This document shows positions 1-43,905 of a stretch of 43,905 nt of DNA, in pieces; the first letter of the stretch is position 1, and every line of letters begins with the position of its first letter. This DNA comes from a virus, in the IMG/VR virus record IMGVR_UViG_3300035698_014892, positions 1-43,905 of that record; one strand, written 5' to 3'. The notes beneath the pieces were generated by a model. The model ran no database searches. It saw only the letters and a program-made list of their open reading frames with translations, and was not told the DNA's origin. A program made the position numbers and the translations under genes.

Positions 1-2
1 AA

Positions 3-299
3 CTACTAGACATAAAAAGACTGGCACAGGAAAGTTGTGAGGGAGGACAACACGATTGCGAGGTAGCAGACGGAAAAGACTTTTCATATACAGGTCAAAT
101 ATATTCTTTAAGACAACAAAACAAACAGCTACAATCCAAGTTAGACAAAGCTGTGGAGATAATAAAAGGGTTTGCTAATTGCTCACCTGAAAGTGTTGCG
201 AAAGACTTTAGGTGTCTACAACAAGACAAGTTTGCTTATAAGTTTGGCAGTTTTACTGCTAACCAATTCCTAGACAAAGTAAGCAAGGAGGGACTATGA
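3..299 (+). CDS. Hypothetical protein, 5'-truncated by window edge
   Basis: An open frame enters from the left edge and runs about 98 codons to TGA at 297-299. That stop overlaps the ATG of the next gene in an ATGA arrangement, which argues that it is translated. The visible part has a Gln/Lys-rich helical stretch (LRQQNKQLQSKLDKAVEII) likely to form a coiled coil, followed by a Cys-containing segment. I do not recognise a family. It is the first of a run of short, tightly coupled genes typical of phage early or accessory regions. Confidence 0.6.
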   Translation, partial: LLDIKRLAQESCEGGQHDCEVADGKDFSYTGQIYSLRQQNKQLQSKLDKAVEIIKGFANCSPESVAKDFRCLQQDKFAYKFGSFTANQFLDKVSKEGL

Positions 300-592
300 A
301 ACAACACGAAGTGATAATAAAAGAGTTGAGGGTGTGGATTAAAACAGATAATTGGGTTAGCTTCACAGATTGTGATAGGTTGATTGCCAAGCTAGACACT
401 ATTGAGCAATCACTACCAGACGAACAGCTTACGGTAGCAGAGCTAAAAGAGTATTGCACTAGAAGTAAAAACAGAAGTTGTAGTGCTTGTGGATTTTATC
501 CAGTTGATAATGATACACAATGCTTATTTGAAGTAGCTCCTTGTTATCTAGATATAGATGCTATAACAGAGATAGTGAGGAAAAACAAATGA
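296..592 (+). CDS. Small Cys-containing hypothetical protein
   Basis: A 98-residue protein. Its ATG overlaps the preceding stop, and its own stop overlaps the next ATG. GGAGG lies just upstream of the start. The C-terminal half contains CTRSKNRSCSACGF followed by two more cysteines, so it could bind a metal, but no known zinc-ribbon family is evident. It is probably co-translated with its neighbours. Function unknown. Confidence 0.65.
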   Translation: MKQHEVIIKELRVWIKTDNWVSFTDCDRLIAKLDTIEQSLPDEQLTVAELKEYCTRSKNRSCSACGFYPVDNDTQCLFEVAPCYLDIDAITEIVRKNK

Positions 593-918
593 AGATACTA
601 GGTAATGCTTTGGTTAAGAAGTGTGGGGAGTGTACTAATGTTAAAATTAGTCAAGCTGACAGTAATGTGAGATGTTCTAAAGATAATACTATTTTATGTG
701 CTCCAGATACCATAGACTCTGCCTGTCCGTTGCAAGAGGTAGAGGTTATAGAGAGGGATAATGTCCGTTGTGGATTTAAAGATGAGCTACACCAATATTG
801 CCATTTGGGTAATAATAAACAAGTTGATAATGATGGGGAGTTATATGCTGATTGTGATAATTGTGAAGTTGAAAAGATAATCATAGTTAAGAAAGTAAGC
901 AAGGAAACAAAGGAGTAA
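589..918 (+). CDS. Cys-rich hypothetical protein
   Basis: I chose ATG at 589 because it overlaps the upstream TGA (ATGA). An in-frame TTG at 541 would extend the protein 16 residues but lies deep inside the previous gene. The 109-residue product has about ten cysteines, including paired CxxC-like groups near the N-terminus (KKCGECTN) and C-terminus (DCDNCE). This suggests metal binding. No family recognised. Confidence 0.65.
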   Translation: MKILGNALVKKCGECTNVKISQADSNVRCSKDNTILCAPDTIDSACPLQEVEVIERDNVRCGFKDELHQYCHLGNNKQVDNDGELYADCDNCEVEKIIIVKKVSKETKE

Positions 919-921
919 GAT

Positions 922-1149
922 ATGAAAGTAATTTATAAAGCTGGTTATAGCTCCCAACGTGATCCTGACACTTATGGTTATTATATGACCCTTGAGTTAG
1001 CTTTAAAGGCGATTACAGATAAATATAAATGGAGTGACGAACACCCTGTTTTTACTTGTAAGCAAACAGGTGAAAAATATTTTAGTGTCTATAGAGATGG
1101 TGAGAATTGTGATAATTATATTTTAGAAATAGAGGTTGAAGAGAAGTAA
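922..1149 (+). CDS. Small hypothetical protein
   Basis: A 75-residue protein beginning 3 bases after the previous stop, with an AAGGAG ribosome site inside the end of that gene. The sequence is mixed alpha/beta with a charged C-terminus (ILEIEVEEK). No domain is recognised. It is the last tightly coupled member of the left-edge cluster. Confidence 0.6.
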   Translation: MKVIYKAGYSSQRDPDTYGYYMTLELALKAITDKYKWSDEHPVFTCKQTGEKYFSVYRDGENCDNYILEIEVEEK

Positions 1150-1191
1150 CTACTAAGACACTATTAAGCAATAACTACCGAAGGAGGGATA

Positions 1192-1392
1192 ATGGCAAGA
1201 CATTTAATAAAAAGACAAATAAAATATATAGATTCAGTGATACCTTTTGCTAGGTGTGTAGAAAATATCCCTACTAAATACTGGAATGTTCTAGTTAGCA
1301 TGAATGATTATGAAACCATTTATCAAGATATAAATAGATACCTTCACGACAAAGAAGCCGAAAGGGATAATAAAAAGGATCCGTGGTCTTGA
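1192..1392 (+). CDS. Small basic hypothetical protein
   Basis: A 66-residue protein preceded by a good ribosome site (GAAGGAGGGATA, then ATG). It is basic at the N-terminus (MARHLIKRQIKY) and charged at the C-terminus. No family recognised. It is followed by a promoter-like sequence for the OB-fold gene. Confidence 0.6.
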   Translation: MARHLIKRQIKYIDSVIPFARCVENIPTKYWNVLVSMNDYETIYQDINRYLHDKEAERDNKKDPWS

Positions 1393-1417
1393 TACCTGTA
1401 TCTCAGTATGTTATGAT
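1389..1417 (+). promoter_or_regulatory. Sigma-70/A-type promoter candidate
   Basis: TTGATA (1389-1394) and TATGAT (1412-1417) are separated by 17 bases, with a TG two bases before the -10 (extended -10). It lies just upstream of the tandem OB-fold gene. This is the best consensus-like promoter in the left arm. Confidence 0.6.
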
Positions 1418-1452
1418 ACTATTTAGATATTAAAACATACGAGGTATTACAC

Positions 1453-2091
1453 ATGTCAATTACGTGCCTAAACAAGGTGTTTTTAGAAGGAATAATAGGC
1501 TCTATATCTGATATATCAACTAAAAAAGATACCAAGATTTGTAACTTTAAGCTCCGCGTTAAAGAAAGGTGGAGGAATAGGTATGGTGATGATATGGAGA
1601 AATCAAATTGGTTTTCCATAAGTGTTATAGGTAAGTATGCAGAACGTACACATTCCCAATTAAAACTTGGTATGCACTGTATAGTTGAAGGATATATCAA
1701 ATCAGAAAGAACAGAGCATGGTAATATTATTAGAGTTATAGCTTCTGGTATAAGAGAGATAGTCGGAGATTATAAGGACACCAGTTGGATTAATAATATA
1801 ATAATAATCGGTTCTATAGATGGAGACTTATCTGTAAAAACATTATCTAGTAATACAGAAATATCGTTTTTTAACCTACTATTTATAGAAAAATGGAAAA
1901 CTCGTGATGGTAAAGAAGCATTTAAAAAGAACTGGATTAAGGTAGAAATGCTAGGACATAATGTTTCCAAATATCACGACCAATTAACCTGTGATAAAAA
2001 TGTTATCATTGATGGATTCTTACGTTATGAAAAATATCAAGATGATAAAGAAATCACAAAAATAAGGGCATTTTCTGCCCAACCAATTTAA
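1453..2091 (+). CDS. Tandem OB-fold SSB-like protein
   Basis: A 212-residue protein made of two SSB-like halves, about residues 5-100 and 110-212. Each has the order N-terminal strand (LNKVFLEGIIGS / INNIIIIGSIDG), a KERW or EKW strand with basic loop, an NW-[FI] strand (NWFSISVIG / NWIKVEMLG), then the -VEGYIKSE- / -IDGFLRYEK- strand and a final strand with a Lys/Arg-[IV] pair. This is the single-chain duplicated SSB layout seen in some phages and in Deinococcus. No acidic IPF-type tail is present, unlike the second SSB at 40296, so it may bind ssDNA without recruiting host partners. Assignment rests on pattern reading only. Confidence 0.65.
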   Translation: MSITCLNKVFLEGIIGSISDISTKKDTKICNFKLRVKERWRNRYGDDMEKSNWFSISVIGKYAERTHSQLKLGMHCIVEGYIKSERTEHGNIIRVIASGIREIVGDYKDTSWINNIIIIGSIDGDLSVKTLSSNTEISFFNLLFIEKWKTRDGKEAFKKNWIKVEMLGHNVSKYHDQLTCDKNVIIDGFLRYEKYQDDKEITKIRAFSAQPI

Positions 2092-2103
2092 TAATAAAGT
2101 TGT

Positions 2104-2231
2104 CGGTAGTCCTGGTGTACTACACCTAGGTTATCGGCAATCGCCAGCGGATACAAAAACTGGGTCCAGGACAGGGCTTTCTTTTAAGCGCTTTACTGGA
2201 GTAAAGCAGGACAAAACCGCTGGTAGAATTA
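2104..2231 (+). ncRNA. Structured RNA leader with pseudoknot potential
   Basis: This gap is more GC-rich and more structured than its surroundings. GTCCTGG (2109-2115) is fully complementary to CCAGGAC (2166-2172). CCAGCGG (2144-2150) is fully complementary to CCGCTGG (2217-2223). The two helices interleave, so they form an H-type pseudoknot or two exclusive folds. A GCTTTAC/GTAAAGC hairpin with a TGGA loop (2190-2207) sits inside. The next ribosome site (AAAGGAGG) follows directly, so it could be a cis-acting leader of the small gene and gro genes or a separate RNA. No known riboswitch class matched. Confidence 0.5.
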
Positions 2232-2242
2232 AAGGAGGATTA

Positions 2243-2434
2243 ATGGGACTAACAAAACAAGAAATGCTCTCTATTTTTGCACATCTTGTTATAATACCAT
2301 CTTCAGAAGGTGTGGATATAGGTACAGAGCTATTGGAATTTTTATTTACTTTATATAATCCACAGAAGCTCCACACATTGCTTGAACAATACTACGATAT
2401 GTTGGATATAATAGAAAAAACAAATAAACAATAG
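2243..2434 (+). CDS. Small hypothetical protein upstream of groES
   Basis: A 63-residue, mostly helical protein with a strong ribosome site (AAAGGAGGATTA, then ATG). It ends 8 bases before groES, so it is probably the first gene of the gro operon, directly after the structured leader. No domain is recognised. A regulatory or chaperonin-related role is possible but rests only on position. Confidence 0.6.
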   Translation: MGLTKQEMLSIFAHLVIIPSSEGVDIGTELLEFLFTLYNPQKLHTLLEQYYDMLDIIEKTNKQ

Positions 2435-2442
2435 GAGGTATT

Positions 2443-2727
2443 ATGAACATCTATCCGTTAGGCTCAAGAGTATTAATTGAACGTGTAAAAGAAGAAACAA
2501 AGACTAGTGGGGGAATTATTATTCCTGACAGTGCTAAAGAAAAACCAGTTAAAGGTGTAGTAATTGCTGTTGGTCCTGGAACCAAGAGGGAACCAATGGA
2601 ATTAAGTGTACACGACCATGTGTTGTTTGGGAAATACAATGGTACGGAAATTGAGATTAATAATAAAAAGTTTTTATTCATGAATCAGAACGAAGTAATT
2701 GCAATAATAGATAAGGAGGTTAACTAG
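2443..2727 (+). CDS. groES: Co-chaperonin GroES
   Basis: A 94-residue protein matching GroES (Hsp10) in length and architecture. It opens with the PLGSRVLIERV strand, followed by a mobile loop EETKTSGGIIIPDSAKEKP that would dock on GroEL through its hydrophobic tripeptide. The KGVVIAVGPG strand and the C-terminal FMNQNEVIAII strand complete the beta barrel. It would cap the GroEL cage in the cytoplasm and provide a folding chamber for phage or host clients. It has an AGGAGG site 5 bases before ATG and abuts groEL directly. Confidence 0.95.
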   Translation: MNIYPLGSRVLIERVKEETKTSGGIIIPDSAKEKPVKGVVIAVGPGTKREPMELSVHDHVLFGKYNGTEIEINNKKFLFMNQNEVIAIIDKEVN

Positions 2728-4350
<1,623 letters not shown>

Positions 4351-4396
4351 TATTAACTGTTTAGTTAATATTAATGTAAAGGTTAACAAAAGGGCA

Positions 4397-4426
4397 GGGG
4401 TATTTAATACCCCTTCTCTTTTTTTT
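4397..4426 (+). terminator. Rho-independent terminator after groEL
   Basis: GGGGTAT (4397-4403) pairs with ATACCCC (4407-4413) around a 3-base loop. A T-rich tract ending in eight Ts follows. It closes the gro operon. Confidence 0.85.
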
Positions 4427-4443
4427 AGCCATAGGCAAGAAGT

Positions 4444-4451
4444 GGTATAAG
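4444..4451 (+). promoter_or_regulatory. GGTATAAG promoter-like octamer, copy 1
   Basis: GGTATAAG lies between the groEL terminator and the next gene, preceded by T to give TGGTATAAG, which resembles an extended -10. The same octamer recurs in five other intergenic regions before rightward units. There is no clear -35. Confidence 0.5.
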
Positions 4452-4488
4452 TCATTAGGGACAATAAATTAATTTTTAAGGAGTTACT

Positions 4489-5139
4489 ATGAATTATTCA
4501 CAACCTACTCATCAGAAGGATTTTCCTGTACGACAGTTTTATAACAGGAGAGATACTCAACTAAATTTTTGCTATGTCAAAGACTCTCTATCTCGTATTT
4601 ACACCTTGTATATACCGGGTGCTTTAGAGTTCGCTAAAAAAACACAGTTAAAAATTGACCCAAGTAAAACTGTTTATGATAAATTAGAAGAATTGGAAAA
4701 CAAAATATCTAGATTCACAAGTAGTACTGACATGTCTACTATTTGCGACTGGATGTATAAGTACGAAGTTCTATGGTCTCAGGTATTTCAGAGAATGGCA
4801 CAGAAAAAACTAGAAAGAGGCCTTGAGTTTTTAACACTAAGAGAGTTAAGAATGCTAGAAGATGAGTTTAAAAAACCATTTGTAATTAGTATGAAAGACA
4901 ATCCCAGTGCTTTATATGATTTGCCAGATATGGTACGACAAATATTAATAAAGAACGAAGCCCTTGTATTTTCTTTTGCTCCAGAACTTCCTGTATCAGT
5001 AGGATTAAACATTTCTGCTTCTGAACTTATAATTTTAATAGGTAAGAGTTTTAGTGAGTTACCGTTACAAACAATTTTTAACGCAAAACGTGCTTGTACT
5101 GATTCATGGCTAGATGCCGATAATACCCTAAGAGTATAA
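4489..5139 (+). CDS. Hypothetical protein
   Basis: A 216-residue protein with an AAGGAG ribosome site and its own upstream promoter-like octamer, suggesting it opens a new transcription unit. It is mostly helical with charged segments (KLEELENKISRF, KKLERGLEFLTLRELRMLEDEF). No enzyme motif is recognised. It is followed 15 bases later by a helix-turn-helix/zinc protein. Confidence 0.65.
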   Translation: MNYSQPTHQKDFPVRQFYNRRDTQLNFCYVKDSLSRIYTLYIPGALEFAKKTQLKIDPSKTVYDKLEELENKISRFTSSTDMSTICDWMYKYEVLWSQVFQRMAQKKLERGLEFLTLRELRMLEDEFKKPFVISMKDNPSALYDLPDMVRQILIKNEALVFSFAPELPVSVGLNISASELIILIGKSFSELPLQTIFNAKRACTDSWLDADNTLRV

Positions 5140-5154
5140 AAAAAAGGAGGAAAT

Positions 5155-5574
5155 GTGAAAAAACCGACTACTAATAAAACTAACACTGATATTTCTAAAC
5201 AAGTATTAACAGAAGCGCAAATTATTGATATTAAAAGCTTACTAGAGTATGGGGTGCCAAATAGTGAAATAGCAGTAGCCTGTAAAACCAATACGCATAT
5301 GGTTTCTAGAGTTAAGACCAAGATGAAGAAAACGGAAATGCTAAAAGACTGCTGCAGACATCTTGAGCAAGAACTTAAGCGTATAGATGATTTTAATATA
5401 AATGTTAGAATCCCTAATGAATTGGTACCTATAAAAACTGGTATTAAGAGATGTTCTGGCCCTGGTTGTGGGAGATTATTCTTCGCCACCGATAGAAGTA
5501 ACGAGATATACTGCGCACGATGCAAAGGAGTAATGGCAAATAAATATGTTAATACTTATAGGGTTATAGAATAA
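5155..5574 (+). CDS. Putative DNA-binding protein, HTH plus zinc-ribbon
   Basis: A 139-residue protein starting at GTG, supported by AAGGAGG four bases upstream; no in-frame ATG is nearby. Residues 20-55 read as a helix-turn-helix of the homeodomain/resolvase-like type (LLEYGVPNSEIAVACKTN). The C-terminal part carries C100-x4-C105-x14-C120-x2-C123, a likely zinc knuckle. A transcriptional regulator or recombination accessory role is plausible. The exact family is not identified. Confidence 0.6.
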   Translation: MKKPTTNKTNTDISKQVLTEAQIIDIKSLLEYGVPNSEIAVACKTNTHMVSRVKTKMKKTEMLKDCCRHLEQELKRIDDFNINVRIPNELVPIKTGIKRCSGPGCGRLFFATDRSNEIYCARCKGVMANKYVNTYRVIE

Positions 5575-5633
5575 TAACCTTTAAGTTATGTCATTATTAT
5601 GGTAAAATCAGATAATAGTACAGGAGGTATAGT

Positions 5634-5933
5634 ATGGATCCCCAGTTTCAGAAAATGGACAGGATTCTAATCGTTGTTGAAAATGATGAAATAATTAATG
5701 TTGTATCTGATAAACCTGCAGCAATAGCTGTTTTTAACCAAACCACTAAAGACTCGCTACTGGATGTTGACTGCTGGAAGTTATCGACTGTTGACTCAGA
5801 TTTTATAACTGATATAACAGATACTGAAGATATACAGTTTGCATATGATGACGGCAAGGGTATTATGCCACCATCACCAATAGATGACATAGATGAAGAT
5901 GCAGAGAGATACTTTGTATCAAACAAGAATTAA
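5634..5933 (+). CDS. Acidic hypothetical protein
   Basis: A 99-residue, strongly acidic protein with an AGGAGG ribosome site. The upstream region holds a possible extended -10 (TGGTAAAAT near 5600-5608). The C-terminal half is rich in Asp (DDIDEDAERY), which may mimic nucleic acid or serve as a binding tail. No domain is recognised. Confidence 0.6.
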   Translation: MDPQFQKMDRILIVVENDEIINVVSDKPAAIAVFNQTTKDSLLDVDCWKLSTVDSDFITDITDTEDIQFAYDDGKGIMPPSPIDDIDEDAERYFVSNKN

Positions 5934-5956
5934 TTAGTTAAGACGAGGTTATACAG

Positions 5957-6403
5957 ATGCAAAAGAGTGAAAATAAATTTAAGGAACTGGTTTGTTCGTT
6001 GTTTACTAAATATGCTACTAAAAAACAACTTCCATATAAAATAATTAAACATAACGACCCTACTAATATTGGTATGGCGGATCTTGAAATATTGATGAGC
6101 CTTTACAAACCAGTGTTTGCCGAATTAAAACACGTTACGTACCCAATAAGTTACAGAGGTAATATTTTAAAGCATCCATTTAGTGAAAAGCAAATATCGT
6201 TTCTAAAACAAATAACAAAATGTAGTGTAATTGGAATTGGAATAATTGGAGTAGAAGAAGTAGAGAGGAGTACAGATATCTATATAGTTCACCCAGCTAA
6301 CCTGAAAACCAACTTTACATTAAAAGAACTTAAAGAATGGGATATGCAATCCATATCTTTAACTGATTACTCATATCTAAATAAAATATTACAAAGAGAT
6401 TAA
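5957..6403 (+). CDS. Putative PD-(D/E)XK nuclease, RecU/VRR-NUC-like
   Basis: A 148-residue protein with a probable restriction-like nuclease core: Asp42 in GMADLEI, then Glu56-x-Lys58 in PVFAELKHV, followed by HPFSEKQISFLKQ, where a Gln helix typically follows the active site. This spacing suits small Holliday-junction or VRR-type nucleases, which use Mg2+ to cut branched or flapped DNA. In a phage it could resolve recombination intermediates. Family assignment comes from motif order only. Confidence 0.55.
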   Translation: MQKSENKFKELVCSLFTKYATKKQLPYKIIKHNDPTNIGMADLEILMSLYKPVFAELKHVTYPISYRGNILKHPFSEKQISFLKQITKCSVIGIGIIGVEEVERSTDIYIVHPANLKTNFTLKELKEWDMQSISLTDYSYLNKILQRD

Positions 6404-6416
6404 TTAGGAGGCTACC

Positions 6417-6947
6417 ATGAAACCCAAAGTATCTAAACCCTTATCCGGCTCGACAAAAATGTTATTGTCATTAACATCGGAACAAAGGACGGAATTATTC
6501 AATAAAATGTCTAATGACCTCGGTGAAAGTGTGATTGTAGATTCAGATAATGTAGAAGATAACGCAATGCAAGACACCGCGGGTCAGTTGAGTATAGGAA
6601 GGATTTTGTTTGATAACAAAACAAAAAACTTTGTCAAAATAGATTTCGCTAGAAAAGACCCTGACTACGTATATCATATTTCCTTTTCTAAAAAGAAGGC
6701 TCAAATACCTAGTGATGAGATTATACGAACTATAGCAAAAGCTACTTGCGATATTAAACCTGAGGGTATAGAAGCAGTACTAAAACTACCAATGTCGATA
6801 CCAATGGAAAACGAGGTGTATGAAATTGATTGTCATACACTAATAGTTAAAAAGGTTTCACACCTTCCAGGTTCTAGGAAAATAATGGAAGACATCCTGG
6901 TCAGTAGATTGTTAGATGACCTAGATATACTATATAAAAAATATTAA
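6417..6947 (+). CDS. Hypothetical protein
   Basis: A 176-residue protein with a strong ribosome site (TAGGAGG) 13 bases after the nuclease gene, so the two are probably co-transcribed. It has a disordered, Ser-rich N-terminus and a mixed alpha/beta C-terminal half. No catalytic motif is recognised. Confidence 0.65.
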   Translation: MKPKVSKPLSGSTKMLLSLTSEQRTELFNKMSNDLGESVIVDSDNVEDNAMQDTAGQLSIGRILFDNKTKNFVKIDFARKDPDYVYHISFSKKKAQIPSDEIIRTIAKATCDIKPEGIEAVLKLPMSIPMENEVYEIDCHTLIVKKVSHLPGSRKIMEDILVSRLLDDLDILYKKY

Positions 6948-6960
6948 GGGGGGAGGTATT

Positions 6961-7173
6961 ATGTATTTAATTACTAGTGACATAAAGCATCGTACGCTTT
7001 CTTATTTAATCTTAAAATTCATATCAAGAAATAAAAAGAATCGTGTAAAAATTGTAATAAATAAAAAGAAACGAACCTGCGTAACAGCAAACCCGTGTAA
7101 AACAAAAGGATGGTGGAGAGGTCTGAGGATTAAGATAGTACTTGTTTTTGTAGTACTATTATCTAAACCCTAG
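6961..7173 (+). CDS. Small basic, possibly membrane-associated protein
   Basis: A 70-residue protein with an unusually G-rich ribosome site (six Gs then AGG, about 6950-6957). It is very rich in Lys and Arg and ends in a short hydrophobic run (KIVLVFVVLLSKP) that might act as a membrane anchor. It could also be a nucleic-acid binder. No family recognised. Confidence 0.45.
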   Translation: MYLITSDIKHRTLSYLILKFISRNKKNRVKIVINKKKRTCVTANPCKTKGWWRGLRIKIVLVFVVLLSKP

Positions 7174-7204
7174 ATTTCATTAATAAAGATAGTCTTGGTA
7201 GTAA

Positions 7205-7732
7205 GTGAAAAAAAGATTGCCAAGTCGTAAGCATGGTGGTAATATCAGTAAAATGAGTACTTGGCCGTTAGATTTAGTAACAGACCTAATTACTATGGAT
7301 AAATCCTACAGGGACCCTTCTAAATTAAAAGTGTTTTTCGATTTACTAGCTAAACATGGTGTTATTAAGGATGGGGGTAAGTTATCTGACGATGTAATCG
7401 ATAGAATAACTGACTCCTATCCAGATAACGAAAGTAAGGCAATAAAAAACGTAACTGAACAGCTACGTTTTTGGATTTCATGTAGGAAGATTATTAAGAA
7501 AAGAATGGGAGACAATTACTGTGCCTATGTCCCTATTTTTTTAAACATGACTCCGTATATTTTAATTGAGGATAATGGAGACAAAACGAACATGAAGCAA
7601 TCATTTCATGGCTTTAGTGATGCGGTACCAGTAATAGCTGTTTGTCCTAAATGTAATACAGCGATAACGATAACTTATTTTAATCAACTAAAAATACCTA
7701 CTCATTGTGGTGTTAAAATGGAGCTCTTATGA
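7205..7732 (+). CDS. Hypothetical protein with C-terminal Cys motif
   Basis: A 175-residue frame from GTG at 7205. The ribosome site there is weak, and an ATG at 7253 (MSTWPLDL) is an alternative start. The C-terminus has CPKC followed by a CG pair about 17 residues on, resembling part of a zinc ribbon. It overlaps the next gene by ATGA, and that gene also encodes a zinc-binding N-terminus. Function unknown. Confidence 0.6.
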   Translation: MKKRLPSRKHGGNISKMSTWPLDLVTDLITMDKSYRDPSKLKVFFDLLAKHGVIKDGGKLSDDVIDRITDSYPDNESKAIKNVTEQLRFWISCRKIIKKRMGDNYCAYVPIFLNMTPYILIEDNGDKTNMKQSFHGFSDAVPVIAVCPKCNTAITITYFNQLKIPTHCGVKMELL

Positions 7733-8292
7733 CCAATTGTATTGTTTGTGATAAAACACTTGTTATTAATTGGACTATTAAACATGGTAATGGATATTGC
7801 AGGCACTGTGGTGCTCCTTACTCATTATATAAGAAAGATAAATACGGCAAAACCGTAGAAGACCTTCATTGTTTATTTACTGAAGACGAAGCTAAAAATG
7901 CAAAGATATTATATCAAACTCACTGTAACAACCTTGAAGATTTCTGTACTAATAAAGATCTTAGAGCTTCCGCTTCTTTGACAAGTAAAAAGGAAGTTCA
8001 AATTCCTTTAACAAATGAAGAAAAGATATATATAAATAAAGTCAACGGTACATCCCCTCTTGATTACGAAGATATATACGATTGTATTAAGCATATTGAA
8101 AAACGAGATCCAATTATATTAGGAGAATCAATTAAAGTAGTTCAAGGAGAGGGAATATTGGTATCTCAAAATGATGGTGGTGTTGCACATCCCAATTTTT
8201 ATGCAACATGTCAGTTAAGGAAGGTGTATCAAGAGCTATATAAAGACACAGTATCAATAAAAAGTGTTTCTAAATACCTAACTTGTAAATAA
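7729..8292 (+). CDS. Zinc-ribbon-containing hypothetical protein
   Basis: A 187-residue protein. Residues 4-27 contain CxxC and CRHCG (C4, C7, C24, C27), a treble-clef or zinc-ribbon arrangement. The remainder is unrecognised. Its start overlaps the previous stop. The pairing with another Cys-motif protein suggests the two may act together. Confidence 0.6.
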   Translation: MTNCIVCDKTLVINWTIKHGNGYCRHCGAPYSLYKKDKYGKTVEDLHCLFTEDEAKNAKILYQTHCNNLEDFCTNKDLRASASLTSKKEVQIPLTNEEKIYINKVNGTSPLDYEDIYDCIKHIEKRDPIILGESIKVVQGEGILVSQNDGGVAHPNFYATCQLRKVYQELYKDTVSIKSVSKYLTCK

Positions 8293-8319
8293 CCCACCTC
8301 AATATTTCACATATTATTG

Positions 8320-8327
8320 GGTATAAG
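8320..8327 (+). promoter_or_regulatory. GGTATAAG promoter-like octamer, copy 2
   Basis: The octamer sits in the 67-base gap before the 494-residue protein, 33 bases before its ATG, with AAAGGAGG between. It supports a new transcription start here. No clear -35. Confidence 0.5.
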
Positions 8328-8359
8328 AATTATAGACAACAAAAGGAGGTCTATAATTT

Positions 8360-9844
8360 ATGATACCTAATCAACAAGAAAATCAGCACCCCTATGAGTC
8401 TATTTTTGGAAACGAAAATGGGCAACGTGTAGGACCAAAGTATTATGACAATGTCCCTATGCTTTATAAGGACGAATCTGTTAACATTTATAGCCATGTA
8501 GCACGAGACTTCGAGCGATTTGGTGTACCAATGCCTACTGAAAAGATGACAAAGACTCTATTGGCAAGCCTATATGACTGGGCTTCACGTTCTTATGATT
8601 ATATTTATTATTTGAAGGGTATATGGGTGCAGTCGCTACATAAACATGTAATAAATATAGCTGATTATAATGAACTTGAACAATGTGGCTTTCCATATGG
8701 TATTTATGGTGGTTGCTATTCAGAGGATTCTGAAGTACCTGGAATTGGACTGCATTTGTATTATACGGTACCACCAGAAGAGATTATGTGTTTTAGAGAG
8801 GGGCCAGAGTTTCTTCCAGATGATCTACTTGGCTCTTTAACTGAGTTTTTTCAGTATCATCCATGGCAAGAAGATGATGGGGTTTTTTTTAACAATAATC
8901 CAAATGTTAATGAACAAATTAAAATGATAACATGGTCATTTCTAATGTATTTAACTTCACCAATTGGTGAAAAAATGATTTGTACAATAGATCCATGGTA
9001 CCCCGAACTTAAACAGAGCTTGTTAAAATACGAGCTTCAAACAGATAAACAAACTGGTAGTATAACTGGACGTTCGTCACAAAACCCACTAACAGGTATG
9101 GCAATACGAGCCGACATGAATGAATTAAGTGGAAATAACTACGAATGGGCAGATATACTTAGTGAGTACATTTCGGATGCAGAAGAGATGACTACTGAAG
9201 GAACATTCTATTATCAGAAAATGATGGATACTTGTGAATGTATAGTTATGCCACCTATAATAAACTTAAGTGGTAGGAAAACTAACACTTGTTACAAATG
9301 TGGTAGAGAAAGTCAATGCGTTGAGGACGTAACATTTTACAAAGTTGTAGATCATGAAGATGCAAGGTATTTTGTATGCAAAGAATGTTTGCTTCGCTTT
9401 AAACATATAGGTATATTTGTAGAAGATCCAGCATTAACTGAAGATCCAGAGATAATGTGTTTGGGTCTGGCAATTAATTGGATAATAGAGAATGGGTTAA
9501 ATAGAGAGACAGCTATTCAACTTATATGCAAAAACCTAAAGTATAGTAGATATGCTATTGATGGTGTAAGAGGTAAATTTAATTTAAGCCATGCAATAAA
9601 TGATAGCAATTTTGAAGAATTAGTAAACGTTAAGAAAATAGATGATAAATTACTTAAAGTTATGTGTGGATATATCTTAATGCAAAATTCATGTGTTGCC
9701 GAAAGATATGGCGAAAAATGTAATGCAATAGATTATCCAGTAGTAATGAATTGGTTTATGACATTACGAACAAGTGATTTAGTTAGAAGAATGAAACTTG
9801 GTGAATACACACCACTAAAACAACTACAAGGAGATACAATATGA
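8360..9844 (+). CDS. Large hypothetical protein with zinc-finger insert
   Basis: A 494-residue protein preceded by AAAGGAGG and a promoter-like octamer. The N-terminal half is rich in Tyr, Trp and Pro. Near the middle it carries C311-x2-C314 and C340-x2-C343, a convincing four-Cys zinc site. The C-terminal third is helical. No enzyme motif was found and no family is recognised. It overlaps the next gene by ATGA and heads a coupled cluster with the RNase H gene. Confidence 0.7.
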   Translation: MIPNQQENQHPYESIFGNENGQRVGPKYYDNVPMLYKDESVNIYSHVARDFERFGVPMPTEKMTKTLLASLYDWASRSYDYIYYLKGIWVQSLHKHVINIADYNELEQCGFPYGIYGGCYSEDSEVPGIGLHLYYTVPPEEIMCFREGPEFLPDDLLGSLTEFFQYHPWQEDDGVFFNNNPNVNEQIKMITWSFLMYLTSPIGEKMICTIDPWYPELKQSLLKYELQTDKQTGSITGRSSQNPLTGMAIRADMNELSGNNYEWADILSEYISDAEEMTTEGTFYYQKMMDTCECIVMPPIINLSGRKTNTCYKCGRESQCVEDVTFYKVVDHEDARYFVCKECLLRFKHIGIFVEDPALTEDPEIMCLGLAINWIIENGLNRETAIQLICKNLKYSRYAIDGVRGKFNLSHAINDSNFEELVNVKKIDDKLLKVMCGYILMQNSCVAERYGEKCNAIDYPVVMNWFMTLRTSDLVRRMKLGEYTPLKQLQGDTI

Positions 9845-10212
9845 CAAAACGTGATAGATGGGTAATGACATGGAATCAACTCGTTGCTGATTTCTATGAT
9901 TATTATCCAACTGGTAACAAAAAGATAACAGAAGATGAAATATACAGCACTAAACAAATTGATGTATTTTTGACCGAGAGGCAACGTACTATGATTAATG
10001 GTATGGCAACCAATATCGTAGAGAAGGTTGTTCTACTAGCAGAAAAGGATGCTGTAGAGAAAATAATGGTTAAAAGACAAAATGTTAAAAAAGCTTTTGA
10101 CGCAAAGGCTGCCTATTTTAAAGAGAGGCAGAAACAAAAGGAGCAAGTCTGTGGTCTAGTTGAGAAAAAGAAAAGAAAAACAAAAACTAAATCAAAGGAG
10201 AGCACACTATGA
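9841..10212 (+). CDS. Lys-rich hypothetical protein
   Basis: A 123-residue protein coupled to its neighbours by ATGA overlaps at both ends. The C-terminal half is a long basic helix (KERQKQKEQVCGLVEKKKRK), suggesting nucleic-acid binding or a coiled coil. No family recognised. Its position before RNase H suggests a role in nucleic-acid metabolism, by inference only. Confidence 0.65.
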   Translation: MTKRDRWVMTWNQLVADFYDYYPTGNKKITEDEIYSTKQIDVFLTERQRTMINGMATNIVEKVVLLAEKDAVEKIMVKRQNVKKAFDAKAAYFKERQKQKEQVCGLVEKKKRKTKTKSKESTL

Positions 10213-10694
10213 AATATTATGCATCAGTAGATGGAAGTGTGCGCCCTAACCCAGGACAAGTAGGAGCAATAGGATTTATAATAGAGAAATATACAGCAAG
10301 TAATAATGGATTTCAGAAAGAGCTTGTCGATAGTCAGGCTATGTTGGTAGGTAATGGATCTGGCCCATTTCTAAATAACAACAACATGGAATGGCTGGCT
10401 ATTTCAGAGACCATTAAGTACATGAGACAGGTTTACAAAGACGTCTCATCTATTCAGATATTCACTGATAGTAACATTGTTAATCTTATAGTAAATGGTG
10501 TAAAACCTCTTACGAAAAGATATCAATCATACGAGTATGCAAGGGAAGTAATGGATCTAATTAGTAGATCTAAATATCCCATTGGAATTAAATGGGTTAA
10601 GCGTTCTAAGAATGATGAGGTTGATGCGATGATAGGAAACCTTATAGACAAGGAGCTTGATAAGGATAAATATGAAATGGGGGTGCCCCGATGA
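10209..10694 (+). CDS. rnhA: Ribonuclease H
   Basis: A 161-residue RNase HI-like protein. The conserved acidic set is visible: Asp8 in SVDGS, Glu61 in NNNMEWLA, Asp87 in FTDSN and Asp139 in NDEVDAM. The loop after the first strand (RPNPGQVGAIGF) is typical of the family. It would cleave the RNA strand of RNA-DNA hybrids using two metal ions, for example to remove primers during phage DNA replication. Translation is coupled at both ends. Confidence 0.88.
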   Translation: MKYYASVDGSVRPNPGQVGAIGFIIEKYTASNNGFQKELVDSQAMLVGNGSGPFLNNNNMEWLAISETIKYMRQVYKDVSSIQIFTDSNIVNLIVNGVKPLTKRYQSYEYAREVMDLISRSKYPIGIKWVKRSKNDEVDAMIGNLIDKELDKDKYEMGVPR

Positions 10695-10846
10695 TTAAAC
10701 ATGGTTGGTGGAAGTTAGAAATAACAGAGATAGATGATGGACTTGAACTTAATGATGAAGACCTGTGGCATATAGCACAGGCAATAGCAGATGGAATGAG
10801 ACAAGGAGAAATTATTTCTATACAAGATGAAAACAAAGGAGATTAA
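10691..10846 (+). CDS. Short acidic hypothetical protein (51 aa)
   Basis: A 51-residue frame whose ATG overlaps the RNase H stop (ATGA) and which ends 2 bases before the next ATG. It encodes MIKHGWWKLEITEIDDGLEL and continues with an acidic helical segment. The perfect overlap arrangement and lack of any other coding frame in this gap support it. Function unknown. Confidence 0.6.
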   Translation: MIKHGWWKLEITEIDDGLELNDEDLWHIAQAIADGMRQGEIISIQDENKGD

Positions 10847-10848
10847 AC

Positions 10849-11763
10849 ATGGAGAATAAAAGACAAGATGTATTTGCACCAGTAGAAGAAGTAGCACTAT
10901 TTGCAGACTATGGCACACAGCAGATACTGTGTCCAACAGTTAAAGCAATAGTTAATCCAGGAAAAGAAACACCATTAGCAGTTGTTTCAAAGAATTATAA
11001 ATTAGTTCCACACGGATACCTAGTAACAGAAGTAGAAAACAACCTAGCACAACAAGGTGTTAATTATTCTGCTAATTACGCACTACCTTTAGTTAAGAAG
11101 GTGTCAGGTGCTAGACTATTCGCGACCTATGTATTCAATGATATATCAGTTGATATAGGTAGAGGAGATCCTGTTAAACTTACTATGATTATGAAGAATA
11201 GTTATGATGAGTCTTACTGCGTATCCTTTGATATTGGAGCATACAGAATAGCATGTGCTAACGGGTTAGTTATTGGTAAAGTATTTGGGTCTATTAAAAA
11301 ACGTCATACAAAAAACATGGAGTTACCAGAACTAATAATTGCAGTTAATGAACTTATAGATTCATTTACAAATACAATAGTTCCTTCATTTAAAGAAATG
11401 ACTAATATGGTTTTAAATCCAAATGAAGCTCAAGAATTAATATCTAGCTTAATACACGATAACCATATAATAGCAAAGGGTTACGAAACACCTATTTTAG
11501 CTGCGTTATCAGATGAAATAAAACATGCGCAAGTTACCGAGAACAATGTCTCATTGTGGCATGCTTATAATGCCTTTACGTCAATAACAACACATAAAAT
11601 GCCAAATAAATCTTTTGAAAGAGCTCAAATGTTAAGCAAAAGATTCTATAATGTATTTATGGGTGTAGCTAGAGGTAAACCAATTAAAGACTATGCAAGT
11701 GTTTCTACACAGGAACAGACAACAGGAGTAAACCCGGAGGTTATGATTGGAAACATCAACTAA
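10849..11763 (+). CDS. DUF932-family protein
   Basis: A 304-residue protein with the signature order of the DUF932 phage/plasmid family: a SKNYKLVPHGYLVTEVE segment, a GARLFATYVF strand, then KNSYDESYCVSFDIGAYRIACANGL, where the S-Y-D and R-x-x-C-x-N-G-L elements are characteristic. Family members occur on phages and plasmids and their biochemical role is unresolved. A GGAG site lies within the preceding short gene. Confidence 0.8.
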   Translation: MENKRQDVFAPVEEVALFADYGTQQILCPTVKAIVNPGKETPLAVVSKNYKLVPHGYLVTEVENNLAQQGVNYSANYALPLVKKVSGARLFATYVFNDISVDIGRGDPVKLTMIMKNSYDESYCVSFDIGAYRIACANGLVIGKVFGSIKKRHTKNMELPELIIAVNELIDSFTNTIVPSFKEMTNMVLNPNEAQELISSLIHDNHIIAKGYETPILAALSDEIKHAQVTENNVSLWHAYNAFTSITTHKMPNKSFERAQMLSKRFYNVFMGVARGKPIKDYASVSTQEQTTGVNPEVMIGNIN

Positions 11764-12448
11764 ACAAATGCCTCACGTGGCACTTTGTGTTCCACATGCA
11801 AATGTTATGATTCCAGGAGAATTTGCTAAGTCATTGTTTTGGTTTGGTAAATACCTAGATGATGATTTAAATATAGAGCTACATACAATCTACTGCCAAC
11901 CTATTGAAAGGGCTAGAAACATGATGGTAGCGAGTCTACTAAAAGCAGACAAGTATACCCATATAGTATTCCTAGATGATGACATAATAGTCAAGCCGGG
12001 GTTTATAAGAGATCTTATACTTGCCGATAAAGATATTATAGGTATCTGGTGCCCTTTAAAAAGGGCATCGGTTACCAGTAATGTATGGCCAGATGTAAAA
12101 GTAACGGATTATTCCGAACCAGTTGAAGTAGATGAGATAGGAATGGGCTGTGTAGCTGTTAAAACAGACGTATTCTTGGATATGGCTCAAGGGTTTGACA
12201 TAGACAAGGTTGATTGGTTTAAGTGGGCTGGAGAGCTAAATAACGCAGTTGGAGAGGACATATACTTCTGTAGACGTGCCAAGGTATTTGGATTTAAGAT
12301 ATATATGCATCCATTTCATAAAGCAGAGCATTTAGGCCTAGCTGCTTTTACTGAAAGTGGGTTAAAGGGTATTAATCATGTAGGTGAAAAAATGATTCAA
12401 CAAAACGGAGGAAAAATAGATGGAACTAAATACAAGATTAAGCAATGA
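11747..12448 (+). CDS. Putative glycosyltransferase, GT-A fold
   Basis: I chose TTG at 11747 because GGAGG sits 6 bases upstream; the first in-frame ATG (11768) has no ribosome site. The 233-residue product has an N-terminal nucleotide-binding segment (MPHVALCVPHANVM), ERARNMMVASLL, and the DxD metal site FLDDDI at residues 75-80. A later GEDIYFCRRA is typical of the acceptor-side ED motif. It would transfer a sugar from an NDP-sugar to an unknown acceptor. It overlaps the DUF932 gene. Confidence 0.75.
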   Translation: METSTKQMPHVALCVPHANVMIPGEFAKSLFWFGKYLDDDLNIELHTIYCQPIERARNMMVASLLKADKYTHIVFLDDDIIVKPGFIRDLILADKDIIGIWCPLKRASVTSNVWPDVKVTDYSEPVEVDEIGMGCVAVKTDVFLDMAQGFDIDKVDWFKWAGELNNAVGEDIYFCRRAKVFGFKIYMHPFHKAEHLGLAAFTESGLKGINHVGEKMIQQNGGKIDGTKYKIKQ

Positions 12449-12806
12449 TCAAATGTATCCCAAATGGCAAAAGTATTGGAAAGAGGATGTTTACTCTGTA
12501 ACCTTTACTAAGAAAGGATGGGATGACCCCAAACTCGCACTCTACAAACTTCCTATATCGGTAAACTTTGATAAGAGTGGTAATATTGACCATTTGGTTG
12601 TTACAGACAGATGCATAGACGTAAATGATTGTCTTGAGGTATTCACCGGTGTTTCAATAAAAGTGGAAGATAATGAGGCACAAGGTGGATTTTGGCAAGC
12701 TTTTATGGCTAGTGGTAGTTATAATAAAGAAGAGGCACAAAAGTACTTGAATGAATTATATGAAGATTTTGATGAAAGTGAATATGATGAAATAATAGTT
12801 GACTAA
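12420..12806 (+). CDS. Acidic hypothetical protein
   Basis: A 128-residue protein whose start lies 29 bases inside the glycosyltransferase gene, with GGAGG in the proper position. The C-terminus is very acidic (LYEDFDESEYDEIIVD). No domain recognised. Overlap with the glycosyltransferase gene suggests co-translation. Confidence 0.65.
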   Translation: MELNTRLSNDQMYPKWQKYWKEDVYSVTFTKKGWDDPKLALYKLPISVNFDKSGNIDHLVVTDRCIDVNDCLEVFTGVSIKVEDNEAQGGFWQAFMASGSYNKEEAQKYLNELYEDFDESEYDEIIVD

Positions 12807-12826
12807 ATTAACTAGTATGATATTAT
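12799..12826 (+). promoter_or_regulatory. Promoter candidate for small RNA
   Basis: TTGACT (12799-12804) and TATTAT (12821-12826) are separated by 16 bases, overlapping the stop of the previous gene. It would start transcription near 12832, ahead of a terminator about 65 bases on, so it seems to drive a short RNA rather than the next gene. Confidence 0.4.
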
Positions 12827-12831
12827 TAGTT

Positions 12832-12904
12832 ACGGTACAGAATATGTACCACCCCCCTCTCATAGAAAGGCTGGTTGCTTAAAAACAACTGGCCTTTCAT
12901 TTTC
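12832..12904 (+). ncRNA. Candidate ~70-nt C-rich small RNA
   Basis: Between the promoter candidate and a terminator-type hairpin lie a perfect GGTACA/TGTACC hairpin (12834-12850), a single-stranded linker with six consecutive C (12852-12857), and the terminator stem. No frame with a ribosome site is present. The layout resembles antisense regulatory RNAs that expose a C-rich loop to pair with Shine-Dalgarno sites. Function is inferred. Confidence 0.4.
12865..12904 (+). terminator. Rho-independent terminator
   Basis: GAAAGGC (12865-12871) pairs with GCCTTTC (12892-12898), extended by TGGTTG/CAACTG including two wobble pairs, with a short loop and an ATTTTC tail. It ends the upstream operon and the candidate small RNA. 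Confidence 0.75.
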
Positions 12905-12936
12905 ATGTATTAAAAATTATTTATTAGGAGGTTACA

Positions 12937-13503
12937 ATGACGACACAGGAAACAGAAAAAACTAAAACCCCTGAAACAAAAGATGATCTAAAAATAATGA
13001 ATAATTCTATTTTTACGTTATCAAGTGGATTGCAGGCTGTTATAGTTTTACTTAAACAGAAGGGAATAACTACAGACGAGGATTTCAATAAACTATTTGA
13101 AGATATATTCGATCAAAATCTAGGACTAAGAGCTAAAAACCAGGGTGAGTTAATTAATTACTATGATGTTCTTGCTTGTGAAATATGGATGGAAGATCCT
13201 TCTAATCCAGAGAACAAACTGGATTATAGATCATATCTTAAACAGGCTATACCTTTAAGGCAAGCAGAAGATCCAGACCTTCAAGAAATGGCAGAACTTT
13301 CACAATTAGTAGGTCTACCATATACACCCGGGGAAACTTATAAAGTAATAAGGATGATACCAGATGATTATATAGCTAACCCAAGTCTAGCTGGGAAGGA
13401 AGTGGTTTATAGTGTAAAAATACACTTTATGAAAGCCGACATAACACTGGAGGGTAAAGGTGGTGGGGACTCCAAAGGTATCAATAGTAATACCAACATA
13501 TAA
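12937..13503 (+). CDS. Hypothetical protein
   Basis: A 188-residue protein with AGGAGG well placed. The N-terminus is Thr/Lys-rich and probably disordered; the rest is mixed, with a Gly-rich end (LEGKGGGDSKG). No family recognised. The next gene, a glycosyltransferase, starts 44 bases inside its 3' end in another frame. Confidence 0.65.
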   Translation: MTTQETEKTKTPETKDDLKIMNNSIFTLSSGLQAVIVLLKQKGITTDEDFNKLFEDIFDQNLGLRAKNQGELINYYDVLACEIWMEDPSNPENKLDYRSYLKQAIPLRQAEDPDLQEMAELSQLVGLPYTPGETYKVIRMIPDDYIANPSLAGKEVVYSVKIHFMKADITLEGKGGGDSKGINSNTNI

Positions 13504-14197
13504 CAGAGCTGGATATATAAAAAGAGCCCTGTCATCTATATTAAAACAAACTGATCATGATTTTGAACTAATTATTGTTGATGATTGTTCCACTGACAAC
13601 ACACAAAAGGTTGTTGACAATATTTTACCGTCTTGTGATTTTACTTTATATTACGGAAGGTTAAATAAAAATAGTGGTCCATCTGCTGCCAGAAATATGG
13701 GTGCTAAAAAGGCCTGTGGTAAATATTTGGCATTTTTAGACTCGGACGATTTTTGGGACTGTAACTTCATTAGAAACATGTCGAAAAAACTAGATGGTAA
13801 CTCAGATGTAGGATTAGTGTACTGTGATAGCCAACTTAGAAATGAAAATAATAGAACTCTCTATACATTTACATTGAATCCATATAGCTATAAAAAACTT
13901 GTAACTAGTGATGGTTGTATTGCAACTGGTGCGTTCATGCTTAGAAAATCCGAGTGGAATAAATATCCTGGATTTAGAGAGGATATGAAACGCGCTGAAG
14001 ACTTCGAATGGCAAATGCGATTTGGAGAACATGTTAAATACATGAGGTATCCAGGTGTACTACACCACTATTACAGGAATTCAACTGGTTTGATAAGTAC
14101 GACTAATTCGAGTACCGATATAATATCGCACAGTAAGAAGATTATTATTCAATTAAAAAAGGACATTATGCTAAGACAGTTTGGAGAAAAAGTATAA
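13460..14197 (+). CDS. Family 2 glycosyltransferase
   Basis: A 245-residue GT2-family protein. GTG at 13460 is chosen because GGAGGG sits 5 bases upstream. The N-terminal hallmark PKVSIVIPTYNRAGYIKRAL is followed by LIIVDDCSTDNT, which binds the nucleotide, and the DxD motif FLDSDDFW at 93-99. A GFREDMKRAEDFEWQMR segment holds the ED and (Q/R)-x-x-R-W-like catalytic region. It probably modifies a phage or host glycan; as a late-side gene it could decorate a virion protein. It overlaps the previous gene. Confidence 0.88.
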   Translation: MVGTPKVSIVIPTYNRAGYIKRALSSILKQTDHDFELIIVDDCSTDNTQKVVDNILPSCDFTLYYGRLNKNSGPSAARNMGAKKACGKYLAFLDSDDFWDCNFIRNMSKKLDGNSDVGLVYCDSQLRNENNRTLYTFTLNPYSYKKLVTSDGCIATGAFMLRKSEWNKYPGFREDMKRAEDFEWQMRFGEHVKYMRYPGVLHHYYRNSTGLISTTNSSTDIISHSKKIIIQLKKDIMLRQFGEKV

Positions 14198-14198
14198 A

Positions 14199-14231
14199 AA
14201 AAAGATGGTGGGTTTTAAAGCCCACCACCTT
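14199..14231. terminator. Bidirectional terminator between arms
   Basis: GGTGGG (14207-14212) and CCCACC (14221-14226) form a stem extended by T/A pairs. Read leftward it is followed by a run of eight Ts, giving a strong terminator for the tail genes. Read rightward the T-tract is poor but the hairpin still lies just after the glycosyltransferase stop. Confidence 0.8.
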
Positions 14232-14261
14232 GATAATAAATATTCCTTTTTTCTTTACGTA

Positions 14262-14939
14262 TTACTCTGTTCCACCAGATATTTTAACAGGTATCATTCT
14301 ATCATACTGCATTGAAGCACCTTCCATTATAAGTACAGAACCTGAACTTATTGAAAACTGGTGACCCATAACATAGCATGTAGTCAGATATATCCCACCT
14401 ATATCCTTATCTGTCTGGTCTCTGAAATATAGAATTAATCCAGTAGGATAATTAAATAAATCCGAACCAAGATTCAAGAACATATCATCATAGCCCGGTG
14501 CTTGCTTAATAGAAGTCATTGTCTGACCACTATCTAGTAATGGGGTTGCAAAGTTAGTATCTGAAAAATTATAGTAAGCATACATTACCCTAAGCATTGA
14601 TGGACCGTTAAACATGATTCTACCAAGTGACAAACTTCCCATTACTCTTCCTGGAACAAAGTAAGATCTTGAAGAACCTATTTCAAAAATTCTCTGTAGT
14701 TGTTTAGATTGTGATATCCCAACATTCTCCAATAATCCAAATGGATAAGCTGTTTCAGAAGCTCCACCTGGACTTAGAACAGTGTTTATTACATTCTGAC
14801 CTGGTTCTGGATTACCTGCAGCTACTAGAACACTCTCTGCATTTATAAACGAACCTGCGCCAGATATTAAATCCTGTTGAACGTGGAAGTTGTGAAAATC
14901 CCAACCCGTTACACTAGCAGTATTTGTTGATTCAGCCAT
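14262..14939 (-). CDS. Probable tail tube protein
   Basis: A 225-residue protein immediately downstream of the tail sheath gene, the usual place for the tube gene in contractile phages. It is beta-rich and Gly/Ser-rich, with a segment (LGRIMFNGPSMLRVMYAYY) and later ILYFRDQTDKDIGGIYLTTC. No cysteine clusters or enzyme motifs. A GGAGG site precedes ATG. The role is inferred mainly from position and composition. Confidence 0.6.
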   Translation of the reverse strand: MAESTNTASVTGWDFHNFHVQQDLISGAGSFINAESVLVAAGNPEPGQNVINTVLSPGGASETAYPFGLLENVGISQSKQLQRIFEIGSSRSYFVPGRVMGSLSLGRIMFNGPSMLRVMYAYYNFSDTNFATPLLDSGQTMTSIKQAPGYDDMFLNLGSDLFNYPTGLILYFRDQTDKDIGGIYLTTCYVMGHQFSISSGSVLIMEGASMQYDRMIPVKISGGTE

Positions 14940-14960
14940 TTTATTTTATACCTCCACGCA

Positions 14961-17162
14961 TTATATATAAAAAGTTATATCGAGATTATTTAATGGATAC
15001 GGAACAGACAGGTTCCATTTTGATTCTAATGTATCCGGTTGTATTGTGCTTTCTCTTAGGTAAGTAAGAGTTCCGTCTCTTAACTGAGCTCCTATCTTCT
15101 GTTGTATTGTGTTTTCCTTTAGGTATGTCATAACGTTTGAAGATATCTTTTTAAGTTCAGTAATAAGAGTATCAGTTATGTTGTATTGTCCTATATACGG
15201 AGCAAAAACTTGTCTAACCAATTTAGCCATAGAATCGACGTTCTTGGTTATTGAAAGTTCTTGAAACGTAATAGAGGACACGTCAGTACTTAGCTGATGC
15301 CTTATAAACAAAGGGTCATCTTCTAAGTCTTGGTCGCAAATTAATACACCACCGGCAGCTATTACGTCAAGATAATCTTGGTCGAAATAGTCTGATGAAT
15401 GTACCATGCCTAAAAATCCAACCATAGTTAGATTTGTAAAGCCTTGATGTGGCGCAAGTCCTGCAACCATTCCACCAAGAGCGCAACATGCGTAGTATCC
15501 CGGAAGATCGGTTAGAGTAGCTCCTACTTGAGCTTGAACTGTGTCTGGCCATACTAGAAACAAACGTCTATTAGCATAGGCAGATGCATAGTTAGCTATA
15601 TAGCTTGCCTGCTCACTCAGGGTATAATCTCTATCCACTACGTATGTTACCGCCGTGTATGGAGCACCAAGAACAGCTGAAGCTAATGTTAATTTCTTTT
15701 GACTATTAACACTGCTTAACATGTACCTTCCTGTGAAAGTAGCTGTTCCGCCTGAATATGCTGAAGGGTTAAGATATTGGCCTGCAAGTACACCATCTGT
15801 TAAGAATGTTGCGTTTGAGTCATAAAATGTAACTCCGTCAGCCCATAAACCATCAGTTCTTGTAATCTGATAATTAGATGTTGATGTTACAAGCGATAAC
15901 ACGTCCTCTAGTATAAGGACTGAGTCACTAACTACTGTAAGTACAACGTGAGGCCCGTCATCTATTCCACCATCAGCTATCGTAAGTATATCTCCTACAT
16001 TAACACTTGCAAATGCGGTAACAGTAGTAGTGTCTATATATGAACTTGTACCCCAACTTACATCACCTGTTATTCCGACACCAGGTCTTGCTGGTGTAAC
16101 ATTATAAGCTGATGCTGTTGTTGTTTCATCTGACACATCTACTGTCGTGACAATTTTTCTATTAATAAAGGAAATTCTTTCTCTTTTCTTTGCTGCGGCG
16201 CTATATGCCTCAACATGTAAGTCAAACATTTGGTGTATCGCTGGATTTTGTGTAAGAGGAATTAAGCTATATACATCTTCGTTACTTAACTTGGCACTCT
16301 TTAGAATTTCAAGAGCCTTTGTATATGCTGTAATTTCACTTGTTAGATAATCAGCACCCAATGCTAATCCACCAACTCCAGTAGTTGTATTTTCCCTAGC
16401 TATGTTAATACCATAACCAAGAGGATTTTCAGGTCTTATGTTACCTACTCCAAAATCAGCTTCTAATTCTGCAAAAGTAGTGTAATTTCTCACACCAGAA
16501 ACGTCTATCCTGAAAGCTCTATAATCCAAAGAAACAGAGCCGGACAATATATCATAGGTATTTGTATCTATGGTATATAATAGTCCTGCAGGAAGTGTTA
16601 CGCCAGTATCTTCAACTAATACACCAACTGTGGTCGTTGGTATGTTCACTGATGCTATTGTTCTCTCAACATAGTAATTTACGGCGATACTTGTTACATT
16701 TAATTCAGCATTAATAGTGACTTTAGAAAGGTCGGTTGGAAATACTGCTGTTACTAAATAAGTACCAGCATCAGTTCCCGATGTAACAACCAAGCTGTCA
16801 CCAACAACAATGCCATCAAATGCATCAGATACAGTCGTATCAGAAAAAGTTTTACTACCTAAGGTACTAATACCTGAAGTCCTAGTACTAAAGAACTCAA
16901 TAACGGTACTAAGTAAAGTGATAGTTACTGGATAATTTACTAATTCTTCAGAGTCGTAAGCATCTAAATCTACTATTGACCCTGCTGGTAACGAACCGTA
17001 CGGATATACGGTTGAAGAACCTGTATAAGTACCTGCTGCTTCGGCCGCCACTACACTATAACACGGTCCAGTTATTATAACTGGTAGCGAGGGTGTAACT
17101 AGCGCTGGAGCAGTAGATTGAAATTCTTGAATAACTTTTATCCCTGGTCTACGATAACTCAT
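14961..17162 (-). CDS. Tail sheath protein
   Basis: A 733-residue protein with the sheath N-terminus (RRPGIKVIQEFQSTAPALV, then PSLPVIITGPCY) and C-terminus (LNNLDITFYI). The sheath subunits surround the tube and contract on infection. It is longer than many sheaths. Three similar beta-rich inserts at about residues 104-168, 376-436 and 444-512 share a G-D-x-L-x-[VI] ... G-x-Y/H-x-[VL] pattern and probably project from the sheath surface. A strong GGAGGAGG site and a TTGACT-type promoter precede the gene. Confidence 0.9.
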   Translation of the reverse strand: MSYRRPGIKVIQEFQSTAPALVTPSLPVIITGPCYSVVAAEAAGTYTGSSTVYPYGSLPAGSIVDLDAYDSEELVNYPVTITLLSTVIEFFSTRTSGISTLGSKTFSDTTVSDAFDGIVVGDSLVVTSGTDAGTYLVTAVFPTDLSKVTINAELNVTSIAVNYYVERTIASVNIPTTTVGVLVEDTGVTLPAGLLYTIDTNTYDILSGSVSLDYRAFRIDVSGVRNYTTFAELEADFGVGNIRPENPLGYGINIARENTTTGVGGLALGADYLTSEITAYTKALEILKSAKLSNEDVYSLIPLTQNPAIHQMFDLHVEAYSAAAKKRERISFINRKIVTTVDVSDETTTASAYNVTPARPGVGITGDVSWGTSSYIDTTTVTAFASVNVGDILTIADGGIDDGPHVVLTVVSDSVLILEDVLSLVTSTSNYQITRTDGLWADGVTFYDSNATFLTDGVLAGQYLNPSAYSGGTATFTGRYMLSSVNSQKKLTLASAVLGAPYTAVTYVVDRDYTLSEQASYIANYASAYANRRLFLVWPDTVQAQVGATLTDLPGYYACCALGGMVAGLAPHQGFTNLTMVGFLGMVHSSDYFDQDYLDVIAAGGVLICDQDLEDDPLFIRHQLSTDVSSITFQELSITKNVDSMAKLVRQVFAPYIGQYNITDTLITELKKISSNVMTYLKENTIQQKIGAQLRDGTLTYLRESTIQPDTLESKWNLSVPYPLNNLDITFYI

Positions 17163-17200
17163 TTTTTGTCCTCCTCCAACAATATTGTCTTCGTATTGTT

Positions 17201-17244
17201 ATTATATCAGATTATTATTACCATGAAAAGCCCCCAATAGTCAA
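17201..17244 (-). promoter_or_regulatory. Promoter candidate for sheath and tube genes
   Basis: Read leftward, TTGACT (17244-17239) is followed after 18 bases by TAATAA (17220-17215), with TATAAT slightly further (17206-17201). It lies in the only sizeable gap in this part of the late operon (100 bases), consistent with extra transcription of sheath and tube. Confidence 0.45.
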
Positions 17245-17262
17245 AGTTGTCGCTATTTACAA

Positions 17263-17937
17263 TTATATATCTTCAGCTTCAACAATACTAACAAGGTTGC
17301 GTAATCTTCGTAAGTTGGTCTTTTCAATAGACCATGTTCTCTGAAAGTCAAATACTACTGTCACTGGGGTTACAATATAAGTAATTTTTGACTGATTCGT
17401 CTCAACTGCATATTCTCTTCCAATTGTTGGTGCATAAATGCTTTTAAGTCCTACCATCCTTAGTGCCACATCAAACATATTAAATAACTGGAAAACCCTA
17501 TCCGCTATGGTTTCGCTCTCTAATGTCTGTGAATTTCCGTAACAATGGATAGTTGCACTACCACGTACAAGATCTGTTTTAGTCATTTTCTCTATTGTAA
17601 AAGGATCTTCTCTTTTCGTAACTCTGTCTAATCCACTTGATTTAGTGTAATTAACCTCATTTCTTTCAACAACTATAGCCGGACGCTTATCTACGGCAGC
17701 TAAATTAAAGGTGAACTTATCTGCAATAACGATCTCTGTCATGTTTATATCTTCGTCAAATTTAAAATCACCGACGATAAAACCCTCAAACACGTCTCTT
17801 AGAAACTCAATGATTATTCCTTTGCAAAAAGCTGCGGGACCTGTATATTTTATACCTTCATATCTAAAACTCTCGTTGCTTTGAGCATTAGGGAAAGGAA
17901 CATTTTCAGTCTTTGTGGTAATGAAACGTTTAATCAT
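17263..17937 (-). CDS. Probable tail terminator/completion protein
   Basis: A 224-residue protein just upstream of the sheath gene in the late operon, where neck and tail-terminator genes normally lie. It contains TIHCYGNSQTLESETIADRV and a DFQRTWSIEKTN end. No clear ribosome site is visible before its ATG, so it may be translationally coupled to the gene that ends two bases upstream. No family is firmly recognised; the role is inferred from synteny. Confidence 0.45.
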   Translation of the reverse strand: MIKRFITTKTENVPFPNAQSNESFRYEGIKYTGPAAFCKGIIIEFLRDVFEGFIVGDFKFDEDINMTEIVIADKFTFNLAAVDKRPAIVVERNEVNYTKSSGLDRVTKREDPFTIEKMTKTDLVRGSATIHCYGNSQTLESETIADRVFQLFNMFDVALRMVGLKSIYAPTIGREYAVETNQSKITYIVTPVTVVFDFQRTWSIEKTNLRRLRNLVSIVEAEDI

Positions 17938-17938
17938 T

Positions 17939-18253
17939 TTATGTTTTTGTGTACCTACTTGAAGGCGTAGTTAAATTCATTTTAGGCATAGCAGAAGAAA
18001 TGCTAGCTTTAAAAACTCTGGGTATAGTACTTTTTACAACTTCTCCAGTAGTCCTAACTGGTTTATTCATACCTGGTGCCATTTTTGCAAGACCAACGGT
18101 CTCTGCTTTTTTAAATAATTCACTACGAAAACCACTCATAGCTTCTTTATACATTCCATACCTAATACCTTTTAATGAACCATACACTAGAACTCCCTCC
18201 AGTTTTTTAGCCTTACTTAATTCCTCAGCAATAACCTTTAATATTTCGTTCAC
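17939..18253 (-). CDS. Small late protein with degenerate N-terminal tag
   Basis: A 104-residue protein starting at GTG (GGAG site upstream). Its N-terminus, NEILKVIAEELSKAKKLEG, resembles a worn version of the tag seen in other late proteins, and LFKKAETVGLAKMAPG carries further K-x-A units. The rest is basic. Function unknown; probably a minor virion protein. Confidence 0.6.
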   Translation of the reverse strand: MNEILKVIAEELSKAKKLEGVLVYGSLKGIRYGMYKEAMSGFRSELFKKAETVGLAKMAPGMNKPVRTTGEVVKSTIPRVFKASISSAMPKMNLTTPSSRYTKT

Positions 18254-18268
18254 TAGAATTTCTCCATT

Positions 18269-18499
18269 TTATCTTCTTTTAGTTGGTACTGGTTTATTTG
18301 GTTTATTTAGTGTACTACCAAGAGCTAAACCACCTATTCCTGCTACTCCAGTCGCTGCAGATATTTTAGGGTGTTTCACTACTGTTGAACCAACTTTAGA
18401 ACCAATGCTTTTTAACAAGCCTCCTGCCGCTTTTATACCTGCTCCAATACCAGCTGCTTTTTCTATTTCTTCTGTAAATGCCTTGAGTAAAAAATTCAT
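18269..18499 (-). CDS. Tagged small Gly-rich membrane-like protein
   Basis: I chose ATG at 18499, which shares its A with the upstream TAA and has GGAGGGAG at proper distance; ATG at 18514 lacks a ribosome site. The 76-residue protein begins MNFLLKAFTEEIEKAAG, a version of the shared tag, followed by Gly/Ala-rich hydrophobic segments separated by VVKHPKIS. A similar basic HP-hydrophobic unit appears in other tagged proteins. Likely an internal virion protein that interacts with membrane, by inference. Confidence 0.65.
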   Translation of the reverse strand: MNFLLKAFTEEIEKAAGIGAGIKAAGGLLKSIGSKVGSTVVKHPKISAATGVAGIGGLALGSTLNKPNKPVPTKRR

Positions 18500-19356
18500 T
18501 AGAACTCCCTCCATTCTATTCGTTTTTCCATTTGAGCTACCATTACATCTTTTATATCTGTAGGTACAGTTAACATCTTGTTTTCTATATCAGATTTATT
18601 CATTCTGTCTATTCGTGCCATCTGTTGTATTATAGTCCTTTGTGGAGCAATTGTCGAGACTCTTGTTATGCGCCATAACGAACCAGTATCTATTTCTATT
18701 AATACATCTCTAGGTTTAATAACAGGGTAATTACTCAATAATATATCTGATTGTCCCGGTTGTGATTCACCCCATGCAGCATGAGCAACATCCTTTGTAT
18801 TTGGTGCTATAAATTCTATCCAAACAGGTTGCGGTCCATCATATCCACCTAATATTCCTGTTCCACTACAAAAGGAACAAGAAGATGTCTTTTGTCTATT
18901 TGTAACTATATCCCAACAATGAGGACAATGCCCACTGTCACTTACAGTTCTTTCGTAATATAAAACACATGGAGATCCTATTCTCCATTCCAAGTGGTCA
19001 TCTAGTAATCGTATCATTTCAAGCATTTTATAATCCGGTTGAAATTCCCATGTTATAACATCTGACTCTATAATATTACCAGTAACAGTATTTGTGGCGA
19101 TCATCTTATAAAAGTATTCTCTATACTCATTATGAAGCAATGGCTCGTAATCTAAATACTCTCCGTTCGCCGTAGATGGAATAAATGTGTTAATGTTCTT
19201 GAATTCTGTTTCCTGATTATTACTTCTATATATAGCAAAACTATATTGTGACAAATCAAGTTTGGTAGGCTCTAACTCCCATTTTACTAGAATCTTGTGT
19301 GGATATAATCCTAACACAGTCACCCAAATACTTTCCCATTTTACTTCATTAATCAT
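18499..19356 (-). CDS. Probable neck/virion protein with FN3-like and zinc domains
   Basis: A 285-residue protein. Residues ~20-105 read as a fibronectin-III-like beta sandwich (KILVKWELEP...YSFAIYRSN...YFYKMIATNTVTGNI). Next comes C144-x2-C147 and C160-x2-C163 with CSFCSGTGILGG, a DnaJ-type zinc knuckle. The C-terminal part is mixed. Its position between capsid and sheath genes suggests a head-tail connector. It overlaps the preceding gene by ATGA. Confidence 0.6.
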   Translation of the reverse strand: MINEVKWESIWVTVLGLYPHKILVKWELEPTKLDLSQYSFAIYRSNNQETEFKNINTFIPSTANGEYLDYEPLLHNEYREYFYKMIATNTVTGNIIESDVITWEFQPDYKMLEMIRLLDDHLEWRIGSPCVLYYERTVSDSGHCPHCWDIVTNRQKTSSCSFCSGTGILGGYDGPQPVWIEFIAPNTKDVAHAAWGESQPGQSDILLSNYPVIKPRDVLIEIDTGSLWRITRVSTIAPQRTIIQQMARIDRMNKSDIENKMLTVPTDIKDVMVAQMEKRIEWREF

Positions 19357-19619
19357 TTGCTTTTAGAAAGCTCCTTTTCCATTATATCTAGACCAGTATA
19401 ATATTTATCAAACTCTTTTCTATGATCTTTAACAATACCAAATTCTGTCTCTAAAACTAATTTCATCATCTCGTCATGTGGCATATCTGGTCTTAATTTT
19501 TTAATCAAATCTATAATAGTCTGACGATGCTCTTGTTCAACCTTTTTACCCATTGTTATTTCTGTTTGGTCAGATGCTTCTTTTGTTATTCCTATAAAGT
19601 ATTCCATGCTCTTTCTCAT
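19353..19619 (-). CDS. Small helical late protein
   Basis: An 88-residue charged helical protein whose ATG overlaps the upstream TGA and whose stop overlaps the next start. It includes GITKEASDQTEITMGKK and an acidic-basic helix. No family recognised; it is translationally coupled within the neck gene group. Confidence 0.6.
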   Translation of the reverse strand: MRKSMEYFIGITKEASDQTEITMGKKVEQEHRQTIIDLIKKLRPDMPHDEMMKLVLETEFGIVKDHRKEFDKYYTGLDIMEKELSKSK

Positions 19620-20218
19620 TGTGTTTTCTCCTTTATCATATCATACAGTTTTTTACCCATATAAGTACCTGCCCCTAAAACGCCCAACTCTGATAACGCT
19701 AATAATGGCTTTGCTTTAGCTGCTAAGACCATACGCTTGAATCCATTAAGAATAGAATTTCGTCCCTTTTTTGATTTCATTCCACCATAAAAATATGCCC
19801 CCAACTCTGATTTACCTAAAATTGGAACTTTTTTATGAAATGCTTCATGATAGACTATCTCTCGTAAAGGTTTACTTACATCACGAACTACATCTCTATT
19901 AATATATATACTACCACCCTTCGGGGAATTAAGATAAGTACCACCTACGTTCCCTTCTATCTTGTTAAGAATCTTTAGATTTTCTGTTACTGCAAGATCT
20001 ATTTGTTTTCCAACAGTATTACCGCTCCTTAGGGCCTGTAATTTTTTAATAGGTAGATTTATACCCTGCCTTTCAGAAAGCCTCAGTATATTTCTATTAT
20101 TGTGTTTACTTTGTATTATTTTTATTTTATTATCTGGACCAAACTTTTTAAACAAGCGTTTAGCGTCACCTTCGGCAGCAAGTTTATCTAAATAAATGTT
20201 GAGTTTTTCATACAGCAT
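19616..20218 (-). CDS. HExxH metallopeptidase-like virion protein
   Basis: I prefer ATG at 20218 (just after the upstream stop; product MLYEKLNIYLDKLAAEG..., 200 residues), although an in-frame ATG at 20269 exists. The zincin motif HEAFH (His124, Glu125, His128) is followed by KVPILGKSELGAYFYGG, with Glu138 a possible third ligand. The segment IYINRDVV...HEAFHKKVPILG is clearly related to the product at 43316-43891. A C-terminal hydrophobic stretch (LLALSELGVLGAGTYMG) may touch membrane. It could be a peptidase delivered with the virion or a neck protein. Confidence 0.6.
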   Translation of the reverse strand: MLYEKLNIYLDKLAAEGDAKRLFKKFGPDNKIKIIQSKHNNRNILRLSERQGINLPIKKLQALRSGNTVGKQIDLAVTENLKILNKIEGNVGGTYLNSPKGGSIYINRDVVRDVSKPLREIVYHEAFHKKVPILGKSELGAYFYGGMKSKKGRNSILNGFKRMVLAAKAKPLLALSELGVLGAGTYMGKKLYDMIKEKTQ

Positions 20219-20222
20219 GTCA

Positions 20223-20687
20223 TTACCAATACCAACGTAAGTTTGCGTATTCTGACGATATTCCACCATAACAACTTTCTAGGTTAAGCTGCTTCTTATA
20301 GTTAACAATTGCCATGGATAATTGATTATATAAATTAGATATCCACGCCTGATATTCCCCTGCCTTATCACTTACCTGTACACTTAACCCACCAGACGAA
20401 TAATTCAATCTATTTCTACTTTGCAATATACCTTTCATTGTAAGAAGTTGAATAACTGCACCCTCTAATAAAAACTTTAATGAAGGAAACGTATCTAAAG
20501 TTAATGCTGATATAGGGGTTGTAGTATTATATGAGTCTATAGAAAGCATTATAGCTAGCTCCCTATCCGAGTCAGTACATTCTTCTTTTCTTATTAATCT
20601 ATTAAGTTGTTCGGAGTCTTGCATATAACTACGCAAGAATTCCTTTGCCTTTTCCAATAACCTGGTTTTTTCGCTATCAGTGCTCAC
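20223..20687 (-). CDS. Putative head-tail connector protein
   Basis: A 154-residue protein starting at GTG (GTGA overlap with the upstream stop). It is helical with no enzyme motif; an LDTFPSLKFLLEGAVIQLLT segment and an ending NLRWYW are seen. Position one gene after the capsid gene suggests a head completion or connector protein. Assignment by synteny only. Confidence 0.5.
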   Translation of the reverse strand: MSTDSEKTRLLEKAKEFLRSYMQDSEQLNRLIRKEECTDSDRELAIMLSIDSYNTTTPISALTLDTFPSLKFLLEGAVIQLLTMKGILQSRNRLNYSSGGLSVQVSDKAGEYQAWISNLYNQLSMAIVNYKKQLNLESCYGGISSEYANLRWYW

Positions 20688-21169
20688 AATTCTTGCTCAT
20701 CTTTTTTTACTTTCTTATTCTTCTTTATTACCTTTTTATCATCAGAGTTTTTTGACTCTTCTTCCAGCTTTCTCATTTCTTCCTTATTCTTCTTAATGTT
20801 GTAGTCATCTACAGCTTGCATTGTTTTTTGAACTTCTTGTGTTTTACACTGAACCTTCATCTCTTTATACTTAGACTCGATTTGGTTTTTATGAGCACTC
20901 ATCTCGTCTTCAGCTTTCTTTTCTATTTTTTGTATTTCATCTTTAGTACTGATAGAATAATTAATTTCTTCTACCTTAATGATTGGGTATTGTATGCCAG
21001 TTTTCTGGTCTGCTATTGTTTTCCTTACCATTCTATGTACGCCGTCAGATATTTTAAATACAATAATAGCTTTACCTGGCTCAAGTGGTTTCCCGCCAGG
21101 TATCTGAACTATTACACCATCTTCGCTTGGTACTAGATTAGATACGTTTCTGATCAGATATTTCACCAT
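20684..21169 (-). CDS. Lys/Glu-rich late protein
   Basis: A 161-residue protein. Residues 1-75 look like a small beta domain (IVQIPGGKPLEPGKAIIVFK). The rest is a long charged coiled coil ending in a Lys-rich tail (KKVIKKNKKVKKDEQEL) that may bind DNA. It follows the capsid terminator, so it may need readthrough or its own promoter. Unknown virion or assembly role. Confidence 0.6.
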   Translation of the reverse strand: MVKYLIRNVSNLVPSEDGVIVQIPGGKPLEPGKAIIVFKISDGVHRMVRKTIADQKTGIQYPIIKVEEINYSISTKDEIQKIEKKAEDEMSAHKNQIESKYKEMKVQCKTQEVQKTMQAVDDYNIKKNKEEMRKLEEESKNSDDKKVIKKNKKVKKDEQEL

Positions 21170-21191
21170 CGTGTAATCCCCTTTAAGTTTT

Positions 21192-21229
21192 TTAATAAAA
21201 ATACGAGGGCCGTGCGGAAGGCACGACCC
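21192..21229 (-). terminator. Terminator after major capsid gene
   Basis: Read leftward, GGGTCGTGC and GCACGGCCC (21229-21207) form a 9-bp stem with one wobble around CTTCC, followed by a T-rich stretch (TATTTTTATT). It would limit readthrough from the highly expressed capsid gene. Confidence 0.7.
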
Positions 21230-21245
21230 CCATTCTATTATACTC

Positions 21246-22199
21246 TTACGGAGTTAGACGTGGATTAGTCCAAACACCAGGAATACTCTCTACTTCAGTA
21301 ACTACCAGTTTAGCTGTACCTCTGATATTACCTAGTCCAAGACCAACAAGTTCCCAAGACTGCCAGCTGATCATATCAGCTTCTTTCTTGATGAAAAACT
21401 TAGTGTCATTAAGAACATAGAAGTTTCCAAGATACTTAGGATCTGCGAAAGCATAAACTGTACCAGGCTCTAGCAAACCAGTCTTTATAGAAACAACTAG
21501 CTTGTGTCCTAGTATAGTGTTGTACTTATAACCATTAACTGTTATTTCACCAGCAAGGTCAGTACCTATCTTCCATCCATCCTGAACCAAGAAATCATCA
21601 TAATCTACTTTATGGCAAAGTACGCAACCAACAGCCAACTCGTCACCATCTATCATCTTACATAGCTGATTAAAGTTTACTCTGTCAAATCTTGTTATAC
21701 CAGTTCCAGTAGCTATTTCTTTTCCTGTTATTGCAACGGCTGCATCAACATACTCTAGGAACTTTGAATCCTCTTGATACTGAATGTCCTTTATCGAATT
21801 ATCTTCGATAACTTTTGTGATCGGAAAGTTATAGGCCATAAGTTCAGCTTCATTCTTTGAAAACTTTTCAGAAGCTATCTTGAAAAAAGGTATTTCGAAC
21901 CTTTTACCTGTTATGTACCTGTTCGTTGGTTTTCCACGGAAGTTAAGAACCATAGCAGCAGATCTAGGTTCGATATCATCAATTTTAACTAATGTATCGT
22001 GGTTTACTGATCTCTGTAGGTCAACTTTTGTAACAACCTGTGGAGGAAGAATCTTTCTTACAAAAGACACTTCTCTTAATTTTTCTCTAATAAACGCGCC
22101 GCCCGCCTGAGCAGCCTTCTGAATACCATCTTCTGTATCTAACTTAGATACAAACAGATGATTAAATGTTGAGACGTCAATACTATCTACATAACTCAT
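21246..22199 (-). CDS. Probable major capsid protein, HK97-like
   Basis: A 317-residue protein in the position expected for the capsid gene, after protease, scaffold-like and decoration-like genes. It has a strong AAGGAGG site and a following terminator, both fitting high expression. Features include KILPPQVVT, a KRFEIPFFKIASEKF segment, and a C-terminal KKEADMISWQSWELVGLG resembling the last strand of HK97-like capsids. The N-terminus carries IQKAA at residues 26-30, matching the motif proposed here for prohead protease processing. The fold is inferred from pattern and synteny. Confidence 0.72.
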   Translation of the reverse strand: MSYVDSIDVSTFNHLFVSKLDTEDGIQKAAQAGGAFIREKLREVSFVRKILPPQVVTKVDLQRSVNHDTLVKIDDIEPRSAAMVLNFRGKPTNRYITGKRFEIPFFKIASEKFSKNEAELMAYNFPITKVIEDNSIKDIQYQEDSKFLEYVDAAVAITGKEIATGTGITRFDRVNFNQLCKMIDGDELAVGCVLCHKVDYDDFLVQDGWKIGTDLAGEITVNGYKYNTILGHKLVVSIKTGLLEPGTVYAFADPKYLGNFYVLNDTKFFIKKEADMISWQSWELVGLGLGNIRGTAKLVVTEVESIPGVWTNPRLTP

Positions 22200-22226
22200 T
22201 TGTGTTCCTCCTTGTTAATCTTTGTT

Positions 22227-22682
22227 TTATAGAGCCTTGAAGTACAAGTAACCGTCAGCTATTGGGCTGTACACTACTGCGATAACCATAGTTTCTTCAC
22301 CTGGTGTCATTGTAGTAAGAACGCCGTTCTTAGCGACAAGTAATGTTCCAACAGCTGGTGTAGCTGCAAAACCCTTAGTTTTTCCTAGCCATCCGTTGCT
22401 TGTAATAACAGTTACCTTTTCTGAAGCAGCAGTATCATAAGGGACATCAGTAGCTAGGCTACTTCCTGTCCAGATGAAAAAACTGTTTCTAACCGCGGTA
22501 CCGTCTGTAGCAACAAGAAGCCCTAGAACATCAGTTTTAACAAGTTCACCATCTACGTAACCCGATGTCTTAAGAGTTGAATCAAGTTCTATATCAGCTG
22601 TATCTACTAGAGATATATCGCTGAGAATTCTAAAATTTAATTCGTCTCTTGTAATGTCATGATCCAATGGGAAATTAATCAT
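22227..22682 (-). CDS. Probable capsid decoration/head protein
   Basis: A 151-residue beta-rich protein directly before the capsid gene in the operon, with TAGGAG upstream. Repeats of short Gly/Thr strands (LLVATDGTAVRNSFFIWTGSS) resemble head decoration or head-fibre domains. It lacks the K-x-A motif that is frequent in neighbours, which fits an outer rather than an internal protein. Function inferred. Confidence 0.5.
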   Translation of the reverse strand: MINFPLDHDITRDELNFRILSDISLVDTADIELDSTLKTSGYVDGELVKTDVLGLLVATDGTAVRNSFFIWTGSSLATDVPYDTAASEKVTVITSNGWLGKTKGFAATPAVGTLLVAKNGVLTTMTPGEETMVIAVVYSPIADGYLYFKAL

Positions 22683-22706
22683 TTTGTTTTTCTCCTATAT
22701 TTATTT

Positions 22707-23060
22707 TTATTCGCTATAAACAAATCTTTCGATTGGGTTGCCCCCACGGCCCATAGTAGTCGATACATTACCTATGCTATCGAAACCTGAATCCATGTCT
22801 AAAGCTCTATTTACAACATCCATGTCCTGCGTCATTAGTTGAGCCACTTTTTCATTAAACTCTTTAAAGCTTGAAAACTGTGGAAATTTTCCTCTTTCAA
22901 CCATCTTAAAAGCAAGTTCTTCTGCTGCCTTTTGAATACTAGCAGTTTTTTCAAGATCAGTTACTCTCAAAGAAAGAACATCTCTTTCTTCCCCTACTTT
23001 TTCAATAGCTTCAGCGGTTTTTTCAACTAACACTTTGTCTACCAAGATTTTATTATTCAT
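22707..23060 (-). CDS. Small helical head protein with K-x-A motifs
   Basis: A 117-residue protein rich in charged helix with LVEKTAEAIEKVG, LEKTASIQKAAEEL and NEKVAQLM units, and a Gly-rich C-terminus (TTMGRGGNPIERF). The repeated hydrophobic-x-K-x-A units resemble those in other head-region proteins. It is a candidate prohead core component trimmed by the protease. No family recognised. Confidence 0.6.
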   Translation of the reverse strand: MNNKILVDKVLVEKTAEAIEKVGEERDVLSLRVTDLEKTASIQKAAEELAFKMVERGKFPQFSSFKEFNEKVAQLMTQDMDVVNRALDMDSGFDSIGNVSTTMGRGGNPIERFVYSE

Positions 23061-23078
23061 ATTTTGACCTCATAATAA

Positions 23079-23288
23079 TCAAACAGTTTTGCCCAAGAAT
23101 TTCGTAACTTCTTCAAAAGAAAAACCCTGTTCGTGAGCAAGCTTCATAAATTCTCTGGTACTCTCCACATCCAATTGTTTATCCTGTGTAATAACTTCAG
23201 CCTTTTTTTCGACTATAGGTTGAGCTGGAGTTTCCTTCAGGCACAACCTAAGATCTTCGGCTATTTTTTTTAGTTCACAAGTTTCCAT
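23079..23288 (-). CDS. Small head-region protein
   Basis: A 69-residue protein beginning directly after the upstream stop, with GGAAAA as a modest ribosome site. It contains LKKIAEDL, VEKKAEVI and FMKLAHEQG, again hydrophobic-x-K-x-A units. Probably a minor scaffold or core protein; no family recognised. Confidence 0.55.
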   Translation of the reverse strand: METCELKKIAEDLRLCLKETPAQPIVEKKAEVITQDKQLDVESTREFMKLAHEQGFSFEEVTKFLGKTV

Positions 23289-23720
23289 TTATTTTCCTTT
23301 CTTTTTATGTAGAGAAGGGTTAAACTTCCGAAGTCCTGGTACCGCATGAACAGCAGTAACACCGGCAACCGCTGCTGGAACCGCAAGAGTTCTAAGTCCA
23401 GCTAGACGAGCTGCATTAACACCTTTCTTAACAGCAGCAGGAGCAGATTTATCTGCACCCTTGGTTACTACAGCTTTTGCTGCGTCCTTTACTGTTTTAC
23501 CGTAACCTTTTACAGCGCCAACTACCTGTTTTGCAACACTAGCAGCACCAGCAATCTTTTCCATTTCGGATATATATCCACGAGCCATAATTCTACCCAT
23601 AGTAACATATTCCTCAGCTGTCTTTAAAAGATTCTCGTCAACCTCTTTTACTGCGACAGAAGCAGCAACTTTTTCTATTTTGTGATCTTCAACGATATTA
23701 AAAAAATCTGTAAGTCTCAT
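23289..23720 (-). CDS. Tagged head protein, paralogous N-terminus
   Basis: A 143-residue protein with GGAGG upstream. Residues ~32-58 (LLKTAEEYVTMGRIMARGYI, then SEMEKIA) are almost identical to the start of the protein at 42505-42903, about 19 kb away. The rest is an Ala/Lys-rich basic region resembling a DNA-binding or membrane-active peptide (AARLAGLRTLAVPAAVAGV). It looks like an internal head protein with a removable leader. Confidence 0.65.
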   Translation of the reverse strand: MRLTDFFNIVEDHKIEKVAASVAVKEVDENLLKTAEEYVTMGRIMARGYISEMEKIAGAASVAKQVVGAVKGYGKTVKDAAKAVVTKGADKSAPAAVKKGVNAARLAGLRTLAVPAAVAGVTAVHAVPGLRKFNPSLHKKKGK

Positions 23721-23730
23721 TGCGTTCCTC

Positions 23731-24117
23731 CTATTCGTAGTATTTGTTTATTAGAGCTTCTCTATAAGCTGCATTCTTTTTCATTTCGTCTTTTATAACT
23801 TCTTTTAGATTCTCTTCTTTTCCTTCATCTGCTGCGTCTTTATCTTCTTTAGTTTCTTCTTTAGTTTCTTCTTTTTTAACTTCAGCTTTCTCTTCTTTAG
23901 CTTCTTCCTTCTTGGCTGCCATTTCTTCAGCAAGTTTTGGAAGACCATTAGTTGACCTAGCAAAATCCTGGCCTATTACAAAAAGTTCACCAGCAAGTTT
24001 CTTAAGTCCTTCAACTTCCTCTGAAGCCTGTTTAACAAGTTCGTTTGTAGGCTCATTAACGGAAGCTGTTTTTTCTACTGAAGCCATTTTAGCTTCATAC
24101 AAGTCTTTTAAGTTCAT
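23731..24117 (-). CDS. Acidic scaffold-like protein
   Basis: A 128-residue protein with GGAGGT upstream. Its middle is a Glu/Lys-rich low-complexity stretch (about residues 67-105), typical of prohead scaffold or core proteins. It carries VEKTAS, LVKQASEE, LKKLAGEL and LPKLAEEM motif units. Position just downstream of the protease gene supports a scaffold role, which remains inference. Confidence 0.55.
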   Translation of the reverse strand: MNLKDLYEAKMASVEKTASVNEPTNELVKQASEEVEGLKKLAGELFVIGQDFARSTNGLPKLAEEMAAKKEEAKEEKAEVKKEETKEETKEDKDAADEGKEENLKEVIKDEMKKNAAYREALINKYYE

Positions 24118-24134
24118 GATTAAATTGACCTCCG

Positions 24135-24881
24135 TTATTTTGTTTCAGCTAATACTTTTTTTTCTACTGCTACTTCTTTGTTGTCCTTTGATATTTTATT
24201 ATCCTGTCCATTCTCTGTTCCAGCATCGCCTTTAGCTTTTCCTAGAAGTTCTCTAACTGCATTCTCAACCAAAACATCATCAACATCATTCTCTGTTTCA
24301 ACTTCGATACCTGTGGTATCAGCTACTGAACCATGTCCATCATAATTAGTTGGAAGTTCAGAAGGAGAAGGTCCTACTACTTCATTTTTGTCAGTCTCTA
24401 CGCCAACAGCTTCATTAGCACGTTTTTCTATTTCGTTTATAAAACCCATAGCCATAAAACGTCCAGCAGCTTCCTGTTCTTCAGCTATTTTCTCTAATTC
24501 AAGATACTCATTTGCTTCAGCAGATGCAACTTTATCAAGTACTTCTTCTTCTGTTTCTGTAACAACTGGCTCAACAACCTCTGCAGTTTTCTCAACAGTT
24601 GAGACGCTTTCCCATAATGCTTTCAAACTATCCATTTCCATTCCTCCTTTTTTATCTAGTTCTTTATTTTCTTCTTTTTTCTCTTCACAAATTCCCAAAC
24701 CTCTACCTGTTTTAGGGCCCTTACCTTCAGGACCTGTTTTATCAAGTTTTCTTCCAACTTCACCTTTTGCATTTTCTTTCATTTTGTCAACAGCGCTTTT
24801 TGTTGTATCTTCTTCTGCTACCTTCGATAGCCCGTCATCAAGATCTACGCCGTATGATTTACACATTTCTTTTAGATTCAT
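24135..24881 (-). CDS. Acidic scaffold/core protein with TGPxGKGP motif
   Basis: A 248-residue acidic protein with a strong AAGGAGG site. Near the N-terminus it carries DKTGPEGKGPKTGRGLGIC, almost identical to the start of the small protein at 30872. Later it has VEKTAEVV, LDKVASAE, LELEKIAEE and the tag-like FMAMGFINEIEKRANEAV. The composition suits a scaffold or internal core protein cleaved by the prohead protease. No family recognised. Confidence 0.6.
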   Translation of the reverse strand: MNLKEMCKSYGVDLDDGLSKVAEEDTTKSAVDKMKENAKGEVGRKLDKTGPEGKGPKTGRGLGICEEKKEENKELDKKGGMEMDSLKALWESVSTVEKTAEVVEPVVTETEEEVLDKVASAEANEYLELEKIAEEQEAAGRFMAMGFINEIEKRANEAVGVETDKNEVVGPSPSELPTNYDGHGSVADTTGIEVETENDVDDVLVENAVRELLGKAKGDAGTENGQDNKISKDNKEVAVEKKVLAETK

Positions 24882-24904
24882 TGTGCAGCCTCCTTCTTTT
24901 TTTA

Positions 24905-27214
24905 CTAAAACTTACTAGTTGCTTTTACTACTTTATCAAATACAACCGAATCAATATTCTCTGATACTGAATCATTTGGGAAAATAGATCCCCAAATTTG
25001 TTCATTTATCGCGTCTCTCGCTGGAGATGAATTACCCATACCGAGTTCATACGAACTTGTCTTGGTAATGGTTTTCCCCAAGTCCTTCGCATTACGTCCC
25101 ATTACCTTACCCTTTACTATTCTATACATTTGTGGGGAAAAAGCAAGTGCACCCGCTGAAATTCCAGGATGTTTTCGGATAATTGATGCAGTTCTACTTT
25201 CATGCGCTGTTGGGTTTTTAGCTTTTCTTACTTCCAACACACCACTAGCCATATACATAGCCGGGACACCTATAGCTATCCTTGCAAGTGTATTAGCAGA
25301 TCCGGACCCAAATAATAGATTTTTAACCCCTCCTAATTTATTGATCGGATTTTTATTCCTTTCTACAACTGTAGATAGATAATTAGTCTGGTCAACATTA
25401 TGTAACGGAGTTGTACTATCATAGTTTCCAATTTCGTTTGGCTTCATCATGTAATTAAGTGCTGCTGCGATACCAGCCCCAGTTAGTCCAATTACTGCTG
25501 CCTTAGCTGCAGTGTTTTTAGAAAAAGCCTTCTCTAAAAACTTACCAATTTTAGATGTAGCAGATTGTTCAGGCATAAGTGTTAACCCCCCAACAGATGG
25601 GCGGCTATCGGTCATTACACCTTTGAGATATAAATAAAGCCCACCAAGAGCAGCAAGTGTTGGAATCATTTCATCCCTTTTTTGCTTTACAATCTTTACA
25701 GTTTCACTTTCTGGTTTAACCTCCGGCGCATAGCCAACACTATGGTCAATTGGTTGCCAACCTTCAGTTAAAGGATTTGTTCCTTTACCGTAAATTTTGT
25801 CTCTATTAGGACCACTACTTGATAAACCAAAAAAACTGTCCCCAGAGCTAGCTATCTTATCTAGTCTATTGAAAAAAAATGGCGCAAGTGCTGAGCGATC
25901 TTCTACATACATTGATATTTTATCTATTACGTCTTTATTAATATTGTCTACATTATATTCGGCAAGTTTTTTTATTTCATCTATTTCTGTCAAAGGGGTA
26001 ACAGACCTAAAATCAACTCCTTGTTTATCTAGTTCGTCTGCTAGCTTTTTCTCACCTATTTTTACAAGTATTATCCTTTGAAATTCTTTAGGTTTAGGCA
26101 TAATACCCATAGATATTAGAGATGATAGTATTTCCTGAGTACTATGGTTATTGCATAAATTATCTATGCACTCTGGAGTAATATCTTGTTCATGTTCTTT
26201 TAACATTGCCATTCTATTTTCTAATTCAATTGCTTTTTCTTCTCTTTCTTCAGTAGCCAATGGAACTCGTTTAATTATATCAGCTGTTTTGTCTTCAGCT
26301 TTTTTATTTATATTGTTTATACCCATAGCCACCTTTAATACATGATTTTCATCTACATATGTAAGTCCAGAAGAAACAACATCGTAAAGATTAGGAACCT
26401 GTACACACGTTGCCCTATTATACGCGACTTTCTCTAATATTCTACCAGGACGCCATGCTGGAATAAGTACTCTTGATATATCAAAAAACTTACCCTCTCT
26501 ATTAAAACGTCCAACCTTTTTACCATCTGGTTGTACATAACCTAGTCTATATGGAAACAATGGTTGATGCTTTATATTCATTTGCTTTTCATTTGGTATC
26601 ATCCCAATTACAGATCCTATAGCATGTTCACAATAATCAGTAAGTCTTGATGCTTTCTGACCGCAAATACTACAAACATCGTATTTTGCTTTGAATCCCA
26701 TACTAACACCGACACAACCACTATCTATATCTACAAGTAAAGAAGTGTCTCTATTCATATCGTACCAAACAACTAATTCAACCCTATCCATTTTTTCATT
26801 AAATTCCGATCGTAATACTTTATCCCCATAAACCATATGTCCCTGGTCTGGTTTGTTTCTATGATGTTTAAAAGGTAATCCAAACTCTTCGTAAGATTTA
26901 TGTAGTTTGTCTTCCACGAAAACATATCTTTCAAACCCGTCACCGTTCTTATTAAATCCATAAGCTTCATAAGAACCAAGTGCAGATATAACACAAGCAA
27001 CCCATCCATCACGTGGTTTTAATACACCTATCGTTTCTTGTATTGCTGGATGATAATCTTTCATCCCAATAGATGCAGTTTTTTCTAGATCTATTTTAGG
27101 AGTGATCCATGTAATAACTTCTAAACCACTAGAGTTTACTGGCTCAAAAATTAAATTCTTTTTGATACCAAAATCACCTTCCTTTTCTAAATAACTAAAA
27201 AAATTGTTTCCCAT
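24905..27214 (-). CDS. Prohead protease fused to long C-terminal region
   Basis: I chose ATG at 27214 (MGNNFFSYLEKEG); ATG at 27250 overlaps the preceding gene and adds 12 residues. Numbering from 27250, residues ~90-225 form a phage prohead serine protease domain: NKNGDGF, then His129/His130 in FKHHRNKPDQG and Ser183 in GVSMG. A zinc-like set C193, C196, C207, H209 follows. The remaining ~550 residues have K-x-A units and several hydrophobic segments (AAVIGLTGAGIAAALNYM). The protease should process capsid and core proteins during head maturation. The fusion is unusual. Confidence 0.8.
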   Translation of the reverse strand: MGNNFFSYLEKEGDFGIKKNLIFEPVNSSGLEVITWITPKIDLEKTASIGMKDYHPAIQETIGVLKPRDGWVACVISALGSYEAYGFNKNGDGFERYVFVEDKLHKSYEEFGLPFKHHRNKPDQGHMVYGDKVLRSEFNEKMDRVELVVWYDMNRDTSLLVDIDSGCVGVSMGFKAKYDVCSICGQKASRLTDYCEHAIGSVIGMIPNEKQMNIKHQPLFPYRLGYVQPDGKKVGRFNREGKFFDISRVLIPAWRPGRILEKVAYNRATCVQVPNLYDVVSSGLTYVDENHVLKVAMGINNINKKAEDKTADIIKRVPLATEEREEKAIELENRMAMLKEHEQDITPECIDNLCNNHSTQEILSSLISMGIMPKPKEFQRIILVKIGEKKLADELDKQGVDFRSVTPLTEIDEIKKLAEYNVDNINKDVIDKISMYVEDRSALAPFFFNRLDKIASSGDSFFGLSSSGPNRDKIYGKGTNPLTEGWQPIDHSVGYAPEVKPESETVKIVKQKRDEMIPTLAALGGLYLYLKGVMTDSRPSVGGLTLMPEQSATSKIGKFLEKAFSKNTAAKAAVIGLTGAGIAAALNYMMKPNEIGNYDSTTPLHNVDQTNYLSTVVERNKNPINKLGGVKNLLFGSGSANTLARIAIGVPAMYMASGVLEVRKAKNPTAHESRTASIIRKHPGISAGALAFSPQMYRIVKGKVMGRNAKDLGKTITKTSSYELGMGNSSPARDAINEQIWGSIFPNDSVSENIDSVVFDKVVKATSKF

Positions 27215-27224
27215 ATTATTAATA

Positions 27225-27818
27225 TTAATATGCCTTGTTTGGAGTTGCATACCAACGATCTGAATCTATTCCTTTTTCTCCCTGTCCTGGGTTTGCATAT
27301 TTGTTTTCTGGTAGTATAGACCCCCTTAGTAAACTAGTGCCTCCACTAAAGACTCTGTCAGCTATATCCATTCTTGAATTATTAGTGTCACTGTATTCTT
27401 TATGTGTTTTTACCAAACTACCAACAGTTGTTGGGTCAACTAATCCGCCCTGTGAAGCAATAGCATGCCTAATAAATGGTTTTGCAACTTCTGGTGTTGC
27501 AGCTAGTGCTGGAGCAAATTTAGCAAGAACGTTGAATGCCCCTCTTACAGTAGCTTCTGTTATACCCGAGTTAGCGGCAATCGCATCCTGTATAGCAGGA
27601 TCTTCTAGTACTACATCATACGACGTATTAACCTCATTCTTTATTTTTTTGTTTTTAACGTAGTTTACAGCTTGTCTAGTTCCCTCTATTCCGACTCCAA
27701 GACCAGTGGCAACAGCCATTGCTGGAAGGAGGTTATTAAAAACCTTTCCAACCTGTCCGATGAACCCAGCGTTTTTTTCTAATTCATTTATAAAACCATT
27801 TAATGCGCTACTTTTCAT
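27225..27818 (-). CDS. Tagged late protein with hydrophobic segment
   Basis: A 197-residue protein with TAGGAG upstream. It starts SSALNGFINELEKNAGFIG, a clear copy of the shared tag, then a hydrophobic Gly-rich stretch (LLPAMAVATGLGVGIEG) and a long helical Ala-rich domain. Probably an internal virion protein processed by the neighbouring protease. No family recognised. Confidence 0.65.
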   Translation of the reverse strand: MKSSALNGFINELEKNAGFIGQVGKVFNNLLPAMAVATGLGVGIEGTRQAVNYVKNKKIKNEVNTSYDVVLEDPAIQDAIAANSGITEATVRGAFNVLAKFAPALAATPEVAKPFIRHAIASQGGLVDPTTVGSLVKTHKEYSDTNNSRMDIADRVFSGGTSLLRGSILPENKYANPGQGEKGIDSDRWYATPNKAY

Positions 27819-27820
27819 TG

Positions 27821-28621
27821 TTATTCTCCTACTCTACTTTTTTTAACTGCATCATTATGCATTGCATCAATTATTACTCGTTCAAATGCTGGGTCTTTTA
27901 TCATTCTAGTACCTGCTGTAGCAAGTGTTTGTTGAGGTCTCACTGGTAAATCCACTAGAGAATTCAGGTGTTGTCCAAGGTCTGGAGGTCCCATAGCATA
28001 TAACTGTGTAGTTGCATTTAGAAATGGTGCTATAGTTTGTTGTATCGGGGCAGTTGTTTCTAAATAGGACGTTCTATATGGTCTTGGCATACCAAGCTGA
28101 GTTGAAGTAAGTTTATGTACATCATCTTCATCTATTATGTCATCGAGCCCTTTCTTAACATAATCTTTTGCCAAACGATATCGGCTAGTCATAACTGGAG
28201 ATATGACTTTTAATTTTTGATATTCGTTAATAATTTCCTGTGGTCTATCGGAATATTCTGGGTATTCTTTAATAAATGTGTCCTTGAATGCAGTATCATT
28301 TTTTTTATCATCAGAATATTGATTAATAGACTTAATCGCATGAACTAGACCACCAGCCAGTAACGGGACTGTTCCGCTAATAAGCGCCGCCCTACCAAGT
28401 GGATGTCTAAACGTAGCTTTAATTGCGTTCCATATACCTTTTACACCTTTACTGGTATACATATTTACTCTATCTACATCTGCTAAATGCCCAGCTAATA
28501 CAGTAGCCTCTGATTTAGCAGCAGCTGCAGCGGCCTCAGCAATCGCTTTTTTTCCAGCGTCTGCAACTAGTTGTTCATATTTATTCATACTTAGTGTTTT
28601 TGTTGTCCCTAAAAATGGCAT
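27821..28621 (-). CDS. Late protein with Ala-rich helix and membrane-like segment
   Basis: A 266-residue protein with AAGGAG upstream. The N-terminal helix is Ala-rich (DAGKKAIAEAAAAAAKSEA). A basic RHPLGRAALISGTVPLLAGG unit resembles the KHP/RNP-hydrophobic units of the other tagged proteins. The C-terminal half is Pro-containing and polar. It is adjacent to tagged proteins and probably packaged with them, but the full tag is absent. Confidence 0.6.
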   Translation of the reverse strand: MPFLGTTKTLSMNKYEQLVADAGKKAIAEAAAAAAKSEATVLAGHLADVDRVNMYTSKGVKGIWNAIKATFRHPLGRAALISGTVPLLAGGLVHAIKSINQYSDDKKNDTAFKDTFIKEYPEYSDRPQEIINEYQKLKVISPVMTSRYRLAKDYVKKGLDDIIDEDDVHKLTSTQLGMPRPYRTSYLETTAPIQQTIAPFLNATTQLYAMGPPDLGQHLNSLVDLPVRPQQTLATAGTRMIKDPAFERVIIDAMHNDAVKKSRVGE

Positions 28622-28626
28622 GAAAT

Positions 28627-28986
28627 TTATATCTCCTTAGCATATTGACGTGTTTTTGATATTAAGGAATGAGCAACGGGGATACCAATAGCACTTATAA
28701 ATAAAGCCTTCCCTGGATTTCTAACTACTTTCCCTAATAGTTTTTGAACACCTGATCCAGCTGCATCCAAACTTTTAAAAGCTAATTTTCTAGCTGGGGC
28801 ACCTGCTTTGTATCCTTTCACTACACCTTTCCTTGTTATATTACCAAGTAATCTTCCTGTGCGATTCAATTTTTCAAATGGTTTACCTGCAACCATTTTA
28901 AAAGCAGCAGCGCTAGTACCCTTAGGAGGGTAAAAGGTTGCTTTTTTAGTTAGCTCATTATAAAATCCAGTAAGTATTGAATTCAT
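28627..28986 (-). CDS. Tagged basic late protein
   Basis: A 119-residue basic protein starting MNSILTGFYNELTKKATF, a clear copy of the shared tag. It is rich in Lys, Arg and Gly and ends with VVRNPGKALFISAIGIPVAH, a basic plus hydrophobic unit that may insert in membrane. Its ATG shares a base with the upstream TAA. Candidate internal virion protein. Confidence 0.65.
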   Translation of the reverse strand: MNSILTGFYNELTKKATFYPPKGTSAAAFKMVAGKPFEKLNRTGRLLGNITRKGVVKGYKAGAPARKLAFKSLDAAGSGVQKLLGKVVRNPGKALFISAIGIPVAHSLISKTRQYAKEI

Positions 28987-29840
28987 TACAAACTCTTTAT
29001 TTCTTCTCTAGTTTTAGCTATCTCGTCATCTAACCTAATTATTCCAAATTTAAGTTCACGTGTTTCTAAGTTGTTGTTTTTAAGTGTAGTAACTTGTTTT
29101 AACATAATATCGTTACCATTCATAACTATTGCATGATTCTTTAAATCATCGCTGATTAAATCATAAGGAACAATTGCTGCGGTCTTTTCAATTAGTTCTT
29201 TTCTTCTAAATGTATCATTAATATAATCAATTAGTGATATAGATTCTTTTGGGAAAGCAACCTTGATTAAAGATACAACATCTTTTAACTTAGTCCTGTT
29301 CTCATGAAAAAGCACTTCAGCGCTTTTAACAAAATCACTAATTATATCTTCTTGTTTTCTAAGTAGGTCTTGATATTTAGAATCCATAGCATCTTTTGCT
29401 GCACCTAGTTTAACTATTTTTACATGAAGTTTATGTGCTTTAGGAACACCATCTTCCATGGCTTCATCTTTAACTGCGTCGGCATTAATACCGAACATTT
29501 TACTATAATCTACTGAACTAGGTATTTTAACAGGAGGTGATGCATAGTCATCTAATACTTTCTCTTCTGGTTTTTTGTTTAGTATTATTACCACGTCCGC
29601 TGTTTTAGCTAATTCAAATGTTTCCCCTTTTTTATAAAGGTCGACAATAGTATTAGCCTCTTCAACAACACGTTGTATTTGTTCGGGGTTTAGATTTTCT
29701 CTCGCAACGACTTTAGCGACTTTTTCTGTTAAATTAATCCCAGAGTCTAAACTGGATCTTGCCGCTTCTCCTCCAAGCAATTGTGCTGTTTCACCATCGA
29801 AATTGTTAGTCTTTGAAAGAGACAAGAAGTTTTCAAACAT
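28986..29840 (-). CDS. Late protein with multiple K-x-A motifs
   Basis: A 284-residue, mainly helical protein with CAGGAG upstream. It contains LTEKVAKV, ELAKTADV, FVKSAEVL, LIKVAFPK and LIEKTAAI, spaced through the chain, which would give several fragments if the motif is a cleavage site. The C-terminus is a charged helix. No family recognised; probably a head core protein. Confidence 0.6.
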   Translation of the reverse strand: MFENFLSLSKTNNFDGETAQLLGGEAARSSLDSGINLTEKVAKVVARENLNPEQIQRVVEEANTIVDLYKKGETFELAKTADVVIILNKKPEEKVLDDYASPPVKIPSSVDYSKMFGINADAVKDEAMEDGVPKAHKLHVKIVKLGAAKDAMDSKYQDLLRKQEDIISDFVKSAEVLFHENRTKLKDVVSLIKVAFPKESISLIDYINDTFRRKELIEKTAAIVPYDLISDDLKNHAIVMNGNDIMLKQVTTLKNNNLETRELKFGIIRLDDEIAKTREEIKSL

Positions 29841-29872
29841 TAAACGTCTCCTGATTAGTTATTTTTAAAATA

Positions 29873-30364
29873 TTATATAATACTAGTAGGGGTGAAGTCA
29901 AACAAACCCAGTATCTTAGGAGTATATTGTACCCAAGCATTTATATTAATTGCCACTTCAATGCTTGGAAGTATTATACCATAGTTATCTATAAATGATA
30001 AGTACCCCATAGACCATAGTCCATTTATTCCTGACAAAACCATACGCTGTATGACTTCCTTAGTTGCCCCCTGAAATATAGGTTCCACTCCAACATAAAC
30101 CCCATATAGTAAGTCAGACAATCTGCCTTCTACTATTAAGTTATCCTTTTTAAAAACATCATCCAATGTTTGGAGACATACAAGAGATGGTGTGAAGCTT
30201 GATATATCACTAGGGATGGTTTTAATCGCTTTATATCCACGTCCTATTATTTTGACGTCATGATCCATCATAAGTTTGAGCTCTTTAGATCTAGAGCACT
30301 CATCTTTCAATATCTGTATTTTTTTAGGATCCACATTTGTGTACTTAGTTTTATTTTTTTCCAT
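29873..30364 (-). CDS. Hypothetical late protein
   Basis: A 163-residue protein beginning the leftward segment after the small rightward cassette. It has a basic N-terminus and an Ile/Gly-rich C-terminal half with predicted beta strands. The ribosome site is weak (AGGG close to ATG), and a GGTGTAAG sequence lies only about 7 bases upstream, so the true start may be further in. No family recognised. Confidence 0.5.
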   Translation of the reverse strand: MEKNKTKYTNVDPKKIQILKDECSRSKELKLMMDHDVKIIGRGYKAIKTIPSDISSFTPSLVCLQTLDDVFKKDNLIVEGRLSDLLYGVYVGVEPIFQGATKEVIQRMVLSGINGLWSMGYLSFIDNYGIILPSIEVAININAWVQYTPKILGLFDFTPTSII

Positions 30365-30370
30365 ACCCTA

Positions 30371-30380
30371 TTCTTACACC
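30371..30380 (-). promoter_or_regulatory. Leftward variant of the promoter octamer
   Basis: Read leftward the sequence is GGTGTAAGAA, one base different from the GGTATAAG octamer found before rightward units. It lies in the divergent gap between the late segment at 29873 and the small-protein cassette. Confidence 0.3.
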
Positions 30381-30470
30381 TTGATGGTTAAAAGTCAATG
30401 TCTTTTTAGTATATAATGTAGGGGTACTATAAGGGTAATAACCTTTAACCGCCACTTTTAGACGTATGTC

Positions 30471-30478
30471 TGGTATAA
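30471..30478 (+). promoter_or_regulatory. GGTATAAG promoter-like octamer, copy 3
   Basis: The octamer follows CT and is followed by ACAAGTAAGAGGAAGAAGTG, a downstream pattern shared with copies 4 and 6. It supports transcription starting near 30485 and therefore a coding start at 30544, not at the ATG at 30466. Confidence 0.5.
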
Positions 30479-30543
30479 GACAAGTAAGAGGAAGAAGTGT
30501 GATATCCACATTTTCTACCATAAATAAAAAACGGAGGATAGTT

Positions 30544-30729
30544 ATGAAAGAAAATTACAGCGCGGTAAATTTGTTTTCACTTGGCACAACACCTACAAGT
30601 GAAGAAATTACAGTACCAAGAAAAATGGCAACATGGAAAAAGAACACATTGATCACTGGTATAGCACTTTCAATTGCTGGTACAGTTGGTTACCTATGTT
30701 CAAGACCATCAACAAAAAAAACAAAGTAA
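30544..30729 (+). CDS. Small single-pass membrane-like protein (YSAVNLF)
   Basis: ATG at 30544 is chosen because CGGAGG is well placed and the promoter-like octamer lies downstream of an earlier in-frame ATG (30466). The 61-residue protein begins MKENYSAVNLFSLG and has one hydrophobic segment (TLITGIALSIAGTVGYL) with a Lys-rich end. Its N-terminus matches the protein at 31069, including a near-identical 27-base stretch. Possible roles are holin-like, exclusion or virion membrane protein; none is shown. Confidence 0.6.
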   Translation: MKENYSAVNLFSLGTTPTSEEITVPRKMATWKKNTLITGIALSIAGTVGYLCSRPSTKKTK

Positions 30730-30747
30730 ATCTTTGGTATAAAGAAG

Positions 30748-30780
30748 GAGAGGTTGTTTAAAAACACCTCTCTTTTTTTT
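30748..30780 (+). terminator. Rho-independent terminator
   Basis: GAGAGGT (30748-30754) pairs with ACCTCTC (30766-30772), with inner GTTT/AAAC pairing and one bulge, followed by eight Ts. Confidence 0.85.
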
Positions 30781-30822
30781 AGATATTACCTTCCCAAAAA
30801 CTAACATTTTAAAGCACTTTTG

Positions 30823-30830
30823 TGGTATAA
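30823..30830 (+). promoter_or_regulatory. GGTATAAG promoter-like octamer, copy 4
   Basis: TGGTATAAG follows the preceding terminator and precedes the Gly-rich small gene. The downstream sequence ATATATAAGAGGAAAAAGTA resembles that of copies 3 and 6. Confidence 0.5.
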
Positions 30831-30871
30831 GATATATAAGAGGAAAAAGTAAATTAAAGGAGGATACTATT

Positions 30872-31072
30872 ATGCCAAGAGGAGACAAAACAGGTCCCCA
30901 AGGAAAGGGGCCAAGTACCGGAAGAGGACAGGGCGGATGCACACCTAATGTAAAACCAACAAATACAGGAAAGGGACAAGGAAGTGGATTGGGTAATGGC
31001 CGTGGGAACGGCTTGGGAATAGGTAATAGATTAGGAAAAATACCCGGTAGCACCGGAAGGAGAATTAAATGA
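30872..31072 (+). CDS. Small Gly-rich TGPxGKGPxTGRG protein
   Basis: A 66-residue protein with AAAGGAGG upstream. It starts MPRGDKTGPQGKGPSTGRGQ followed by GGC, a pattern known from short DUF5320-type proteins of bacteria and archaea, then Gly/Asn-rich low complexity and a basic end. The same 19-residue unit occurs in the scaffold-like protein at 24135. It overlaps the next gene by ATGA. The motif has no established biochemical role in phages that I can name. Confidence 0.65.
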   Translation: MPRGDKTGPQGKGPSTGRGQGGCTPNVKPTNTGKGQGSGLGNGRGNGLGIGNRLGKIPGSTGRRIK

Positions 31073-31278
31073 ATAATAAAACATACAGCGCGGTAAATTT
31101 GTTTGCACTTGAACCAGAGGCAAAATCAACAGAAAGAGAAAGGGAAACAGGGGTATTCGAAGATAAACCTATCCCTTACCTAAAATACATTGGCGCAGCA
31201 GCAGGATTCGCCACAGTTATAGCCGTGACATCGTCATTGGTTTTTAAAGGCATGGACTCCATCCTGTACCGTAGATAA
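31069..31278 (+). CDS. Small membrane-like protein, paralogous N-terminus
   Basis: A 69-residue protein starting MNNKTYSAVNLFALEPEA, with one hydrophobic segment (GAAAGFATVIAVTSSLVF). Its N-terminal YSAVNLF is shared with the protein at 30544 at both protein and DNA level. It is coupled by ATGA to the preceding Gly-rich gene and followed by a strong bidirectional terminator. Function unknown. Confidence 0.6.
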   Translation: MNNKTYSAVNLFALEPEAKSTERERETGVFEDKPIPYLKYIGAAAGFATVIAVTSSLVFKGMDSILYRR

Positions 31279-31314
31279 AACAAAAGATAACGGTAGTAGT
31301 CTTGTTAGTGCTAC

Positions 31315-31344
31315 GAAAAAAGGGGAAATAACACCCCTTTTTTT
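31315..31344. terminator. Bidirectional terminator
   Basis: An A-rich tract plus GGGG (to 31325) pairs with CCCC (31334-31337) plus a T tract. The symmetry allows termination of both the rightward cassette and the leftward FmdB-like gene. Confidence 0.8.
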
Positions 31345-31684
31345 AGCTATTCTCTTTTTTAGATATTACTCTTGGATCTATTTCTGGAGTGTTTTTTAGA
31401 TAGTACCTGCTGTAATCATGATTCTTACCATCTGCAGCATCATATACTCCCTTAGAAAAACCCTTTGTGGTATTACGGGGTTTGTCTTCACCACATTGCA
31501 CTTTAGCATATTTAAGCCCTAACGGCCCATCACAGTCATGTATTACGGTAATCATGCGACTAGAGAAGTTTCTACTCATGTTGCCTCCGCATTCACAAAC
31601 TAAATTGTCGGGCTTTTCAGACATCTTTGTTACTACTTCTTTTTCTAATCCACAAGACTCACAAACAAAATTGTACATTGGCAT
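31343..31684 (-). CDS. FmdB-type zinc-ribbon protein
   Basis: A 113-residue protein with an N-terminal zinc ribbon of the FmdB/CxxC type: MPMYNFVCESCG (C8, C11) and VCECGGNM (C30, C32). The rest is polar with no known fold. Such ribbons occur in small regulatory proteins and next to phage packaging genes. It follows TerL in the operon, with AAGGAG upstream. Confidence 0.75.
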   Translation of the reverse strand: MPMYNFVCESCGLEKEVVTKMSEKPDNLVCECGGNMSRNFSSRMITVIHDCDGPLGLKYAKVQCGEDKPRNTTKGFSKGVYDAADGKNHDYSRYYLKNTPEIDPRVISKKENS

Positions 31685-31700
31685 AATGTGTTACTCCTTT

Positions 31701-34700
31701 TTATTTACTGACCATCATTGGCTCTATATTATAATACTTATCGTATCCAAAGTCTGCTAAAATCATACTATGACATGCATCATCTGGTTGATTAACCGGA
31801 TGATTATAAAATAACTCGTTCTTTGTTGCGGGGTTCATAGAGTAGTCATTAAATATGGCAAGTATATCTGTGGCGTAGGTTTCAAACTGAGACCATGAAG
31901 GAAGTTGTATTTTCTCGTGTCTTAATTGATGAAAAAACTCCGACATTATAAGACTTCTATTTACCTGCCACTTGTAACCAACAGAATCCCATTTGACTTT
32001 ATTTCTTTGTCTTGGAACATATTGAACCTGCATTACTTTACCTGGGAACATTCTAAATAAATCATTGTTTATACCCCAGCCAAAGCCCCAATCTACTACA
32101 AGTAGTCTAAAGGGTATTATTGAATATACCCTTTGTATGAATTCTTTAATAAACAATGGGTCCGCTTCTGCACCCCTAAACCTCTTTTGATAAAAGTACC
32201 ATTTCTTACCATTAGGGAGTCTAGTCATCATACTAAAAACACTAAATGACGCATACTTCTTTTTTCCACTAGCGCTCTTACGTTCTTGTCCTGTGCCCCA
32301 ATCTACACCAGCAAATACTTCAGCACTGGATATTAACTTATGGTCTTGAAATATATCTATATAAGAATACTCAGAATCAGCAGTATGGTCACAACATCGT
32401 ATTATGTCCTCTCTACTTACAGGTTTGTCTGCATTATCTGATGATATTGCCAACTTCTCATTTAGGTAAACGCCTTTCTCAATAGCGTTAGGACCTTCCA
32501 TGGGAGCAATAAAGTTAACCCTCCACTGTTCTTCGTCTTGTTTCCATGGAACCATAATCTGGGTAACCCTAAATCCCATAAAATCAAATATACCGGGATT
32601 CATCTTAACCCATCTACCCTTTTTGGGATCTAGTGGTTTACCGCATTTTTTACATATAAGACCAGTTTTACCAATGTTACTTAAGTCTAAAAGGTTATAA
32701 AATGCAGGAATATGGTGTTCACATGGTACTAACCACTCACATTGTGATGAGTCTTGCCAGAATTTCTCTATTGGGTTTTCAAATGTTTTAGGTGTTCCTG
32801 AATATATTCTTTTAGGTTCTATAGCGTGAGATAGCACTTCCAGTATTACTGGAATATTATCCCATAACAAATCCTGTATCTCATCTATCATAAGTCTACT
32901 TGCAGAAATACCCCTACATCTATCAGCAGTTAAGAATGCATACCTAAGTAACATTTTACTACCGTTAACTAATCCTTTATTAAAAACCTGTGCTTCAACA
33001 GAGGAGTTAATAAAGAACTTCTTTATCATTGGACTTTCTTCAAGTAGTGGTTTTATTTTCTGAGATGAAAAAGTTCTGGTCTGATCAGCGGTAGGACTTA
33101 CAAACAATTGTGATAAACATCTATTAAGAACTGCGTCAATAACCATGAATGTACTTATGGTGGTAGAGTTGTGAGTTACTATTCCATCACAGATATAGTT
33201 ATTGTTTTTTTCTACTGTGAAATCAATACATTCTTGTTCTCCTACATATTCTACTGACTTTACCCTATCCCAGTAAATGTCTGAATATAGTAACGCTTCT
33301 AACTGATCTACAAGAACTTGATCATAAGTCTTTGACGATCTAAAAAAATCGACATATCTTTGTAGTTTAGGCCGTGTTAAGGCATATCTAGGTTTTGGGT
33401 CTAATCGCACCATGCCTTCATTTACTTCTTTTGCATGCATGGTATTTCCATGTATACCTTTTGTATTTTTATATAGTCCTTTATATATTTTTTTAATTAA
33501 AGCATTGACCTCTTCTTTTGGGAAAGTATCCATGTTATTATTGGATACTCTGTCTGTTAAAATAATCCCTTCTGATTTCCCAAGCGCCCCTATCTCGTTT
33601 AAAAATACCTGATTCCCTTCAGTTGTTTCGACCTTTAGAATATAGGCTACTTTTCCAAACTCGCCTCTTTTCTTATAAATATTAGGGAGGTTTTCTCTAA
33701 TATTACTAGGTATTCCAAATTTCCATAAAAGTGACTGTATTTGATGAATCATCTGCTTAGAAATACTACAATACTCAATATTCGTATTTCTTTTAGATGG
33801 TAGTATAGACCCATCTGTAGACCATAACCGGTTTAAGAATAAAGCTGTAGTTTTTTTATCTAGGTTAAAGACAAAGTCTGGAATAAATTTTGTGGCAGAT
33901 TTTTTACCTAATAAACCACATTCTTTAATAATGTTTAAGTGTGTATGGCTAATGATAAAAGTATTTCTATTTTTTTGAGCTTTTGCTGTTTTGTGTATTC
34001 CTATACTTTCTAAACAAGATATATAATCATTTAAAATAATAGGTTTAATGTTAGTAAAACATATAGCCGCTTTACCTATGTATCCATCACCTAATATATA
34101 AGCAAGAAGTTTAATTTCTTCGTTTGCATATGACTTGTCATTTCCAAAAATGCCACCATTCTTAATCACTGAGATTCTATCACCTGCTTTAATATCTTTA
34201 GCAAATGTCCACTTATCGAACTGCCTAATAGGGTGTTCTTCTCCAACCGTAATACAATGTTTTTGCCTAGTTTTAATTTTATAGCACGGTTTTTTATAAA
34301 TTTTAGATTTCCATGTGACTTTACCAACTGTTGATTCATTATTGGTTATATCGATGCTAATAAGTTCTTCACCAATAGCGACGTTTTTTGCTTGTTTTAA
34401 CTCACCATTTTTCATTAACAGCGACGTAGAAATTTCACAGCATTTTTCGGACTGACGGGCAAATTTAAGTAATAAATCTGGGTAGTTAAGGTTATATATT
34501 TGTTGTAAATAATCTCTACCAGTTAATCTAAACGGCTCTCTGTTTAAAAACAATAATGCTTGCGCCCAATCCGATCTTCTGGATTCTATACGAAGTTTCT
34601 CACCAATGTCTGTTATTATTTTCTCACGTTTTGCAACAAGCTTAATGTCTTGAAACATGACCTCACCGGACTCGGCGACGTTTGCATTGTAAGACATTTC

Positions 34701-34781
34701 TTGACTTATTTCTTTGAGCTCTTGCTCCTCAGCAGAAACTTCAATGTCTCCTTGTTGTGTAGCACCTTTTTTTTCTGTCAT
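31701..34781 (-). CDS. terL: Terminase large subunit interrupted by intein
   Basis: A 1026-residue precursor. Residues 1-113 and 539-1026 are terminase; residues 114-538 are an intein. After splicing, the Walker A region reads FARQSEK-STTIS. The ATPase Walker B is RLMIDEIQDL, and the C-terminal nuclease has GVDWGTG, LLVVDWG and the late acidic NQPDDACHS. The mature enzyme (~601 residues) would cut concatemeric DNA and pump it into the prohead. The intein sits in the ATP-binding loop, so the precursor should be inactive. GTAGG lies upstream of ATG. Confidence 0.93.
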   Translation of the reverse strand: MTEKKGATQQGDIEVSAEEQELKEISQEMSYNANVAESGEVMFQDIKLVAKREKIITDIGEKLRIESRRSDWAQALLFLNREPFRLTGRDYLQQIYNLNYPDLLLKFARQSEKCCEISTSLLMKNGELKQAKNVAIGEELISIDITNNESTVGKVTWKSKIYKKPCYKIKTRQKHCITVGEEHPIRQFDKWTFAKDIKAGDRISVIKNGGIFGNDKSYANEEIKLLAYILGDGYIGKAAICFTNIKPIILNDYISCLESIGIHKTAKAQKNRNTFIISHTHLNIIKECGLLGKKSATKFIPDFVFNLDKKTTALFLNRLWSTDGSILPSKRNTNIEYCSISKQMIHQIQSLLWKFGIPSNIRENLPNIYKKRGEFGKVAYILKVETTEGNQVFLNEIGALGKSEGIILTDRVSNNNMDTFPKEEVNALIKKIYKGLYKNTKGIHGNTMHAKEVNEGMVRLDPKPRYALTRPKLQRYVDFFRSSKTYDQVLVDQLEALLYSDIYWDRVKSVEYVGEQECIDFTVEKNNNYICDGIVTHNSTTISTFMVIDAVLNRCLSQLFVSPTADQTRTFSSQKIKPLLEESPMIKKFFINSSVEAQVFNKGLVNGSKMLLRYAFLTADRCRGISASRLMIDEIQDLLWDNIPVILEVLSHAIEPKRIYSGTPKTFENPIEKFWQDSSQCEWLVPCEHHIPAFYNLLDLSNIGKTGLICKKCGKPLDPKKGRWVKMNPGIFDFMGFRVTQIMVPWKQDEEQWRVNFIAPMEGPNAIEKGVYLNEKLAISSDNADKPVSREDIIRCCDHTADSEYSYIDIFQDHKLISSAEVFAGVDWGTGQERKSASGKKKYASFSVFSMMTRLPNGKKWYFYQKRFRGAEADPLFIKEFIQRVYSIIPFRLLVVDWGFGWGINNDLFRMFPGKVMQVQYVPRQRNKVKWDSVGYKWQVNRSLIMSEFFHQLRHEKIQLPSWSQFETYATDILAIFNDYSMNPATKNELFYNHPVNQPDDACHSMILADFGYDKYYNIEPMMVSK
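33168..34442 (-). other. Intein with LAGLIDADG endonuclease in TerL
   Basis: A 425-residue intein. It begins at Cys114, with block-A spacing CCEIST and a following Gly-Glu segment, and ends ICDGIVTHN just before Ser539. The penultimate His and terminal Asn are present for splicing. Block B reads TVGEEHP, with Gly where Thr is usual. Two endonuclease motifs are visible: LLAYILGDGYIG (225-235) and ALFLNRLWSTDG (313-324), so it is probably a homing-competent intein. Taking the first of the two adjacent cysteines as residue 1 restores RQSEKST in the host protein. Confidence 0.9.
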
Positions 34782-34786
34782 ATTTT

Positions 34787-35656
34787 TTAACCTACGTTTC
34801 CTTCAGTAACCTCTTCATACCCCGGAAAAGTATCTGTGTCAAATGTAAACGCCATTTGGACATTTTCCACAAAGCCTTCCATATCGCCCTGAGCATATTT
34901 CTCACGTCTGTCACCAGCATCAAACATTAACTTAGCCCATGATCTGGCATTATTCTGAACACTAATATCATTACTATTTAACTTTATTGCGTCCTTAAAC
35001 TTAAAATAACTAGACATAGCAACATCGTTTAACATAGTTGTATAATCTATTGATGACTTAAATCCTACTTCGTACTTAACTCGTTCCAATGGCTCATTCA
35101 TCGCTATAAGTATTGGTTTACAATCTTTTCTAGAACACTTCTTAAGATATGTAACCCAATCAGCTTTCTTCATTTCACTGATATCAAAGATATAGGATTT
35201 GAATAGCTCGATCGTACTAACTGATATTGCAGTTTCATATTTTTGTCTAAATAATCTTACTATAGTATCAGACGCAACTTGCTTAATAAGTAGAGCACTT
35301 AAAGCTGTTCTCATAGAAGGATTCTCGACAATATTATAGAATTTATCTACACATAGTGCCGTAAGTCCCATCTTTTTTAAATTATCTTTATTGGTATCAA
35401 AAGTCCAGAGCTCTTCTGTTTTAAGTAGCTTGGCTTGCAACATCCATTCTGTTATTGGAGGTGGTTTAGATCCTTTAATGTTAAGTAAGAAATCTTTTAT
35501 TTTCTTACTATTTATATTTTTAACTAATGCTTTTCGATAATCTTCAAGTGGGGGTATTACAAACCCGTCCTGCTTAAGAATAGCTTGTACTTTAGTAAGG
35601 TCCCTATACTTAGTTATTAAAAAATCTACGTAGCGTTTGTAAGGTGTCTTAAACAA
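34787..35656 (-). CDS. Gene upstream of TerL, possible small terminase
   Basis: A 289-residue protein starting at TTG, with GGTGG five bases upstream. It ends 5 bases before TerL. The N-terminus (YKRYVDFLITKYRDLTKVQA, then ILKQDGF) could be a helix-turn-helix. Most of the chain is helical and it has an acidic C-terminus. Position alone suggests a small terminase or packaging partner. It is longer than typical small subunits, so the call is tentative. Confidence 0.4.
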   Translation of the reverse strand: MFKTPYKRYVDFLITKYRDLTKVQAILKQDGFVIPPLEDYRKALVKNINSKKIKDFLLNIKGSKPPPITEWMLQAKLLKTEELWTFDTNKDNLKKMGLTALCVDKFYNIVENPSMRTALSALLIKQVASDTIVRLFRQKYETAISVSTIELFKSYIFDISEMKKADWVTYLKKCSRKDCKPILIAMNEPLERVKYEVGFKSSIDYTTMLNDVAMSSYFKFKDAIKLNSNDISVQNNARSWAKLMFDAGDRREKYAQGDMEGFVENVQMAFTFDTDTFPGYEEVTEGNVG

Positions 35657-35671
35657 TATACCACCATTGCT

Positions 35672-37741
35672 CTACAACGTCTCTAGGGCACTTATTACTT
35701 TATCTAACGCCTTGAACGCTCTTACCGTTTGGTCTTCATCTATTGCATCAGCACCTAGACGAGAAGCTAAGGTAAGTTGACAAAGTTTTGAAGCTGCATC
35801 ATGGAAACGTGGAGTAAAATCTTTGAATATTGACAAGTTATCTGGGTTGATAAAATTTAGTGATAATACAGAATCAACTGTCTCTACTCCTTCAAGTTTA
35901 GCTGTCTTAGTTAGAAACTTTGATAATATCGATCCATCATTCTGAACACCAACTAAGCTAGCTGCTTCTTTTACTAAACAAGATTTCAATCCATTTGTTA
36001 TAGCAATAGCATTGTTAATCTTGTCTTTAAAAATACCTGCACTTTTCATCAGATACTCTGCTTTTGTTGGTTTGATATATTTAGGATATATCTCTTTCAA
36101 ACCAGCAAAATGATCATCTGCTTGTTTTAATATTTCACTTGCAGTTTTTTCATTATAACCAAGATTTTCTAAAACAAATATTGCATACTCTTTATCTGAA
36201 TTATTCAGATCTACCGGACTGGTTGATGCGTATTTTTCAACACCCTGTATAGCATAGTAGCCGTCACGTTTTGAAATTACTCTAACTTTATGACCATTAT
36301 TATTTGCTTTGTACTCGGACACCTTAACCATGCCAAATGCATCTGCAAGATCTACAAGTCTTGGAAGTGCAACAAATTTCATATGGTTAGGTATCGAAAC
36401 TACACGTTCTTCTGTATCTGTTTGTATTGAAGGAACATTTTGGTATTTTTCTTTGTTCTTTTCGTTTGGATCATAAGATGTTGTAACTTTCTGCGCAATA
36501 CTGTCAATAGTGAACACTGTTGGTATCCCGTAGAAATCTATTGCATGGACCTTTAACGCATCTTCTTCTGTTTCTATCATTCTAACAGTAAAAGGTATTA
36601 CTGCTATTGCCTTAATAGTTTCATTCATAGCGTTTTTTTCATTTTCGTAAACAAAAGTTCCGAACATACCAGGGTTTAATTCTGACGTTTGCGTTGATAC
36701 TCCAGAGTTGATTTTCTTACCTATTATACTACCTGAGAAAGAACTATTCTCTCCGCATATAAACAATTTTTTATTTACTGGTTCTTGATTATAGTTAACT
36801 ATGTTTGGTATTACTGTACCTCTTAATAATTCCCCATCGTGACGACTAACAATATATGTTGCGAACTCATTAGCTTCACCAACTTCTTCGTATTTCAAAC
36901 TTTGTGTCTCTGCAGATGTATCACCATCTTGAACATCAGCAAGAGATGAAGAATGTACTACTCTTTTAGAAAATGTATCTCCACCCATTTCACTATCAAT
37001 TTCTGCTTTTTTAACTATTTCTGTTTTAAGCTTAGGATCCCAATAAAGCATAGGGGAACTAGCTATTTTAAGTTTATTATGAGCAACCTTTTCAATCATA
37101 TATACAAGGTCTTCTTCACCAACTTCTGATGCATATTTCTCTAATTCAGGCGTACTATCTTCTGCTTTTGAAACAGTATCCATAATCTCCATAGTAATAG
37201 GACTAGATGCTAGTTTTGCTAATGTAGGTCTGTCTATTGCGTCCTTAAATGCCTCTACATCATTTTTGTATAACTGTAGAGATGATACCTTAAACATTCC
37301 ACCTGCTGGTGGATGACTTGCTTCGTACTGAGATATAACTTCTCCAGCTGACATATACGGTTTAGGAGTAACAGTTTTGTTGAATATTGACATAGCAGAG
37401 AATATCTTATTAAAGTTCAAATTTGTGAGAGGTAACATTTTATCTTCATATATTAATATATCTAAAGGTGCTAACATAAAATTCCTAATCACAACAGGAA
37501 TGCCTACTTGGCACTTACCTTGTTTATCCCTTATTATAACAGAACCAACAAAATACCCCTTCTCGGCATCTACCGTTTTTGTTTCAAGATTAATGAGTTT
37601 GTCAGTAAGAGCGTCAACTCGTTTATATACCTCAGAGTATATTTTATCCTTCCACTCCATTTCGGAATTTCCAGCTCTGATATAAGAAACTATATCACTT
37701 TGTTCCGCTTTGTCTTTTGAAAAGAAATTTTGTAAACTCAT
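35672..37741 (-). CDS. Large virion protein with many K-x-A motifs
   Basis: A 689-residue protein with GAGGTG upstream. I count at least nine hydrophobic-x-K-x-A units (TLAKLAS, LEKYAS, IEKVAH, IVKKAE, VEKYAS, ILKQAD, LMKSAG, LVKEAA, LTKTAK), against one in the 540-residue GroEL. The N-terminal 160 residues look like a separate domain. It does not show portal features. A head-internal, protease-processed protein is the most economical reading; function unknown. Confidence 0.6.
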   Translation of the reverse strand: MSLQNFFSKDKAEQSDIVSYIRAGNSEMEWKDKIYSEVYKRVDALTDKLINLETKTVDAEKGYFVGSVIIRDKQGKCQVGIPVVIRNFMLAPLDILIYEDKMLPLTNLNFNKIFSAMSIFNKTVTPKPYMSAGEVISQYEASHPPAGGMFKVSSLQLYKNDVEAFKDAIDRPTLAKLASSPITMEIMDTVSKAEDSTPELEKYASEVGEEDLVYMIEKVAHNKLKIASSPMLYWDPKLKTEIVKKAEIDSEMGGDTFSKRVVHSSSLADVQDGDTSAETQSLKYEEVGEANEFATYIVSRHDGELLRGTVIPNIVNYNQEPVNKKLFICGENSSFSGSIIGKKINSGVSTQTSELNPGMFGTFVYENEKNAMNETIKAIAVIPFTVRMIETEEDALKVHAIDFYGIPTVFTIDSIAQKVTTSYDPNEKNKEKYQNVPSIQTDTEERVVSIPNHMKFVALPRLVDLADAFGMVKVSEYKANNNGHKVRVISKRDGYYAIQGVEKYASTSPVDLNNSDKEYAIFVLENLGYNEKTASEILKQADDHFAGLKEIYPKYIKPTKAEYLMKSAGIFKDKINNAIAITNGLKSCLVKEAASLVGVQNDGSILSKFLTKTAKLEGVETVDSVLSLNFINPDNLSIFKDFTPRFHDAASKLCQLTLASRLGADAIDEDQTVRAFKALDKVISALETL

Positions 37742-37769
37742 TATTACACCTCTTTTTTTTAATATATGT

Positions 37770-38330
37770 CTATGCTATAGCACCTGCAAGAAAAGTATCA
37801 TCTACAGTTTCATCTACCGTAAAAGTTAAATCGGGACTTAATAAAGTAGGTGACGGTGGTTGTGGAACTGTTAATCCAGGCATAGTTAAATTACCTATAC
37901 TACCACTAGCCTCAGATGGGTTACTGCCAGCCCCCTTAACATCTTCTGGACAAGTCTTTGATGGATTAGGAGGACATTTAATATTTGGAAGACTTGGCAT
38001 TGTGAACGAAATTTTAGGTATTTTAAAACCAAAATCAGGTAATGAGGGAAGACCAATCTTTCCTAAATTAGGCATTCCAGGGATATTAATTGTCGGAAGA
38101 TTTGGCATCTTAGCTTTCATTAACTTCGTTAAAAACCCTGTAATATTTATTGTTGGTATAGATGGTAAACTTAAATTAGGTAAGCCAACACATAAAAAAC
38201 TAGTAGCCGAAAGAGTTAAGTCTCCAACGCCACCAATACTAGGTGTTGGTACACTAGGTACAATACTAGAAACATCAGGAACAGCAGGTGTTGGTAAGTT
38301 AGGTATTGGTACACTAGGCATAGATGCCAT
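37770..38330 (-). CDS. Proline-rich repeat virion protein
   Basis: A 186-residue protein of low complexity. Short units of the form P-x-[IL]-P (PNLPTINIPGMPNL, PSLPSIPTINI) recur through most of the length, with two Cys near the middle (NIKCPPNPSKTCPED). Such sequence may form an extended polyproline or beta-prism-like rod. It is encoded after the probable spike gene, so a baseplate tip or tail-tip role is possible. No family recognised. Confidence 0.6.
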   Translation of the reverse strand: MASMPSVPIPNLPTPAVPDVSSIVPSVPTPSIGGVGDLTLSATSFLCVGLPNLSLPSIPTINITGFLTKLMKAKMPNLPTINIPGMPNLGKIGLPSLPDFGFKIPKISFTMPSLPNIKCPPNPSKTCPEDVKGAGSNPSEASGSIGNLTMPGLTVPQPPSPTLLSPDLTFTVDETVDDTFLAGAIA

Positions 38331-38983
38331 TATGAAATTACCCCCTCAACAGATTCTGAATCTGAACCACTTCCACCTACTCCGATAGTTCCAGTTCCTG
38401 TAACCACTGCCAAATTCTCCTTAATACTTCTTGCTATAATAAATGCCATTCTCTTTTGTATTTCAAGAACATCTTCTATAACTTCGCCGGTACCAGGTTT
38501 TCTTTGCATATACATTCTAGTTCTTGGATTAAGATCCGCATTTTTAAGATTAAGAATAATTTCATCTTTAATCAGGTCTTCCTCCACTGCAATACCCGAC
38601 GGTGATATCTGACAAGTTCCATCGTTAACACAGGTATAGTTTATTACTATATCCAGTTTTGCCAACTCTTCACCTATCATAGAGATACCTTGCATACCGA
38701 TTATATCAGAATGTTCCGAACCTGGCAACTCACTGTAAAGTTTCCAGTTATTTAACAGATAACTATAAAACGTTGATTGGGTAATTCCTTGTATTCCGTA
38801 TATGTTTCCAACCCCTGGACTCGATGATCCCCCGATACCATCACATACAACAGTATAAACAGAAGGGTCTATCATTTTATCAATTACCGCATTGGAAATA
38901 CACTTATCCCATAGCTTTACAGCATCTGTTTCAAAAAGGTTTATATCTAAACTTGTTTTAAGTCTAGCTGCATTTAATGACAT
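38330..38983 (-). CDS. Probable baseplate-region protein
   Basis: A 217-residue protein between the spike-like gene and the Pro-rich gene, with TAATG overlaps at both ends. It is alpha/beta with a Gly/Ser-rich C-terminus (VGGSGSDSESVEG). No enzyme motif. Tight coupling to its neighbours suggests a baseplate or tail-tip component; this is inference. Confidence 0.5.
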   Translation of the reverse strand: MSLNAARLKTSLDINLFETDAVKLWDKCISNAVIDKMIDPSVYTVVCDGIGGSSSPGVGNIYGIQGITQSTFYSYLLNNWKLYSELPGSEHSDIIGMQGISMIGEELAKLDIVINYTCVNDGTCQISPSGIAVEEDLIKDEIILNLKNADLNPRTRMYMQRKPGTGEVIEDVLEIQKRMAFIIARSIKENLAVVTGTGTIGVGGSGSDSESVEGVIS

Positions 38984-40182
38984 TATCCAGCACCAAATAT
39001 AGGAAGACCACCAATAGGTAATCCTGTCCAGTAATCAGTAGCGTGTGTTCCGCCAGTAAAACCAGTTACAACACCAAATCCTTCTCCACTACAACCATCT
39101 TTACCAGCATATAATTCTTTTGTATTCATTATTAAACTATCACCATTAATAACAATATTTTCTGCGTTTAATGTAATGCCCTTAGAATCCATTGTAAAGG
39201 TATTAGCATTTACACCATCGCTAAGTTCTATACCATCTTTTGAAAAACGCAATTGATGTCCCATTGAATTATGTGATACGGTTAATTCATCAACTGTTGC
39301 GTCATAAGCAATAGTTGCTTTAATACCACCAGAACCAGTCATTACATTAAAAGTTCCGTCTTTTTTCATCTGAATCCAACCTGACGGAATCTTCATATCA
39401 AGCTGTTCTTCTGTTTTATCATATTGAAAAAAAGCACCATCTCTGTACACTAATGACACCGTGCCATCATCAAATATTTTAATATCACCTACTTCTTCTT
39501 TTCCATTACTAAAGGTGGTTTGTTTTATAACACCAGTAATATCAACCATACCTTTAAATTCTTGAATAACTGGTATTTGACCCTTCTTGTCATATCTATA
39601 AACTTTTTTAGTATTTAAACACTCACCTGAATCCAAATCAATTTTTTCCCACTTTTCAAAACCAGCATCAGTAAACAATTCCCAATTTCTGCAATAATGA
39701 GAAATCATATATCTTCTTGGAAGATACATAGTCTTACATTGAGCATTAGCTGAGACCTCTATTGCTCCACCAGAATACAAATGTATTTTATTTCCCGCAA
39801 CTGTTCTAAATCTATAATCACCTGGTAGCAATGGCTCTGTATCTGGAGCTCCAATCTCACCAGTTCCTAAATACGGAATTTTTGCAAACCCAATAATATA
39901 TGGATTAAATCCATCAACGAGAGCCAGTATGCAAATAGAATTGACAATTGGTGCAATATCTAATCCATCACCATAGGGCGTTCCAAACGGATCTATAAGG
40001 GGGCATCTATCATATCGTCTATCGTCCATTGTAATTACAGATACAACCCTATCATTTCCAAAGTTATTTGGAACTGATACTATTTTACCGAATTTTAATT
40101 GTGCTTGTCCGAAATTCATTTGATTATCAAATGATTCTTGCCTTCCAAAAAATTGGTCTGTAACTACATGATAATTATCCAT
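38983..40182 (-). CDS. Probable baseplate spike/hub protein
   Basis: A 399-residue protein. Residues ~25-105 resemble the OB-fold domain of gp5/gpV-type spikes (KFGKIVSV, ... APIVNSICILALVDG, ... IIGFAKIP). The rest is a succession of short beta strands with Gly/Asp turns (VGDIKIFDDGTVSLVYRDG, FNVMTGSGGIKATIA), typical of trimeric beta-helical spikes. It would pierce the host envelope during contraction. No lysozyme domain is apparent. Confidence 0.6.
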   Translation of the reverse strand: MDNYHVVTDQFFGRQESFDNQMNFGQAQLKFGKIVSVPNNFGNDRVVSVITMDDRRYDRCPLIDPFGTPYGDGLDIAPIVNSICILALVDGFNPYIIGFAKIPYLGTGEIGAPDTEPLLPGDYRFRTVAGNKIHLYSGGAIEVSANAQCKTMYLPRRYMISHYCRNWELFTDAGFEKWEKIDLDSGECLNTKKVYRYDKKGQIPVIQEFKGMVDITGVIKQTTFSNGKEEVGDIKIFDDGTVSLVYRDGAFFQYDKTEEQLDMKIPSGWIQMKKDGTFNVMTGSGGIKATIAYDATVDELTVSHNSMGHQLRFSKDGIELSDGVNANTFTMDSKGITLNAENIVINGDSLIMNTKELYAGKDGCSGEGFGVVTGFTGGTHATDYWTGLPIGGLPIFGAG

Positions 40183-40188
40183 ATTAGT

Positions 40189-40217
40189 AGAGTACCATTA
40201 TGCGAATAAGTAGTCAA
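40189..40217 (-). promoter_or_regulatory. Weak leftward promoter candidate
   Basis: Read leftward, TTGACT (40217-40212) is followed after 17 bases by TACTCT (40194-40189). The -10 is poor and the predicted start is almost at the spike ATG, which has no clear ribosome site. A leaderless or differently placed start is possible. Confidence 0.25.
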
Positions 40218-40241
40218 TAAAAAAGAGGTGTTTTAAATTAA

Positions 40242-40249
40242 GGTATAAG
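40242..40249 (+). promoter_or_regulatory. GGTATAAG promoter-like octamer, copy 5
   Basis: The octamer lies 46 bases before the ssb ATG, in the divergent gap between the leftward spike gene and rightward ssb. Confidence 0.5.
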
Positions 40250-40295
40250 ACATTTAACCAGCTAAAAAGTTGGAACTAAAACAGGAGGGATCTAC

Positions 40296-40697
40296 ATGAA
40301 TTCAATCTCAGTTGCAGGAAGATTAGGGAAAGACCCAATCTTAAAAGAACTAGGAAATGGTAAGAAAGTAGCTACAGTAAGTCTAGCAGAAGATCAGGGC
40401 TCAAAAGAAAAGCCAAGAACGTTATGGTACACACTAAATTTTTGGGGAAACTCTGCTGACATAGTAATGCAATACTGTAAGAAGGGTATGGGCATGAATG
40501 TTATTGCAGGTGGACTTAAAGTTGACGAATGGGAAAAAGAGGGAAATAAATATCACAATGTCGTTATAGATGTTGATAAATTTAAACTTCCACCACGCCT
40601 ACAGGCAACAGAAAATGTTACAACACAAAACACTGCTCCAACAGCAGAAACTGTTCCAGCACAGACTGCTCCAGCAGAAGACGAAATCCCATTTTAG
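40296..40697 (+). CDS. ssb: Single-stranded DNA-binding protein
   Basis: A 133-residue canonical bacterial/phage SSB. The OB-fold core includes MNSISVAGRLGKDPILKELG, KVATVSLAED, RTLWYTLNFWGNSADI and MNVIAGGLKVDEW. A Gln/Thr/Pro-rich linker follows, ending in DEIPF, the acidic tip that normally recruits replication and repair proteins. It coats ssDNA during replication. It has an AGGAGG site and is the only ordinary protein gene in this rightward cassette. Confidence 0.92.
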   Translation: MNSISVAGRLGKDPILKELGNGKKVATVSLAEDQGSKEKPRTLWYTLNFWGNSADIVMQYCKKGMGMNVIAGGLKVDEWEKEGNKYHNVVIDVDKFKLPPRLQATENVTTQNTAPTAETVPAQTAPAEDEIPF

Positions 40698-40708
40698 TAG
40701 GCAGAAAG

Positions 40709-40716
40709 GGTATAAG
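40709..40716 (+). promoter_or_regulatory. GGTATAAG promoter-like octamer, copy 6
   Basis: The octamer begins 12 bases after the ssb stop and is followed by ACTAATAGAGAAGGAAAAAG, similar to copies 3 and 4. No credible gene follows, so it appears to drive a noncoding RNA. Confidence 0.5.
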
Positions 40717-40721
40717 ACTAA

Positions 40722-41048
40722 TAGAGAAGGAAAAAGTAGATATACTGTTTCTTGGTCTCTAGGCGCCACGGATCCTCTAGGCGCTATTTGAAGTTGGGGA
40801 GAAGATGGTCAGTTGCAAGCCATCGGCCGTAAGGTTAAATCGCAGCAACTGGTTTTGTAGTCAGACATCTCGATGTACTCACAAGAACGTTGACGAAGGA
40901 GCTAGTTTAGAAAAAAGAGAGGGAAATGTGTCATGTGCTTAGTATCAAAAGCCGTGTCCGGAGAAGAAGAATCTTCAACCCACCACAGAAAACTTAATTG
41001 ATACAAAAATATGGGCGATGGGCTTTATGCCTGTCGCCCTTTCTTATT
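40722..41048 (+). ncRNA. Candidate ~320-nt structured noncoding RNA
   Basis: After ssb there are ~400 bases without a convincing gene, bounded by a promoter-like octamer and a strong terminator. GC is higher than in the surroundings. Helices visible by eye include CAGTTGC (40810-40816) with GCAACTG (40845-40851), GCGCC (40763-40767) with GGCGC (40780-40784), and ACAT/ATGT around CTCG near 40865. A direct repeat CTCTAGGCGC occurs at 40757 and 40775. A 45-codon frame starts at 40805 but has an atypical composition. tmRNA, RNase P and group I/II intron consensus were considered and not met. Confidence 0.55.
41013..41048 (+). terminator. Strong terminator of the noncoding RNA unit
   Basis: GGGCGATGGGC (41013-41023) pairs with GCCTGTCGCCC (41029-41039), including two wobble pairs, around TTTAT, followed by TTTCTTATT. 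Read leftward the same hairpin is followed by TATTTTTG, so it may act in both directions. Bases 41049-41099 after it are AT-rich with nothing else recognised. Confidence 0.85.
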
Positions 41049-41099
41049 AATCGGTTTTTTTTAGTTATTTATTCTTTTATTTAAATTAATTCCTACAGA

Positions 41100-41468
41100 C
41101 TACTTACTCCTAATATACGCTACAGGTCGTGGTGATATTTGATACGACGTTTGTTTATCACTTATCTCTTCGGCCCAACGTGTAGCCCCACGCATATCCT
41201 CATCCTGTTGTGCTGTATCTTTATCATAAATAGCATCTCCATCTTCGGCTCTACCATTGTCTGTATATAGGGTATCGTCTCCATCTTTACGTAGTTTATT
41301 CTTTTTGGGTATATATGTTATGCAATCTTCAAACATATTACCTTCTGCGGTTCTATGAAGCATAGCACTTTGTCCACCAGTGTAATCTTCTGGAAACCAC
41401 TCAACAGTAGGACGGGTAATTGCTAACTTAGTAAGTTCTGATGTAAAGCCTTTTAGTATAATATTCAT
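41100..41468 (-). CDS. Tagged late protein, unknown function
   Basis: A 122-residue protein starting MNIILKGFTSELTKLAITRP, a clear copy of the shared tag. The rest is polar and acidic (KDGDDTLYTDNGRAEDGDAI). GGAAG serves as a modest ribosome site. A candidate internal virion protein; no domain recognised. Confidence 0.65.
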   Translation of the reverse strand: MNIILKGFTSELTKLAITRPTVEWFPEDYTGGQSAMLHRTAEGNMFEDCITYIPKKNKLRKDGDDTLYTDNGRAEDGDAIYDKDTAQQDEDMRGATRWAEEISDKQTSYQISPRPVAYIRSK

Positions 41469-41469
41469 G

Positions 41470-41637
41470 TTACTTCCATTTAATAGAATTCGGGCTAGAA
41501 TAACCGGCTACTTTCATACTCTTGGGTTTTTTATAATAATTAACCTTCATTTTGCTAGGGTCTTTCTTGAATTTATCGCGGACTATTTGTGCTCTCTTTT
41601 CTAGCTCATTTATAAAACCACTTAATATATTATTCAT
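41470..41637 (-). CDS. Short tagged basic protein (55 aa)
   Basis: A 55-residue frame starting MNNILSGFINELEKRAQIV, an exact fit to the tag consensus, followed by a basic tail (KFKKDPSKMKVNYYKKPKSM). Its ATG overlaps the upstream TGA, with GGGAG before it. The tag is almost a third of the protein, so after cleavage only a ~40-residue basic peptide would remain. Confidence 0.7.
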   Translation of the reverse strand: MNNILSGFINELEKRAQIVRDKFKKDPSKMKVNYYKKPKSMKVAGYSSPNSIKWK

Positions 41638-42002
41638 AACGTTCTCCCTAATTCATCCCAATTATTATTAAAGTGTTTTGCTCTATCATCTATAAAATAC
41701 TTAGCAACGGGTTTACCTTCTTTTTGTTCTATTATTTTATCATAAGGAATACCTTTTTCTTTTATATATTCCTTCATAACCTTCATCTTGTCATCGGTAA
41801 ATCTAACATTATTTCTGGCACTAAATATTCCTATTTCATATTTCTTCTGAAGCTTTTTTAAATTTTCTATAACCCCATTTTTAAGCCCTGTTATAGCATA
41901 CCCTTTTTTAGAGTCTGAATTAACAATTGTGTTATCAAAATCAACTGCAAGCAAGGGTTTTGCCAGTTTTTCTATTTCTGATTTAAACCCAACCAAAATC
42001 AC
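41634..42002 (-). CDS. HAD-type phosphatase with N-terminal virion tag
   Basis: A 122-residue protein starting at GTG (GTGA overlap). Residues 2-14 (ILVGFKSEIEKLA) are the shared tag. The HAD motif I LLAVDFDNTIV (Asp21, Asp23) follows immediately, then motif II-like IFSARNN (Ser61), Lys98, and motif IV FIDDRA (Asp105, Asp106). It would hydrolyse a phosphoester such as a nucleotide or 3'-phosphate end; the substrate is unknown. The tag directly before the catalytic domain suggests the enzyme is packaged and released by cleavage. Confidence 0.8.
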   Translation of the reverse strand: MILVGFKSEIEKLAKPLLAVDFDNTIVNSDSKKGYAITGLKNGVIENLKKLQKKYEIGIFSARNNVRFTDDKMKVMKEYIKEKGIPYDKIIEQKEGKPVAKYFIDDRAKHFNNNWDELGRTL

Positions 42003-42490
42003 TTCTGTTGTACTCCTTCGTTAGCTGATATATCCTCGTAATTCTTACAAACAAATACGTTATTTTTTTGCTGTTCTAATTCTATTTTACCAAGAGCACA
42101 TCTTCCAATAGATGTCCCCATCATTGCAAATTTACAGGTAGATGGACATATAATTATTGTGCTTTGTTGTGGTTGTGGTTGTGGTCCTACTACAGAAGCT
42201 GTATCAATTGCTGCTGGATTTTCCCCAGGGACAGCATTTGGATTTGTAAGTTCTCCGTTTGCAGCAGATCCATCTCCAGATACATTAGTAGCAGGCGCCT
42301 GAGCAGCGGCTTGGTTACCTGTACCACCTAAATCAGGTGCATCAGTAATCGGCTGTGTTTTCTGAGCAGTATCTCCTGCTGGTTTTTTTTTATCCAACGC
42401 CTTTTCATCTTTTGGTACACTATTTATATTTACGGCAACCGTAGATTCTTTAGCTAGTTTTTCAAAAAGTGCCTTCATTGTTTGTCCCAT
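41999..42490 (-). CDS. Ala/Pro/Gln-rich protein with C-terminal Cys motif
   Basis: A 163-residue protein with CAGGAG upstream. It begins MKALFEKLAKES-like (residues 5-16), a degenerate tag, then a long disordered Ala/Gly/Pro/Gln region, and finally four cysteines (IIICPSTCKFAMMG, GRCALGK, FVCKNYED) that may bind a metal. Probably a virion protein; no family recognised. Confidence 0.6.
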   Translation of the reverse strand: MGQTMKALFEKLAKESTVAVNINSVPKDEKALDKKKPAGDTAQKTQPITDAPDLGGTGNQAAAQAPATNVSGDGSAANGELTNPNAVPGENPAAIDTASVVGPQPQPQQSTIIICPSTCKFAMMGTSIGRCALGKIELEQQKNNVFVCKNYEDISANEGVQQK

Positions 42491-42504
42491 GTTATACTCC
42501 TGTT

Positions 42505-42903
42505 TTATTTCTTCTTATTGTATGTTTTACGGATTCTATCAGCCTCATCTACTACCTGGTGTGCCCTTAAAGATCCCCTTAAACTTAACAAACCTCCAAT
42601 ACCAGCTCCTACTCCAGCGCCAATTAATCCACGTTTGATACCTTTTCCTCTTTTAAAACCACTCAAAGCACCAACCCCTGCTCCTACAGAACCTAAAATA
42701 CCTGCGTTAAGAGCTGCCGTTGGCCCGTGTTTTAATTTTCCTGTTTTTAAATCATAAAAGGTTCTATCAGATTTTTCTTTTAGAGTTCTGTTTTCCCTTT
42801 TTGTAAAAGCAATCTTCTCCATCTCCGAAATATAACCCTTGGCTATGATTCTCCCCATAGTCATATATTCCTCGGCAGTTTTTACTAATTCATCGTTAAA
42901 CAT
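42505..42903 (-). CDS. Tagged glycine-zipper protein
   Basis: A 132-residue protein with AAAGGAG upstream. The first ~32 residues (LVKTAEEYMTMGRIIAKGYI, then SEMEKIA) are nearly identical to residues ~32-58 of the protein at 23289. The C-terminal half has Gly-zipper segments (ILGSVGAGVGALSGFKRGKG, then GAGVGAGIGG) typical of membrane-inserting peptides. Candidate internal head protein acting on the host membrane. Confidence 0.7.
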   Translation of the reverse strand: MFNDELVKTAEEYMTMGRIIAKGYISEMEKIAFTKRENRTLKEKSDRTFYDLKTGKLKHGPTAALNAGILGSVGAGVGALSGFKRGKGIKRGLIGAGVGAGIGGLLSLRGSLRAHQVVDEADRIRKTYNKKK

Positions 42904-42915
42904 AATTTTACTCCT

Positions 42916-43326
42916 TTATATTAATCCTTTTTGGTAGAACTGAATATTGTGTCCTGGTATAATTGGAAAGCTTAAATCAAATGGTTTGTCAAAAGTATTA
43001 GTTCTAGCTTTTTCAGGATCTGTTTTCTTTAGCCATCTTCTTGCAGCTTCAGTCTGTTTATTATCGCTATTAGCTCTCATTGCTGCTAATGCTGCTCCTA
43101 AACTAGCACCGAAAATACCGGTCTTAAATCCCTTTCCTCCAAGTTTTTTAGATAGGTAATATCCTAGTGCTGCGCCAATTGAACCACCAACTATTGGTTC
43201 AACTACTACATTGTGTTTGTCTTTTTTAGCCCAACCTTCTGCGAGATCATCAGTAGTAGTGAAATCAGTATCAAGAGCTCTTTTTTCTAATTCTGATATA
43301 AAACCTTTTAATATATTATTTGACAT
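42916..43326 (-). CDS. Tagged glycine-zipper protein
   Basis: A 136-residue protein starting MSNNILKGFISELEKRALDT, a near-ideal copy of the tag. The middle has two Gly/Ala-rich hydrophobic segments (VGGSIGAALGYYLSKKLGG and TGIFGASLGAALAAM) resembling a Gly zipper. The C-terminus is polar. It overlaps the upstream gene and has no strong ribosome site, suggesting coupling. Confidence 0.68.
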   Translation of the reverse strand: MSNNILKGFISELEKRALDTDFTTTDDLAEGWAKKDKHNVVVEPIVGGSIGAALGYYLSKKLGGKGFKTGIFGASLGAALAAMRANSDNKQTEAARRWLKKTDPEKARTNTFDKPFDLSFPIIPGHNIQFYQKGLI

Positions 43327-43891
43327 ATTTTTTAATATTAGCCCCCATATTTAATAGACTACGCCAAGCCTGATATCCTTTTTTACCCAAATGACCCTTG
43401 GTTCTTGCTGCACCATATAATCTAGCTCCAGCTTCTCCTACAACAGGTGCTCTGCCAATTATAGGTACTTTGTGAAACTGCTCATGGTGAAAAGTGTTTC
43501 TCACAGAGGCAGGAGCACTAAATCGTTTCCCTGCCTTAAACTCCGCTCTAGCTTTCTTTATCCCTTCGACATTAATATATGTCTGTTTTGTTCGAGGGAT
43601 ATACATGCCTTTTACTCTATCCATTTTCTTTGCTGTTACCTTTCTAACTTCTTTACTGGTTTCGGCTAAATTTGGGACCCTGTCTCTGGATTTATTTATT
43701 ATAGCAGTTTTATCCGAAGGATTCAATCTATGCCTACCTGTATTTTCTTCCTGACGCTTACCTCTAGCAAAAAAGGTATTAGGTATAGTTTTAATCTTTA
43801 AGGCTGTCTTCTCAAGCTCCATCTTAAACCCATTTAATATGTTTTGTGTATGATTCAAATTAATCTTCCCAATCGCCAAAGTTTGTTCCAT
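43316..43891 (-). CDS. Tagged HExxH metallopeptidase-like protein, start uncertain
   Basis: A 191-residue frame from ATG at 43891. The frame stays open to the window edge, so the true start may lie outside or be internal. Residues 18-30 (ILNGFKMELEKTA) are the shared tag. HEQFH (His136, Glu137, His140) is followed by KVPIIGRAPVVGEAGARLYG, with Glu153 a possible third ligand. It is related to the HEAFH protein at 19616. It could be a zinc peptidase carried in the virion; substrate unknown. Confidence 0.68.
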   Translation of the reverse strand: MEQTLAIGKINLNHTQNILNGFKMELEKTALKIKTIPNTFFARGKRQEENTGRHRLNPSDKTAIINKSRDRVPNLAETSKEVRKVTAKKMDRVKGMYIPRTKQTYINVEGIKKARAEFKAGKRFSAPASVRNTFHHEQFHKVPIIGRAPVVGEAGARLYGAARTKGHLGKKGYQAWRSLLNMGANIKKYVK

Positions 43892-43905
43892 GGATAAAAG
43901 CTGGT

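Follow-up and report, generated by a model that had tools for sequence, protein, structure and literature searches.

A shared twelve-residue tag on unrelated late phage proteins is likely a capsid-targeting propeptide

What would lead a dozen otherwise unrelated late proteins of one virus to carry the same short run of residues? The question is raised by the window, by which we mean the whole 43,905-nucleotide stretch analyzed here (IMG/VR virus record IMGVR_UViG_3300035698_014892). A sequence-only reading had reported a 13-residue tag starting I-L on at least ten proteins, at 43316, 42916, 42505, 41634, 41470, 41100, 28627, 27225, 24135 and 23289, with a looser version at 18269, and six-frame scans found the tag at every one of these coordinates, the looser copy included. 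The count proved too low, the protein at 17939-18253 having been overlooked, and the definition held only in part, as a 12-residue form with L, M or A first, [LMA]-x-[GA]-[FY]-x-x-E-[LIM]-x-K-x-A, fits better. In the same scans, all 12 tags of the window were in late genes and on the minus strand only:

43802-43837, minus strand: tag LNGFKMELEKTA, residues 19-30 of protein 43316-43891, a basic HExxH protein
43276-43311, minus strand: tag LKGFISELEKRA, residues 6-17 of protein 42916-43326, a Gly-zipper-like membrane peptide
42808-42843, minus strand: tag AKGYISEMEKIA, residues 21-32 of protein 42505-42903, with LVKTAEE ahead of the tag
41961-41996, minus strand: tag LVGFKSEIEKLA, residues 3-14 of protein 41634-42002, a HAD-type phosphatase
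41590-41625, minus strand: tag LSGFINELEKRA, residues 5-16 of protein 41470-41637, with a basic cargo of 39 residues
41421-41456, minus strand: tag LKGFTSELTKLA, residues 5-16 of protein 41100-41468
28939-28974, minus strand: tag LTGFYNELTKKA, residues 5-16 of protein 28627-28986, basic
27768-27803, minus strand: tag LNGFINELEKNA, residues 6-17 of protein 27225-27818
24417-24452, minus strand: internal tag AMGFINEIEKRA, residues 144-155 of protein 24135-24881, with LEKIAEE ahead of the tag; a predicted core or scaffold protein, encoded between the protease and the major capsid protein
23550-23585, minus strand: tag ARGYISEMEKIA, residues 46-57 of protein 23289-23720, also between the protease and the major capsid protein, with LLKTAEE ahead
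18452-18487, minus strand: tag LKAFTEEIEKAA, residues 10-21 of protein 18269-18514, very basic
18104-18139, minus strand: tag MSGFRSELFKKA, residues 39-50 of protein 17939-18253, with YKEA ahead

With one loose regular expression, the open reading frames of the window yield 12 copies, against 0.0045 expected from 2000 residue shuffles. A search of related phages, which the sequence-only reading had proposed, brought the pooled count to 87 in the window and 24 IMG/VR relatives, where the reversed motif gave 0 and shuffles gave 0.45. The tag and its spread are thus shown at the level of sequence; the set itself rests on a regular expression derived from this same window, and D at tag position 6 is inflated because the second DNA pattern demanded D-E. 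Mean tag-to-tag identity is 56% for protein and 59% for DNA, and falls to 43% when third codon positions are taken alone. The tags have thus diverged in DNA, as the sequence-only reading had also stated.

That reading further placed the tag at the extreme N-terminus in most proteins and otherwise after an N-terminal segment, and this held, with the tag starting within residues 1-10 in 7 of the 12 and at residue 19 in 43316 and residue 39 in 17939. Deeply internal tags are preceded, at a gap of 1-8 residues, by a second K-x-A, so that a cut at that site would excise the tag. In 42505, 23289 and 24135 the tag forms part of a more extended conserved stretch, K-x-A-E-E-x-x-x-x-G-R-[FI]-[MI]-A-x-G-[FY]-I-x-E-[MI]-E-K-x-A, which is present also in proteins of the relatives.

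The claim that the downstream domains differ (HAD phosphatase, HExxH protein, Gly-zipper peptides, short basic peptides) was upheld as well, and the cargo is unrelated. PHROGs and Pfam supplied names for almost none of the window's tagged proteins. In the HAD-type phosphatase, which has a weak Pfam NIF match (residues 17-65) and an untagged homologue in phage Tunturi_3, the first HAD strand begins 3 residues past the tag. More generally, complete cargo domains start just past the tag, and homologues without the tag start at the equivalent residue. The domains found on tagged cargo include HAD, SNF2 helicase, LigD-type prim-pol, inorganic pyrophosphatase (InPase) and papain-like domains; one tagged protein has an InPase domain together with HNH, and several are Gly-zipper membrane-like proteins. 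Tagged proteins are mostly short (the part after the tag has a median length of 108), and most have a single recognized domain or none. Their mature parts have a pI above 9 in 93% of cases, versus 39% of size-matched untagged open reading frames, and the after-tag part of 43316-43891 reaches 11.0. At the locus syntenic with 28627, the gene of the relatives is also tagged and keeps its tag while the body diverges (55% versus 33% identity). As a side observation, the HExxH region of 43316-43891 is similar to the untagged protein 19616-20269.

Blind DNA-pattern scans for the tag alone identified 32 further contigs, and 21 of these encode the same family of major capsid protein, versus none of 25 contigs with chance matches (Fisher p 1e-7; the control contigs were shorter and were chosen after viewing). 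This link to one capsid family is likewise shown. The first pattern scan also caught an unrelated 29-residue frame, MITLLNGFLxELVKIALAFASILPIGLLS, in other contigs, none of which has this capsid protein. Viral contigs searched with the whole protease as a single protein gave no relatives; those used here were recovered by alignment of the capsid protein and by tag patterns. The tag consensus had no match among 50,697 phage records, cultured relatives included, so no experimentally tested case is available. A genome scan for the host returned two MAG contigs from different phyla (Methanoregulaceae and Deltaproteobacteria), probably through binning, and no host is assigned.

The last residues of the tag recur well beyond it. 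In an unbiased pair scan, K-x-A was the most enriched residue pair in the window's late proteins, and [LIVM]xKxA occurs 59 times in the late genes versus 12.5 expected, 2 times in the early genes versus 5.0 expected, and 0-1 times in the main tail and baseplate proteins. Late genes in which it recurs, with the major capsid protein, are:

21246-22199, minus strand: major capsid protein (phrog_2522, E 3.4e-18), with homologues in Arash and Vibrio phages
22110-22124, minus strand: IQKAA motif in the N-arm of the major capsid protein; G25, K28 and A30 are invariant across 10 aligned capsid proteins
22707-23060, minus strand: scaffold-like protein adjoining the major capsid protein, three [LIVM]xKxA motifs
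23731-24117, minus strand: Glu/Lys-rich core-like protein, four [LIVM]xKxA motifs
35672-37741, minus strand: conserved structural protein, nine [LIVM]xKxA motifs versus 1.2 expected

The K-x-A of the capsid N-arm is near-invariant (67 of 72 distinct N-arms). Homologous capsid protein and protease are found in Salmonella phage Arash, Vibrio phages D69, D148 and D181, Bacillus phage G and cluster C mycobacteriophages; in Arash and D181, both of them cultured and distantly related, K-x-A again ranks first among pairs in the head genes and falls outside the leading pairs in the tail genes, as it does in early genes; the signature is weak in phage G. That K-x-A marks head proteins is shown by these counts, with the caveat that E-x-x-K and L-x-K could be favored in helix-rich basic proteins, for which the shuffles and the tail and early genes are a partial control.

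A candidate for the enzyme that would act at such sites is encoded close by:

24905-27250, minus strand: predicted prohead (head maturation) protease with a C-terminal extension (weak phrog_18299, AF2, Foldseek)
27074-27088, minus strand: LEKTA motif ahead of the protease domain, a candidate autoprocessing site
26423-26437, minus strand: LEKVA motif past the protease domain; L272, K274, V275 and A276 are invariant in 8 aligned sequences

K-x-A thus brackets the predicted protease domain on both edges. The AF2 model of the domain, from an alignment of 35 sequences, has a pTM of 0.73, and the fold of the whole protein is of low quality (pLDDT 48). Among the Foldseek matches of the model in BFVD are phage G gp19 and proteins named as prohead or head maturation proteases. 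H81 and S134 (numbering of the folded stretch) are invariant in the 35 sequences, and their catalytic role is inferred. Neither sequence nor fold searches of the PDB gave a match for the protease, so the assignment of its class depends on weak matches in PHROGs and on predicted structures of viral proteins.

We suggest that the tag is likely a capsid-targeting propeptide of the T4 kind with a different processing motif, an inference from sequence made without virion proteomics or N-terminal data. Its basis is several independent lines, namely the K-x-A head signature, the co-occurrence with one capsid protein, the placement of the tag, the domain starts and the basic cargo: tags that are N-terminal or lie behind another K-x-A are as expected of an excisable propeptide, and basic cargo fits DNA-associated internal proteins. 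During prohead assembly, the hydrophobic-G/A-F-x-x-E-[LIM] part would bind the prohead core; as the tag segment is built into predicted core proteins, cargo probably joins the core by copying a core assembly motif. The predicted protease would then cut at the terminal [LIM]-x-K-x-A, freeing mature cargo inside the head, to be packaged alongside the DNA and delivered when the phage infects. Core binding, cleavage and the scissile bond (after K or after A) are inferred, and packaging and ejection are assumed by analogy with T4. The proposal of the sequence-only reading, a T4-like F-x-x-E head-loading signal removed by the protease, is therefore supported as the best reading, with packaging, cleavage and injection not shown.

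In T4, the internal proteins IPI, IPII and IPIII carry a CTS propeptide, with a targeting part followed by a processing motif, and gp21 is the prohead protease (PMC9026906). The likeness lies in a short N-terminal propeptide common to several otherwise unrelated proteins and in the gene neighborhood, with a predicted prohead protease encoded close to scaffold-like and capsid proteins. However, the T4 motif is L/I-x-E whereas the recurring motif here is [LIM]-x-K-x-A, so we regard the tag as analogous to a CTS rather than classing it as one, and no sequence homology is claimed; the tag is also found on up to 12 proteins, on enzymes and within core-like proteins. The proteases of phiKZ and SPN3US (gp175, gp245), also large phages, process many proteins of the head and of the ejected set, each at several copies of a short recurring motif (PMC10052503, PMC9026906), but they cut after Glu, most of the propeptides are long, and the relevant sections describe no tag common to the cargo. 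Polyvalent proteins of phages and plasmids contain effector domains predicted to be delivered, of which InPase is typical (PMC5512222), as on our InPase and HNH protein; in contrast to their multidomain architecture (2-15 domains), the tagged proteins are mostly small and single-domain, and delivery would rest on the tag. We found no earlier description of the tag or the K-x-A motif in the literature searched, which leaves out most subscription papers and all preprints.

The strongest alternative, though an unlikely one, is that the tag is a docking helix, never removed, which anchors minor proteins on the shell or core of the head, with K-x-A as part of its docking surface. This would account for head association and conservation, and there are no cleavage data to contradict it. 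However, the capsid N-arm, the protease edges, the scaffold-like proteins and 35672 have K-x-A on its own, apart from the remainder of the tag, and a second K-x-A flanks the deeply internal tags; cleavage by a protease accounts for this pattern better than docking does. We consider it very unlikely that the tag loads proteins into the tail or the lumen of its tube. Extracellular contractile injection systems do use short N-terminal signals on varied cargo, which is a precedent, but none of our results implicates the tail. Head genes are where K-x-A is concentrated, sheath, tube and baseplate genes lack the signature, and proteins whose genes lie between those of the protease and the capsid protein contain the tag element as part of their own sequence. 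There is similarly little to commend a cytoplasmic sorting signal, directing proteins to a replication compartment or membrane during infection rather than into the head. Large phages can form compartments, and several cargoes are Gly-zipper membrane-like, but this leaves unexplained why the tag ends in a head-protein motif and why core-like head proteins contain it internally. The counts (12 versus 0.0045, 87 versus 0), the diverged DNA, the unrelated cargo, the many contigs and the tie to one capsid family all but rule out that the tag arose by chance, from the composition of short helical proteins or through recent duplication of a single gene start, even though the tags are short and one scan caught an unrelated frame.

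On the propeptide reading, K-x-A would become a testable new prohead-protease motif, the copying of a core-protein segment would be an evolutionary route for cargo recruitment, and the tag itself might serve as a short signal for loading foreign proteins into large heads. Phage proteins delivered with the DNA usually remain unknown without virion proteomics. Should the tag prove to be the signal for loading, sequence alone would give the cargo of a widespread uncultured lineage, as a list of candidate takeover and anti-defence proteins. We lean, by a modest margin, toward a bolder form of this reading. In it, all members of a lineage of uncultured large phages would share a single modular code for head loading, taken from a segment of their own core protein and removed by a prohead protease of new specificity, for K-x-A. 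The code would serve many unrelated cargoes (SNF2 helicase, prim-pol, pyrophosphatase and peptidases among them), and the delivered set of each member could be deduced from its sequence.

A six-frame translation of the window, an IMG/VR virus record of 43,905 bases, was scanned for the tag, a 12-residue segment of the form [LMA]-x-[GA]-[FY]-x-x-E-[LIM]-x-K-x-A, and all of the sites that the sequence-only reading had placed on otherwise unrelated late proteins held as real, all on the minus strand and all in late genes; the protein at 17939-18253 is an additional carrier. A single loose expression matches 12 times in the window ORFs; residue shuffling predicts 0.0045. The tags differ at the DNA level, with 43% identity at third positions, and it is therefore the peptide that is conserved. 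The tag set depends on an expression derived from the window itself, ORFs in the contigs were called mechanically, the records are fragments, and the head, tail, late and early gene classes were assigned by us from gene order and homology. The window features needed here are as follows.

21246-22199, major capsid protein (MCP)
23289-23720 and 24135-24881, minus strand, tagged core-like proteins
24905-27250, predicted prohead protease
28627-28986, minus strand, tagged protein
35672-37741, conserved structural protein
41634-42002, minus strand, tagged HAD-type protein

The MCP matches PHROG 2522 and, used as a query, retrieved ten IMG/VR contigs at 47-64% identity; its distant cultured relatives are Salmonella phage Arash, Vibrio phages D69, D148 and D181, phage G, and cluster C mycobacteriophages. 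Each uncultured relative has several proteins that bear the tag. The window together with 24 relatives yields 87 tags, 64 of them distinct, compared with 0.45 in shuffled proteins and none for the reversed motif. Two DNA-pattern scans blind to the capsid protein yielded 32 further contigs judged worth testing, 21 of which encode the MCP family, versus 0 of 25 contigs whose hits we took to be chance frames (Fisher p 1e-7, a value that flatters, as the control contigs were shorter and were picked after looking). In the MCP neighbourhoods of 74 MCP-selected loci, the only part searched, 17 more tags were found and the reversed motif was again absent. A search of INPHARED records gave no match to the tag consensus. 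A 29-residue frame, MITLLNGFLxELVKIALAFASILPIGLLS, conserved in many small viral contigs (L054, L056-L058 and others), was rejected as an unrelated mimic.

Mechanical ORF calling puts 31 of the 64 distinct tags at the N-terminus; a further 20 have a Met 3-8 residues ahead of them, and a start there would in most of these cases make the tag N-terminal too. Deeply internal tags follow another K-x-A after a gap of 1-8 residues, as in the following examples.

EKVA-MNF-ISGFGDELVKMA
KKVA-SAGIEDAL-LAGFVDEFNKIA
AKTA-M-LRGFEDELQKIA

Cutting at K-x-A, the end of the tag, would therefore remove it in both classes. Recognised domains start soon after the tag, on proteins of these kinds.

HAD phosphatase (window, 41634)
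Inorganic pyrophosphatase plus HNH
SNF2 helicase
MazG plus P-loop
LigD-type primase-polymerase (contig L072, 10458-11222, minus strand), an unusual enzyme for a virion if the prediction is right
Peptidase C92
Peptidase C39

Weak Pfam matches (HAD as NIF, Pkinase) are of low quality, and the HAD call is backed by a phage homologue. Tagless homologues begin at the residue equivalent to the post-tag start: the Tunturi_3 HAD protein, with a GTG or TTG start, opens with LATEQKTICVDFDQT at the point matching tag-KPLLAVDFDNT in the window counterpart, and the Arash helicase opens with MPEYQLRDHQSRV at the point matching tag-DVITPLKAHQQRV in its tagged counterpart. Pyrophosphatase homology runs from residues 19-23, the tag ending at 17. 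The part after the tag has a pI over 9 in 93% of cases, versus 39% of untagged 60-300-residue ORFs from the same phages (p 7e-16). The gene next to 28986 is tagged in the window and has kept its tag in G001, G003, G006, G009 and G010 among the relatives (the last near-identical to G001), with a degenerate one (K-M-G) in G004; identity is 55% in tag columns versus 33% elsewhere. Separately, an HExxH region is common to tagged 43316-43891 and untagged 19616-20269, both on the minus strand, which are 33% identical there across 95 columns.

The broader form [LIVM]-x-K-x-A occurs 59 times in window late proteins versus 12.5 expected, and twice in early proteins versus 5.0 expected. The excess sits in the protease, scaffold-like, core-like and 35672-37741 structural proteins; at most one occurs in any sheath, tube or baseplate protein. 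When all residue pairs at spacings 1-5 were scanned, K-x-A was the top enriched pair in window late proteins (z 5.7; 5.2 with tags removed) and in the head genes of Arash (z 4.9) and D181 (z 7.7), was weakly enriched in phage G (z 3.4), and fell outside the top ten in tail genes and in early genes. The MCP N-arm has a K-x-A that does not vary across ten aligned sequences; of 72 distinct N-arms, 67 contain it and 3 others have K-x-S. In the protease, L272, K274, V275 and A276, directly after the domain, are invariant in eight aligned sequences, and another K-x-A lies ahead of the domain in the window protein, most relatives, Arash and D181. We infer, from sequence alone, that K-x-A is the apparent cleavage site of the head protease; cleavage is unproven and the cut bond undetermined. 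If the cut falls after K, the site would be L-x-K, comparable to the L/I-x-E of T4; if it falls after A, which is also possible, the site would span five residues.

The 24905-27250 protein matches a head maturation protease PHROG weakly, its Arash and D181 homologues better. When a model of its protease domain (AlphaFold2, 35 sequences, pTM 0.73) was compared with viral predicted structures by Foldseek, it matched phage G gp19 and a number of proteins named as prohead or head maturation proteases; a PDB search gave nothing useful. Two residues of the folded stretch, H81 and S134, do not vary, and could on that ground be the catalytic residues.

The window holds other features of note. Two small membrane-like proteins, 30466-30729 and 31069-31278 (plus strand), have a second common N-terminal element, YSAVNLF[SA]L, which was not found in the relatives examined. 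A 19-residue stretch (DKTGPxGKGPxTGRG), 79% identical, occurs in a small ORF at 30872-31072 (plus strand) and in core-like 24135-24881; the stretch resembles DUF5320 proteins. An intein-like insertion some 440 residues long interrupts the large terminase (31701-34781, minus strand), phrog_9666 matching 153-547 and phrog_675 from residue 545. Judged from its sequence, the virus has an apparent GroES/GroEL pair of its own (2443-2727 and 2728-4350, plus strand).

Core and scaffold genes are usually located between those for protease and MCP. As 24135-24881 and 23289-23720, which are encoded there, and relatives of both contain an extended version of the tag, we propose that the cargo would mimic a segment of the core protein. 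In T4, the capsid targeting sequence is a short propeptide, made up of a targeting and a processing part, that different internal proteins have in common and that the gp21 protease cuts off (PMC9026906). On our reading the tag would be a propeptide of this kind. We do not class it as a T4 capsid targeting sequence, because its processing motif differs and homology is untested. Since independent lines of sequence evidence agree, we consider it likely, by analogy and with packaging, cleavage and ejection unproven, that the tag works as the T4 capsid targeting sequence does.
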